A stretch of 64,000 nucleotides of DNA from Mesostigma viride (Eukaryota; Streptophyta; Mesostigmatophyceae; Mesostigmatales; Mesostigmataceae). Within the stretch, counting starts at the first letter, position 1. Each line of letters begins with the position of its first letter. Positions 1-64,000 of this stretch are shown piece by piece. The notes under the pieces are model-generated. The model had not been told where the DNA came from and searched no databases. It was given only the letters and a program-made list of their open reading frames with translations. The DNA is taken from NCBI GenBank assembly GCA_009746045.1, contig RPFO01000102.1, positions 1,482,540 to 1,546,539 on the forward strand. The letters run 5' to 3'. Both the position numbers and the translations under genes were made by a program.

Positions 1-1075
1 GGGGAAGGCGGTGGCACCCACCACGCAGTTCTACCTCACCTACCAGGCCCATGAGGGTAAGAAGCTGGTTCTTGAGCTCGTCAGCAAGAGAGGTTGACGT
101 CTCACCTGGCTTCTGGGGGAAGCGACGTAGCACCACTCGGCACTCGCGGCGAGCGCGGTCGGTGACCTCCCGTTGCTGGGCCTGGCGGTGGTCCTCCAGC
201 TCCTGGAGCTTTGTAGCGATGGCGTCGGTGGTGGAGGCGGTCGCTGACCGCAGCAGGTCCGCGTAGGAGAGCGGCGGGAGGTCGCCAGCATCCTGCCGGG
301 GTGGCTGGGATGCAATGGTGGCCGTCTGCTCCGCTATCTTGGGGACCTGTGTGGCCAGGGCCTCGGTGTGGGCGGTGATGGCCTCAAGCTTCTTCAGGAG
401 CACGCCACACTTGCCCTCCACCTGGTTAAGGCGAGAGACAAGTGCAGCATTCGTTTCCGAAGCCTGCGCCGCGGTGTGTAGCGCCGTGAACTGGGGTTGT
501 AGCTTGTGGACGACCTTGGTTTCCACGTTGGAGACCCGGGCTTCCACCGTGTTGAGCGTCGTGTTCAGCGAGGTCAGCTTCTCGGCCAACGGCCAGGTCA
601 CGTGCTCCTCCAGCACTGCGCGGATGTCATCCTTGCAGAGGGAGGAAGCCGATGGGGCTGCCGGCTGTGCGGGGGCTGGGGCGTTGAGTGCGTTCCGAAG
701 TGCTCTGTGGATGTCACCGAAGCTGCGCTGGTAGTAGCTGGTCAAGATAACCGTGCGTTGGCGGGATTCGCCACAACAGGTGTAGAGCCAGGACGTGTCG
801 CGGTAGTCGATAGCCGTCCCCCCTCTCCAGGCCACAAAGAGCTTCCGCTCCTGTGTGAGGAACTGGAGAACTTCGACGACTTCCTGCGGCGACAGCTTCT
901 GCCACTCGAGGAGGGAGAACATTCCGTCGCCGGGCAAGTATTGGCTCCATTTGTGGCGATCGTGGCATGGTTTCTTGGGCTCAGGCGAGGCGCTTGGCGA
1001 GGGTTTGGCGGGTAAGCCTGGCGGCTGAACAATGGCGAGGGCGAGAGGGTTGGGCTGGGCGCTGGGAAGCTGCAT
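1..1075 (-). CDS. LINE ORF1-like protein, partial, runs off the left edge
   Basis: Read on the minus strand, an open frame starts at an ATG at 1073-1075 and continues about 358 codons to base 1 with no stop, so the C-terminus lies outside the window. The middle is rich in heptad-like Leu/Val/Lys/Glu sequence, with words such as LVSRLNQVEGKCG and LEAITAHTEALATQVPKIAE that suggest a coiled coil. It is followed by ECRVVLRRFPQKPGE and SLADELKNQLLTLMGL, which look like the first strand and helix of the RNA-binding (RRM-like) domain of L1-type ORF1 proteins. These proteins coat LINE RNA and act as nucleic-acid chaperones. Two broken relatives on the plus strand (1760-3100, 7448-7990) supply the missing C-terminal part. 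The frame is intact here, unlike those copies. The exact start is uncertain. Family assignment is by recognition, not by a search. Confidence 0.6.
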   Translation of the reverse strand, partial: MQLPSAQPNPLALAIVQPPGLPAKPSPSASPEPKKPCHDRHKWSQYLPGDGMFSLLEWQKLSPQEVVEVLQFLTQERKLFVAWRGGTAIDYRDTSWLYTCCGESRQRTVILTSYYQRSFGDIHRALRNALNAPAPAQPAAPSASSLCKDDIRAVLEEHVTWPLAEKLTSLNTTLNTVEARVSNVETKVVHKLQPQFTALHTAAQASETNAALVSRLNQVEGKCGVLLKKLEAITAHTEALATQVPKIAEQTATIASQPPRQDAGDLPPLSYADLLRSATASTTDAIATKLQELEDHRQAQQREVTDRARRECRVVLRRFPQKPGETSTSLADELKNQLLTLMGLVGEVELRGGCHRLP

Positions 1076-1152
1076 GTGCCAGCTCCTTTTCCAGCCCTCG
1101 TTTTGCTTTGGTAGTCGTCATAGCTGGTCACGTGCGTAACTTTGTCTAATAA

Positions 1153-1585
1153 TACTGCGTGGCAGCCGTAACCGTTTATACTGGCAAGTGCGTCTTAGAA
1201 AGGCGCATCGAATGCAAGTGGTCTGACCGAATTTGGGGCTCAGACGCAAAAGATCTGAACTCCGCCGTCAGCCATACCGCCGTCAGCCATTTTCGTAATC
1301 CAGCAACTCCCGCTTCATCAATGGACTGGCCTAATAATCCCCCTCCCAGCTGGCCAGCCCTCAGTATCGCCCCGTGCTCACCCCGAGCCACGAGCCACGA
1401 GCCACGAGCCACGAGCCACGAGCCACGAGCCACGAGCCACGAGCCACGAGCCACGAGCGGACATGGCTGACGGCGGAGCTCAGAACTTTTGCGTCTGAGC
1501 CCCAAATTCAGTCAGGCTACCTGCATCAGATGCGTCTTTTCAAGACGCATCTGCTAGTATAATCGGTTACGGCTGTAACGCAGTA
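1153..1585. mobile_element. Small inverted-repeat DNA element (MITE-like)
   Basis: About 120 bases at each end are inverted copies of one another. Both begin tactgcgt..cagccgtaacc and run inward to gctccgccgtcagcc. If the ends are taken as CTGCGT, the element is flanked by TA on both sides, which would fit a Tc1/mariner-type insertion; that is an inference. The centre holds a GAGCCAC minisatellite. There is no coding capacity. Confidence 0.65.
1384..1457. repeat. GAGCCAC 7-bp minisatellite
   Basis: About ten tandem copies of a 7-bp unit sit at the centre of the inverted-repeat element, between its two arms. Confidence 0.9.
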
Positions 1586-1634
1586 GTTTGCAAATGCCAC
1601 CAAAATGCAGCCTTGACAAACAAAATTAACAAAT

Positions 1635-3100
1635 TCAGCTGTCGTCGGCATTCCCGTCGCCAGCAGCACGTGCGACATCAACTCCTGCGGACGCCAACCT
1701 TTTCACGCTGATCGAAGCTCTCCCCCCCGGTCTGCCTCCCTCGACGCAATGCTCTACACAAAATTCGTTGCCCATTCCCAAGAAAACCCGAACTTCCCAT
1801 ACCAAATGGGATGTCCGCCGCTTCGGCGCCGGCCAGCGGGATTTTTGCATCTTGGAAATCTTTACGCTCACAAAGGAACAATGTGACGATGTTATCAAGT
1901 TCCTGGCCCGCCATGACGAACTTTTCCTGCCTAGCCCTGGCGACAAGGTCACCAAGCCCGACTGGGAATGGCTGCTTCAAGAATTAACCGGAGGCGTACT
2001 TGAAGGCAGTCATCATGTCCAGCTACCTGCGCTGCCGACACCCACCAGGACATCACCCAGATTGGCTACGCTGGCCTCAGGAGCCTCCTGCATGAGCGCA
2101 GACGGGCAGCCACAGCGGCTGCAGCATCCCCGCAGAGCGGCACCTCCCCCAGCACGGACTCCATCCGAGCTGCAGTGGCGGAGCAGCTGGCGCCGATGGC
2201 TGCATGAGCAGCTCGCCGCCCTGAACGCACCTGACGGCCCACAGTCAACACTCTCTCGGCCAAGGTCAACAACATTGAAGCCAGAGTCGCACTTATTAAG
2301 CCTCCAGCCTCAGTTTACTGCTACGCAAGAGCACATTGCCACCAAAGTTTCCGAGGCCACAGCCATGCACTGTGACCACCCGCCTTAACCAGGTGGAAGG
2401 CCGAGTCGGCCAAGGCACCGTGAAACTTGAGGCAGTTGCTACCAAGGTAGACGCCCTGGCCACGCAGGTCCCCGAGATCGCCGAGCGAACGGCCACCATC
2501 GCCGCCCAACCTGCTGGTAGGGCTGGTGATGACCCCGCTCGACTCGCGCCTCCTGGGCGGACCTGCTCAAGAGCCAGCTAGGCATCCTCTACCACGACCG
2601 CCATCACCACCAAGCTCCAGGAGCTGGAAGACACGCGCCGCGAGGCCGCTGACCGCGACCGTCGCCGCTGCCGGGCCATCCTCAGGCGCTTCGACATGCC
2701 GCCGGTGGAGACCCCAGACTCTCTTCTCGACGAGCTGAAGAAACAGCTCTTAGCGTGCATGGAGCTGCCAGGTGCGGTACTGCAGGGCGCCTACCGCCTG
2801 CCCCATCCACGGGCCAAGGCTGGGCCCCCTCCAGTGGTCCTCACCTTCAGCGACATCACAGCCCGAGTTCGGTTCCTCTCTCGCCGCAAGAAGCTGGTGG
2901 ACACTTCCTGGTCGCTTGACGACGACCTGACGCCAGCCCAGCAGCAGCAACGCCGCGATCAGTGGCCCGACTACATCCGCCACAAGGCCAACCCCGAGAA
3001 GCCCCAACAAGAGTACTGGCGGGGCGGGGACCTCTATGTCAACAAGAAACTGTGGAAGCCCCCCCGGCCGGGCTTCCCCGGAATAGAGCACTCCAGCTAG
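1635..3100 (+). pseudogene. LINE ORF1-like gene, frameshifted copy
   Basis: This plus-strand region is a broken relative of the ORF1 at the left edge. The N-terminal part (1768-2050) reads IPKKTRTSHTKWDVRRF and LTKEQCDDVIKFLARHDELF. The coiled-coil part (2300-2510) contains LNQVEGRVGQGTVKLEAVA. The RNA-binding and C-terminal parts (2610-3100) contain RRRCRAILRRFDMPP, PPVVLTFSDITARVRFLSR and DDLTPAQQQQRRDQW, then GGDLYVNKKLW before a TAG near 3100. The last two motifs match the C-terminal domain typical of L1 ORF1 proteins. The parts lie in different frames, so indels have broken the gene. Homology is visible by eye to 1-1075 (reverse) and 7448-7990. Confidence 0.65.
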
Positions 3101-3475
3101 TTGTCTAGATGGGGGCAATCGATGATGGGATAGCTTAGGCATTACAGCACTTGAAACGATATTAGCGCACAGCGTTATAGTACCTTCTTCCATTAGCTCT
3201 GGCACCTTGTGGCCATCAGCTTGCGCCTTAATTATAGCCGACGTCTTGAGCCCACCTCCCCTTCGTAGCATAAGCTATGCGTAAGCCTACCTATGATATT
3301 GCACTTGTTGTATTGCACCCACAGTGTTGCGCCCCGGCATGATGCACCATGCCGTGGAGAGAGCGCTCTGTGGCCTGCCCACTTGCGGCAGTGAGAGAAG
3401 CTAGGGCGCCCTCCCTCCTCGCTGTGTATATAGGGTTGAAGGTTCCTTTACTCTGTATTGGCACCCACGTGACGC
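3101..3475 (+). repeat. Dispersed repeat following the ORF1 copy (copy 1)
   Basis: It closely matches 7995-8418. Both begin just after the ORF1 stop with tagttgtcta and end with gaaggttcctttactctgta, then a cacccacgtgacgcag tail. The same tail occurs alone near 6712-6750, 18330-18362 (reverse) and twice at 23065-23190. It is probably the 3' part of one retroelement family. Confidence 0.7.
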
Positions 3476-3599
3476 AGTAGAGCGGCTTCGCGGCTCGCGG
3501 CTGTCTTCCTTTCCGGACCCATGTCCTCGCGCCGACCCGCCCGATCGGTGCTTGAGTCAGCGCAGGCATGGGGACGCCGGCATGCCACGCCCGCCAAGT

Positions 3600-6500
3600 T
3601 ACTAGCTCACCGTTTCCGGCCTACGCCAGCTTGAACAGCTCCATGGTGGCTGCCTTGTGCAACGTGGATCGCAGTCCCCCCTGTTATATTGTGGGCTCGC
3701 AGTCACATAAAGTATTGGAATTTGGTTATGCTCGGAATTGGCTAAGTCCGGAGGTCAGCCGGCAGCGCCGCGCTGAGGTTTATTTGCTGGGCCGGCGGTC
3801 AGTGGGAATTTATGTGTACGGTCAGGCAACGGGTCGTAGGTTCTGGCTGTGGGCTATTTTGGGTTCTGGCCATTACCGTTCGTTCCGTGGGCAACCTTGG
3901 TTCCGTACCGTTTGTCCAGGCAAGCAGTGGGGAGGATCTCGGTTGCGGTGCGTTATGTTGTGGAGTGTCGTTTGGGAATTATGTTGGTGTATTTCGGTTG
4001 GTTTGTACTTGGGTACGTTCTCAGGCCCACGCGGCCCGTTGCTCAGCGTTGGGTGAAGCCACAGAGCTACTCGCAGTGATGACCTACAGCGGAGCATTGA
4101 GTCAAAGCTGTTTGGCGGCGTGAAAGGCCGACACGCAGGAGAAAGCTTTGAATCACGTTGCAGCAAATGCTGTCAATGGCCGACGTTGTCGACATGTCCG
4201 GGGCTGGGCGCTGAGCGAGTAATCTATTCTATTACGTCCTATTAATTATTCGGAAATACAATACACTTAACGAATTTTATTTTAACACCCCCGCTTGGCT
4301 GCCACGAGCAGGTGGCGACATTGCATGTATGTGCCACTTGCACCGAAAGCTTGATGCGATTAAACGCACTATTTCCCCTAGCTATCAGCCTAGGTCCCCA
4401 ATGTCCCCGTCTAGTCACCCCACTTTCTTGACACCTCACTCCTGAGTCCCCCTCCCCCCGCTGCCCAGCTACCCCCCCGCCTCTGTGCCAAACCCTTCCT
4501 GCCCTCCCCCCGCTCCCCAGCCCGGCGCCTCCCCCCTCCGCGCCTACCGACCCTAGTTCCCGCCCTCCCCCAGCTGCCCAGCCAACCCCCCCTTCCGTGC
4601 CAAACCCTTCCAGCCCATCTCAGCACCCCGGCTACCCCCCCCATCAACCTCAGGCAATCAGTCTGGCACAATGCGGCGCAACTGCCCAGCCCTACTTGGC
4701 CAGTGCACGTACTCGCTTAATTGGCCGGCATCGCTTCTTTCAATGCTCCGTCATGGCCTACCCGTGGACACAAATCACGTTCATCGCATGGCTGAGCTCG
4801 TGGCATTCTGCATCGCCCACCGCACTCATCATCGATATCCTTGGTGTGCAAGAGCATCACCGTACGTACGCGGGCGTACGGTAAGCGCTAGGCGTGCTCC
4901 AGCGATCGCTTAGAGGAAGTGTGTCTTGGGGGTGAAGTACGGCGAACACCGCCACTTGGCGGCGTTGTATGTATGATGGGATGCCCCGTGTGTCTGCCCA
5001 TAGGCATGCTTAGGCAGCCCTCAGCATAAACTACAGTTTGCTGGCCATCTAGCCTGTACTAGCTAATCAGGTTGATACAGATGAGGGCCCTGCTGGTTCC
5101 TTGCGGACTGGCCAGCCCGGGAGATATCTTCTTATACATCAGGTCAGGCCCTGCCAGGGTTAGGCGACGCGGTGGCCAACATTGGACATACCGCGACATC
5201 ACTCCGATTTTAGCTGTCAGACACAATGCAGAGCAAAGACGCTGTCGGCGTCATCCGCTCAACCCCTGTTACTTAGATATGGTCGGATATGCAGGACATT
5301 TCGTGGACCCGTGGACTTTTCGTGATAGACTTGGCATGGACATGTGCTACACTAGACGCGACGGGCTCACGCCCGGGCAGCCTCCTGGTTTGTCTGTAAT
5401 ATGGAGGCAGATGGTACGCAAGGATCGATCGGGCAAGTAGTGATGAAGGAGACCACCCCGCCAAGTCTGTGGGGGCTCTGCGTGTGACCGCGTATGGCAT
5501 TCATAGCGATTCGGGCCGCGGTGCCCATGCACACCCCTGTAAGTAGGACCTAGATAGCTTACACCATCCATTCCATCCCATGTTCTCCTCCCACTGAGGA
5601 CTTATGCTCACGTGACGCAGTCACGTGTCTATTGATTAATTAATTAATTAATGCAGGACAATTATTAACAGCGTTGCATGGGCGGACATTGTTAAAGACT
5701 ACGATCCCCCAACTGTGGGTCCTAGGAAATATAAAAACTCATGGTAGGCATAGTTTGCGAATTGAAAATTAGCTTGAGGCCTCACTAATTGAGGCCCATA
5801 TTTAATGAGACTAGCTGTAGACATACATGTACATATTGACGTCTTGCAGGGAGACGTCCACTACATCTTAAACTGGGGAATTCAGTGCTCCGGCATGGTC
5901 CTCCAACGCCGGGGACATGCATAAGACTAATTTATTCATTATTAATAAAAAACTTCAGGGGGGTGCTTGTTGCATATGACATAGCCCGGCGGCATTTATC
6001 CTTGTCAAACATGCAGATACGGAACACTGATCGACCCTACATGATTCCTAGCTATAGCATACATAGGTCCGCGACATAGTTGGATCGCGCCCTGCATTAT
6101 TGCGTCCAGGAATAGTTGTCGGGTCCGGGACGAGCCGCGTACGTCGGTGCATGGCGGGGCGCGCGCGCAAGTTGGCCGGCCAGTGGGTTGCAACTGCCGG
6201 ATGAGATCGAGGGCCCTGCATGCCATATAGTTGTCTGGGACAAGATGCCTGTCCGGTTGGCCAGCCCCCCGGCAGGGCCCACATCCATTTACACTTGGTC
6301 CTTGCATGAAAGAATTTGCCGCCAACTTGAGTAGGCGGATCGAGGTGGCGGATGATGATGGGCCGGTGACCGGAGGGAGCTCGCGCCGAGGTTGGAGTAC
6401 AGTATGTAGAACTCGGCCAAGCTGCAGCGGACGCCCAGGAATCATGTGGCAGACGGCACAGTCTCCTTAAATATAGTGCCGTCAATTAGGCTGCGCGCCG

Positions 6501-6700
6501 CGCTCATCGCCATGTCGATCCAGAGTTTTGCGCCTTGCTCACAGCCGTAGAGCTAGATCGAGGATGCTGAGGACGAGGGCCGGCCCTTAATGAAAATGAA
6601 CTTGTACCCGCATGTATAGATCGATTGAACCTGTGAAGGTGCCGCCTACATATGCCCGACGCCAATGTGGGTACATATTGCTCATGTCATCTGCTGTAGA
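3600..6700. other. No identifiable gene
   Basis: Short open frames only. I recognise no protein family. There is a C-rich stretch at 4440-4600 and an attaattaattaatt run near 5635. A cacgtgacgcag tail near 5607 belongs to the dispersed repeat also seen at 3475 and 8410. Otherwise this is unassigned repeat-like or intergenic DNA. Confidence 0.4.
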
Positions 6701-6947
6701 GGTTTAACTATGTTCCTTTACTCTGTATTATCACCCATGTGACGCAGTCATGTGCTTACTAATTAATTGCTGTAGATCGAGGGGAGCCAGCTGCCAAGTC
6801 GAGCTTGATCATTATAGCGCAATGCCGGGGCTGGGGACGAGACTGCCATCCATCATCTAGGAGGGTGGGTGGGGGTGTCCCCACACGGAAGCCGAACAGG
6901 CCATGACCTCTGAGCCACCTGCCCTCTAGCCATGTGTTCATGGCGCA

Positions 6948-7217
6948 ATGAAAGCGAGTGAAAAGGGGATGATATTTAGTTTTGAGTGCATCAGACAACG
7001 CTGGACCGCCATGCGTCCCGAGGATTCAATAGTTGTCATCACTTTAAAATCAACATGCGCATCAGTGACGGCCTCTAGCTCTCTTGCTTGGACTGCTATG
7101 CAGAACAAGAAGAGGTGGCAGACCATTGTCCAGGCTGCTGGCCCACACGCCAGCGCCCCTGTGGGCAAGCCCCCCGCCCCGCCCCCCCCCAGGAGGAAGG
7201 GGCGCTTTGCTGAGTAG
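6948..7217 (+). pseudogene. LINE ORF2 C-terminal remnant
   Basis: The open frame ends with a block SLAWTAMQNKKRWQ, VGKPPAPPPPRRKGRFAE and a stop. It matches the end of the ORF2 remnant at 58174-58806 (LWTAMQDKTRWKKIV, VGKPPPPKRRRRFDE). The DNA after both stops is also related (TAG.TAG.TAGGATTTT, then a tail rich in taatttaattt). Only the last part of ORF2 is recognisable, with no reverse transcriptase core. Confidence 0.55.
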
Positions 7218-7345
7218 AGTAGCTAGGATTTTATAGATTAGTTTAGAGCTAGCTTAGTTAGGTTTCGCGGCTTCGCTCCCCCCCATTCATCAAGCAAGGG
7301 AATACGTGCTACTGACATGATCTCCCCTCGGAGTCATGTTATAAT
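7218..7345 (+). repeat. LINE 3' untranslated tail (copy 1)
   Basis: Follows the ORF2 stop and matches 58807-58945. Shared words are taggatttt.tagat, cggcttc, gtgctac..catga..ctcccc and gcatgttataatttaattt. Its distal half forms the left arm of a large palindrome with 7395-7458. Confidence 0.65.
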
Positions 7346-7458
7346 TTAATTTAATTTTATCACAGCCTCTTGTAAAATTTGGGAATAAATTAAATTAAAA
7401 TTCTAACATGACTCCGTGTGGAGATCATGTAGCACGTATTCCCTTGCTTGATGGATGG
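7284..7458. repeat. Large palindrome built from LINE 3' tail sequence
   Basis: Arms of roughly 70 bases (about 7284-7345 and 7390-7458) are near-perfect inverted copies: catcaagcaagggaatacg on the left and its complement on the right. A short spacer, cacagcctcttgtaaaat, separates them. The right arm runs directly into the ORF1 copy starting at 7448. Confidence 0.85.
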
Positions 7459-7990
7459 GGGTCTCTCCTCTACCACCACTGCCATCACCACCAAGCTCCA
7501 GGAGCTGGAAGACACGCGCCGCGAGGCCGCTGACCGCGACTGTCGCAGATGCCGGGCCATCCTCAGGCGCTTCGACATGCAGCCGGGGAAGACCCGGGCA
7601 GATTCTCTTCTCGACGAGCTGAAGAAACAACTCCTGGCGTGCATGGAGCTGCCAGGTGCGACACTGCAGGGCACCTACCGCCTGCCCCAGTGATCCACGG
7701 GACAAGGCTGGGCCCCCTCCAGTGGTCCTCACCTTCAGCGACATCACAGCCCGAGTTCGGTTCCTCTCTCGCCGCAAGAAGCTGGTGAACACCTCCTCGG
7801 GTCGCTTAAATGACGACGACCTGACGCCAGCCCAGCAGCAGCAGCAGCAGCGTCGCAATCAGTGGCCCGACTACATCCGCCACATTATTAGACCAACCCC
7901 GAGAAGCCCCAAGAGTACTGGCGGGGTGGGGACTTTTATGTCAACAAGACTGAACTGTGAAAGCCCCCCCGGGCTACCCCGGGGTAGAGC
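7448..7990 (+). pseudogene. LINE ORF1-like gene, C-terminal fragment, frameshifted
   Basis: This is a 5'-truncated copy of the same ORF1 family. It starts near the end of the coiled coil (TTTAITTKLQELEDTRREAA), continues through CRAILRRFDMQPGK and SLLDELKKQLLACMELPG, and stops in frame near 7690. A second frame then carries PPVVLTFSDITARVRFLSR and DDLTPAQQQQQQRRNQW. It differs from 2610-3100 by small indels, including extra CAG codons. Its junction with an inverted LINE 3' tail at the 5' side suggests a chimeric or rearranged insertion. Confidence 0.65.
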
Positions 7991-8420
7991 ACTTAAGCTA
8001 GTTGTCTACGGAATCATGGGGGAAATCGATTATGCGGGATAGCTTAGGCATTACAGCACTTGAAATGATATTAGCGGCAAGCGCACAGCCTTGTAGTACC
8101 TTCAATTAGCTCTGGCACCTTGTGGCCGCATCAGCTTGCGTCATCTTAGCTCGACATCTTGAGCCCACCTCCCCTTCGTAGCATAAGCTATGCGTCAGCC
8201 TTAGTACCTACTACGGTATTGCATGGTTGTATTGCACCCACAGTGGTGCCCCCGACGGCACCATGCATGCTGTGGAGAGAGCGTTCTGTGGCCCGGCTGC
8301 CCACTTGCGGCAGTGAGAGAAGCTAGGGCCCAGGTTCCCTCCTTCTCAGTTGTGTATGTAGGGTTGAAGGTTCCTCTACTCTGTTGTATGTTAATTGGCA
8401 CCCACGTGACGCAGTCATGC
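7991..8420 (+). repeat. Dispersed repeat following the ORF1 copy (copy 2)
   Basis: Direct relative of 3101-3475. It has the same order of motifs and ends gaaggttcctctactctgtt.., then cacccacgtgacgcagtcatg. Confidence 0.7.
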
Positions 8421-8599
8421 ACTTAATATTAAATAATCCGCTAGTGCAGTAAAATACTTGTGGATATGACTACATATATGCTCGCTGGCATTTTAAAGCG
8501 TCAATCCACAATAATGATCTCACTCAAATGATCAGGACAACAGTTATACCAGCTGACACAAATATGCATGAATAGTATCCAGTAGCACATACTCCCATA

Positions 8600-8810
8600 A
8601 ACACAATGAATATTCATTGAGAATTATAAATTAAGGAGGTGAGATTGGCATGCAACATAAGGAAAACCCCGAAAAGAAGAAGAACCCTAAAGAAAATTAT
8701 AGTAATCTGACACGGGCATGCAAGGATCACGCCAGCTGCACAAGGTACAACTATCTACATCACAAAACTACGACCCACGCAGCAACATCGCTGCCGGCCC
8801 ACCAGGCCTG
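8600..8810 (+). repeat. Dispersed repeat, copy 1
   Basis: Matches 25325-25520 over about 190 bases (ggaggtgagattggcatgca, then aagaagaagaaccct, then gatcacgccagctgcacaag). The copy at 8650 has a short frame MQHKENPEKKKNPKEN, but I do not consider it a gene. Confidence 0.7.
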
Positions 8811-8984
8811 GGAGGGATCTAGACACAAGTGTATTTGAGCACTCTGATAAGTGTTCATACCCCTTGACAGATATCCTGATCCCCCACCCTGCAGAGGCAT
8901 GGCCCCCTTCACTAATCGCATTCTCGTTGCGCGGCCATCCAGACAGCGACAAGAGAGGTGTCTAGACTTCCTCCGCGGCGCGCT

Positions 8985-9620
8985 GGCAGCCATCGCCCGT
9001 CACGCATTCTTGTCGACCCACAGCTGCAACCAGGAAAACTTCAGCAGGGTGGTGGTTGTCACCATGACCAGCCATTGCCACTCCTCATGTGACGTGTGGT
9101 GGTGGTGTAGGACCCACCACACCCCGTCACGCGTGGTCGTAATAACCACCACCACCACCCAGTGCGTGTGTTCAATATAACCACCACCTGCCATCACGCG
9201 TGGTCAATATAACCACCACTACCCATTGCAAGTGGTATTTACCGCCACCCGCCACGCGTGGCCACCATGACCCCCACCGCCCGTCACGCGTGGTAAACAT
9301 AATCACCACCAGCCGTCACGCGTCTTTGTCCCACTGGAACCTCGAATACCGCCGCTTGCTGAAGGAGCCATAATGACAACAAGAGGAGCCCTCGTTCAAT
9401 TCTTGTTTCGTATTTCTGGCCGGTTTTGTCTTGTTGGAAGTCTTGTTAAATATTATTCTTCTTGCTTCGTTCTTGTTTGACTCAAGCCCCGCTGGAACCG
9501 AGAAAACTTGTCACGCATGCTGGCACCCGTCACGCACATATATGCTGGCGCCTAGTCGCGCACAAGGCGCCGGCACCCGTCACGCATGTTCCATGTAAAC
9601 ACCGCCACCCGTCACGTGCA
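8985..9620. repeat. Degenerate minisatellite of cccgtcacgcgtgg units
   Basis: Irregular copies of a roughly 25-30 bp unit, ccacccgtcacgcgtggt followed by aat..aaccaccacc, fill 9040-9325 and recur at 9505-9615. They lie just downstream of the kinase stop codon, in its 3' flank. Confidence 0.65.
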
Positions 9621-9692
9621 GAACGCGCGTCCCTGTTTTATGCTTAATAAAACATACTCAACTATAATAAAACATACTAGACTGTTTATCGC

Positions 9693-12600
9693 CTAGTGGT
9701 TGCGGTCCTGTTGGAACCAGGAGAGCCGCCGCTTGCGCCGCCCGAGCGAGAGGATCGTCTCCTTCAGCAGCCCCGCGTCGATCGGCTTGGTCAGGTACGC
9801 GTTCATGCCAATGTCGAGGCACTTCTGCCGGTCGCTCTCCATCGCATGCGCCGTTAGCGCGCAGATCGGGGTCGGCCGGAGACCTTTTTCCGCCTCAATC
9901 GAGCGAATCATCGCCGTGGCGGTGTAGCCGTCCAGGATGGGCATCTGGCCGTCCATGAGAATCAGATCGTATGCCCTTGCCCGGAAGTGGTCCACCGCCT
10001 CCTGCCCGTTGTTGGCCATCGTGATGCTGCCCACGCCAATGCGCGCGAGCAGCTTGCGGATCACCAGCTGGTTGACCGCGTTGTCCTCGGCAACGAGGAT
10101 CGTTAGATTCGCCGCCGTCACCTCGGCGCCGCCGCCACCACCGGCCCCTCCGGTGGCCTCCCTGACCTCCTCACCCCCCGGCCGGCTCCCCTCGCCGGCA
10201 CCCACCTGGGGCTGTCCTCCCTTTTGAGTCCCTTCAGAGAGTCTTATCGCTGCCAACAGCCCTCCCTCTGGAAGGACGCCACAGGCAGAGACCGCCACCG
10301 GCAGAGACGCGGAGCCGTGAGAGTTGACCGCAGCGGGTTGGGAACTCGAGCCGGACAGACATCCCGTGCGCGCGTTCGTGCTAGAAACAGTAGCACCCCT
10401 GGTAGACATGCCTGCATCCAGCCCCCCTGAAGGGAGGCCGCCTCGCCCTGGGCCACCGCTCTCTTTGGAGCCTGGGGCTCTAACGCTGGCACCCAAGGTC
10501 CCCGAGCCGGCGATTTCCGCGTCGCCATCGGGCGTCGCCACGTCATCGCTCACGGTCGTGTCAAACGGTAGCTGGAGCTCCAGCGATGACCGGCGGGGCA
10601 TGCCGCCATGAAGGCAGCCCGCCCCGGCGCCGTCGAGGGAATGCGGGCGGGAGCGGGATATAGCATGGTGGCCCTGGCGCATAGAATGGTGATGACTGTG
10701 GTGGCCGTGGTGGTGGTGGTGGTGGTGTGCCCCGTGGTGGGTCCCTGAGAGCACGTGCAGTGCGCGGGATAGGTGCGCCCGGCGGGGTGATGACGGCAGC
10801 GTCACGAGCGTCGGCGTGGACAGCGGTGGGGACACGGAGGGAGTTTGCTCGACCAGACGGGACGGCATGACCAGCGTCTCGGGAGATGCCAGCGGGGGCG
10901 CGAGGGCCATGGGGGCCGGAAGCGATGACGATGGCTCTTGCGACGGTGGCTGCAGAGACGCTTGTGCTTCTCTCGGGTGCGCTTGCGGCGGCAGGAACGA
11001 TGACAGATGCCCTGGTGGCAGTGATCCCTCATGCCCTGGCGGCGGCGATGAAGTCGGCACGGGCGACAAGGGGGACAGTTGTTGCGGCCGTGAGAGCGGG
11101 GGCCCATGCGGAGATGACCGCGAGGATAGCGGCGGCGGCAGGAGGGATGATGGCGGCGGAGGCGAGAGGGATGATGGCGGTGGAGGGGGCGACAGCGATG
11201 ACGGCTCAACCAGCAGCGCGCCCTGTGGGACAGGACGCATGGATGGCGCAGCATCCGACGGAAGGGGGCCCGACAGCACGCGCACTGGCGTTGGCATGGG
11301 CGCCGGCGATGGCAAAGGTAGAGCGGACAGCACAGATAGACCTGATGGCGGTGCCCAACCTGATGACACGGGCGGAGCTGACAATGGCCTGTCCACCGGT
11401 GTCGTCGAGATACCAGGGGCGGCGGCGACGGAGTCTAGTTCATCAATCATCGTCATCGTGGTTGGATTATGGGCCCCAGTCGCCATCATCATCATCGAAT
11501 GGCCTGTCGCCATCGTCATGGCCGCCGTTGGATTCCTGGGAGCTGGACCGGTCGTCATCATCGTCGTCATCGAACGACTGGCCCCAGTAACCACCGCGGT
11601 TGGTGATGTCGTGTGAGTCGCATGCGCGTGAACGACCGACGGAGGAGAGATAAGTGATGGAGGGAAGCACAAGCCCACGATCGCATCCAGTGCAGGGGGC
11701 GCCCTCAGGTCACCTTTGGCAGGGGGCGCCCTCGTGTCAAGCACAGGCGGGGGCGAGGGCGAGGGCGAGGGCGAGGGCGAGGGCGAGGGCGAGGGCGAGG
11801 GCGAGGGCGAGGGCGAGGGCGAGGGCGAGGGCGAGGGCGAGGGCGAGGGCGAGGGCGAGGGCGAGGGCGAGGGCGAGGGCGAGGGCGAGGGCGAGGGCGA
11901 GGGCGAGGGCGAGGGCGAGGGTGAGGGCTTTGCCATGCCGCCCCAGATACCTTGCGGGGGGGATAGCGCCTCCCCCCCCCCGAGATTGATCTCATGCCCA
12001 CCCTCATGAAGCGAAAACGCCTGCCCAAACGAGTGATTCTCAAACGACGGGCCCTGCTTATTCTCAACCGCTCCCCCCCGAGCACCGCCATCGCTGCCAT
12101 CTGGAAATCTCCGATGGCCGCGGCAGCTGCCTCTCCGGCTGCTGCCCTCCTCTGGGGAGCCTTGCCGGGCCCGTTTCTCATACGTCATGAAGAAGGGGGC
12201 GGCGGGCTTGCCGGCCACGTCCGTTGGCGGCCCCAAGGCGCCATGGAATGGTGACGACGGTTCCAAGCCATCCTTGGTGCCGGAGGACAGCGGCTCCAAG
12301 CCATCCTTGGTGCCTGACGACGGTCCCAAGCCATCCTTGGTGCCGGAGGACAGCGGTTCCACAGACGTGGCGGCGTTGGAGGGCGGTCCCAAGCCATAGG
12401 TGGCCGGTGGCGGCGCTCCCGACCTCGCCGCGGACAGCAGTGGCGCCAACCAAGCTTTCGAGAACGCTTCCTCAGTCGCCGGGCTACCGCTGAGCGGTGA
12501 TAAAGGCAAATGGGGGATGCTGGCCCTCCAGCCCAGCTCCCAGCTGTAGCCACCCGGGCCCCTCCTTCCGCCGTTGTCACCGTCCCAGGAACCCCCCCTT

Positions 12601-14405
12601 TTGGGGGCCCCTATTCGGGGGCCCGGGGGGACCATGTTGCAGTCACTGAGCCCCCCCGTAGACGCTTCCCCTCCAGTGACCGTCGTCCTACGATTCGTGC
12701 CCTTGGGAGCGTGATTGTTTTGAGCGAGTGGATTGAGTTGAGCGATTTGGGACACTTGATTGGCTGGAATACAGGGGGGCTCCCTGCCCTCACTCCGTCT
12801 ATCCGCGGGCGGGTTCCTTTCCCCCCCCTCCCCGAGCTGCCCGTCCCTATCCTGGGAATGGCCCTTCTCTTCGTAATGCTGCCCCCCCCCAACCGGGTGG
12901 GGCGTGCCCCTCCGGCGCGACCCGGCCGCGTCGTCGTCGCGCTCGCTCACGTCCGAGCTGCTGACGTCAGCGTCGGACAATGTGGCGCTCACCGGGGAGC
13001 CTCCCGGGCCGACGGTGACCACCCTCGACGCCGCATCGTGGTATGAGGTCCAGCGATGGAGCGCCGATGCCAGCATTAGCCCGCCCGCCCGCGGTCCAGG
13101 TCGGCTACCCCTGCCCCTCCTGCCAACCCCCGTGAGTGCCCGCAGGCCCCACAGGCCTCCTCGCCCCCCTCCTTCCCCCCCTCCTCCTCCCCCTCCCGTG
13201 ACCGCGCTCCCCTGGCGGAGATTCCCCAAAGAGGCGGACACGAGCCGGCTGGCCTCGCGGCTGCGGTCGGCAAACGTGTCACTCCCAGGGTGCTCAGTGC
13301 CCTTCCCAGGGTGGTCTTCGCCCCCAGGGTGATCCTCGCTGCCCTGCGCAAAGCGGGCCTCGCCCATGCAGCCCAAGGTATTGCTAGCGTCCCTCAGCGG
13401 GATCCGGCCGCCGCCGCCACCCCCGCCCCCAGCCGCAGCGCTACCCCCGGGTTCCTGATGGAGGCTCCACCGACGCGTGGCGCCCACGATCCCGCCGGTG
13501 AGCCAGTTCAGCCCGCGAGCGGTCGCGTTCAGCCCCACGACCCGCAGCCTCCCAAGTCGCTGCGGAAGGCTGGACTCGTTACAGTTGCTACTATAGCTGC
13601 TACTGCCGTTGTTGTTACTATAGCTGCTGCTGCCGTTGTTGTTACTATAGCTGCTGCTGCCGTTGTTATTATTATAGCTGCTGCTGCCGTTGTTGTTATT
13701 ATAGCTGCTGCTGCCGTTGTTGTTATTATAGCTGCTGCTGCCGTTGTTGTTATTATAGCTGCTGCTGCCATTGTTGTTACTATAGCTGCTGCTGCCGTTG
13801 TTGTTATTATAGCTGCTGCTGCCGTTCTTGTTACTATAGCTGCTGCTGCCGTTGTTGTTATTATAGCTGCTGCTGCCGTTGTTGTTATTATAGCTGCTGC
13901 TGCCGTTCTTGTTACTATAGCTGCTGCTGCCGTTGTCGTTATTATGGGTGCTGCGGTATCCGGTGGCAGAGGGCGCGCTGCCGTCGCCGGGGTGGCTCCC
14001 AAGAAGGCCTTTGTGGCCCCACCCCTGTCCTCCGGCGCCTCCGTCCTCGCTTCTCGTGGTCCGGCGGGAGTTGCCGCATGAGCGGCCGCCGTGCCAGCCG
14101 CTGCCGCTGTGCCCGATCGAGGACCGACGAGCGGGCGCTTTCCAATCGAAGGGGTTACTTGCCATCAGCCATTGGGGGGGCGGCGCGCCGTGGGGTACAG
14201 GCGCGGTGGGGGGCGAGGTCGATAGTGGTCGGGGTTCGAACCAGGGGATGTCATGCAGGAGCTCGCGCAGCAGATGGAGGTGGAGGGGAAGGGAGATGAA
14301 CAGGTGGCAGCCCATGGTGGCCATCTCGAGCGCGCGGCGTGCGGGGATGGGGCAGCACACGTGGACCGCCCAGATGACTTGGACGCGGGCCGACAGCTCC
14401 ATTAC
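9693..14405 (-). CDS. Kinase exon 13 (receiver completion, linker, C-terminal receiver)
   Basis: Begins VMELSARVQVIWAVHVCC, completing the degenerate receiver; the usual Lys-Pro after strand 5 is replaced by LFISLPLHL. A linker of about 1400 residues follows, with SSSYNNNNG repeats, SGTKDGL repeats, a Ser-Pro run and a His-rich patch. The C-terminal receiver, NLTILVAEDNAVNQ to the stop at 9693-9695, has acidic EDN, Asp2758 in LMDGQMP, Thr in ALTAHA and Lys2813 in LTKP, so it should be functional. The open frame continues above 14405 through a CCA satellite, but phase and the CAG acceptor place the exon start here. Confidence 0.9.
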   Translation of the reverse strand, partial: VMELSARVQVIWAVHVCCPIPARRALEMATMGCHLFISLPLHLHLLRELLHDIPWFEPRPLSTSPPTAPVPHGAPPPQWLMASNPFDWKAPARRSSIGHSGSGWHGGRSCGNSRRTTRSEDGGAGGQGWGHKGLLGSHPGDGSAPSATGYRSTHNNDNGSSSYSNKNGSSSYNNNNGSSSYNNNNGSSSYSNKNGSSSYNNNNGSSSYSNNNGSSSYNNNNGSSSYNNNNGSSSYNNNNGSSSYNNNNGSSSYSNNNGSSSYSNNNGSSSYSSNCNESSLPQRLGRLRVVGLNATARGLNWLTGGIVGATRRWSLHQEPGGSAAAGGGGGGGGRIPLRDASNTLGCMGEARFAQGSEDHPGGEDHPGKGTEHPGSDTFADRSREASRLVSASLGNLRQGSAVTGGGGGGGEGGGRGGLWGLRALTGVGRRGRGSRPGPRAGGLMLASALHRWTSYHDAASRVVTVGPGGSPVSATLSDADVSSSDVSERDDDAAGSRRRGTPHPVGGGQHYEEKGHSQDRDGQLGEGGERNPPADRRSEGREPPCIPANQVSQIAQLNPLAQNNHAPKGTNRRTTVTGGEASTGGLSDCNMVPPGPRIGAPKRGGSWDGDNGGRRGPGGYSWELGWRASIPHLPLSPLSGSPATEEAFSKAWLAPLLSAARSGAPPPATYGLGPPSNAATSVEPLSSGTKDGLGPSSGTKDGLEPLSSGTKDGLEPSSPFHGALGPPTDVAGKPAAPFFMTYEKRARQGSPEEGSSRRGSCRGHRRFPDGSDGGARGGAVENKQGPSFENHSFGQAFSLHEGGHEINLGGGEALSPPQGIWGGMAKPSPSPSPSPSPSPSPSPSPSPSPSPSPSPSPSPSPSPSPSPSPSPSPSPSPSPSPSPSPPPVLDTRAPPAKGDLRAPPALDAIVGLCFPPSLISPPSVVHAHATHTTSPTAVVTGASRSMTTMMTTGPAPRNPTAAMTMATGHSMMMMATGAHNPTTMTMIDELDSVAAAPGISTTPVDRPLSAPPVSSGWAPPSGLSVLSALPLPSPAPMPTPVRVLSGPLPSDAAPSMRPVPQGALLVEPSSLSPPPPPSSLSPPPPSSLLPPPLSSRSSPHGPPLSRPQQLSPLSPVPTSSPPPGHEGSLPPGHLSSFLPPQAHPREAQASLQPPSQEPSSSLPAPMALAPPLASPETLVMPSRLVEQTPSVSPPLSTPTLVTLPSSPRRAHLSRALHVLSGTHHGAHHHHHHHGHHSHHHSMRQGHHAISRSRPHSLDGAGAGCLHGGMPRRSSLELQLPFDTTVSDDVATPDGDAEIAGSGTLGASVRAPGSKESGGPGRGGLPSGGLDAGMSTRGATVSSTNARTGCLSGSSSQPAAVNSHGSASLPVAVSACGVLPEGGLLAAIRLSEGTQKGGQPQVGAGEGSRPGGEEVREATGGAGGGGGAEVTAANLTILVAEDNAVNQLVIRKLLARIGVGSITMANNGQEAVDHFRARAYDLILMDGQMPILDGYTATAMIRSIEAEKGLRPTPICALTAHAMESDRQKCLDIGMNAYLTKPIDAGLLKETILSLGRRKRRLSWFQQDRNH

Positions 14406-17400
14406 CTGTGGTGGTGGTGGTGGTGGTGGTGGTGGTGGAGGAGGAGGAGGAGGAGGAGGAGGAGGAGGAGGAGGTGGTGGTGGTGGTGGTGGTGGTGGTG
14501 GTGGTGGTGGTGGTGGTGGTGGTGGTGGTGGTGGTGGTGGTGGTGGTGGTGGTGGTGGTGGTGGTGGTGGTGGTGGTGTGGTGTGTACGTGGGAGGAGGG
14601 GGGGGAAGGGGGACAGGGGGACAGGTAAATAAGACATTGATGAGGAACACAAAAATCAAAGATATTAGATAATAGATAATAGATAACCACATCCAGATTA
14701 CAGGGTTGGGGGCATGGGGGTGGGGTGGAGGAAAGAGATATTGGCATGAGCTGCCCCGGCTGGATACTTTCTCCTATTCCCACCTACCTCCACCTACTCC
14801 CACCTATTCCCACCTACTCCCACCTACTCCCACCTACTCCCACCAGTCATCCCTGCGTTAAGTTACGATCGCCGCCAAATTCTTGGCGTCGTAACTTAAC
14901 GCGGGGACGTAACCTTAGCGGTAGAATTAGGCTAGCAGCCCACCCCCTCCTCTTCTGACGGACTTCTATACGGCAATCGACAGCTCTCGTCAAGCCCGAT
15001 CCAGCTGCAGCATCGAATTGCCCAAAGTCCATTTTCCGGGCCAGCTATTTTGCGTAAGGTAGGCGGTCAGGTACATGCTGCCAATGATCTCGGCGTCCTA
15101 ACTTAACGCGGGGCCGTAACCTTAAGAATCGTAACTTAACGCGGGGATGGCTGTACTCCCACCTACTCCCACCTACTCCAACCTAATCCCTCCTACTCCC
15201 TCCTAATCCCACCGCTGCGGTGAGCAGCCTCCACTGACTGGTAGCCCTCTATCCCCCTAGTCTTCCGGTCCTGTTCCATCGATACAAAATGTACAAACCT
15301 GGCCACACTACCGTGCCCAATTGCCTTTGACAGGAGATCGCCCAGCATCTAGACAGCACGCACTCGCCTTATCATGATACTAGTCCCAATACTTGCAACA
15401 CGCAAGCCATCAAGCATGCCTGCCCAACATCACTACATTTGTCTGGACTTTGTATCATCCAGCATTAGGAATCATCCCTTCGCCCGGCTCTATCCATGTG
15501 TCGATTAGGACAAGCAAGCCATCAATCAGCATGTCGGCACAACAGCCGCTCTAAGGACCCCAACCTATCCCCCTGTCCCCCACCGCTGCACCCATCCTAT
15601 TCCACCAATCCTCGGCTTCATGAGGGCCACCCCTTTCGGGAAGGGGCACTTTGCCCAGTTCTAGTTCTATTTACTTCTTTAATGTTTACTAGGGAAGGAT
15701 AGGCTTCGCGAGCGCCACCAAACAAATGAAGGGCTCGCTTTGCCAAGTTCTAGTCCATCATGTACAAAACCTGCCCCACTGGCGCGCTGATGGCCTCCAC
15801 CGGTTGATCATCCAGCATCTAAAAAGGGACCCATTTGCTTTATCCGTGCGATGGCAGTGAGCCATATCCACGATCCATGAGACAACCAGCGCAGGCCAGA
15901 AATCGGGAGAACCCGGACCATGCCAGCTGCTGTCTTATCCGCGTTTGTGCTCGAGACTGCTGCTGTCTTATCCACGTTTGTCGAGTCGTTCAGGATGATG
16001 GAAATAAATCCTTGATAAATGGAGGTGGAAATGCTGTCCACATACCTGCTCAACCGCCGCGTTGATGGCCTCCACCGGCTGGTCGTCCAGCATCTGGAAG
16101 TCGATCACGACGAGCCGCGGCCTCAACGAGCGCGCTGAGGGGATCATTGGGACCGACGTGGGCCCGCTCCCATCGATAGTGTGCCTCAATCTCCTCGCCC
16201 GTCGCATCACGCCATCCGTGCCGCCTTCGTCACCACCACCACCACCGCCACCACCACCACCACCACCACCACCCAACGCAGCGCCACCACCCAATGCAGC
16301 GCCTCCACCCGCGGCCCCAGAGGCCACCGCTGCCATGCCGTCGGATTGTGAACATGTTGCCGCACCACCAGCGCCCAAAAAGGACGTCGGGGGAGCCCCC
16401 TGGCTGCTCCTATCTGTGCAGCTCGCGTTCACGGGGCCACCGCCCAAGGCGCCGGCGACAGCCCATGCCGGCACACTCACGCTCTGGTTGTTGCCGCTGT
16501 TCCACGCCACCGCATTCGTGCCCTGCGCCAGCATGCTGTTGCCATGGGAGGATGACCAGGCGCTGTTGCTGCTGTGAGTGGCCATGGCCCCGTCCCTGTC
16601 CCCGTACCCAACCACTCCACCCACATTCTCGACATAGACCGTTCGCGCCCCAAACCTGCCCTCCCCGTTCGAGCTCAACGGTGCCTCCCCCCAGATCCGC
16701 CGATCCTCCTCGCCCTCGCCTCGTTCACCCGTGCTCTGAGCCTCACAGCATGCTTGCCTTTCGCTGCCTGTGAGCCCCTTGGTCTCCAACGCCGGCCCAG
16801 CAGCCCTCATCCCTTCTGCCCCACCGGCTGGGCCATTCCCCCTCACCCCCACGGGCGCAGAGACCGGGCGGCTGGCCACCGTCAGCCCCTCCGCCATCAG
16901 CCCCCGCAGCCACTCCGGCTCCTTCCCTCTGCTGCGCTCCACGCTCATCCCAGGACTCGACCCGGCCGGCGTAGACGTGTTTGTCGTCGCCGCCGCCGCC
17001 ACGTCACGGAGCGCATCAATCACCTCCTCCCATGTGGCCACGTCCCTGGGGGCCAGGCCCAGGGTGCGCACACATGCAGCCACCTTGGACCTCGTGAGCG
17101 CACCGCGGAGGCAGAGCACCGCGCAGCCCCAGGGACCAAACTGGGAGGAGCACAAGGAGGTGAAGGAGGCGGGCTCGGAGCGGGACGGGTGCGCGCCCGG
17201 ACCGCTCTTCGACCCGGGGCCCTGGCGAGGGGCAGCCAAGGGGGCCCCGTTGGCGGCGTCAGTGCTGGCGACGATGCAGAACTTGCAGGGGTGGCTCACG
17301 CAGCGATCCGGGAAGTGGGGGGACGCGTGAGCGGGCATTGGCTCCGGGAACTCGAGGTTCTGTGTGGCCCCCCCCGGCATCAAGATGGCCGTTGCCATCG

Positions 17401-18821
17401 CTGTGACGGCAGTGGTGGTGGTGGCGGTGCTGCTGCTGCCTGCCCAGGGCAGCCGCGGCGTGGGCGACCCGCGGCGGGGCGCGCGCGGGCTGATGAACGG
17501 GCTGTGCGTCAGCCGGAAGGACGGCGCCAGGGGGTGTAAGCCGACGTAGGGCCCCGGGTGCAGCGTGGGCAGGACGAGGTAGAAGCAGATCAGGGTCCCT
17601 GCGGGGGGGGAGGGCCAGGGGCACAGGCGGGGATGCGGAGGAAAAGGAGAGGGAGGGGAGGGGAGGGGAGGGAGGGGAGGGGAGGGGAGGGGAGGGGAGG
17701 GGAGGGGAGGGGAGGGAGGGAGGGGAGGGGAGGGAGGGGAGGGAGGGGAGGGGAGGGGAGGGGAGGGGAGGGGAGGGGAGGGGAGGGAGGGGAGGGGAGG
17801 GGAGGAGGGAGGAGGGGAGGGAGGGGAGGGAGGGAGGGGAGGGGAGGGAGGGGAGGGGAGGGAGGGGAGGGGAGGGGAGGGGGAGGGAGGGAGGGAAGGG
17901 AAGGGAAGGGAAGGGAAGGGAAGGGAAGGGAAGGGAAGGGAAGGGAAGGGAAGGGAAGGGAAGGGAAGGGAAGGGAAGGGAAGGGAAGGGAAGGGAAGGG
18001 AAGGGAAGGGAAGGGAAGGGAAGGGAAGGGAAGGGAAGGGAAGGGAAGGGAAGGGAAGGGAAGGGAAGGGAAGGGAAGGGAAGGGAAGGGAAGGGAAGGG
18101 AAGGGAAGGGAAGGGAGGTTGCGGAGACAGCTCAGAGATAAGAGGAGCTAGGCGATCGAGATGCATGGAGGGGGCAAATGGGGACATGAGGACGAAGAAT
18201 GGGCGAATGGGGGGCGGGGATGGGATAGCTACGGGAGAATGGGGGACGGGCGTCACGCAGCAAGTGGGAATCACGGTGGAAACAGACCCAGGATATCATT
18301 AAATTGATTCAAAAACACTTGGAACGCGTCATGTGGGTACCAAGAAAGGAACCTTCAACCCCTACACAGACCGAGGATCATCCCATCCATCAGTGGAAAG
18401 AGGATCAACCCCCCATCTTGTAGACGCGAGCCTTCACGATGCAGACGAGTATCCGTTGTAGCAACTACAGATAAATGACGACCGCAATAGAAATTGTAAT
18501 AGGTAGATTAGAATAGCAAGAGATCCTCATCGATTAGTAATCCCTGTTCGTACTACTATTACGTAACCCCTTTCCATCACGCACCTGGGCCCTGCTTGTC
18601 AGCGATGCAGATGTGGCCGCCCATCTTCTCGACGAGCGCCTTGGCTATAGCGAGGCCCAGCCCGGTGCCCCCGTACTTGCGCGTGTGGGAGACGTCGGCC
18701 TGCACAAAGTTCTGGAACACGAGCTGGCGCTTCTCGGGGGGGATGCCGAACCCGGTGTCCTCCACCTGGAACACCGTGGGGTGGGGTGGGGTGGGGTGGG
18801 GTGGGTGGGGTGGGGTGGGGT

Positions 18822-18852
<31 letters not shown>

Positions 18853-21800
18853 GGTGGGTGGGGTGGGGTGGGGGGTGGGTGGGGTGGGGTGGGGTGGGGT
18901 GGGGTGGGGTGGGGTGGGGTGGGGTGGGGTGGGGGGTGGGTGGGGTGGGGGTGGGGGGGGGGTTGAGGTGGGAACAGCGGTGCTGACTACGTGCGTTGGG
19001 ACCAACCCAAGTATTGGGATTCCACCAAGTGTTGGATGAAACCTTGGGATCACATCAAGGGATTAGAGAAAACGTTGAACAAGGGACCGGGGTGGTGTAG
19101 GGAACGCGCTTCTCCGTCCAGCAATCCTGGGGCCTAATTATCTTGTTTATAATGTTAACACGAAAAGGTGATAATACATATAGACTACTATTATAAGTAG
19201 TATACGTTATTTGGTTTAGGAACATGCTTCCTGGGGGGGATGCCAAACCAGGTGTCCGGCACCCAGTGCGACATGAGGTGTGTGCGGGGGGGAGGGTTGG
19301 CCGTCAGGACACAGCGGTGTGGCACGTGTGTTGGGGTTATGAAAGAAGGAATCGGCCCGGTTAGGGTACGCAGCCGCTGGCCATTGTATTGGGACAAAAA
19401 GTATGAACAAGAAGGATGAAAACAAAGAGACACATCGGCCGTAGAAGTCGCACCGGTGGGCCATTGTGTTTGGACGGCAACAAAGCGGAAGGTCGGCCGT
19501 AGGGCCGCAGCGGTGGGTGCGTGTAGGGCCGCAGCACCGGCGCCGTACGTGGGCAAGTAAGCGGGATCAATCAATTAAACACGTGCACCCGTTGGGGAGT
19601 CACGGAGCACCGGAGTGCTTTTAATCCCTGTGTGTGCGCAGCGGGCAGGGGGCAGAGACTCCCCCCTTCCCTCATGCCACAGGCATGCCACAGGGTGCAC
19701 AATCGGACCCATCGAAACGATCCCCTGTGGGTGCAATAAAGCGTCGATATAGCAAAAGCATAGCGGGTGCAGTAGGGCTGCCTCATGGTCCAGTGGCCAC
19801 AGATAGGCTTGGAACTCATTCAGAGGCGCCGGTTTGGGATAGAAAGGCCTCTCCCGGAGCCTGAGGGGTTTTAGGGGCATACCCAGGGCTCACTCGGGTA
19901 AGCGGGATGGTCAGGGGGATGACACAAAACAAAGGATGCATGCAGATACTGCTGCGCGTGATAAGCTTAGGTTACCAGCGAGCGGTTATCGCTGGGTAAC
20001 TAATGGTCCGGATCCTTTAAGCCGAGCAGCCTAACTAAGGATTCCGGCCACTATTTATACTAACTGCAACACGTACGACCCACCTCCAACTCGAGGACGA
20101 CAAAGTCCTTGTTATATAACCATGACATCCGCATCCCATCCATCAACCATAAGGGCATTTGTTGACCCACCTCAAACTCAAGCACAACGTCGTCTTTGTT
20201 CTGCAACAATGGCATCCGGGGCCGATCCACCGACCATAAGAGCAATTGTTGACCCACAAAACTCGAGGATGACAAAGTCCTTGTTCTATAACCATGACAT
20301 TCGCAGCCCATCCACCGACCATAAGAGCAATTGTTGACCCACCTCAAACTCGAGGACAATGTACTCCTTGTCCTTGATCCCCCGCGCGAGCAGCAGCTCC
20401 TTCTGCTGGCGCGCGTGAATCCATCCCTCGTGGTCGGGCGGCGCCACGTTGCCCCGAATGACCACATATCCCTCCTCGGTGAACTTGATCGAGTTCGAGA
20501 TGCAGTTGCTGAAGATCTGGCGGACGCGCTCGGAGTCACCCAGTACGGTGGGCGGGAAGCCGCCTGGGGGGCAGGGAAGTAGAAAGGGATAGAGGAAAGG
20601 GGAAGATAGTTAGGACGGTATCATTGGGAGAAAATGGGGAAGGACAATTATGTTGGTTTCCAAAGTCAATGAGATGAAACCCCCTTGGGAGGCTGGAGGG
20701 TGTGTGTGTGTGCGGGGGTTGACATCGATAAAACCTAGACCAACCTGCTATCGAGTACTCCACAACCCAGCTGCTATCCAACAACCCACAATACTTCACC
20801 TACAGTACGTTCCTTGCTGTCTGATCCATTGACGTGGTTCCGTATCGCAGGTTTTCAGTATACAATGAGAGATAGCTCGGAAAGTGATGTTGGGAAACCC
20901 ACACTACCTACCCCACCTGACCTATCTCCACAGTGGCTCCAGGAAACAAAAGCAACTCACTTGAAATTTCCTTACGTACAGCCCATGAAGTATCTGGCAG
21001 CCCACAACCCACCTGGTACTTCCAGAGGCGGGCCGCCCGGCAAACAAAGGCATTCTACACGAAATGTAACAGCATAATTAATCCCATTCGATATGTAATT
21101 AACCGCAATAACCCACCTGATATTTCCAGCAGCAGCTCCAATGAATTGCGGCATGCAGTTGGCCACGCAGATCCACCATAATTGATGTTTAATAAGCTAC
21201 AATGGCCCACCTGATAGTTCGAACAGCAGCTCTAACGAGTTGCGGCGGTTGGCCAGACCGATCGCGTGCACGTTGACCAGCCCCTCGACGGTACGCGCCA
21301 AGTCCAGGCTGGTCTCCTCCAGCTGAAGCATGCTGCCCTCCACCTGTGTGTGCATGCATACATGAACACCAGGGGAAGAGAGCTATCATTAGTAGCTCTA
21401 GACGAGCATGGAAGGACACATGCACCAGGCTGGTCACCACCAGCTGCAGCATGCTGCCCACCGCCAGCGTGCAGGCATATGGGAAGACCAGGGAAAGAGG
21501 CACATTCGACGGTGACAGACCACAGGAAAGAGGAAGAAAAGTGAAAGCATGTGGGGAAGCATACTAGTATGGGAAAGCGAGGGAAAGAGGCACATTTGAC
21601 AGTGAGAGACAGCAGGAAATGGGAAGAAAAGCGCAGGCATGATGCCCTCCAGCTGTTTGCATAGGCACATGCCAAGGGATGAGCAGGGAGAGGGGATGGC
21701 CAGATGGCCAGAGCACAGGCGAGAGGGAGGGCATTTCAAACATGCTGCCGTCCATGCTGCCGTCCACCTGCACACACGTAAGGCGGTCAACGCAAACGGG

Positions 21801-24800
21801 AGACTTCCGATGGCAGGAAACCCCGGGTGCGAGGGATGACAGCGGGGGAAGAGGTCACTGTATGATCATGCGATGATGGGTACAGGTCACTACATGATCA
21901 TTCGACGGTCGGTAGAGGTCACTATATTATCGTTCGACGATCATAAGAGGTCACTGTATGATCATTCGATGATGGGTACAGGTCACTACATGATCATTCG
22001 ACGGTTCGGTAGAGGTCACTATATTATCATTCGACGATCATAAGAGGTCACTGTATGATCATTCGATGATGGGTCGGTGACAAGAACCAGATGCAAGTCT
22101 TGCATCTGGTTCTTGCCTCTGAGGGGGGAACTACGGTGACGAGGGAGAAAAGAGACTTGAGCATGCCAGCATCCATCTGCGCAGTCAATAAGCAGGACCA
22201 GGGGGAGAGCATAAAATTTAGAAGAAACCAGCAAATAGAGCAGACTGTAAAAGCCAGCAATAGAGCAACTACAAAAGAGGCAGAATTGCTTGAGCACCGA
22301 ACACCGACTTAAACAGAACAGCTTTTCGTGGTCACGCCCACTTTCTATGATTCCTCTCTGCTTTCGCTAGCCCACTGCCTGGTTCATGTGCAAAAAGGCA
22401 GAAAAGCCACTTGCTCTGCTCAGGTTTGAAAGTATGGGACCGCCCACTTGCCTTGCTCAGGTCCAGAATGCCATTGATCAGGTTGAGCAGGTCGACCGAG
22501 CAACTCTTGATGTGCGCCACCGACTCCCTCTGGTCATGGCCCAGCTCGTCAGTCATGAGCAGCTCCACAAAGCCCAGGATGCCTGTGAGGGGCGTACGCA
22601 GCTCGTGGCTGGTCAGGGGGGCAGGAAGGGGAGGGGGAGGGGGGGGGGGGGGGGCGCACACCTGACATGATTAGGCAGGCAAACGAAACAAACACAGCCC
22701 AGAATGCCCGTCAGGGGCCTGTGCAGCTCTTGGCTCAACAACTATTTAATTACAGAAACAAAACTAAAGAGGCAGGCAGAAGGAAGAAACTAGTTCCTGG
22801 TCTGCATGTGAGACCATTATGCAGCTTTTGCCTGGATGCTTATGTACTTATAAAGGCAGAACGATGTAAGCAGGCAGAAAAGAAAACACTTGCCAGACCG
22901 CCGGTAAGAGAGCTATGCAGCTTGTGCCTGGATGCTTATGTATTGATAAAGGCAGAACGATGTAAGCAGGCAGAAAAGAAAACACTTGCCAGACCGCCGG
23001 TAAGAGAGTTGTGCAGCTTGTGCCTGGACGCTTCTGCATGTATTTACCCACGTATTCACTCATGGGGATTGAAGGTTCCTTTACTCTGTATTGGCACCCA
23101 CGTGCTTATTAATTAATTACCCACGTATTCACTCATGGGGATTGAAGGTTCCTTTACTCTGTAGTGGCACCCACGTGCTTATTAATTATTTACCCACGTA
23201 TTCACTCATGGGGATTCGTTTCGCCCTGCGGCCCATGTACACGACAAATTAGGCAGGGTAAATCCAAGGACACCGGCCAGGGAGGTACACAGCCAGTGGC
23301 TGGATGTTTATGATTCTTAAAACTAAAACAGACCAGATCAGGCATGCAGGAGACAGCGGTAAGCCTGTGACGCCGGTGAAAATGGCACGCACCTCGCGGC
23401 CTTTGACGTACTTACTTCCTCGTCCCCCCTGCCCCTCACCTCCTGTTGGAGACGAACACGGCAGTGCTTCTGCTAAGGGTTTTTGTCATTCGTCAACTTG
23501 TTGACTATTTGCCTCGGCACTTCGTCAAATGGTTGACTATTTGCCTCAGCAATTCGTCAAACTGGTTGACTATTTGCCTTGGCGCTTCGTCAACCCTGGG
23601 GGGGGGGGGAGGAGGAAGCTTTATTTCTTCATAATTAACGTAAGGTCGCTCACGCCTCACACACGCATGTAATGCATGTGGATAAAACATAATATCACAT
23701 AGTGGTTGTTGACAACTGCATAAACTACAGAATAACTACTAGTATGGTTCACAGCTAGGCCTGAGTCAAGTGTGCACAGCACGAGGCCATTAAACAACCA
23801 TTACATCCTCCTCACTGCTATCAACAGGCACTACTGGCACAGTTTTGTCCGAGCTTGGCCCTGCACCCTGCGCGCTGCGCGCGCCTGTCCACTGGTTGTA
23901 CTCCTGTCTCTGCCTTTTCGCTGCTGGCTTTCTCTTGCCCTTCTTCTTCCCCTTCTTCTCCCCTGGCTCAGAGCTGCCGTCATCATCGGCCTTGCTCCTT
24001 TCTGTCTAGGCCCCCTCCTCGCCAGATTCCTCCTCGCCAGATTCCTCCTCGCCAGAGTTTGAGGCGCTGTCAGATGATGCTGACTGGCCGCCATCTTCCT
24101 CTTCCTGCGCATTAGACCCATGCTCTTCCTCACGCTCTACTCTCTTGCGTTTGTCGCGACCCTGCCTGCCCTCCTTTTCATCTAAACTGCGGCCTAGGTC
24201 GACGATATTTTCCGTTTCTACAATTTCTCCAGCTTGCTTCTTAAACAGAGCATCTAAGGTGCTAGTCTTGAAACCTGCCAACCCGTTTTTCTTCGACATT
24301 CTCTAGCTCATGCAACACTACCTAAACATCGCCGCCGCCATTATCGAAACAATTTCGCATGCAATATTTTATCGCACATGAAGTCGCCAGACGGCCTGAG
24401 GTCGTCACGTAATTAATACCATGATTGCCCACCAAACACCAGAGTGATTACAGGTAATAATTTTTTCATGCCCTGGTCGGCTCAAGTCCTGCCTTGCTCG
24501 TCTTCAGTTTTGGTACCCGAGCATTGTCCTGAACCGTACTGACGTACTGTCTTTCCAAACCAACTCCAACTGCAGCGTACCTAGGATTCAGATGGTACGG
24601 GCTGACGGCCTGACGCCGCGCCGCTGGACCTTAGGTCTGGCCTTCAGGACTTAGGTGGTTGACGAATACCCTAAACATTTCGTGAAACCGGTTGACGAAC
24701 TTCGGAACATATTCGTCAATTGGTTGACGAATTGCCGAGTTGGTTGACGAATGTGGTTGACGAATTGCCCAAAATGGTTGACTATTTTACTACTATTTTC

Positions 24801-27800
24801 AAAATTCGTCAACCGGTTGACGAAATAGTCCCGTTAGCAGAAGCACTGGAACACGGCTTAACTGGGTCATGCACAATCCAATTTCCTATTATTCTACCTA
24901 CTTCCCCATTTACAATCCAATCTAGTCACATACAGTCCGATCCCCTACTTCTCTACCTACTTACTTCCCCTCACCCCCACCCCCACTCCTCACCCCCACC
25001 CCAAAAGGCACCTGATGTTGGAGAGGAACGCGGTCTCTGCGTGCGCCTGCTGCTGCTACGCATGCTCCCTCCCCGCCTCCCTCCCCTCTCACCCCAACGC
25101 CTGGCTACCCCCTTACCTCATGTTGGATAGGAACATGGTCTTTGCGTGCGCCAGCTGCTCCGCATTCTCTTTCTCAATGACGAGCGCACGGTTAAGGCAC
25201 TCGAGGTGCTCCGCCTTGCGCTTGATGTCACGCGTGACAGGGGTCGTGAACCTGGGGCCAACCAACACAAGCGAAGTATAGTACAGCGCCCAATTGTGGC
25301 GTACATTATACATAACTCAAGATAAATATATATTCATCGAGAATGATAAATTACGGAGGTGAGATTGGCATGCAACATACGGAAAAACCCGAAAAGAAGA
25401 AGAACCCTGAAGAAAGTGATAGAAATCTGACACGGAAATCCAAGGATCACGCCAGCTGCACAAGGTACAACTAACTACATCAAAAAACTACGACACGCAG
25501 CAACATCGCTGCCGGCCCGATAAATATATACTATTAATAATATACTACTATCATTATTAGTAATATATAATTATTTTAAACATAAAGCAAGGGATACTAT
25601 AATTTCGATATAATTTATATTGTGCTTGATGCCTCGCGCAAAGGGGGTAGCGAACCTGCTGATGCGAAGCCAGCCTTGTACAGTACATTTTGCAACTATC
25701 AATATTACGTTACACCTTACGCCGGTGTACACGGATGGAGGCGTACACGTGCAGTGGATTACTGTTTTACTGGGAATACCACGTTTCTCAAATATGTACA
25801 ATTCATGTGAGGCCACGAGTAGGTTGGTATAGAGTCATATAGAACTAAGGATGACGGAACGGTGGCACAAGTGACGTGTGCAACAGGAGGAAGAATTTGA
25901 CCCAAGGACGCAAGTACCCATTGCTAGCCAGAACGACCACCATGACATGCCAGAATGCATACCCCCCCAAAAGATAAGAAATGGTACCTGGATACCTCAA
26001 TAACTGTGCCTATAGAGTATGTAGTTGGTATAGTGTCGTTTTATAATCAATGTATAACATACACTACTATAATATAACATGTATGGTAGCATAATCTACC
26101 CACTTGAAGTCAGTATAGTATAAGATGTATGGTAGCATAATCTACCCACTTGAAGGCGGCGAGCACGCCTACAACCAGTTCTACATTCAGTTTACAAGTC
26201 TTCCCACAGTGCACATTCAGTGGACTAGTCTACATTGAGTGTACTAGTCTACATTCAGTGTACTAGTCTACATTCAGTGTACTAGTCTACATTCAGTGTA
26301 CTTATTATACATTCAGTGTTCTTATTATTTATTATGATAAAAGTTACCCACGAAGGCGGCTGCAACCACCCCCTACTGTGCACACGAGCACCATAACAGA
26401 TAAGAGCCTTTCATTTTCATAATACCCGCTTGAATGCAGCAAGCATGCCCGAGGAATAGGTAATGATAAAAAATCATGAACAGCTATTACAGCTATATCT
26501 ATTCTATAATTGGCGCCCACTTGAACGTGGCAGACATGCCCGTGGCGGACAGAAATGCACAGGCACTGATGGAACATGGACAGCATTTCTATTTAGTACT
26601 AGCTATGGAACGGCCAGCATTTCTGTACAGTTCTACTTAATTGTAAAACATGGCCAGCATTACTGTACAGTACTAGCTATGGAACATGGCCAGCATTTCT
26701 ATGAAGTAAAAGTTTTGATGACAACATCCATAGCAACTATACCAGATATTACAAAAAGTGACGGAACCTTTTTGCCACTTGGGCATTGTTGGGTCCGTCA
26801 CTATTTATCCGGCGAAAACCACTCGCCGGTATTTATTCCGCGTTAAGTTCACGTGAACATGGCGCGGAATTGATACCGGCGAGTGGTTTTCGCTGGAAAA
26901 GTAGTGACGGACCTAACAGTGCTCAAGTGGCAACAAGGTTCCGTCACTATCGATAGCACCTATACCCACTCGAACACGGCAAGAATGCCCGCGATGAAGA
27001 GGTCACACTTTGTATTCAGGATAGTATACTCAGTAACATTTATGATAAAACGCAAGGCACCCATTTGAACCCGGCCAACACACCAGCGACAAGGATGTAC
27101 CACCTTTCATTCAGGACAGTATACTCTGTAATTGTTTATGATGAACGGCACCCACTTGAACGAGGCCAACACGCCCACGACGAACAGGATCGCGCAGACG
27201 GACGCCAGAATAAAGATGCCGTTGGTCTTGCTGCTGTCGACGTCCCCCAGCAGCATGGAGCGGGGGATGAGCACGACGCCCATGAGGGATAGGGTCGACT
27301 CAAAATGCCACGCGATGGTGTCCAGATAGTAGTGCCGTCCGTCCAGGTAGAAGGAGACGGAGATGCCACTTGTCCGAGCAGAGGGGTCCTGGCGCACATA
27401 GTGAGTCCACCCGGTGGGTGGGTGGGTGGGTGGGTGGGTGGGTGGGAGGGTGGGTGGGTGGGTGGGTGGGTGGGTGGGTGGGTGGGTGGGTGGTGGGTGG
27501 GTGGGTGGGTGGGTGGGTGGGTGGGTGGGTGGGTGGGTGGGTGGGTGGGTGGGTGGGTGGGTGGGTGGGTATGTGTTGTGTGGGCGTGGGTGTCATTACA
27601 ATTCGTTCAAGTGGCCCGCCGGAGCGGCTGTACAATTTTTCCCAGTGAGCGCGCTGCCAAGTGTACTTGTGGGCAAATTTTTAGGTGCCCCGTCACTTCG
27701 AGGTACTAAAAATTAGGCTACGGTACGAATTCAGCGAATTTCAGCGAATTTTCAGTCGAACCAAAGGAAGTGACGCCAACTACCAAAAAGTTTCCGTTAC

Positions 27801-28382
27801 GAATTTTCAGCCCAACACTCGCGCAAAATGAAGTGACGGCAACTACCAAAAAGTTTCCGTTACGAATTTTCACTCCCACACGTTTGCACAAAAGGAAGTG
27901 ACGGCAACTACCAAAAAGTTTCCGTTACGAATTTTCAGTCCCACACTTCGCGCAAATTTTAGTAGGGCTGCACGCAAGCTACCTTTCAAAATTTTGCGCT
28001 AGTATGGAACGCATTTCATTCGTCTGGAGGAACGCTGCCCGCCAACTACCCCCGTTCAGAAAGTTCCGCCGAAATTTACCCGAGATTTGGAAATCTGAAC
28101 GTCCGCGCAAATTTTAGTAGGGCTGCACGCAAGCTACCTTTCAAAATTTTGCGCAAGTATGGAACGCAATTCATTCGTCCGGAGGAATGCTGCTCGTCAA
28201 CTGCCCCCGTTCAGAAAGTTGCGCCGAACTTTACTTGAGATTTGGAAATCTGAACGTGCGGTTGGAGTTTCGCGGGGAAACCCAAGTTCCCAAGTAATTC
28301 ACCAATGACGCGCTTCGAACACTTGTCCGCTAAAACCTAAGCAGCCGCTCCGGCTGGCCACTTAAACGAAACTTGATGTGGG

Positions 28383-28478
<96 letters not shown>

Positions 28479-31400
28479 GGATGGATGGATGGATGGATGG
28501 ACGGACGGACGGACGGACGGACGGACGGACGGACGGACGGACGGACGGACGGACGGACGGACGGACGGACGGACGGACGGACGGACGGACGGACGGACGG
28601 ACGGACGGACGGACGGACGGACGGACGGACGGACGGACGGACGGACGGACGGACGGACGGACGGACGGACGGACGGACGGACGGACGGATGGACGGACGG
28701 ACGGACGGACGGACGGACGGACGGACGGATGGATGGATGGATGGAGGGATTGACGGAACAGCGAGACGACGGAAGAAGTGACGCGGCCGCCGACCGGCGA
28801 CCATCGCTGCCCAAGGCAATCACGAAAAAGAGATCGTGAGGCTCATAATTTTCTGGAAACGGGGTCACTGAGGGGGGGGCGGCGGGGGGCGGGCGGCAGG
28901 CGGGCGGGCGGGCGGGCGGGCGGCGGGCGGGCGGGCGGGCGGGCGGGCGGGCGGGCGGGCGGGCGGCGGGCGGAGGATGGATGGATGGATGGAGGGAGGG
29001 AGGAGGGAGGAGGGAGGAGGAGGGAGGGAGGGAGGGGAGGGAGGGAGGAGGAGGGAGGGAGGGAGGGAGGAGGAGGGAGGGAGGAGGGAGGGAGGGAGGG
29101 AGGGAGGGAGGGAGGGAGGGAGGGGGAGGGAGGGAGGGAGGGAGGGAGGGAGGGAGGGAGGGAGGGAGGGAGGGAGGGAGGGAGGGAGGGAGGGAGGGAG
29201 GGAGGGAGGGAGGGAGGGAGGAGGGAGGGAGGGAGGGAGGGGAGGGAGGGAGGGAGGGAGGGAGGGAGGGAGGGAGGGAGGGAGGGAGGAGGGAGGGAGG
29301 GAGGGAGGGAGGGAGGGAGGAGGAGGGAGGGAGGGAGGAGGGAGGGAGGGAGGAGGGAGGGAGGGAGGAGGGAGGGAGGAGGGGGAGGGAGGGAGAGGGA
29401 GGGAGGGAGGGAGGGGGGAGGGAGGGAGGGAGGGAGGGAGGGAGGGAGGGAGGGAGGGAGGGAGGGAGGGGGGAGGGAAGGGAAGGGAAGGAAGGGAAGG
29501 GAAGGAAGGGAAGGGAAGGGAGGAGGGAGGGAGGGAGGGAGGGAGGGAGGGAGGGAGGAGGGAGGGAGGGAGGGAGGGAGGGAGGGAGGGAGGGAGGGAG
29601 GGAGGGAGGGAGGGAGGGAGGGAGGGGGAGGAGGGAGGGAGGGAGGGAGGAGGGAGGGAGGGAGGAGGGAGGGAGGGAGGGAGGGAGGGAGGGAGGGAGG
29701 AGGGAGGGAGGGAGGGAGGAGGGAGGGAGGGAGGGAGGGAGGGAGGAGGGAGGGAGGGAGGGAGGGAGGGAGGGAGGGAGGGAGGGAGGGAGGGAGGGAG
29801 GGAGGGAGGGAGGGAGGGAGGGAGGGAGGGAGGGAGGGAGGGAGGGAGGGAGGAGGGAGGGAGGGAGGGAGGGAGGGAGGGAGGGGGAGGGAGGGAGGGA
29901 GGAGGGGGAGGGAGGGGAGGGAGGGAGGAGGGAGGGAGGGAGGAGGGAGGGAGGGAGGGAGGGAGGGAGGGAGGAGGGAGGGAGGGAGGGAGGAGGGAGG
30001 GAGGGAGGGAGGGAGGGAGGGAGGGAGGGAGGAGGGGGAGGGAGGGAGGGAGGGAGGGAGGAGGGAGGGAGGGAGGGAGGGAGGGAGGGAGGGAGGGAGG
30101 GAGGGAGGAGGAGGGAGGAGGGAGGGAGGGAGGGAGGGAGGGAGGGAGGGAGGGAGGGAGGGAGGGAGGGAGGGAGGGAGGGAGGAGGGAGGAGGGAGGG
30201 AGGGAGGGAGGAGGGAGGGAGGGAGGGAGGGAGGGAGGGAGGGAGGGAGGAGGGAGGGAGGGAGGGAGGAGGGAGGGAGGGAGGGAGGGAGGGAGGGAGG
30301 GAGGGAGGGAGGGAGGGAGGGAGGGAGGGAGGGAGGGAGGGAGAGAGGGAATAAGGGAGGGAGGGAGGGAGAGAGGGAATAAGGGAGGGAGGGAGGCAGC
30401 CAGGAAATAAGGAATCAGGAAATAAGGTATCACAAATTATACTGGGCATCTGTGCATAGGGCGCATTACCTACCCAGAGGAAAGGTGGAGTAGTGCCGGT
30501 GGCAGTTGACGACAAAGGACCAATCGGATGCCCAGAGGGGTGGAGTTGATCTCATTTTACAATACTAGGAATGGTAGAAGTGTCAGCTTCAGGCACCCCC
30601 TGCCACAGACGCGTGAAGAGACAACAACCACCAAACGACCCCACCTGCTGCATGTGCCAGCACCCAGCAAACCAATGGCGGCAAGCATGACACACATCAA
30701 GCGACGCCTACACCGTATGCATGCTGCAGTCACCCGTGCACTAGTGCACCCTATGTAAGGCCTACCTGCCACAAGCACCAACAGACTCCCTACGGTACCT
30801 GCCGCAGGCATCTGCACCCTCAAGCTCCTTACAGTACCAACCACAAAATTCCTGCAATCTCACTTCCTTAGGGGCAGCCCACCCAAGCCTACCAAACCCT
30901 GGCAGCCACCCTACGGCTTGGCAAGGCAAAAAGGTTAATTAAAAGCGGTTGGTCTCCGATCTTTTGAAAAGTTTAACAGCAGTTGGTTTCCGATCTATCT
31001 AAAAGGACAAAAATAGTTGGTTCCCGATCTTTCAAAGATGTTAAAAGCGGTTGGTTTCCGATCTTTAAAGAAGGTGAGGAGGGTCTCCAGGGCTTCCGAT
31101 CTTGTTGCCCACCTGGCGCTGGATGTACTGCGCACTTGCTCGGATGAGCGGGTAGCTGGACTCGTTAGCACGGATGCGGGTGCCACTGGGCCCAGTGGGG
31201 GGGCCGTCCGTCGGCACCGGCGACATCATGGGCGCGACCGCAGAGCCCAGCGTCGTCGCCAGCAAAGCCATGTCCTCAGTCACAAAGTACCTGGGGGAAA
31301 AGGGGAGGAAGGGAGAGTTCCAAAGGGGTGGGGCAGTGGGTCACTGACATGTCCTCAGTCACAAAGTACCTGGGGGAAGAGGGGAGGAAGGGAGAGTTCG

Positions 31401-34400
31401 AAAGGGGTGGGGCAGTGGGTCACTGACATGTCCTCAGTCACAAAGTACCGGGGGAAGAGGGGAGGAAGGGAGAGTTCGAAAGGGGTGGGGCAGTGGGTCA
31501 GTGACATGTCCTCGGTCACAAAGTACCTGGGGGAAAAGGGGAGGAAGGGAGAGTTCGAAAGGGGTGGGGCAGTGGGTCAGTGACATGTCCTCAGTCACAA
31601 AGTACCTGGGGAAGAGGGGAGGAAGGGAGAGTTTGAAAGGGGTGGGGCAGTGGGTCAGTGACATGTCCTCAGTCACAAAGTACCTGGGGGAAGAGGGGAG
31701 GAAGGGAGAGTTTGAAAGGGGTGGGGCATTGGGTCACTGACATGTCCTCAGTCACAAAGTACCTGGGGGAAGAGGGGAGGAAGGGAGAGTTCGAAAGGGG
31801 TGGGGCAGTGGGTCAGTGACATGTCCTGAGTCACAAAGTACCTGGGGGAAGAGGGGAGGAAGGGAGAGTTCGAAAGGGGTGGGGCAGTGGGTCACTGACA
31901 TGTCCTCAGTCACAAAGTACCTGGGGGAAGAGGAGAGGAAGGGAGAGTTCGAAAAGGGTGGGGCAGGGGGTCAGTGACATGCCTCGGTCACAAAGTACCT
32001 GCCAGGGGGGGGAGGGGGGGAATGGGGTTGGGGGGAGATGGAAAGGGGTGTCATGGGGGGGAAATGCCATGTCCTCTGCCACAAGTTACCTGTGTGTGTG
32101 TGTGTGTTTGTTTGTTTGTTTGTTTGTTTGTTTGTTTGTTTGTTTGTTTGTTTGTTTGTTTGTTTGTTTGTTTGTTTGTTTGTTTGTTTGTTTGTTTGTT
32201 TGTTTGTTTGTTTGTTTGTTTGTTTGTTTGTTTGTTTGTTTGTTTGTTTGTTTGTTTGTTTGTTTGTTTGTTTGGGTCAGCACCATGTCATAGGTGTCAG
32301 ATGGGGGGGGTGGGGGAGAGAAAAGATTAAAGAATTGCAGGGGGGTTGAATGGCAAGTCCTTGGTGATCAAGCGCTGCCGGGGGACAGGAAGCAGTCCGC
32401 TCGAATACTGTAATGAATTAATAACATAATTCATTCGTTCAATTCTTCATGTATTCCTTTGATATAGCATGCAATAAGAACGGGTGGTTCAACTCTTCCG
32501 CTTGGCTGCCACCCTACATGGGGATCATGCCATTATTTCAATATTCGTGCCCATGCCCATATTGCCTCCCATGTACACGAGTTATTAAATGACATCTCAA
32601 CTAGAAACACACCATGATGACAAACCAATCATACACAGCATGCCATTATAACCAGAAAGGATGTTAATAACTAGACGTGCACACGATGCAGCCATGCCAC
32701 TGTAGCTGCGCCATCATTCAAGCGGCTATACAGTAGCAAACATGCGACAATATTTAGTCTACAAGTAAATATACATAGAAAGGAAGCACACCCACATGAT
32801 GCCGCGGTACAACTCCAGCTGCGCCATCATGGAAGCAGCATTATTGTTAGAGGCTGCATGCATAGTCGCGCATATACTATACTATACTATATTCGCATAT
32901 ACTATACTACACCGCGTACCGGCAGATGAACAGCGGCATACACAATAACACGTACAGTTATACACTTTGTCGCATTTCTTCTACTTCGAGTTCTGCCATC
33001 ATCTCCCAAGTCGCCAATATATAGCGCATGGCAAACACAATATATACTACATGTTCTTCCGTATACGTGGAGCGGGAGCAACGCTCACATGATGCCGCCG
33101 TACAGCTCCATCTCCGCCATCATCTCGCCGATCGCCTGCAACCGAATCGACGACCCGAGGACCATCTTCAGCTCGCCCGTGAGCGGGTGCCGCACCGGCA
33201 TGGACGAGACCAAGAGCGGGCCGATCTGGAACGACGTGACCTCGACCGAGATGGCCATGGAGCGGGTGGGGGCAAGCACCGCGGCCGCTCGGTACCATGG
33301 CGCCGTGCGCTGGTCGTACGAGGAGACAAAGGACTTCACGATTTGGCCCGTGCGCTGGCCCCACACCGGGTCCACCGCCTGCGAATCAGCCGCGTATATG
33401 TATAATTGTTGAAATCGATACGTTACGGAATTTAGACAGGCAAACACTCGCAGATATATAACATGAATCTATAGCATATAGTACAGTTACTAGTACTACT
33501 ATCCATGTAAATAGCACTTCTGAATAGCATCTAGAAATATTGATTCGTTTGCATGTTAGATGGCTGTTCGATATTTGGGCGGTTTAATTTGGGTGCATGC
33601 CAGTAAATAATATTCAATTCACTAAATAATTTTAAATTTTTTTACTATTTTGGGTGTGAATATGGGCGGGCTATTTGGTTTGTTCTTGTTGTTCCCTGCT
33701 TCTTGTTGTCTCGTTTGTCTTATGTATTATGGTCCTAAGTGTGTGTGCGTGGTTCAGGTGGTGGTGGGGAGGGGGTTATCGACGTGGATTTAATACCGTG
33801 CCATGCATGGCTTGAAGCTGGATTTCCCTTTCAATGCCCGAGTTGATGGCCTTTTTCGGCCATGCTAGTAAACCTTCAGCATACGGGGACGATGGTGCTC
33901 ATAACAGAAGGGGAATGAGCGCAGGAGACATCACCCAGCCCAAAACAGCGTTCGCAATGCCCCCACCCGGCCGTTATTTGTGGTGCCTTTGCTTTAACAC
34001 CAGCCATACCAGCAGGGCTTTTTGGCACCCCAGCTTGCATGGGTCAAGGGCTTCAGCCCATGCCTATATAGCACGACCCTCACTCACCCCTCAGACCCCG
34101 TCAAGCCAAAGCCCCACCACCTGGGAGCACTTGCATCGTAAATCTAACCATGCACGTGCCCCAATCAGCTCCCACCCTGGCATACAAGACCCCAGGCTCC
34201 CCCGAAACGCATTACTTTTGCAACTTGTGCAAGTGTTGTTACGTACGCCGTACGGTTCGAATAAAATACTTCTGTACGTGTATGTTACGGTGCGAATAAC
34301 GTACGCGTATTTTATGAAAAATACGTCACTTGGACTTAGAATTTTGGGGGGGTACCAGGCTACCAGCGGGCAGCGCGGCGCCTAGGTTCTTTGGCGCGGC

Positions 34401-37400
34401 GTTTACTTCCCCGTCCGCGGGAAAAATGTTTGCTTTGGGCTTAGGGGCTAGGAATTAAAAGTTGGGTGGAAGGTGCGCGGGCCACTGTACTTGCGAGAGT
34501 GGCCATAGCGAAATTTATAGCAACATGGGGCGAGAGAAATGCAAACCAAATGCTCGAATGTTGAAGACGATGAGTTCATGATATTAGATTGTGGCGGAGA
34601 GTAGCTGGTTCATAATATCTCTGCTTTCTTTTTATGCCATCGGCATGGGGGATACTATGCATTTGTTGGTCACGCGGAATCATTGAAATAGAATTCATGA
34701 TAGCGGCAGTAAATATGCGTGGTTCTGGGGGGGGTTCCGACCGTGAAGGATGCATTAGGTAGTATTGATAGCATCGGATTCTAAACAGAACGGGTGCTTT
34801 GTTCCAGATTTACGGCCACTTTCGGTAAGTAATTATTGAGGCGTGCACAGTTCGTGCCCGCCATTTTCATCGTAGAAGAACGGCCGGTCGTTGTTGCTCG
34901 CCTGGGCGAGGGATTTACGATGTCAAGGTATAGATCTGTGGCGAACGTGATCTGCTTTCAGTGCTTTCCTCTACCAGCTTGTCGCTCGAAGTCTTTTGCG
35001 TTCTTCTTGGACGTTCTTGTTGTGTGAGAGTGCCGCACCCTTTCTTTGCAGCGGCATCATAGCGCTCAGATGCTGAGTGGCCGCCAATGGTTTCTTTAAA
35101 ATTTTATCGTGCAGGGAAAGAAGTGTATTGCGGATGATCATATTGGAGATATTGCGTTCATGTGACTGCATCTAGACAGTGAGCTGCCACCATTAGCCTA
35201 TTTGAGCATGCCCTTTTAACCCCTAAATGGTCTTGCGGCCGATTTTCCGCCAAAAATCGAGTTCCAGCCGATGCATCGGCCCCTTCTCGGGCGACCAAAT
35301 GCCGCGAAAACTATTGAGAATTAGGAAAAGTTTAGCTGAGAAGATCGAAAGTTTATAAAATACTCTAAAGCATGGTATATGGGTTTGCATACTTCTGACA
35401 AAGTTACAGAGGTGTTCTGGCCGGTCAAAGTACAAGGGGTCAGGGTACTTTTTCACGTACAACGTGCATTCCGGAAAACGACGACCTGGCCATGGCGGCT
35501 TGCGCCCACGCATGGCATTTACGTTTTCGTTCGAATTTTCTGACCAAACTTAGGATATTGATTTTATACGTCCTAAAGATCATACAGACCAATTTTTGGT
35601 TCGCGGGAATGCCATTTGATAGGTGTCGGCAGCGTTCTTGCTGGAAAAAACTGCGATCAGGCCGGACGATAGAAACGTTGACAGCAATACCTTTCCGGCG
35701 TATTTTAAAGGATAGATCGGTTTCTTTATACTTTTTATGATACATAGTAGTCGTAAACGTGCAAGGGTGGCCAGAAATCGCCGAATCCAGCGACCATGCT
35801 GCACAACTTTGGTGTGCCGAAATGCGCCATTTTGCGGCCACCGCCTGGGCCAAGGTAACGCCATCCATGCCTGGTCAAGCTTAAGCATCGTTTTCCTATC
35901 GATGTTTGACGTTTATATATACGTTCTAGCTTGTGTAGCACATTCTTTTTGCATTATTCATGCTCTGTCTTGACCCTGGCCTGGCCCCTTTCTAATACAC
36001 CCTTCTTAGATGCTTCCCTCAGTCAGTTGACCTGCCACAGGGTGATGGTGATAAGTTTTAGAGGCTGTATGGGTTTGAATACCTCCATATATGTTTGTTA
36101 TACATTTCCCATACACATATTGCATGAGTGTGAGGCAATTGGCTGGTCGCTGTGGCATCATCAAGCACGTAACTGGTGAGTAAAAGCTTCCCATTGACAG
36201 CATGTGCCACCAGGTGTGCTGGCCATCACCTGGCAAGCTATAGCAGCTTAGGCCTAGTTTATCCTTGCTAGGGCAGGCTGAAATAGGCTCAACATCACCA
36301 GTTTGTTGGTGGCTGCCTCCTAGAATGCATGCCTTGCGTAGGGTATCCGTACCACGTTACCTACGTGCACGGACAAGGTAGCACCTGCACATAGGTGCCA
36401 TGTACTTGGGCAGTGTGATGATGCAGTTATGTTTCCCCATCATTGTGGAAGGGAAATGTATTGTTTGGCATGGTTGGTGGCCATATTAGTAGGTAGTATG
36501 CCCACCCCTACCCCCTTGGTTGCTTTATACCAACGGTACCCCTATGGGCTGTACTGGGTGTAACTGCTGGTATACCCACCCAAATGATGACCCCAATGGC
36601 TCAAACTGTTCAGCAACTAATTGTTTATCATCCCTGAAGTGGTAGGTGCCTAGGTCTTATAACATAATTCAAAATGCACATTCTACCAAAAATGAAAACG
36701 CACGTCTTGACCCCCCTGACTTTGACGGCAGTTATATATGGCCTACCCTGCATATATGTGAGGTTGTGATATACCAACCCGAAGGGCAACTCATGGACAT
36801 GCTTGGCCCCCAAGGACAGCCATTGGATATGGGTAGGTTGGATGGCATCTGGTTTGCAAAATTGTGAAGATCCAGCCGATTTATCGGCAGGATCTCAGAC
36901 CATTTAGGGGTTAATATGATGATGTGACAACACTGAAATGTGCTAAATAGCCAACCATGGTTGACATGGTTGACTGCATGCAAAACCATGTATACCATGA
37001 AACTACTTACTAATTACTATATCAACGCAAGTGTTTTCCACGTGGATGCGCGCCCTATAACCCCCTTCAGTTAGAAACGCGGTCGCGTATTTTAAGCCCG
37101 CGTATTTCAACCCCCCCACGTATAATATACTCGTATTTTAAACCCCATTTTTAAATACCCGTACCCGTACAGAGCAACACGGGGTTTGCATTACTTAAAC
37201 TAAAATTGGGCCGCGTGGGGAAATTCCGGCATTCCGCACACACCGCTCGTTACCGAGGTCACGATTAATTACGACTTGGCTAAATCCAGCCTCGAGCCCT
37301 ATTTCGACTTGGCCTACCTCAGTGGCCCCCGCCGTACGCACAAGTTGCAAAATTAATGTGTTTCGCATTGCATACCTAAGATTGGCGTACGCTCCTGGGG

Positions 37401-40400
37401 TACCGGGTTCGGTTCCTCTCGGAGGCACGGAACTGTAGTTGCGGCGGGTAGGCTGGCCTGGGAGGCCGAGTTGAAAATATATTTGTGGATTTCTATGGAC
37501 GGTGGAGGGCCCCGGTATAGGCCAAGTCGAAATTCAGGGATAACGGCAGGAGGCTGGGCTATTAGTCGAGTCGTAATTAATCTTCACATCGGTAGCTGTG
37601 TGTGCGGAATTCCGGATTTCCCCACGCGGCCCAATTTTAGTTAAGTAATGCGAAATGCATTACTTTTGCAACTTGCTCAAGCCCCCTACATGTAGGCCCT
37701 GGTCAGCCCCCCCCCCCCCCCCAACAGCTACTGGTCCCCAAAAGACGACCTAGCACTTCCAAGCAGGAAAAACCTGGCCTACGCACTAGTGGCTTAAAAA
37801 ACTCGGCCCAGCGGCGGAAAACCGGGTTGGCAAATACGCCGTACGGAGCCGCAAAAAAACGGGAATACGCGTACCGTTTGCCTCCGCCATGTATTCGCGT
37901 ATATATTTTATAATACTGTACCCGCTTTGGACTTTGAATTTTTCGGGGGTACCAGCGGGAAGCGGGCAGTGGCGCGGTGCCCAGGTTCTGACTGAGGTTC
38001 TGGGCGCGACGCTTTCACCGCACATCCGAGATTTTTACTTCTAGAAGTAGATGCGTACAATTCTTTCCATCAAGCGCAAGCCTTGCAAAATGTTTGGCAG
38101 GTAGGAGCTAGGACTAGGTATATAGCGCATTATTATATCAGTATGCCAGCTTTATATGCCAGCTGTGCTACTGGCGGTGCAGTGTAGGCTAGCTGCAAAA
38201 TATAGCGACGACGAGGTACGTCCGGTCTGGCCAGTGCGACAGTGTGCAGCCATTTTCAGTTTGCATGCAGCCATGCCGAAGAAAGGGCCTGAACGGGATT
38301 TCGTTGTCGAGAAGAAAGAAGCATTCACAGATCCTTTTAGTATGAAAACGGTGAATGTGACGAAGATGTTCTGCTCATTTTGCAACAAGAACTTCTCCTC
38401 CAAGGCGGGGCCGGCCAATCAGCGCATTCCAAGCCCCTGCAAACTTTGCCAGAACCGAAGGTAGAGGGATGTTACCCTGCGAGAACATTCCACAGAATAT
38501 CCGGAACAGGTTTTTTCCATGTAGATGCACGCCCTAAAACAGTCGCGTATTTTACACCCGCGTATTTTACACCCTCACGTATTATACGGTATTCTTACTA
38601 AGGCCCCGCGTTTATGCCCCGTACCCGTATTTGCCAACCCCGGGCGGAAAAAGCTCAATATATTCAGCACCGTTCCTTCTTGTACCTAGCCCCCCCCCCT
38701 GTGCCCCGATCTCCTTTTGCCCTGACCGAGTCCTCCCCAGCCCCCGACCCCGTTCATCCCCCAGCCCGCAAATTCCCCCCTCCCCCCCCCCCCTGGAAAT
38801 CTCCACTTGGCGCCACTTGGCACTTCAACAGTTCATAAACTAATGTACAAGTATTCATTTTCCAGGCCCCGGCCCTACCTCATAGATGTACGGCGTCTCC
38901 CGCGTGACGTTCGGCGAGCTCTGGTACATCATGTGCATTCCCGGCGCCGGCCAGTCCTTGTGATAGCCGACCGAGACGGCACTGCCCGCCTGGATGAGCC
39001 CGAGCGAGAACGCGTCCACCCCCTGGCTAATCAGCCCCTCGAACGTGGCCCACAGGATGGGCGCCAGGTGGCGCTCCGTGAACTCCCAGGGGAACGCGGG
39101 CGTGTGCGGGTCAGTGTCGCGCAGCGCGTTGGATCGCAGCGAGCGCTCCATGAAGACCAGGGACCCACACACGGTGTCCAACAGGTGGTCCATGTGGGAC
39201 CGGGCGTGCTCGAGCTGGGCCTTGCGGAGCGTGAGCGAGACGCTGCCCACGGAGCGCTCGGCCGCTTGGCCCCTGGATCGATTGGGGTAGAGGGGGGGGG
39301 GGCGGGGGGAGGGGAGTTATTGTATATGTATAGTGACAGAGCCTTTAATTCTACCACTTGGGCAATTAGGTCCGTCAATACTTATCCGGCGAAAACCACT
39401 CGCCGGTATTCATTCCGCGTTAAGTTCACTATTTATAATAACTAGGGGGGGGTATGAGTTAGAATAGTTTGCGGCGACAATAAGTACTCTTGCAGGAACA
39501 GTGCCGCCAGGGGGGGCGGGGGCCTAGAGTGCGCAGGGCTAATTACGCGGTCTAGGGGCCGGAGGCGTAATTAGGCTTAATTACGAGGCAAGGGGGCCGC
39601 CCGCGTAATTTGTCTGCAGAGGGGCTCTGGTGATTCGTGACTGCGAGAGAACGCTTCCTTTCCCGCATGTCAAATGTAAGTAATAGGTGAATAGCCCGGC
39701 TTTTCCCCTTTATACATCGAAGGTTCACTTCGACTCCTTGCGCGCTAGTATAGTAGAAGTGAACCTTCGACGCATCAAAGGAAATAGTCGGGCTATTCAC
39801 CTAACCGCACGCGTGGGGTCAGGTGTTCGGTTCCTCAATCGCAGGGACGGATTATTTGGGAAATAATTCAGCCGGAGCGCAGGTGCCACAATCACCAGAA
39901 CTCTAGGTAGTGCCTGAGGTTCCTTGGAAGGGTTGTCCAAGTTAGAATATTGCGGCGACAATGATATTCCAAGTACTCTTGCATGGGAGTAGTTATGGGG
40001 GCCGGGGGGCGCGCCTAGTTGAGTGCGCAGCCCGGCAAATTACGAGGCCTAGGAGCCGGAGGCGACGTAATTAGACTTTATAATTACGAAGAAAGGGCCG
40101 GGCCGGGCGTAATTACATGTAGTCTGCGGAGCCTGGGCTCTGGTAATTTGTGAGTGCGCGGGCTAATAGTAGCTAGCAGTGGGCTAGCTGCGAGCGAACA
40201 CTTCCTTTCCCGCGCGTGTCAAAATTAAATTAGGTGAATAGCCCGGCGGCTGTTCCCTTTTATTATACGTCCAAGGTTAATTCACTTCGACTAGTACTTG
40301 CGTGCAAGTAGTCGAATTGAATTAACCTTCGACGTATGAAAGGGAATAGCCGGGCTATTCACCTAACTGTATCATTGAATGAGTTCCTACAGGTTCATAG

Positions 40401-43400
40401 GTAATAGGTCATGAGCATCTTGCATGGGTGGGGAGTAGAAGGAGTGGGTGTGAGGGGTTGGACGCCAGAGCTGATGGAGAGGATCACATCAAGGTTGAAT
40501 TATTAGGACGAGACGATAATATGTAAAGCCAATTAGAGTGTACTTGTTTAGGTGCGCTATAGTAAATTAAGGTATGTAAGTATTCAGTGATACACGTGTA
40601 CCATGCAATGTCATCTGTGGTCACTTTCAAGAGCCTAGATGTCTCTCTGAATGCGCATTGCGACATGACCAATATCACATGATGCGGCACGTAATGCCTA
40701 TGTACTAATTGAGCCAGTGGGGTGAAGCTGGTTTGCTTCATCACATGGATGGTGCATGCCGCTTACGACACCTTCTACTAAATGTGGATGTCACCAACTT
40801 TAAAACACTTTATGGCCAAGTGGTTACTACGATCGAGCGCTGAAATAAAATTGACTAATGATGATATCGAGGTGTCAGAGTGCTTTTTGAATTTTGAATG
40901 CTAGCACAAAGGGACATTTAGGGCCTACTAGACCATGCACAGAAAGTGTAGGCATCGCGGGCGGGCATCATAGCCAAGGAAGTATATTAATAATATTTAC
41001 AAAAAGATGCATCAAATATATAATGAATCTAATAACTATACTAGCTGATGGAGTGACAGTACATACACCGATGATGTGAGAACTGTCATAGAGTTGATAC
41101 TAAACCAACTATTATTAGTGTGTGGATACTGCCACTTCAGGTGTGGGCACTCACCTGATCAACCACTTCTGTGAATACGGTCACATTTGATACTCACATG
41201 ATGAACGATGCTTGTCAATACTGTCGTAGTGGCTACTCACATGATTGGCAATGTTTGTGAGTAATGCTGTAGTTCTTACTCACAAGATCAATCATGTTTG
41301 AGAGTACTGCCCTTAAAGTAGTAATGATGCACTCACATGATCAACCACGCGACAATGCATGCGATGGATGTGACCACTGCCAGCATAACCTGCGCAGTGT
41401 CGCCAACACGAATATCGTACACATACATGAGAGTGTACATGCTCAGAGCTAGGCAAACATTAAGCCAGCAGCAGCAAATGGCAAGTCAAACTGCATTAAT
41501 TAGGTATAGAGACGAATAGCCACCGAGCTGGGTGCCAGCCAGGGCGGAGGGGCTAATAAGTAGCATGGAGGTATATACAAAATAAGCAAAGAAGCAATTC
41601 AGGAGGCAAATCAGGCAGATGACAGTCGCTGCTGAGGACACAACAAGCCGAGTCCTTACTATTAGCTAAGGTGCTTCTGCTTCCTCGCCTTCAGCCCCGC
41701 CTTCTTGGCCCCCACAACTCCTGGAATTCTAATCTCCGTTTCTGCCCAATCTTTGCGTCATCAGGGCAAGCATCTATACCCTGCCCTGCGATGCCCGCAA
41801 AATGTGCGCGCATCCGGGTCACACTATAACCTGCTTACCATCGCCACTGGTAAAATTGTGGCCGCAAAATGAGCAGCTAAACTTCCGCTGCGAAACCGTT
41901 TTCCCCAGAGCATCCTTCACCGTGACAGTTTTTTTTTGCTACAAATTCATGCTCTGGCCCTTTTTCTGGCATGGCTGCAAAAACACATTTGCCCTTAGCG
42001 CAAAATCCAATGGCACACCGCCATGCAATATTAATGATACAGCTGCTATGTTGTGTACCACGTTCCCAACACAGCTGGCATTTTCATCCTGCTGGCACTC
42101 TGTCCGTGTAATTTCAGTTCGCTTACCAACTGCCAATTAAGTCATTACTGGACTTGCGAAAAGCCTAGTTCATAGTAGAAAATCTTGGTGGTACAGGTAC
42201 CTAGGCGCCGCGCCACGGTCCGGTTGGCGCCAAGCGCTGACCCAGCTCGAAACTCGAAAATGTCCAACTTGTCCAAATCACGTATTCGGGACAAAATACG
42301 CGTATAATATGTCGCCCGGGCCAAAAAAACGTGTATTGCCGTATTTATTTTGACAATACGCACGTATTTGCCAACCTGGGCTTACATATTTATAGCTACA
42401 TACAAGCTGAGCAGTCTGTATACACGAGCGATTCAAGTCACGCCCAGTGAGTGCGAAATCAGAATGAAACGCCGTATGTAGACAGTTGTGTGGGTGAGGA
42501 TGTGGGTGGCCCTAGGGGGTGGGGGTGGGGGGAACCAGGGATTAGGGAGGGAGGGAGGGAAGAACTCTTTCTATTTGTGATTTCTATATTAAGTTCTGTT
42601 CTCTGCTCCAAACTAGGCAGCTCAGCTCATCATCGTCCAGATGCATGCAGAAGCGCACGCGCATACGCTGATATGCTGCAGGTACTAGCCTGTGATATTT
42701 ATATTCAATAGCCTATTCCCTGGCAATTCAGTACAGGGATTTTGGTGTCGTGCGATTAATTGCTCCCTTTTTACCTACATAATACCCTCACCTACCCCAC
42801 CCAATCCCCATTCGCAGTTGGCAATCTTCATCCACGGTTACTACAGAAAGAAAAGGTTGGAGGTCAATCAGGTCATAGCAGACAGGAACAGGTTGCAGAT
42901 ACTAAGAGAGAGAAAGAATTGACGGTACATCCTTCACCTATACTAGTGTTGCACTCTCGTAAAGCGTACACGTTTCTTGCGCCATACTAACAAGAAAGCC
43001 GGAAGATAACGGCGTGAACATGATCGTTGTCGTTATCTCTTCCCAGAGGAATCTTAGGGAGCGTGTTTATCGCCCTAAAAATACCCATGAGACAACCAGC
43101 GCATGCGCAGGCCAGAAATCTGGAGAATCCCGCGGACCATGGTAGCTCGAGCCTGCCGTTATCTAATTATCCGCGTTTTCGAGTCGTTCATAATGATGGA
43201 TATGAATAGAGATGGAAATGTGTAGTCTTATTCGTTGAAATTAATATGGCCTAGCTTGATAACGCTCTTAAGAGCGACTAGATGACATGGACGGTGGGGC
43301 GGCCGGAAACACCTTGCTTGATCAGGGCGTGTGTTTCGAGGCGCACACAAAATGCAAAGGAGAATACGGACTTGAGGACGGAGAGCAAACTCGCACGTGA

Positions 43401-43742
43401 CGACCAGGCTAGGCCTACATATCTACGCGTGGGGAGCGGCCGCCAACTTACAATGATGCTTAGCCTGGCAACCAGAACGGCACCAGGTACGTGATTGCAG
43501 CCAATGTGCAGCACTCTCTTCCGCTTTCCTGGAGCCCTGGCCGATGCGCTGTCCTGGCCAGCCTGCTTGTCTCCACCGTTAGAAGCTTCCGAGGCATGGC
43601 CAGTCTGAACGATGCGTGAACTATATGCGCCAGCGCCAGCGTAATCCCGGCCATGGCCAGCAATTTCGCTGTATGAGCTCCTTGTCTGAAGGTCATTCGT
43701 CAAGCGTCGAATAACATGGTTAAATCTCGACGTCGACGCCAT
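9693..43742 (-). CDS. dCache hybrid histidine kinase gene, 13 exons, 2843 aa (hand-built)
   Basis: Membrane hybrid histidine kinase of a multistep phosphorelay. An extracellular Cache-type sensor should control autophosphorylation on a HisKA histidine, with transfer to a C-terminal receiver aspartate. Exons 43452-43742, 41337-41389, 38879-39272, 33089-33378, 31113-31290, 27156-27388, 25117-25251, 22452-22608, 21211-21343, 20343-20563, 18585-18765, 16046-17598 and 9693-14405 join with matching phase and total 8532 nt. Domains by residue: TM1 about 93-115, sensor about 118-450, TM2 about 455-477, HisKA with His526, HATPase about 610-765, degenerate receiver about 910-1330, low-complexity linker, receiver about 2708-2830 with Asp2758 and Lys2813. 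Introns use GT-AG except one GC-AG. The first two exons are the least certain. Protein ligand and symbol are unknown. Confidence 0.85.
10690..10730. repeat. Histidine-coding triplet run
   Basis: Plus-strand gtggtg triplets code a His-rich patch (HHGAHHHHHHHGHHSHHHS) on the minus strand inside exon 13. Confidence 0.8.
11748..11928. repeat. GAGGGC hexamer array coding Ser-Pro
   Basis: About 29 near-perfect copies of a 6-bp unit lie inside exon 13. In the minus-strand frame they give a long alternating Ser-Pro tract, and frame is preserved because the unit is a multiple of three. Confidence 0.95.
13590..13955. repeat. 27-bp array coding SSSYNNNNG
   Basis: About 13 tandem copies of a 27-bp unit (ttgttattatagctgctgct..) give a nine-residue repeat in the minus-strand frame of exon 13. 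Variation is mainly at synonymous sites and Asn/Ser/Lys positions. Confidence 0.9.
14408..14578. repeat. TGG/AGG triplet satellite at a 3' splice site
   Basis: Pure GGT and GGA triplets lie directly against the exon 13 acceptor. On the coding strand they form a CCA/CCT tract, serving as an extended pyrimidine-rich tract. Confidence 0.9.
14780..15215. repeat. Intronic repeats: cccacctactc units and aacttaacgcgggg inverted motifs
   Basis: Cacctactcc units occur at 14785-14845 and 15150-15215. They flank a segment (14855-15145) with several inverted and direct copies of cgtaacttaacgcgggg, perhaps a small element. Confidence 0.55.
15318..15822 (-). repeat. Ghost copies of the exon 12 donor edge
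   Basis: 15765-15822 (gatggcctccaccggttgat, then catccagcatct) copies the exon 12 end at 16044-16100, including the position of its donor. A weaker copy (gatcgcccagcatct) is at 15318-15352. Confidence 0.7.
15876..15992 (+). repeat. Dispersed repeat catgagacaaccagcgcagg
   Basis: Related copies occur at 43085-43195, 59715-59795 (reverse) and 60856-60905. They share the words gccagaaatc.gg and ttatccgcgttt..gagtcgttca. Confidence 0.7.
16046..17598 (-). CDS. Kinase exon 12 (end of HATPase, first half of degenerate receiver)
   Basis: GTLICFYLVLPTLHPG completes the G2-box strand of the ATPase. Near residue 912, GCAVLCLRGALTRSKVAACV and DVATWEEVIDALRDV match strand 1 to helix 2 of a receiver but lack the paired acidic residues. 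About 300 residues of Gly/Ser/Ala-rich sequence intervene, including a polyglycine run from a CCA repeat. RPRLVVIDFQML then supplies the strand-3 aspartate. Donor is GAGCAG|GTATGT, phase 0. Confidence 0.85.
17640..18117. repeat. GGGGA / GGGAA satellite in intron 11
   Basis: Irregular ggggagg units (17640-17895) grade into about 44 perfect gggaa units (17895-18115). On the coding strand this is a pyrimidine tract within about 40 bases of the exon 12 acceptor. Confidence 0.95.
18585..18765 (-). CDS. Kinase exon 11 (HATPase G1, F and G2 boxes)
   Basis: Codes VEDTGFGIPPEKRQLVF (G1/D-box), QNFVQADVSHTRKYGGTG (F box and lid) and LGLAIAKALVEKMGG, ending QGP at donor CCAG|GTGCGT. The acceptor TTCCAG| abuts a long plus-strand GGGGT satellite, which is pyrimidine-rich on the coding strand. 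Confidence 0.95.
18779..18960. repeat. GGGGT satellite in intron 10
   Basis: Tandem ggggt units with ggt interruptions, immediately 5' (on the coding strand) of the exon 11 acceptor. Confidence 0.95.
19218..19268 (-). repeat. Ghost copy of exon 11 start
   Basis: Translates on the minus strand as PDTWFGIPPRK, against EDTGFGIPPEK in the real exon at 18725-18765. It lies on the upstream side of the exon, within intron 10. Confidence 0.75.
20075..20342 (-). repeat. Three tandem ghost copies of the exon 10 donor edge
   Basis: Units of about 87 bases each repeat cccacctcaaactcgaggac followed by tcctt and a tail (taaccatgacat..ccatc..ccataag). Ghost junctions are at about 20083, 20170 and 20257; the real one is at 20342/20343. 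The first two keep the GTGGGT donor on the minus strand; the third keeps GTGGGT but has lost part of the exon edge. Confidence 0.85.
20343..20563 (-). CDS. Kinase exon 10 (HATPase N-box)
   Basis: GGFPPTVLGDSERVRQIFSN then CISNSIKFTEEGYVVI carries the N-box of GHKL ATPases (GD..R..QI..N...N..KFT). It ends IVLEFE at donor GAG|GTGGGT. A roughly 25-residue insertion (HARQQKELLLARGIKDKEY) lies between the N-box and G1-box strands. Confidence 0.9.
20900..21178 (-). repeat. Ghost copies of the exon 9 donor edge
   Basis: 21108-21178 (acccacctgatatttccagc, then agcagctccaatgaattgcg) copies the exon 9 end at 21206-21260. Weaker copies begin near 21005 and 20903. Confidence 0.75.
21211..21343 (-). CDS. 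Kinase exon 9 (HisKA to HATPase linker)
   Basis: VEGSMLQLEETSLDLARTV corresponds to the family pattern IEAGKM.LE...FDL..L. Acceptor ACACAG|GTGGAG, donor TCAG|GTGGGC, phase 0 in and 1 out. Confidence 0.85.
21420..21785 (-). repeat. Ghost copies of the exon 9 acceptor edge
   Basis: 21423-21478 (caggctggtcaccaccagct, then gcagcatgctgccc) copies exon 9 at 21305-21345. Shorter copies are at 21640-21665 and 21741-21780 (the latter with ccacctgcacaca). Confidence 0.75.
21850..22076. repeat. aggtcactatatgatcattc tandem array
   Basis: About eight units of roughly 30 bp arranged in a higher-order period of about 90 bp, in intron 8. It is followed at once by a perfect hairpin. Confidence 0.85.
22081..22115. 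repeat. Perfect 17-bp hairpin with one-base loop
   Basis: caagaaccagatgcaag, t, then its exact reverse complement. No mature RNA can be inferred from this alone. Confidence 0.9.
22404..22432 (-). repeat. Ghost copy of the exon 8 donor edge
   Basis: gccacttgctctgctcaggt copies gcccacttgccttgctcagg at the real exon 8 end (22442-22461). Confidence 0.6.
22452..22608 (-). CDS. Kinase exon 8 (HisKA domain, H-box)
   Basis: Begins within Ser525 and reads HELRTPLTGILGFVELL, then LNLINGILDLSK. His526 is the expected autophosphorylation and dimerisation-domain histidine. The acceptor is CCAG|CCAC after a G-run on the plus strand. The only donor that keeps phase is AAG|GCAAGT, making this a GC-AG intron. 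The next exon then supplies VEGSMLQLEE in place of the usual IEAGKM. Confidence 0.9.
22690..22742 (-). pseudogene. Ghost copy of exon 8 start (HisKA H-box with Gln for His)
   Basis: Minus-strand reading gives SQELHRPLTGILG, against SHELRTPLTGILG in exon 8 at 22565-22608. It sits about 125 bases upstream of the real exon start on the coding strand. The histidine codon CAC has become CAA, so inclusion would give a kinase-dead H-box if it were spliced in. Confidence 0.75.
22825..23035. repeat. Two tandem copies of a 103-bp unit
   Basis: gcttgtgcctggatgcttat, then the run to ccgccggtaagagag, is repeated almost exactly (about 22828-22930 and 22931-23033). Confidence 0.9.
23042..23220 (+). repeat. 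Tandem copies of the gaaggttcctttactctgta tail
   Basis: About two and a half units of 73 bp (tacccacgtattcactcatg, then ggggattgaaggttcc, then cacccacgtgcttattaatt). They are related to the tails of the dispersed repeats at 3475 and 8420. Confidence 0.8.
23462..24848. mobile_element. hAT-type DNA transposon (intron 7)
   Basis: Terminal inverted repeats start CAGTGCTTCTGCTAA and the flanks carry the 8-bp duplication GAACACGG (23454-23461 and 24849-24856). An 8-bp duplication with CAGTG-like ends is diagnostic of hAT elements. Both subterminal regions carry many copies of ggttgacgaa or its complement, typical of transposase-binding repeats. At 1387 bp it is too short for a full transposase. 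Confidence 0.85.
24006..24299 (-). CDS. Acidic 97-aa ORF inside the hAT element
   Basis: Starts MSKKNGLAGFKTSTLDALF and ends in an acidic run (NSGEEESGEEESGEEGA). It has clear codon structure and a plausible start, but I do not recognise a family. It may be the N-terminal remnant of an element-encoded protein, or a transcribed small ORF in intron 7 on the same strand as the kinase. Confidence 0.4.
   Translation of the reverse strand: MSKKNGLAGFKTSTLDALFKKQAGEIVETENIVDLGRSLDEKEGRQGRDKRKRVEREEEHGSNAQEEEDGGQSASSDSASNSGEEESGEEESGEEGA
25005..25060 (-). repeat. Ghost copy of the exon 7 donor edge
   Basis: cacctgatgttggagaggaa, then cgcggtctctgcgtgcgcc, copies the exon 7 end at 25113-25160 with its donor position kept. 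Another copy (ctcacctcctgttggagacg, 23436-23461) was split by the hAT insertion. Confidence 0.8.
25117..25251 (-). CDS. Kinase exon 7 (signalling helix into HisKA)
   Basis: Codes FTTPVTRDIKRKAEHLECL, a HAMP-like or signalling-helix segment, then EKENAEQLAHAKTMFLSNM and the first two bases of Ser. The wording AKTMFLSNM(S)HELRTPL is the classic HisKA start. Donor is ATGAG|GTAAGG. Confidence 0.9.
25325..25520 (+). repeat. Dispersed repeat, copy 2 (see 8600-8810)
   Basis: About 190 bases closely related to 8600-8800; intron 6. Confidence 0.75.
25618..25668 (-). repeat. Ghost copy of exon 7 start
   Basis: gtgcttgatgcctcgcgcaa, then agggggtagcgaacctg, resembles gcgcttgatgtcacgcgtga, then caggggtcgtgaacctg, at 25219-25253. 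Confidence 0.7.
26205..26335. repeat. ctacattcagtgtactagt tandem array
   Basis: Six or so units of about 19 bp in intron 6. Confidence 0.85.
26757..26948. mobile_element. Foldback MITE
   Basis: The 192-bp element is almost one long palindrome. Ends are AGTGACGGAACCTT and its complement, with inner arms tccggcgaaaaccactcgcc. A half copy lies at 39338-39431. Confidence 0.85.
27156..27388 (-). CDS. Kinase exon 6 (end of sensor and second membrane segment)
   Basis: DPSARTSGISVSFYLDGRHY leads into strands typical of the second Cache lobe, then IPRSMLLGD and the membrane helix GIFILASVCAILFVVGVLA. Acceptor GCCAG|GAC follows a long CACC-rich coding-strand tract. Donor TTCAA|GTGGGT keeps phase 2 into exon 7. 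Confidence 0.85.
27411..27571. repeat. GGGT satellite before exon 6
   Basis: About 40 tandem gggt units. On the coding strand this is a CACC tract ending about 25 bases from the exon 6 acceptor. Confidence 0.95.
27602..28367. mobile_element. Inverted-repeat element with internal tandem duplications
   Basis: Ends are imperfect 27-bp inverted repeats (cgttcaagtggcccgccgga, then gcggctg, and its complement). Inside, a roughly 75-bp unit (gtgacggcaactaccaaaaa, then gtttccgttacgaattttca) is repeated three to four times (27720-27960). A 154-bp unit is repeated twice (27950-28103, 28104-28258). No coding potential. No clear target duplication. Confidence 0.6.
28386..30410. repeat. Two-kilobase compound microsatellite block in intron 5
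   Basis: In order: GA (28388-28476), GGAT, GGAC (28498-28730), GGAT, a short unique stretch, GGGC (28895-28975), then GGGA with many GGA interruptions (28985-30390). Purines are all on the plus strand. Open frames across it are artefacts of repeat units. Confidence 0.95.
30935..31110. repeat. gcggttggtttccgatcttt array next to exon 5 donor
   Basis: About five units of roughly 30 bp. The last unit (gcttccgatcttgttgccca) runs into the exon 5 donor itself, so the array may have grown from the donor-proximal intron. Confidence 0.75.
31113..31290 (-). CDS. Kinase exon 5 (second Cache lobe)
   Basis: Codes YFVTEDMALLATTLGSAV.. to YIQRQ, with acceptor CAG|GTACTTTG and donor CAG|GTGGGC. Phase 1 in and phase 0 out match. 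The acceptor and first 24 coding bases are repeated in about ten tandem copies upstream of the exon (31357-32000). I take the copy nearest the exon body as the used site. Confidence 0.8.
31357..32000 (-). repeat. Array of about ten ghost copies of the exon 5 acceptor edge
   Basis: Each roughly 79-bp unit contains catgtcctcagtcacaaagt, then acctggggga, identical or nearly so to the exon 5 start and its acceptor (31266-31300). It then has gggaggaagggagagttcga, an intronic spacer. Two weaker copies follow at about 32070 and 32355. Every unit presents a CAG|GTACTTTG acceptor on the coding strand. Confidence 0.9.
32099..32276. repeat. GTTT microsatellite
   Basis: About 42 tandem gttt units in intron 4, after a short gt run. 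Confidence 0.95.
32690..33012 (-). repeat. Ghost copies of the exon 4 donor edge
   Basis: cccacatgatgccgcggtac, then aactccagctgcgccatcat, at 32791-32830 copies the exon 4 end at 33085-33125. Weaker copies are at 32693-32726 and 32985-33012. Confidence 0.8.
33089..33378 (-). CDS. Kinase exon 4 (Cache ligand-pocket region)
   Basis: Starts AVDPVWGQRTGQIVKSFV and contains QRTAPWYRAAAV. The aromatic pair in PWY is the hallmark of Cache_1/dCache sensors (R.WY..A). It then reads VSSMPVRHPLTGELKMVLG, matching the usual strand pattern, and ends AT|GTGAGC. Donor-edge copies lie downstream at about 32693, 32791 and 32985. Confidence 0.85.
33400..34200. other. Intron 3 interior, nothing identified
   Basis: AT-rich then unique-looking sequence. 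No recognisable coding or repeat family apart from the start of the nested transposon cluster near 34203. Confidence 0.4.
34233..37180. mobile_element. hAT-family relative interrupted by a piggyBac-type element
   Basis: Both ends resemble those of the 37822-38643 element (tacgccgtacgg.., acgcgtatttta, the gggggtaccag..ccagcgggcagc block at the left; gtggatgcgcgccctataac, cgcgtattttaagcccgcgt at the right). Terminal words gtgttg and caacac are inverted. I find no clear target duplication. 31-bp near-direct repeats (cgaaacgcattacttttgca..) lie at 34203 and 37651. Boundaries are approximate. Confidence 0.5.
35220..36910. mobile_element. piggyBac-type DNA transposon, non-autonomous
   Basis: The ends are CCCCTAAATGGTCT and its exact complement, flanked by TTAA on both sides (35216-35219 and 36911-36914). 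TTAA target duplication and CCC-starting ends are the signature of piggyBac elements. Palindromic words cagccgatgcatcggc and cagccgatttatcggc sit just inside each end. No transposase is recognisable in the 1691 bp; the minus frame 35440-35868 (142 codons) has no family I know. Confidence 0.75.
37189..37651. mobile_element. MITE with arms of about 110 bp
   Basis: Arms gcattacttaaactaaaatt.. and its complement (..aattttagttaagtaatgc) extend inward through gggccgcgtggggaaattcc and attaattacgac. No coding capacity. Confidence 0.75.
37822..38643. mobile_element. Short hAT-type element with BED-like finger fragment
   Basis: The ends CCGGGTTGGCAAATACG and CCGGGGTTGGCAAATACG are inverted and flanked by the 8-bp duplication GCGGAAAA (37814-37821, 38644-38651). 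These ends and the duplication length fit hAT elements. It carries the start of a transposase-like ORF (38274-38463). Confidence 0.85.
38274..38463 (+). pseudogene. Truncated transposase N-terminus, BED-like zinc finger
   Basis: MPKKGPERDFVVEKKEAFTD is followed by MFCSFCNKNFSSKAG, a Cys-x2-Cys start like a BED finger. The frame ends after 63 codons in LCQNRR, so it is a fragment. A minus-strand relative, MPEKGPEHEFVAKK.. with FSCSFCGHNFTSG, lies at about 41830-41972. Confidence 0.6.
38879..39272 (-). CDS. Kinase exon 3 (sensor domain, first part)
   Basis: Codes GQAAERSVGSVSLTLRKAQ onward. A long amphipathic helix after TM1 (LRKAQLEHARSHMDHLLDTV) is followed by WATFEGLISQGVDAFSLG and YQSSPNVTRETPYIYE. 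A long juxtamembrane helix leading into a PAS-like fold is the usual layout of dCache sensors. The acceptor follows a G-rich tract on the plus strand (pyrimidine on the coding strand). The donor is GAG|GTAGGG. Confidence 0.8.
39338..39431. mobile_element. Half copy of the foldback MITE
   Basis: Matches the left arm and centre of 26757-26948 (ccacttgggcaatt.ggtccgtca, tccggcgaaaaccactcgcc, attccgcgttaagttca). It is located in intron 2, just upstream of exon 3. Confidence 0.8.
39455..39806. mobile_element. Repeat element with terminal foldback, copy A
   Basis: It shares with 39930-40366 a leader (gcggcgacaat, aagtactcttgca, taattacg, gggctctggt) ending in a roughly 118-bp palindrome. The palindrome opens aggtgaatagcccggc and closes with its complement (39688-39804). 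Confidence 0.7.
39930..40366. mobile_element. Repeat element with terminal foldback, copy B
   Basis: Same order of motifs as copy A, in the same orientation. Palindrome at 40224-40364 with inner words aattcacttcgactagt. Confidence 0.7.
41149..41336 (-). repeat. Four ghost copies of the exon 2 donor edge
   Basis: actcac.tgat.aac words at 41149, 41192, 41235 and 41278, spaced by 43 bases, echo the real donor edge actcacatgatcaacca at 41331. Three of the four keep GTGAGT next to an AT or AG. Confidence 0.8.
41337..41389 (-). CDS. Kinase exon 2 (first membrane segment)
   Basis: A 53-base microexon coding VMLAVVTSIACIVAWLI, with acceptor GCGCAG| and donor AT|GTGAGT. Phase 0 in and phase 2 out match both neighbours. 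An earlier acceptor near 41447 would extend it with more hydrophobic residues (LSMYTLMYVYDIRVGDTAQ) but breaks phase with exon 1. Four degenerate copies of its 3' edge and donor follow in the intron. Confidence 0.65.
41750..42377 (-). mobile_element. hAT-family fragment (minus strand)
   Basis: The right side ends cgtatttgccaacctggg, the complement of the hAT end seen at 37822. Inside, minus-strand words MPEKGPEHEFVAKK and, in another frame, FSCSFCGHNFTSG match the BED-like fragment at 38274. The left end is not found. Located in intron 1. Confidence 0.55.
42400..43080. other. Intron 1 interior, nothing identified
   Basis: No convincing gene. A short gggaggga tract is near 42545. A dispersed-repeat copy begins at 43085. 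Confidence 0.4.
43452..43742 (-). CDS. Kinase exon 1 (N-terminus)
   Basis: Starts with ATG at 43742 (MASTSRFNHVIRRLTNDLQ) and has 97 codons. It ends ..VARLSII at a strong donor, ATT|GTAAGT. The end is phase 0 and joins VMLAVV of the next exon, giving one continuous hydrophobic stretch. The middle is Gly/Ala/Ser-rich, and a basic GKRKR lies before the membrane segment, consistent with a cytosolic positive side. A TATATAA word lies about 60 bases upstream on the minus strand. An overlapping frame (MTFRQGAHTAKLL.., from 43696) is also hydrophobic but hits a stop before the donor. Support is phase, hydropathy and the donor, not homology. Confidence 0.6.
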
Positions 43743-43759
43743 GACTCATTCGTACTCAA

Positions 43760-45160
43760 GAAACAGATGTCTGATCATCTCGCCACCCCTATAAACACAT
43801 TATATATGTCAGACAGGCGGCGATTGGACGTTTATTAATACACTCATATATATGAGGTGATATATATACATTTAATTGGGATTTTCCGATCCCTCCAACT
43901 GTTCAGTACGTACACTAAGGCTTTCATGACATTTTATCGATATCCCGTGCTGGAGGCAACAATGCAGGCCACCTAAAGGTTGGAGTTCATGTCTAGCTTG
44001 ATCGCCGCCACAAATTTGGGACGTTGTCGGTGTCCTGCGTCGATGACGGTTCTGATATTTTTTTATTGGGGGCCTGTGCTGGCTACGTACCTAATAATTG
44101 TGAAAACAGTGCTTCATGAAATTCCAGGTGGGTGGAGATGCCATGGCCGTTTGACTTTTTGTCAGCAGGATGTGACCATTGACGTGGACAGCGCAGGAAT
44201 GGGCGCAACACCACAGTACCTACAGTACAGACGGTTTACCGGTTATCCGACTGAGATTGAATGGGTGTTTTGAGCTGCGTTCAAATCTGGTCTCAGAATC
44301 TTTAGATCCCAAGTATTTTTTTCCGGAAGGTCAAGTTATGTCCAGGGTACACCGTGCACATTACCTACTGTACCGTACCTACTGTACCGTACCTACTGTA
44401 CCGTACCTACTGTACCGTACCTACTGTACTGTAGGTAGTAGTTTTATCTTAAGTGTATTAAAAAACAACTCTCTGCTTGGAGTTCCGGTGGCAAAACGCA
44501 GGGGAAGTGGCGCGGGGCGGGTAGTTCCGGTGGCAAACGCAGGGGAAGTGGCGCGGGGGGGGGGAGCGGCCTCTGAGAAGTAAGGAATACTAAGCGAAAA
44601 TGCCACGTAGGGGCACAAAGAGAGACGGCTGGACTGAATCGTATTGAGTTACCGCGAATGAGGGGAAGAAGGTTTAGGGGAGGGAAAGGAGTAGCGACGA
44701 ATCGAGTGAACTGTCGAAGAGACGGGAAGACTCCTCGGGCTTGGGGGAGGATGAGAGTAGCAGCGAACAGAAGGAAAGGGAAATATAAGCTGCCGCGAGA
44801 GGGAGAACTGAACGGCCGAGAGATTATGAGCTGACGAGAGTGCTTCTGTGGGGGTTCGTTTACATTGGGGCCAGGCGGACACTGGCGGACAGCAGAAATT
44901 GGGGGCGTGGGGGCACGCCACGTAGTCGCCTCCGCGAGGAGACTGGACTGCGAGTAGCGACGAACTGCGGCAGGGGAACTGCGGGCTGCCGGGGTGTGGG
45001 GGGGTCCGTTAATCTAGGTGGGTGGGGGGGTGCGGGGGTGCGGGGTGCGGAGAATCGGCGGTGGGGGAAAAGCTGACGCGTCCGCATCAGCTTGGGGGGG
45101 GGGGCTTGTATCAAGTAACGCAGGAGTAACGTGCGTGTTTGCAACTTGCCCGTTGAAACT
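43760..45160. other. 5' flank of the kinase gene with small tandem repeats
   Basis: A TATATAA-like word near 43800 (minus) could serve the kinase promoter. taccgtacctactg is repeated about five times at 44360-44430. A 42-bp unit (gttccggtggcaaa.cgcagg) is duplicated at 44480-44560. The GC-rich remainder to 45110 shows no recognised gene. Confidence 0.4.
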
Positions 45161-45164
45161 CTAC

Positions 45165-46347
45165 GGCGGAGCCAATTTTCGGAAGAACCTCACCCTTAAT
45201 TAATTAAAATCATAGCTCCGTTGGGAGCATATGTAACACATAGCCCTGAGAAAGGGGCATCTATGGGTTTGTAATACAATCAGGGCTACAACCTACAGGG
45301 GGAGGATGTACAACTGTCACCTGCTCTGGGTGCACAAGGTGCACCTGCACCGCCATGATGGTTCATGCCTCCTTAACAAGCACAGGCACCCAGGGGGGGC
45401 TTGAGGAGAGGGCCTAGAAGGCCTGCATGACATATGGGGTGGAGGGTATGTGGGGTGGAGGGTATAAACCTCACCCTTATGCTTGCAAATTCGGGACAAA
45501 TTCGGTGGATGGATGGATGGATGGATGGATGGATGGATGGATGGATGGATGGATGGATGGATGGATGGATGGATGGATGGATGGATGGATGGATGGATGG
45601 ATGGATGGATGCCGGATGGATGGATGGATGGATGGATGGATGGATCCATGGATGGATGGATGGATGGATGGATGGATGGATGGATGGATGGATGGATGGA
45701 TGGATGGATGGATGGATGGATGGATGGATGGATGGATGGATGGATGGATGGATGGATGGATGGATGGATGGATGGATGGATATGGATGGATGGATGGATG
45801 GATGGATGGATGGATGGATGGATGGATGGATGGATGGATGGATGGATGGATGGATGGATGGATGGATGGATGGATGGATGGATGGATGGATGGATGGATG
45901 GATGGATGGATGGATGGATGGATGGATGGATGGATGGATGGATGGATGGATGGATGGATGGATGGATGGATGGATGGATGGATGGATGGATGGATGGATG
46001 GATGGATGGATGGATGGATGGATGGATGGATGGATGGATGGATGGATGGATGGATGGATGGATGGATGGATGGATGGATGGATGGATGGATGGATGGATG
46101 GATGGATGGATGGATGGATGGATGGATGGATGGATGGATGGATGGATGGATGGATGGATGGATGGATGGATGGATGGATGGATGGATGGATGGATGGATG
46201 GATGGATGGATGGATGGATGGATGGATGGATGGATGGATGGATGGATTGATTGACGGATTTTCATCCCCTATTCCTATGTTTTCTCACGTGTATAAGCTT
46301 CGCCAATTCTGGCGAACCTAACGGTTCTTCCGAAAATTGGCTCCGCC
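45165..46347. mobile_element. Inverted-repeat element carrying a GGAT satellite
   Basis: Perfect 25-bp inverted repeats (first 20: GGCGGAGCCAATTTTCGGAA) at 45165-45189 and 46323-46347 enclose some unique sequence and about 740 bases of GGAT repeat. No target duplication is obvious and there is no coding capacity. Confidence 0.75.
45505..46246. repeat. GGAT microsatellite
   Basis: About 185 ggat units with three or four single interruptions (near 45610, 45645 and 45780). Confidence 0.97.
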
Positions 46348-46588
46348 AGATAAATAAGTAGCTTCTGGAAATTAGTGTTCTGGCTGAAAACCAGGAATTA
46401 AACAAACAAAAGAAAATTAATTAATTAACTCCGGGGGCTGAGGACTGGACTAAACAAACAAATAAACAAGATTAATTAATTAACTCATGTGGGCTCTGGG
46501 TGGTCACCCTGTGAGCAAACAACTAACAAACATAATTCTATTATATAATATAAAGTATGTGCATTTGTATCGGGAATTCACTTCTTGC

Positions 46589-47153
46589 TGTTACGTCGCG
46601 TAACAATTCGTTGTAGTTACGGACGTAAATTAGGTCCTTGGCCTCGGTTGTTCCTAGGTTTACGTGTAGGCCCAGCTGGGACATTATTGTCCTCGTAACA
46701 GTACTGTGGTATATTGGGTGCCTTTGGGCGCCGCGCCGCGTACTTTATTAGTGGTCCTTATCCTTGGTAGAATGTAGTGGACCAGCGTGCATCTGTGCAC
46801 CTGCCTGTGTTTCTGTGTCTGCAGGCGAGGGCCATGTCGGCCCGAGCGTGTTGGACCGTTGGTGACCATTTATGCACGTTCACTCTTGTGTGTGCACTCG
46901 GCGTGTGTTAAATGAATTAACACATATAGGCTTGGGTCACGGCAGTGTAGTTGTGTTTCCTTCCTCTATTCCTGGAGTAAACGGGTTTTGGTAAATGGTT
47001 GTATGGCGTATTATAGTAACACATACGTTAATGCATTGAGATCAGCTCCGTCACGTTCGTCTTTCGCCAGGGGTTTGAGTAGAGGAGGCCTGACCAGTTT
47101 AGGTAGTATCAGGCCCATTAGAGGTAGAGGTGGAGGTAGATATCGGCGTAACA
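46589..47153 (+). repeat. 5' LTR
   Basis: 565 bp, TG..CA ends with short inverted repeats TGTTACG/CGTAACA. It matches the 3' LTR along its length. Confidence 0.95.
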
Positions 47154-47154
47154 A

Positions 47155-47173
47155 TGGTTCCGGAGGAACTTCG
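47155..47173 (+). promoter_or_regulatory. Primer-binding site candidate
   Basis: TGGTTCCGGAGGAACTTCG starts one base after the LTR with the TGG expected for pairing to a tRNA 3' CCA. The tRNA species was not determined. Confidence 0.6.
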
Positions 47174-47677
47174 TAGGTAGAGAACGAGACGACGGTCCTT
47201 GCCACATACGCCTTTCAAGAACCCTTCCGCGTCCAGGATACGAAGACGACACTTCCTTGATAGGTAATGGGCGGGTCGCCTTCAAGCTAGGAGAGTAGTG
47301 CTGCCCGGTTCGGGACACGATCTACCTAGATGCTAGACCTGCTCGCAGCGGATAAACCCTTTCGTAGTTAGCCTGTCCTTCGCCTTGTTTTCCTGCTTAC
47401 GGTTGTTTCCTGTCTTAGATAGGGGAGTATTACTGTTCGGAGACGATTAGCGTCGCAGTACCTACACCTTTTTCCTTGTGCTGCTGTTTTATTAGACGGC
47501 CGCACCCGCAGAGATACGGGTCGCTGTTTAGGACGAGCGCTGGACTATCCGGTCGCTGACTTAGGACGAGAGCTGGACAATTCCGCCCTCATCTTCTTTC
47601 GGTGATCCAGATCGCCCAGATAAGTCGCCTACCCCTTCTTCTAGCGTGACGTCACAAGACCCACCAGGTGAGTTATC

Positions 47678-48004
47678 ATGAGTCAACGTCGTGTTTTTAC
47701 TGCGCCTTCCCATTCATCTAGTGATAATAGCTTAGCTAAATATTACGTAGTTATTACCCCTCAATGGTCAGCCATTTTCCTCTCTTGGTCAGATGCTAGG
47801 AAGATAGTGCAAAATCGTACATATAATGTAATTAGGTATAAGAAATTTGTTACCTTCGAGGAAGCTCAACAATTCCTTATAGACCATAGTGTATCAGATC
47901 TAGGCCTACACGTACGTTCTACTCCTCATGGTCGCCCTCCTGTAGAAGCTCTAGATTTTGCTACCCCTCCTTCGTCTCCCCCTAAGGGCTGCATCCTCAT
48001 CTAG
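47678..48004 (+). CDS. Retrotransposon first ORF with viroplasmin / RNase H1 N-domain-like fold
   Basis: This 108-codon ORF contains YYVVITPQWSAIFLSWSDAR, KIVQNRTYNVIRYKKF and TFEEAQQFLIDH. That is the pattern of the small hybrid-binding domain shared by caulimovirus viroplasmin and eukaryotic RNase H1 (YYVV..G..GIY.SW..A...V..Y....YK.F.T.EEA..F). Such domains bind RNA-DNA hybrids. It precedes gag in the leader of the element. Assignment is by motif recognition. Confidence 0.6.
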   Translation: MSQRRVFTAPSHSSSDNSLAKYYVVITPQWSAIFLSWSDARKIVQNRTYNVIRYKKFVTFEEAQQFLIDHSVSDLGLHVRSTPHGRPPVEALDFATPPSSPPKGCILI

Positions 48005-48189
48005 CTTAGATACTCCTCTCACCTTAGAATTCGGTTCCCTATCCATTACTGTTGTTAAAAAGGATTGATTTAAATTGTTTCCTTCTTTTAAGCCATTAAA
48101 AGCTTTTTCTTTTCTTTCCTTGCCTTAAATTAGGCCTTGTCCTTTATCCTTGTTGCTTTCAGTTAGATTTAATCATTTACTTAATAAAA

Positions 48190-49660
48190 ATGGATCCAGT
48201 GGGTGGTAACATGTCGCCTATACCTACCAATACTCCTACTATGAGTAATAATAATAATAATATAACAACCATAACAACAATCGTGGTAACCGACGGGACT
48301 CACTTGAAACGGTGCACCATCTCACTCCTCAAGGTAATCTTCGTACCTCACCTCCTTCTCCTGTTACTGGTGTGGTCGCCGTCGTCCCTCACTTACCCCT
48401 CCTACCTATGAACAACGTATGCAAGTCAGATTTAGTGATGACCCTTCCCTTACCCTGAACCAGGCCCCTGCCCCTCCTGCAACCTTGGCTCAACCCTCCA
48501 GCAGGTCCTCACTAACTAACAATGTTTCTAGGCCTCCTTCCCACCCTGTGCCTTCCATGCCTGCTTTAACACGGGTCGTGCCTCTGCCCCTGTCGGTCCT
48601 TCTGGGCGCCCTAGTGCAGTTCCCTTTTACCCACCTGCTTCCTGGTCCTACCCTGAGACGGCCTATGAGGCAGCCCAGGTCCCTACCCGTGTGGCTGATT
48701 TAGAAGTTAATAGTGATTTCAGCACCATGCCCCTAGATGACAGAAATTATGATCATTTTGCCTATTCCTCTCTTCGTGAGCAATATACTGTCCCCTTCTC
48801 TTATGGGCACCAGCCTGAAACGGTGGCCCCTTCTAGACCCCTACCCAAGACTTTTCCTCTTCCTTCCTTCTATCCCGCTTATGTAGCAGTGGAAGATAGT
48901 GGCCCTATGGGAAAAACTGACTCTTCTAATCCCCCTAAGCCCCCTGCTCTTCCCCTCTTTGCTAACCTTCCCAAGCTGGATGTCAAGTCTACCCCTCAAC
49001 AGTTTTTCACCTTTATTATGTTGCTTACCCAGAACACAGAGTCGTGGCAGAATCATAATAGATGGCGTCTTCTGATGCTGTATTAGTTCCTCACTATCTT
49101 ACAACCTGTATTACTCCTGAGCTTGCTAACCTCATTCAGTGTGAGTCTTTGGCCTCTCATGCCTACCCTAACTCTGTAGCAGAATTGTTTAAGCGTTTAG
49201 AGAACCATTTAGTCCCTCCTGATTCAGATTGGCAGGATAGATTAGCCTTTGGTACCTTGCAGCAGGGTACTAAATCATTTAAGGAGTATATGAAAGAGTT
49301 TGATGCTCAGATGGTACGAATTAGGGATTTGTCGGGTGCAGAAGTACGTGCTCGCTTCCTCCAAGGCCTCAGTAGACCCTTATTACGTGAAGTCAAGCGC
49401 CAGTTCTCTGCCTACCGTTTTACTGATCTGCCCCTCAAGCATGTGCGCCAGCATCTCTTGCGTGTAGCAGATTTCTTCACCACCCTTCTCTTCCTACCCG
49501 TTCCCGTATTAATAATATTATCCTTACCCCTGAGGAGGAGAACTCCTATGTAGAAGAATTAGATATCTGTGTTACTGACCTTTCAGCCTTGATGTCTCTC
49601 ATATCACATGCTATCATTGTAAGGAAGTAGGTCATCTTAAACGTGAGTGCCCCAAGTTCC
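48190..49660 (+). pseudogene. gag-like region, frameshifted
   Basis: The first part is Pro-rich (48419-48950). At 48691-49060 one frame reads ANLPKLDVKSTPQQFFTF. After a shift, 49062-49500 reads LFKRLENHLVPPDSDWQ, FGTLQQGTKSFKEYMKEF and AEVRARFLQGLSRPLLREV, which is the retrotransposon gag (capsid) pattern. Further shifts near 49500 and 49590 lead to the zinc knuckle. Gag would form the particle that packages element RNA. At least three indels make it non-functional as it stands. Confidence 0.75.
49609..49650 (+). other. CCHC zinc knuckle of gag
   Basis: Reads CYHCKEVGHLKREC, a canonical C-x2-C-x4-H-x4-C nucleocapsid knuckle, in frame 1 of the plus strand. Confidence 0.85.
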
Positions 49661-50093
49661 TTTCGGGTGCTCCCCCTCATCCCGACGCTCGCCCTCCTCG
49701 TACCCCTCAGCGTGCTCCTATTCGTCCTACTTCAGGACGCATTCCCTCAGCTACCCCTAGTAGGCTGAATGCTGTGCAGACAGGACCCCCAGGGTTCCCC
49801 TATGATAATCAGGCTCCCGCACCCTCTTCGCTCCCTCGTGACCCTCCAGCAGTGGCTTTTTCGCCAGGGTCTTCTTCGGGGTTAGTTCCTATGGATTTGG
49901 GGGGGAGGGGGAACAGTAGGCCTGTCAGCCGGGGGTAACCTGGACAGGTCCTTAGATAGTACCCCAGATAAAAATTTTTGCCTGCCTGTTTTTATAACCT
50001 CTGTAGGAGCTGAATCTTCCCTACCACTACGTGTGCGTCCTCTTATGTTCTTGAATGGTGGTTTAACCGTCCCCACACTGTTGTAGACCCTTC

Positions 50094-50927
50094 TTGCATG
50101 CTGATGAACTCTTGAATGTCTCTGTGTTGGTAGATAGCGGTGCGGCTAGCTCCTTTGTGAGCGAGGCCCTAGTTAGGCGTTTAGGACTAGTCCCTACCCC
50201 TCACACCAAACCCGTCACTGTTCATTATGCTGATGGTCGCACCAGTCATTCCCCGGGTACGGTGTCCCTTCCCATGGTTATACAAGGACGTACTGTCAAC
50301 CTGACGGCCACTATAGGCCCTATCACTACCGCTGATGTATTACTAGGATTAGATTGGCACCAGGATAATAAGATTACTATTAATTATGATACCATGGTCA
50401 TTTGGTTTCCAGATAGCTCTTACTGGGTACCGGAACGTCATTATAGATTGGAAAATTTATCCTTGGTAGATATTACTCCTCCTACACCTGTTGATCCTCC
50501 TGTAAGACCTATACCTGAAGTATTAATGTCCAATGATGAGTTGCGTTCTGAATTAAAGGAATATGGATATTTATTATGTATGTTCCTTCAGTTAGAAGTA
50601 CAGGAGATACCTATCACTAATAATAGTGTGGATATAGATATAAACACAGTGGATACAATAGGAGTGGGATTTACTGAAAATGAAATAGTAAGATACATGG
50701 CTGTGATAGATTCCTCAAAAGTTTTTGAAGAAAAGACTCCTTCTTATCCTCCTCCTCGTTCTGTTTTACACCGTGTAGTTATCAAGGACGGTGCAGTTCC
50801 TACGCACTCTCCGATGTATAGAATGGGCCCTACCGAGTTAAAGGAACTAAAACAGATTTTAGTGTCACTATTAGAAGCAGGATTGATAGAGCCTAGTAAC
50901 TCCCCTACTCAGCTGGTGTCCTGTTAG
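50094..50927 (+). pseudogene. pol: aspartic protease and start of reverse transcriptase
   Basis: VLVDSGAASSFVSEALVRRL has the DSGA active site of retropepsins, with DVLLGLDW as the second hallmark about 80 residues later. The reverse transcriptase begins with PMYRMGPTELKELKQILVSL and EAGLIEPSNSPTQ, the usual gypsy start. The frame stops at 50927 and RT continues in another frame. The Asp is intact but the polyprotein is broken. Confidence 0.85.
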
Positions 50928-51472
50928 TTCCTAAGCCAAATGGCAAGTTTCGCCTAGTTACTGATTATAGGAAGTTGAATGATATTACTGTGAAGTCTAA
51001 ATACCCTCTACCTCGTATTGATGATATATTTAATAAGGTTAAAGGTTCCACTTGTTTCACAGTACTGGATTGTGCGGATGGTTTTTGGCAGTTGCGGATA
51101 GCTCCTGAGGATTGCCATAAAACCGCCTTTGCTACCCCTTTTGGTCATTACCAGTTTAGAGTAGCGGCTATGGGACTCTGTAACTCGCCTGCCTCTTTTC
51201 AAATGTTAATGAATGAAGTGCTTAGACCTGTTATGGGAAATTCTCACCTTCCTCAGGTGTCCTCTGATTTAAAGGATCCTTCCTTCTCCTCTGTTTCTTT
51301 ATCTGAGCATGACCGTTCTTGTGCTCAAGCTTACTTAGATGATATTCTTATTTACTCTCCTGATTTTGAAACGCACCTACGTGATTTAAAGAAAGTATTA
51401 GAAATAATGGCTGAAAATTCTTTGTGGGCGCGCCGTGCTAAAGTCGTTCGGGTAGGAGTGTCCCATTTTTAG
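50928..51472 (+). pseudogene. pol: reverse transcriptase core
   Basis: Contains PKPNGKFRLVTDYRKLN, TCFTVLDCADGFWQLRI, FATPFGHYQFRVAAMGLCNS and the catalytic YLDDILIYSPDF. Between the helix NEVLRPVMGN and YLDD there is an extra segment of about 30 residues (SHLPQVSSDLKDPSFSSVSL..) not usual for the family. The frame stops at 51472 where FLGHVLSDAGV continues in another frame. Confidence 0.85.
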
Positions 51473-52932
51473 GGCACGTTCTGTCAGATGCCGGGGTCGC
51501 TACCGACCCGGATAAAACTAAGTCAATTCAGGAATGGCCTACTCCTACCGACGTTAAAGGTGTACGTAGTTTTCTAGGAATTGCTTCTTACTATAGGCGT
51601 TTTATCCCGCGTTTCGCAACTATAGCAGCCCCTATTAATCATTTATTAAAGAAGGATATCCCCTTTGTTTGGAGTAGTGAATGTCAGTCGGCTTTTCAGT
51701 GCCTAAAATCCCTACTCCTTTCCCCTCCTGTACTCATCCTACCGGATACTACTAAACCCTTTGTTGTGGCTACAGATGCTAGTAAGGTAGCTATAGGTGG
51801 CGTCCTTCTCCAGGATCAGGGTCAGGGCTTACAGCCAATTGAGTATATCTCTAGGACAATGCTCCCTGCGGAGCGTAACTATCCCGTACACCAGCAGGAA
51901 CTCTTAGCGGTGGTGTATTGTTGCCACGCGTGGCAGCACTTTCTTAAAGGTGCTCAATTTGATGTCTGCCTGAATGAACCCTGTGAGCTAGATCCTTATA
52001 GGTTAGTTATCCAAACGGATCACCGTCCCCTTACCCATCTTCTCTCCCAACCCAACCTTACCCCTCGGCAAGCGCGCTGGATGGAATTTTTAGCACAGTT
52101 TTCCCCTTTTAAACTTCAGTATGTCAAGGGTGTAGATAACATAGTACCAGATGCACTCTCTCGTCGTGCAGACTACTCCTTTTTCGAGGACCTTGATGTT
52201 CTCAATACTACTCTAGTTCCTACTACTATGGGTGTAACCCCTTATGGTGAACTACCTGATGATGAATCCTATGCCTACCTCTTTCATACAGCTGTTCGCA
52301 TGCCTGATCTCCTTTCTCACGTAGGACTCTCTCTCCCGTGTGAGGCCCTTCCCGTGGCCTCGGTGGGGGGGGAGGGGAAAAATAAAATTTCTATACCGCT
52401 TAGCCATATAGCGACTAGGTCAGGAAAGTCTTATGAAAACATAGTCCCTCTAGGACCTCCCCTTCTCTTTGGCAAGGCGGTAGGAGATCTCTTTAAACCT
52501 GTTCTGGATACCTCTGTAGCGATGCCTACCTCTGATCTTGAACGCCTTATTAGTAGATTTACGGCCACTGAGCCGGAAGCATTAGCTGCCATTGCTGCAC
52601 ATCCCCAACAATTAGGCAAGCACCCTTGTAAATTTGTAGGTGGGTTTTTATATGTGCAGATAGCAGATTCTCCCCCTCAATGGCGCCTGTATGTCCCTCC
52701 TATCTGTCGCTCCTCCTTGCTCTTTGAGTTGCATGACTTAGCTGCTCATCAGGGTGGTAAACGGGTACGGGACCTAGTAGCCCGCTCTTATTACTGGCCT
52801 TCCCTTTATAAGGATGTAGATGAGTATGTTAGAACTTGTCAATCTTGCCAGGAGATGAAACCCAATAACGTAGGACAGATAGCAGAACCTAGGACCTTGC
52901 CTGACCCATCATGCCGTGGGATTCTATCATGA
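51473..52932 (+). pseudogene. pol: RNase H and integrase zinc-binding domain
   Basis: FLGIASYYRRFIPRFATIAA links RT to RNase H. RNase H has VATDASKVAIGG, HQQELLAVVYCCHAW and QTDHRPLTHLL with the expected Asp-Glu-Asp, then PDALSRR. The integrase H2C2 finger is LHDLAAHQGGKRV..CQSCQ. The frame is open from about 51440 to 52932, then shifts for the catalytic core. Confidence 0.9.
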
Positions 52933-53366
52933 TGGATTTTGTAGGACCTTTTAGAAAGAATGATAGGGGCAATGCCCAAATCCTTGTGTTCATAGATCGT
53001 TTTACTCGTATGTGCCATCTCGTGCCGTGTCCTTTAGAACTCACCGCACGTGATTGCGCACGCCTACTATACCTTAATAATGTATACAGATATCATGGTT
53101 TGAGTAGGCAGTTTATTAGTGATAAAGACAAGTTATTTACCTCAGATTTTTGGCAGCAGTTTTTCGCTGCCATCGGTACCAAGGTTACCTACGGTACTGC
53201 CTACCACTCCTCCTCCTCTCATTTAGTAGAGCGTCTTAATAGGGTAGTGGAAGAAGCGCTTAGGCACTATGTTAATGGCTCGGGAAGTGATTGGGAGGAT
53301 TATTTATGTTTGGTAGAGTTCTCCCTCAACAATTGCCCCCAGGCTGCGCATGGATATACGCCCTAA
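52911..53366 (+). pseudogene. pol: integrase catalytic core
   Basis: MMDFVGPFRKNDRGNAQILV has the first Asp, FISDKDKLFTSDFW the second, and HLVERLNRVVEEALRHYV the Glu, so the DDE triad is complete. A TAA at 53364-53366 interrupts GYTP(stop)FFLDTGRQPPTP, where related elements read on through TP.FLL.G..P.TP. That motif continues in the same frame after the stop. Confidence 0.9.
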
Positions 53367-53503
53367 TTCTTCCTAGATACTGGTAGACAGCCTCCTACCC
53401 CTTCGGTTGTTTCGGCACCTGTGATTTCGCCTGCTCCGCGCGAGCCTTCAGTAGCTGGCCGGTTTCTTCGGTCGCTGCGGCTCCGACACCTCTGGTTGCC
53501 TCT

Positions 53504-54214
53504 GTGCCTGCGACCAACGTTTCTGCGCCGCGACGCGAGTCTTCCGCCCCAGCGGCTGTGCCCGCCGTCGCCGTCGCGTCCGAGCCGCCCACCACGTCAG
53601 CGCCGCCCTCGCGGGGTTTCTTCAGCGACCCGGGCGGTCTTCCCAGGCTTTGGGAGGGCGGTCCTCCGCAGAGGATCCCGGTGCCTGACTGGAGCTTAGA
53701 CGGTAACCAGTCGTATGCCGGATTGCCTGTCCCCACGGGCCCTGTTTTCAACATGTGGCCTGGTGGTGCTCCGCCCCCAGAGACCGGTGCGCCAGCTGCG
53801 GAGGCGGGTCCGTCGCGACCCCCTGCGGCATCGGGTCCGACGCGGCCCCCTGTTGTACCGGCGCCGGCTGCGTCTGTGCCGGTTCCTACCCCTTCTTCGG
53901 CCCCTGTCCCTTCGGCCCCGCGGTCTTTGGCTGCGGTTGTTCGGTCCAGTGGCTCTGATCCTCGCGCCACCCGCGCTGCTGATTCCCTTCGGGAGTTGTC
54001 AGAGGGCGATCGGGATCGGGCCCCTTCTGTGGTGCATGCGACTCCGGAGTCGCGCGACACGCCTGTCTTTGGGTACGGTATGTCTGCGCTCGCCTGCCGC
54101 CAGTGTGACCTGCCGCGCGCCTCCGCCGAGCTTGCCATTTCGCCCATGTCCTACGGGTTCTCCCAGGTGTGTCGGGCGCCGCGGGACCGTGGCCTACCAG
54201 TTGAGACTGATCGG
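53504..54214 (+). pseudogene. Third ORF of the retrotransposon, 5' part
   Basis: Pro/Ala/Ser-rich sequence (VPAPAASVPVPTPSSAPVPS) follows integrase, then a more structured part, DTPVFGYGMSALACRQCDLP. It is in the same frame as 55972-56538 once the hAT insertion is ignored. I do not recognise a family. It could be an env-position or accessory ORF, or a long integrase tail. Confidence 0.5.
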
Positions 54215-55963
54215 CAGAGTGAGATCATACGCCGTATAATACGGTATAATACGGTATAATACGTAATACGCTGGCTTTGAGCGTATGATTCATACGTTAT
54301 AATACGTTTTAGCGTATAATGACGTATAATACCGTATTATACCGTATGATGCCGTGTTTTCCGCGTTTTTTTTACGTTTTGCGCGGCTAGGATGCCAGAA
54401 CGACAGGGCAACGATTTGAAGCCACAGATTTCGTATCTCTACTATAAGTACTGACCCGTCTGAACTTTCACAATTCGACGCGATCTTATTTTGACATTGT
54501 GGTGCACAGTGCGCGCACCGTGCGGAGGTGGCCATGGCGACGTGCGTTCCGTTAAAATATGGCTAATCCGGCGGGCGACAGGCGAAAAAATTAAGCCGAT
54601 GGTTAAAAGTGATGTTCTATTATGATGTTTCATAGCAAGATCTGCACTATTTGCAAATTCGCTGCCTTTGTTGGTACAGATTTGCACGGGGGTCTCATCC
54701 AACGTCAATTTGGCCGCGATGAATAATCTAGCATGTGTGCCTGCGACGGTAGAACTCGACATTCGTGGGTTATTTTGATGCAGCAAGAGCCGTTTAGTAA
54801 CGGACACCATGAAAATAACCTAAGCATCTTCGATCTGCGGCCATTTCCTGTCATTTCTAAAATGATTTCGTTCAGGCCTGCGCGATCCGCGGTTAATCCA
54901 TCCATGGCTGGCTGGCTTTTCTTGCGCGCCTGGGTAGGAAATAATGCCGGCCGTGGTACGTTGATTTGCCGCATGTCACCGCCCAGTCTGTTTGCGCTCT
55001 TAATGAACCTGGCATGAAACTTTTTGCGCCGTTTCTGGGTTTTTCTTGCTATTTTGTTCTCCACTTGTTGCAGTTGTGCTATCAGATTTTCCGCAGCTTT
55101 CAATGGTTTTCCTTACGCTGCGTATGCCATGCTTCCTAAAGCTACCCAGAATTGATCGGGCAGTTATCTGGCTTTGCTACGCTTCCTGTATGGAGGTTTT
55201 CACACGGTAGACATTCTATATTGCGTAGTCAAGGACCCTAGCTGCCTGGGAGCGGCATCACCGTTGCAAGGAGCTGGCGAGCTCATAGACGCCTGTCATG
55301 CTCTTCAGCCTGCTGGAAAACAAGGTTGTTGTATGGAAGGTGAGAATATGTGAGTTACTTATCACATCCCCACCTGTTTAGCCTCCGTGGTTCCCCAACG
55401 GGGACACGAGATTAATTAATATTAATTAATTAATTCAGTTAATTAATTAATTAATGCACACCACGAGTCACACACCTGTAGTCACATGCAGCTCAGTATA
55501 TTCACATAGCATCGCACCATGCAAACATACTACATGCATTAATTGTATACTACTGTAGTATTTGCGTGCATGCACAGCCACATATATATATTAAAATATA
55601 TAATTACTTGCATCAAAGTGAAGGCACCCAAGTAAACATAACCAATATAAAGCCACATATATACACATACACACAAGTATGCATGCGCACGTTTACATTC
55701 TCAGTATTACATGCAATACATCGATCGTGTCCACAATATCCACCGTATAGAGTATAGCCGAGGGTAGGGCAACCTTGGATTATGTCCAAAACAGTGTTAA
55801 AAACATGTGGATTGATGGTGGGTGTCTTAAAATGTGTAAAATCAGAGTATTCTGAGTGTGTCCGTACGAAAACGTATAATACCGTATTATACCGCATTAT
55901 ACCGTATTATACATTATACTCCACCGTGACCGTATAACGCGTATAACGTACGATCTCACTCTG
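54215..55963. mobile_element. hAT-type element inserted in the retrotransposon
   Basis: TIRs CAGAGTGAGATCATACG and CAGAGTGAGATCGTACG are flanked by the 8-bp duplication CTGATCGG (54207-54214, 55964-55971). Subterminal arrays of cgtataatacggtataat lie at both ends. Minus-strand frames at 54442-54810 and 54705-55103 are open but not recognised, so the element is probably defective. Confidence 0.85.
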
Positions 55964-55971
55964 CTGATCGG

Positions 55972-56698
55972 CCTCCTTTCGATATGGTTATTTTAGCTGA
56001 TCCGGTGTTCCAGGGTGAGATCCTGGTTCGGCGCGTCCTGTATCGCTGGGCTAGGCGCCACAATGACTTGGACACCTACGGCGGGTTCCAGTGGGCTTAC
56101 CCTCCGCCTCTGGGCATTATGGCCTCAGATGCCCTTACGGTAGAGTTTCCTGCGGTGCCGGGTGCCACGTACAGCACGGTCCTTCAGCCCATCCTAGAGT
56201 GGGATGCCCGTCGTCCAGCGCCCATCCCGGGCCAGGGTTTGGACTCTCGTGGTCATCCTCCTCCCCGGGCTAGCGACTACCTCGAGACGTTCGGGTCGCG
56301 ACAGTGTGCCCGTCGGTGGCGCTCCCGTGAGATTCGGCATATCCGGTTGTGGCCGTCCAACGTGGAGCCCCTGGTAGATCTGTTTTTCCCGACAGGTATG
56401 CGCCCTCGGATCCGGTACCATCGCCTGCTCCTGCGGGCTCTCTGCCTGATCGCGGTAGAGCCTTTCCTACGCCTCTTTGCCTGTGGTTTCCTGGACTGGG
56501 CCCGGGGCCAGCGGCCAGGTCGTTCTTACGCAGCATAGGTATTACTGGGCCTTTCTGGGCCTTTTTCCTGACGGCGTGTGGGCCGATGTTTTCCTCACTG
56601 TAGATAGGCATGACAATGCCGAGGATGTGGCCCACTACCAGGCCTACCTGGAGGTCCTGCTGGCCTCTCGTGGCACTTATCAGACGGATGGCCACTAG
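55972..56698 (+). pseudogene. Third ORF of the retrotransposon, 3' part
   Basis: Reads ILADPVFQGEILVRRVLYRW and GGFQWAYPPPLGIMASDALT in frame with the 5' part. The first frame ends at 56538. A frame shift then brings FPDGVWADVFLTVDRHDNAE and YLEVLLASRGTYQTDGH to a stop at 56698. Function unknown. Confidence 0.5.
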
Positions 56699-57061
56699 AT
56701 AGAGGGCCTTAGGCCCGACCTGAGGGTGTTGTCCCTCCGGTATATAGAGTCGCCCTCACGTTCTGGCCAGTTGACTGGTCGTTCTTGGTCCTTGGTACTG
56801 ATTTGTTTACTCTGTGTGTCCTGCCCAGTGCCGTTCCCCCCCGGCAAGGACTTTGTTCCAGGCAGTTAGGGGAACCTACCACCAGGCTTGGTGCTGGCTA
56901 ACCCTACACCTCCCGGCGTGGTGGTGGAGACCGAGTTAAAATGTTGGTGCCTTGTATGATCTTGGATGGTCTGCCGATTGTGTTGGTGTGTGCTGGGTGC
57001 ATTAGGTTTCCTACCCCTTGTTTTCCTCCCTGTGCGTGGGGAGAGGGCTCCCTACCTTTGT

Positions 57062-57072
57062 GGGGGGGGAGG
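57062..57072 (+). promoter_or_regulatory. Polypurine tract
   Basis: GGGGGGGGAGG lies directly before the 3' LTR, as expected for plus-strand priming. Confidence 0.8.
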
Positions 57073-57646
57073 TGTTACGTCGCGTAACAATTCGTTGTAG
57101 TTACGGACGTAAATTAGGTCCTTGGCCTCGGTTGTTCCTAGGTTTACGTGTAGGCCCAGCTGGGACATTATTGTCCTCGTAACAGTACTGTGGTATATTG
57201 GGTGCCTTTGGGCGCCGCGCCGCGTACTTTATTAGTGGTCCTTATCCTTCGGTAGAATGTAGTGGACCAGCGTGCATCTGTGCACAGTGCCTGTGTTTCT
57301 GTGTTTCTGCAGGCGAGGGCTAGGTCGGCCCGAGCCTGTTGGACCGTTGGTGACCATTTATGCACGTTCCACTCTTTGTGTGGTCACTCGGCGTGTGTTA
57401 AATGAATTAACACATATAGGCTTGGGTCACGGCAGTGTAGTTGTGTTTCCTTCCTCTATTCCTGGAGTAAACGGGTTTTGGTAAATGGTTGTATGGCGTA
57501 TTACAGTAACACATACGTTAATGCATTGAGATCAGCTCCGTCTCGTTCGTCTTTCGCTAGGGGTTTGAGTAGAGGAGGCCTGACCAATTTAGGTAGCATC
57601 AGGCCCAGTAGAGGTAGAGGTGGCGGTAGAAGTTCAGGACGTAACA
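57073..57646 (+). repeat. 3' LTR
   Basis: 574 bp, same termini as the 5' LTR; small indels and about twenty differences by eye. The CTTGC duplication follows. Confidence 0.95.
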
Positions 57647-57651
57647 CTTGC

Positions 57652-58170
57652 CTCTTGGAGGACTACTTAGTTGAAGGAGAACCAAGTGAACCGCTTTTGC
57701 ATCCAGCAATCCACGCTCTACTGCCTCGGCAGGGCACGTCGGTCGGTACTCAGTAGAGGCTGAGGCTTGAGCGTGTCTGCAGATGTGTCGGTCTACACTG
57801 ACATATCGGTAAGATGTACTACTCCATCATGTGCGATACTTATGGGCCATGAGCAATTAAATAGGGTATCGAACTGACCTGAGAGGCTGAGACCTCCACT
57901 GACTACAGCCTGTGGCCGCCGAAAGGGGGGCCGCCGGGTCGGAATGTTGGGGACGGCGTGTACCATATCTACCAAACAAACAAAAGAAATTTAATTAAAT
58001 AAGTACCCACGTGCCATGAACCGAACGGCTGCAGGACAAACAAACAAACAAAAGGTTTTGATTAAATAATAAAGGACTCTAACTGGCTCCCAACAAACAA
58101 TCCAGGGTTATTCGTAATGCAAATACGGCAAACTGACCCCTAATAACAAACTACCATCATGTAGTACCAC
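57652..58170. other. Between retrotransposon and LINE, nothing identified
   Basis: It has two aaacaaacaaa..attaaataa motifs (57975 and 58035) like those at 46400-46480 on the other side of the retrotransposon, perhaps tails of short retroposed repeats. No gene recognised. Confidence 0.4.
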
Positions 58171-58173
58171 CTC

Positions 58174-58806
58174 ATGATGTGGACACCCGCATCGGCCTTG
58201 CCTGGGCCAAGCTCCGTTCGCTCACACCTTACTGGCGCTCGAAGGGCCTGGACGGGCACCGCAAGCGCATGCTCTTCAAGGTCCTCGTCCTCACGGTGCT
58301 CACGTATGGCGCCGAGGCGTGGACCCTCCCACCCAAACTGGCAGCTCGGCTCGACGGCACCGTTTACAGGATGCTCCGGCAGGTCCGTAGGTTTTTCCGA
58401 GCGTCCGTCATCAGAGTCTTTGTATCATGGCATGCCCCGTGTTTCGGACGAGATTAGGCAGCGTAGGATAGCATTTGTAGGCCACCTTGCTCGCACCAGC
58501 CAGGTCGACACCACCCTTGGTCTGGCCGGCCCCCAGCGGCTTGGCCAGCCAGGGCGGCACATTCTGACCTGGCCTGGCCCCGCGGACATTCCCAAAAGGG
58601 TAGGGAAACCTGTCACCAACTACGTTCAGATGTTGCTGGACGACCTAGTGGTCCCAGCCCAGTTTGAGCACCGCATCCACTCTCTCTCCCGTCTTTGGAC
58701 CGCCATGCAGGACAAGACGAGGTGGAAGAAGATTGTTAAGGCGCACACGCCCGACCCTGTGGGCAAGCCACCTCCCCCCAAGCGGAGGAGGCGTTTTGAT
58801 GAGTAG
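58174..58806 (+). pseudogene. LINE ORF2 C-terminal part, 5'-truncated
   Basis: One frame reads RKRMLFKVLVLTVLTYGAEA and WTLPPKLAARLDGTVYRML, the well-known segment after the RT domain of many LINEs (L..LV..VL.YGAE.W). After a frameshift near 58425 it reads VSDEIRQRRIAFVGHLART, then RRRRFDE and a stop. The reverse transcriptase and endonuclease are missing, typical of a 5'-truncated LINE copy. It shares its end and 3' tail with the remnant at 6948-7345. Confidence 0.8.
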
Positions 58807-58945
58807 TGTAGTTAGGATTTTCTAGATAGAATTAGGATCGTTCGATCACGCGGCTTCCTCCACCCCATCCATCATGAAATATGTGCTACATGACCTCCCC
58901 ACGGAGGCATGTTATAATTTAATTTAATTCAATTTTAATCATGTA
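58807..58945 (+). repeat. LINE 3' untranslated tail (copy 2)
   Basis: taggattttctagat, cggcttcctccaccccatcc, atgtgctacatgacctcccc and gcatgttataatttaattta match copy 1 at 7218-7345. Confidence 0.75.
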
Positions 58946-58949
58946 ATGC

Positions 58950-61900
58950 GGACGGTGTATGGTCAGTGGCAGTATCTTGCAGCCATATCTGTACTATGTG
59001 AATAACTCCCAGATTCATGGGAATCTTGCCTGTGCCCCGCAGGACGTCTTATTTCTTACTTCTTATTTCTGATTTGATGAATATTTTTGCAAATTTTTTT
59101 GACCTGCCACACTATTGGGTGGAGCTGTGGGCTTGTCTCCATGTTAACTTAAGCTGGGGAAACACAATATTCTGATCAAACAGCTGGGGAAACACAATAT
59201 GCTTGTTTAGCCCTAGTTTGGTCAGCAAAAGTGACGCCATTGGCGAGAAACCGGTCCACGGTAGCAGAAAGGTACCTTTTGGCGAATCAATTATTTTTTT
59301 GCCCAAAATATATCGGATTCCGACAGATTTCGACCCCAATCTTCCATTTTGGACCAAGGTTCGGCTTTTTCATGGCAGATCCTGACTCCCCTCACCGAGA
59401 TCTATCGATTGCGCTACTTATTCTTGAGCTCAGACCACCCTACCTCGTACTTGCCATACTTGACTTTGGCTTACTTGGCGTAAGAGAATGACGTTAGAGC
59501 CATTTTTGTCAGTCTCGTAACAAGTCTATCATCTGGTCGGAAAAGGACTTTCAACTACCCGAGGGCAGATTTGGAATTCCCTTGGAGGGATCTGTCGATT
59601 GCACAAGTCAAATTTAATTTTGGGGTCGATCTCCGAATTATGCGTTACATATATACTGGCCCCACGGAGATATGTTCTTAATTGATTACGTAATCATCCT
59701 GGCTGAGCGCTTGACACGCGCGGATAAGATAACAGCAAGCTCGAGTTACCGATGGTCCGGATTCTTCGATCTGGCCTGCGCTTGTTGTCTAGTTTAATAG
59801 TTCACGCGTGTAGTACTCCAGCGCATCAACAATTGTATTTCTATGATAGTTCAATGAGACAGCCTTATAACCAGCCTTATAACCATGAGACAGCCTGATC
59901 AGATTATAACCAGCATAAATAAAGTATGAAGTAGCAGCTGCTTACATAGTTGTCTACTCTACGGTCTGCTCACTGTAGAGCAAAAGGATTGCTTCGCTCC
60001 CAGGGAATCCAATATAATGTCGAGCGATGGCGCACACATGAGACAGATACAAAATTTGCCTCACAAAGCCGTAGTACCGAGGGCGGAGTTACATGGTACC
60101 GGCGAGAAATTCCGCAGAAGTCGCGAACCGACGCATGCACCCGCCTGACCTAGTAAGCTGACCCCAAAGGACTGGCCATAGAAGTCACCATCGGACACGT
60201 CTGGCCTGGGGCTCCCATTATATGACCGGCTCTCCAAGCACACCCTGCCAATCACCCCTGCCTCAGAATCGTGTGAGAACCAAGCATGGCTGTCAAGTCA
60301 CTATGCGTGTGCTATATGGCGTGTGCCCGTCGTGACAACTGCTGACCAGTTAGAAACTGGATGTGGGAAACAAGCAGGCCTTCCGCCCGATAGAAAACGG
60401 TGCGGTGCTTGCTTGTGACGGCCAAGGCGGGGTGGGGTGGGGGGTGGGGTTCTGACACCACCCATACATTTGACAAGCGCAGCTCCCAATGCGTGGTCCT
60501 TGGAGCATCCATCACACAGCCCCGGCAGTGAAAGCTGCAGCGTGGACTTTCCAACATGGGTGCCCTGCCCTACCCGAGCTAAATGATGCCCCTTCGTGGC
60601 TCTGGATGAGCATTTGGGGGTGTCCTGCGTTGCTTGCCAGGCCTCAACCGGCACAGCCCAAGATTTGGTACCCCATGGCAAGGTTGGGCTCCTCGTGGGC
60701 AACCGCTCCGCTCAAAGGACGAAAAAGGCAGCGTCGACACAAACAAGTGATGGCAGGGGTCTGACGCATCGCCCTCACGGCCACCGCCACCGCCACCAAC
60801 ACCCCCACCAACAGTGCCACCAACGCGTCCCCTTTGCGCGTCACTGGCAGCTTTATCAATGAGACAACCAGCGCAGGCCAGAAGTCTGGCGAGTTCGGAC
60901 CATCGTGTATCCCTGCAGGAAATCTCTGCCCCGGGTTGTGCGAGTCGATGCTACCCAACAAGCCCGTTTCGGTTCGGCCCTCAGTTTTCGACCCTCCAAG
61001 CCCCCCTGCAAGAGTGGCCAAAGGTTGTAGACCCTGAGAAGACTATAATAATGTACACCGTTGCTGGCACCTCACACGGTCACCGGCTTGTGATGGCTAC
61101 CTGCACACGTCACCGTGGCAGTCAATCAATTCAATCGGATACACACCGCCATCGCGACGCACAGCAGAAGGAGAAAATGGCCCCTCGCAAGAGTGCGCCG
61201 CTGCGGCACGCGAGGGCAACGGCCCACCACCAGGCAAGCGTAGAATGCATACCTGGTCTTCTCAGGCCTTAAGAGGGGGTCGTGACAGGCCTAGGAGACA
61301 GGCCCTGGTCTGGAGGGTCTTGACAAGGTTGCAACACCGAGGTCTTCTGTGTGCCCAGGGCTACATGGGAACCGACCCAGGCTTCCCAGGTGCCCCCCCC
61401 CTCAAGACTAGGGGGTAGGCTTCCCAGGCAGCTCGTCCTTCGGGCCAGGCAGCTCATCTTGACGCCAGGAAGCTCAATTTTGATCATCCCTGCTCAACCA
61501 GCCCATGTCAACCCATGTTAGCGCGTGTCACGTCCCCAAGGAACGCAGGCAGCCTTTCGCACCGGTGAGCACAGGGGGGAGCGGAAGCCATCATGGCACA
61601 CATTCCTTGCTCAACTCAGAGAAAGGGATGCCCTGCCTCGGGAACCCTGGCCAAGGACATACCCTTGTCGAGAATAGGCCTCGCGGGTATATAACCTCCT
61701 CGAATACAAGTCCTGAGTGTACAACAGCGCGTGCCCGCGTGGCGCGTTGGGCTTCCACGTCTGCAGGGAACCGCCGCGCTTTTCTCAAATAGCATGCCGA
61801 TTAGAGTTGGACCACCTGGGAAGGGTGGTTGCATCGCGGCGCTTTCGGCAGACCCCAACGGCGACTGTGCCGCCTGGTTGTCAAGAGGGGTGGCTGCATC

Positions 61901-62830
61901 TGCTGCCCTCCCAAGCTCTGCACATGACAGTATAAGGCCGCCGGCCGACTGTACACACAACCAGGCCCCGTCGATGGCTCTTCTCTACATCGATACCGCG
62001 ATAGCGCTTGGAAGCTTTGCACGGTACTGGCTTGGTAGCACGGTGGCCGCTTGGGAGATTACCAAGGCAGACTAGGCCCCGGCCAACCAAAGGGGCAGCC
62101 CTCGCGAAGCCAAGTAGCAGGCCTTGATACGTTGCGAGCTGAGACCAATTCTTGCGGCCGTTGGCGTGGCGCGTGCGGCACAAATTTTCGCCGCATTGCC
62201 TGTAAGCTGTTGTATTATCAGCTACCCGCCCCCCCCGTGGCTGCCCCCGCTTCGGTCTGCCGGCTGCTGCTCCAACAGCACGCGCAGCACGTCCGCTGCT
62301 AGTGCACGCACCGCCTCGCTCACTGGGGGGGCGCGTGTGGGGACAGGGCACACGCACAAGCAGCACGGCAAGCGTAAGCAGCAAAGGCAAGCATTCAAAG
62401 CAAGGCAAGGCAGGTACTAGAGGTAAGGTACGGCAACCCTTAGAAGCAGGGCAAGCATATGCAAGCCAAGCATTCAAAGCAAGTCAAGCATTGAAAGAAA
62501 GGCAAGGCAAACGTTAGAAGCGGGGCAAGCATAAGCAAGGCAAGCAAAGGCAAGGAAACTGTGAGAAGTAGCATAAAACCGACATGGAAATAGAAGAAAT
62601 GGACAGGCAACCATATGTACTGGTGCTTGACAAGATAGCTGTGCATTACGCATGGGCGATGACTAGATGCGATGAGCATCAACATCGGGTGGTAGAGAAG
62701 TAGGAGAGGATTGCAGAGCCTGCGATTATCAGGTATAGCCGACCCTATAGTGAGCCTATAGTTATACAGCCGACCATACCAATTAACTAACAACCGATCC
62801 TTTGTTGAGCCTGGAGTACTCACCCGAGCA
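58950..62830. other. Intergenic or intronic, no gene identified
   Basis: It has two copies of ctggggaaacacaatat near 59155-59200, a dispersed-repeat copy in reverse at 59715-59795 and forward at 60856-60905, and a ggcaagcattcaaagcaag-type repeat at 62385-62545. Some moderately long GC-rich frames on both strands (for example 60301-60702 and 61881-62477, minus) resemble nothing I know. Part of this could be intron of the right-edge gene. Confidence 0.35.
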
Positions 62831-62837
62831 CAAAGTA

Positions 62838-63232
62838 GCGGCCACTCACATGCCACCTTGCAGGTGAGCCTACTCCCACTACCCGCAACTAGCCATGCAT
62901 CCATTTTTCAGCTCATCCAACAAAGCTCTCTACCCCCCCCTCCCTCCCCTTCCCCGAATACTCACATGCCACCTCGCCCCATTACTCAAAGGCATCAGCC
63001 CGCCACGACACATGCCGCACTGCCGATGTATACATTATAAGAGCCCTATCGATTGCAACCCACCCGCACGCACATGCCACCTTGCCGAGCCAGTGAACAA
63101 CTTCCATCACCCGCAACCAACCAGCTCTTCAATCCCGCCATCCCCCCACTCATGTGCCACCTTGCCAATGTTACTATCAACTCTATATATAAACCACGCA
63201 CCCGCCACCCCCATGCCACCTTGCCGATTCCA
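62838..63232 (-). repeat. Six ghost copies of the right-edge gene's donor edge
   Basis: cactcacatgccaccttg-like words at about 62842, 62958, 63006, 63069, 63148 and 63210 echo the real exon edge cactcacgtgccaccttgcc at 63266-63285. Spacing is irregular, 48 to 116 bases. Confidence 0.8.
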
Positions 63233-63272
63233 CCATAAACTCTCCATAAACCACGCATCCGCCGCCACTCAC

Positions 63273-64000
63273 GTGCCACCTTGCCGAGCTCCTTGAGCCG
63301 CGCCAGCAGGTGCGGGACCTCCACCACCTGCTCTGTTAACGACCGCCGCACGCCTCCGCCGCCCGAGACGATACAGTTTATCAGGTGCAGCGCCCCGAGA
63401 ACCACCTCGTTATTGTACGGCATCGCAAGCTGCGCCGCGATGTGCGCCGCGTGGAGGCTATTCGAGCTCCCCGTGGAGCCTCCTCCGCTGCTACTGCTGC
63501 GGCCGAGCCTGGCATGGCCCGTGACAGGTGGCGGCCCGCCGCCGGGGACCCCCGGGCTGTTATTGCTGGCGCCCGCTTGGGCCGCGACGAGCCCCGCCCC
63601 CGCCCCCGCCCCCGAGGGTTGCCCCCCTGTCCCGGTCCCCCCGCTCACTGACCGATGATGCGGCAGATGGTGGTGATGGTGGTGCAAGGCCGCGTGGAAG
63701 GGACCCTGGGGGGTTTGACCAGTAGGGCTCCCCGACGCCCCCCCGCCCGTTTGCATGCCCGGTACTGGCAACGGTGATGCGGGGGCCGCTGCGCCGCCGC
63801 CGCTGCCCGTGCTACCATTCGCAACCAAGGGGTCACCGCTCGCGTTTGTCACCGCCCCGTTCCCGCCCCCATGGTTGGGGCTGGGGTTTGGGGTGGAGGT
63901 CGCCCCCAGAGCCCCCATCTGGGCGTAGATCGCGACCAGCGTGCGCGTTATGATGTAGAGCGCGACGTCGAGGCCGCCTTCCTTGATCACGATGCTGGCG
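63273..64000 (-). CDS. Exon of a second gene, possibly armadillo-like, partial
   Basis: The frame is open from the right edge down to a donor GCAC|GTGAGT at 63272/63273 (an alternative AAG|GTGGCA lies ten bases earlier on the coding strand). It starts ASIVIKEGGLDVALYIITRT, has about 130 residues of Gly/Ser/Pro/His-rich insert, then HIAAQLAMPYNNEVVLGALH and LINCIVSGGGGVRRSLTEQV. The structured ends look like helices of armadillo/HEAT repeats, but this is a guess. It is a separate gene from the kinase, whose start lies 20 kb away. Neither end is in the window. Confidence 0.6.

Follow-up and report, generated by a model that had tools for sequence, protein, structure and literature searches.

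A histidine kinase gene on the minus strand of a 64,000-nucleotide stretch of Mesostigma viride DNA (the window) raises the question of how its introns came to hold sequences resembling the edges of their own exons. The gene spans approximately 43.7 to 9.7 kb of the window. Pfam found HisKA and HATPase_c in the spliced piece of exons E3–E12 and Response_reg in the terminal part of the E13 frame, and the gene is therefore of the hybrid type, a histidine kinase with a response regulator. A single open frame joins E2 (41337–41448), E3 (38879–39272), E4 (33089–33378), E5 (31113–31290), E6 (27156–27388), E7 (25117–25251), E8 (22452–22608), E9 (21211–21343), E10 (20343–20563), E11 (18585–18765) and E12 (16046–17598). 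The junctions are GT-AG, with the sole exception of the GC-AG donor at the end of E8 (22452), which falls within the HisKA region. E13 (9693–14405) continues the same frame from an acceptor picked by hand among nine in-phase candidates. The candidate first exon, E1 (43452–43742), is connected to E2 only with uncertainty, the two being out of phase.

No relatives of residues 1–400 of the 660-residue E3–E12 piece were found among the 7995 candidates scored. Pfam revealed no other host gene in 30 further open frames (28 in 1–9.6 kb and 54–64 kb, two at 48.5–49.6 kb). Pieces of a retroelement, assigned by us to the Ty3/gypsy type, occupy positions 49062–53366 of the plus strand and encode gag, aspartyl protease, reverse transcriptase, RNase H and integrase in separate frames. 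Long simple repeats at 27413–27570, 18776–18961, 17650–18116 and 14408–14583 adjoin the acceptors of E6, E11, E12 and E13, respectively, or lie no more than ~50 bp upstream. By eye, they are without AG and look like polypyrimidine tracts expanded into repeats.

To detect edge copies, long simple repeats were masked and a query of 45 exon and 12 intron nucleotides was compared with the adjacent intron. Twelve of the 23 kinase edges (only the donor was included for intron 12) scored higher than all 100 dinucleotide shuffles of the adjacent intron. The positive edges sit in introns 2, 4, 6, 7, 8, 9, 10 and 12, exactly those in which the first-pass annotation had reported copies; introns 1, 3, 5 and 11 had no positive edge against the same 100 shuffles. 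When 500 shuffles were made within 100-bp blocks to preserve local composition, 11 of 24 edges outscored them all, and the donors of intron 2 (reached by 1 of 500) and intron 8 (7 of 500) fell below this full standard. The exon edges thus had more matches in their introns than in shuffled introns, and chance was rejected as an explanation. An iterative profile search returned 41 copies, at 13 edges, whose scores exceeded those of 50 shuffles and of every other intron; the acceptor edge of intron 9 is weak in this set, and that of intron 8 includes two adjoining short hits. The positive edges scored lower against other introns than against the adjacent one, but across all edges three scores against a non-adjacent intron (92, 97 and 105) exceeded the weakest positive (intron 2 donor, 91). 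The best reverse-complement score, obtained as a control to a search of the direct strand, was 78 against that same 91, and all the counted copies are in the direct orientation.

The youngest and clearest array lies immediately upstream of E5, at 31291–32001, where nine tandem units of 78–79 bp each carry the first ~22 nt of E5 preceded by a pyrimidine tract and CAG, replaced by CCG in one unit. Private substitutions distinguish the units. Their copies match 24–25 of 28 exon bases and 27–30 of 28–30 intron bases, and the most distant copy in the array matches 23 of 27 and 19 of 25, respectively; a tenth, degenerate copy of the unit was placed at 32063–32089. Both boundary types are affected. 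Acceptor-edge copies were also found for E7 in intron 6 (25620–25687), for E8 in intron 7 (five copies at 22692–23304, partly within a 96-bp tandem array), for E9 in intron 8 (21425–21772, and a weaker one at 22156–22224) and for E11 in intron 10 (19226–19300).

On the donor side, the E6 edge forms a ladder at 26095–27095 with donor positions 27065, 26970, 26521, 26430 and 26150, and two further copies were placed by eye near 26345 and 26102. Three copies of the E10 edge follow at an 87-bp period (20061–20287). Two copies each were found for the edges of E4 (32675–32830), E7 (24968–25056 and 23385–23496) and E9 (21004–21152). The E12 edge is copied in intron 12 at 15757–15824, with weaker copies at 15191–15253 and at 15293–15353, the latter being absent from the profile-search evidence. 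The copies of the E2 edge (41149–41254), weak in the block shuffles as noted above, overlap a degenerate 43-bp array at 41191–41288. The spacing of the ladders, which are older than the E5 array, is 87 bp at E10, 96–98 bp at E8 and 91–95 bp for the first E6 copies. By lag autocorrelation, no introns other than 4, 7, 8 and 12 were clearly periodic, and the intron 12 signal comes from simple repeats. The donor-proximal array proposed for intron 5 is present as 34-bp units at 30939–31075; it matches only the intronic sequence beside the E5 donor and contains no exon edge.

Most kinase copies are 65–85% identical to their edge, and the older ones ~75%. They include 23–60 nt of exon (the query was capped at 60), and the similarity falls off with distance from the edge. 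Windows of 40 exon nucleotides were positive in 5 of 12 cases at the edge, 9 of 23 at 1–10 nt, 4 of 23 at 11–20 nt, 5 of 46 at 21–40 nt and none of 46 at 41–60 nt. Exon-side similarity thus seldom reaches past ~40–60 nt, which fits units spanning the edge and not the copying of whole exons. A further 25 windows more than 60 nt from the edge were positive; 24 of these were inspected and discarded as low-complexity matches of the CAC/CCT type, and one was left uninspected. In old copies, the identity at codon positions 1–3 was 0.741, 0.818 and 0.697, a pattern that continued evolution of the true exon under protein constraint would produce.

Profile searches of the 440-Mb assembly (2243 contigs) were used to examine other genes. 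Twenty kinesin stretches were chosen from 129 matches, and all 32 chosen introns were tested. The selection took introns of 0.3–2 kb between neighbouring matches at near-continuous profile positions. Longer introns and pairs of matches separated by a larger gap in the profile were left aside, as were three pairs sharing a frame, a further near-continuous pair (C1107) and a duplicate contig. Against 100 shuffles, 17 of the 64 kinesin edges, belonging to 15 of the 32 introns, had copies in the adjacent intron. Three introns (the second of L042, the third of L045 and that of L048) deviate from the profile by over 6 residues, and one of the 17 positives is theirs. None of the 64 matched a non-adjacent intron. 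Among the other histidine kinase genes, 20 of 59 HisKA matches, those with shorter frames, were sampled, and 18 of the 20 stretches yielded 27 introns. Ten of their 54 edges were positive, from 7 of the 18 stretches, a count from rough gene models in which some gaps probably skip exons, and made with no non-adjacent control. The pattern reported for the kinase gene therefore recurs elsewhere in the genome.

The kinesin copies are again minisatellite-like tandem units spanning the exon–intron boundary, at donors as well as acceptors. Their exon content was 20–60 nt in 20 of the 31 alignments having at least 10 exon bases (range 14–91, with the query capped at 100), and no exon-side copy started 60 nt or more from the edge. 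At L029, the donor edge is matched exactly over 63 bases only 70 bp away, and at L035 a ladder stands at 88, 171 and 254 bp. Elsewhere in the genome, paralogous introns in L017 and L021 share a donor edge, of which the former (490 bp) holds one copy and the latter (688 bp) two; length variation by copy number was compared between paralogs only. L022 carries an in-frame coding duplication of 81 bp that is absent from its paralog L023.

Two peculiarities of these searches were recorded separately. Sixteen of the 59 HisKA matches lie on contig C2011, in open frames of 237–1071 codons over ~1.15 Mb, six of them sharing the same E-value, and they differ from the intron-rich kinases elsewhere. At C1446:787721–789295, C1:12880425–12881267 and C1502:245341–246129, neighbouring kinesin matches lie 0.5–1.2 kb apart but continue one another along the profile and have open frames of equal length; these would be stop-free introns or coding insertions.

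Local repetition extends well beyond the exon edges. In a survey with 60-nt tiles, direct local repeats covered 24–54% of introns 2, 4–10 and 12, 0–1% of introns 1, 3 and 11 (intron 11 consisting of 12 tiles only) and 7–11% of the flanks, and none of the 156 tiles of the retroelement region (48–54.3 kb) had a local direct repeat. Inverted repeats were seen in 19% of the tiles of intron 2 and 8–11% of those of introns 3, 6 and 12. A short inverted-repeat element was noticed by eye in intron 6 (26738–26960), with a partial relative in intron 2 (39343–39430). In the 20 kinase stretches elsewhere, 381 of 1810 tiles had a direct local copy versus 45 with an inverted one. Within the coding exons E12 and E13, 12 of 13 TRF rows (overlapping rows included) had a period divisible by 3, the exception being a period of 16.

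The copied splice sites were scored with a matrix built from the kinase gene's own sites alone, which is small and partly circular. On this scale, the 12 true donors ranged from 5.9 to 10.9, and 6 of 13 copied donors scored 9.3–11.9. The nine E5 acceptor copies scored 11.1–16.9, with 16.1 for the true E5 acceptor, and the remaining ten acceptor copies outside this array scored from −10.6 to 6.4. The ladders of decoy sites described in the first-pass annotation thus exist on the donor side, and the acceptor side shares in them only within the E5 array. Of 37 alignments, 32 had an edge that could be placed, and 25 of these keep GT or AG, in line with the earlier claim, but special retention of the splice site is not supported. 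When the site was masked during detection, the donor GT was matched at 18 of 30 positions compared with 91 of 150 other masked positions, in a test that loses register in several copies; the acceptor AG was matched at 9 of 12 compared with 36 of 66, from six copies only, too few to tell. Special retention of GT, suggested by 13 of 14 matches at each of its positions in plain alignments, was rejected since positions −5 to +4 were all 85–93% identical, the search having been centred there. An exon extended to the copied site ran into a stop in 31 of 32 cases, and nowhere had a copy visibly taken the place of a boundary; the proposed renewal of boundaries is not supported. The donor decoys are real, and the use of each true edge is deduced from the open frame.

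These observations are very probably explained by ongoing local tandem duplication, through which the introns lengthen while exon edges are carried along and then decay. Segments of ~40–130 bp would be duplicated, a size estimated from how far apart the nearest copies lie (some lie farther apart). Where such a segment straddles an exon edge, a second edge with its splice site would be left on the intron side. The true edge would remain in use, as we infer from the stop that nearly always follows its extension, and the copy would be free to decay. Repeated rounds would build ladders of older and younger copies, and within coding exons the same process would survive mainly as in-frame (3n) repeats. 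The copies would then be by-products and not a dedicated device, though each new one confronts the splicing machinery with a decoy to be rejected.

Several results argue for such duplication. The copies match the adjacent intron in the direct orientation and other introns not at all or much less, and the regular ladders are accompanied by near-perfect young arrays, namely the nine units at E5 and the 63-base match of L029. The difference in copy number between L017 and L021, the coding duplication in L022 and the preponderance of direct over inverted local repeats point the same way. The TRF periods of E12 and E13 are consistent with the same process in coding exons, filtered by the reading frame. 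The claim that introns have grown by local duplication of junctions is therefore borne out for most introns of the kinase gene and extends to other genes.

A rival explanation is that the exon edge itself is the preferred site, because something linked to splicing, transcription or the donor site makes exon–intron junctions prone to duplication. Donors do exceed acceptors, in the kinesins by 13 of 32 to 4 of 32 (p = 0.02) and in the pooled counts, which were entered by hand, by 27 of 71 to 12 of 70 (p = 0.008). The kinase edges (12 of 23) and kinesin donors were also positive more often than 57-nt tiles from intron interiors, of which 90 of 333 in the kinase and 77 of 303 in the kinesins had a local copy; this comparison is approximate, as edges were judged against 100 shuffles and interior tiles against 25. 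However, the kinesin edges taken together match the interior tiles, so that the exon edge need not be the target of duplication and is not clearly preferred. Furthermore, conserved exon edges keep old copies visible while copies of intron interiors fade, so an excess at the edges would be expected from visibility alone (an argument, not a simulation), and the pattern at the edges can be what shows of a general local duplication. Among the young arrays that TRF listed for the kinase introns, visual inspection showed just one, that of 79 bp, in contact with a true edge. Duplication directed to the edge is thus improbable, and the donor excess may instead reflect stronger selection against upstream acceptor copies. 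Still less likely is that selection maintains the copies because they function as decoys or as alternative sites, for instance by tuning expression through unproductive splicing. The strong scores of copied donors and of the E5 acceptor copies would suit such a role, as would the frequent GT or AG and the stops met by extended exons, which would be fit for NMD-coupled control, but the donor GT is no better kept than its neighbours in the masked-site test, and the acceptor copies outside the E5 array score low.

Two other explanations, both extremely unlikely, were rejected on the exon-specific content of the copies, their private substitutions and their occurrence on many contigs. Dispersed elements bearing splice sites, that is, introners or other transposons, are suggested by the transposon-like inverted repeats seen by eye in introns 2, 3 and 6, and introners are known in algae and dinoflagellates (PMC9860276, PMC7789003). 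Nevertheless, each copy matches its own adjacent exon and contains that exon's coding sequence, and within the kinase and kinesin introns the same element was not found at many unrelated loci, as introners would be. In 235 kb of other loci, the kinase edges scored highest at kinase catalytic exons, as paralogs would, in a comparison made with no shuffled control. An error of assembly or reads might be suspected since tandem arrays are prone to misassembly, yet private substitutions separate the units, most copies have diverged to 65–85% identity and the pattern recurs on many contigs.

Local tandem duplication is favoured also by the interior tiles, whose duplication about as frequent as that of the kinesin edges fits copies that arise as by-products. 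Some results count against it. Within the copies, intronic parts match no less well than exonic ones (0.767 versus 0.752 identity), although both intronic partners should have decayed; local alignment ends and young arrays may explain this parity. Introns 1, 3 and 11 have no edge copies and nearly no local direct repeats, inverted repeats occur in introns 2, 3, 6 and 12, and only 3 of the 14 indels between L022 and L023 were tandem duplications by the test used, one of these being simple sequence. The donor excess, too, is not predicted by random duplication unless acceptor copies are selected against.

The first-pass annotation regarded this mode of intron growth as undescribed, which does not hold, since structures of the same kind are known in the lancelet. 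According to the accessible text of two reports (PMC3087553, PMC3902484), the 'mirages' of amphioxus are minisatellite-like tandem duplications of exon–intron boundaries in the globin genes BflGb6 and BflGb9, Adh3, troponin C and PGBD5. They lie on the donor or the acceptor side, have units of 10–160 bp, some imperfect, carry AG/GT in many but not all cases and reportedly do not disturb regular splicing; their authors suggest a wider occurrence in cephalochordates. The copies described here are likewise edge-spanning tandem units at donors and acceptors, with GT or AG in many but not all. As far as those texts go, mirages were reported for single boundaries of single genes, whereas in the present case edge copies occur in 8 of the 12 kinase introns and in 15 of the 32 from kinesins; most are old and degenerate, and the genome has 59 HisKA matches.

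Other known systems are more distant, as judged from the accessible text of each source. In intron gain by tandem duplication (the Rogers model; potato RdRp, ATP2A1 and fission yeast), the duplication carries splice signals and a new intron forms (PMC4974935); here, existing introns lengthen and no new intron is shown. Human segmental-duplication genes have internal tandem repeats at exon–intron boundaries, with 27 intron modifications (PMC2812944). They share with the present copies minisatellite expansion at boundaries and copy-number differences between paralogs, but they are recent, concern a limited set of genes and change the transcript, while the ladders described here are mostly old and, by the frame argument, leave the protein unchanged. 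An earthworm metallothionein paper describes intron minisatellites and exon duplications, without boundary-spanning ladders in the part available. No report of ladders of junction copies as a genome-wide pattern was found in the open-licence literature searched, which is not proof of absence. What is new here is the gene-wide and multi-gene scale, the strong donor decoys and the donor excess.

On balance, we lean towards a wider reading, in which introns throughout this genome derive largely from repeated local duplications that re-copy junctions, many genes transcribe ladders of nearly full-strength decoy donors, and donor copies are tolerated better than acceptor copies. Its genome-wide scale is drawn from two gene families and not from a full annotation. 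Old tandem duplications inside introns fade as both copies decay, which makes it difficult to gauge how much they contribute to intron growth. Conserved exon edges make the edge copies a record of how often introns duplicate themselves, and a genome in which such copies are common would allow the rates of intron growth to be measured. The decoys would allow a direct test of the choice among near-identical splice sites in native genes. If this reading is true, the genome is a natural experiment on how the spliceosome tells the true exon edge from a near-identical copy 70–250 nt away.
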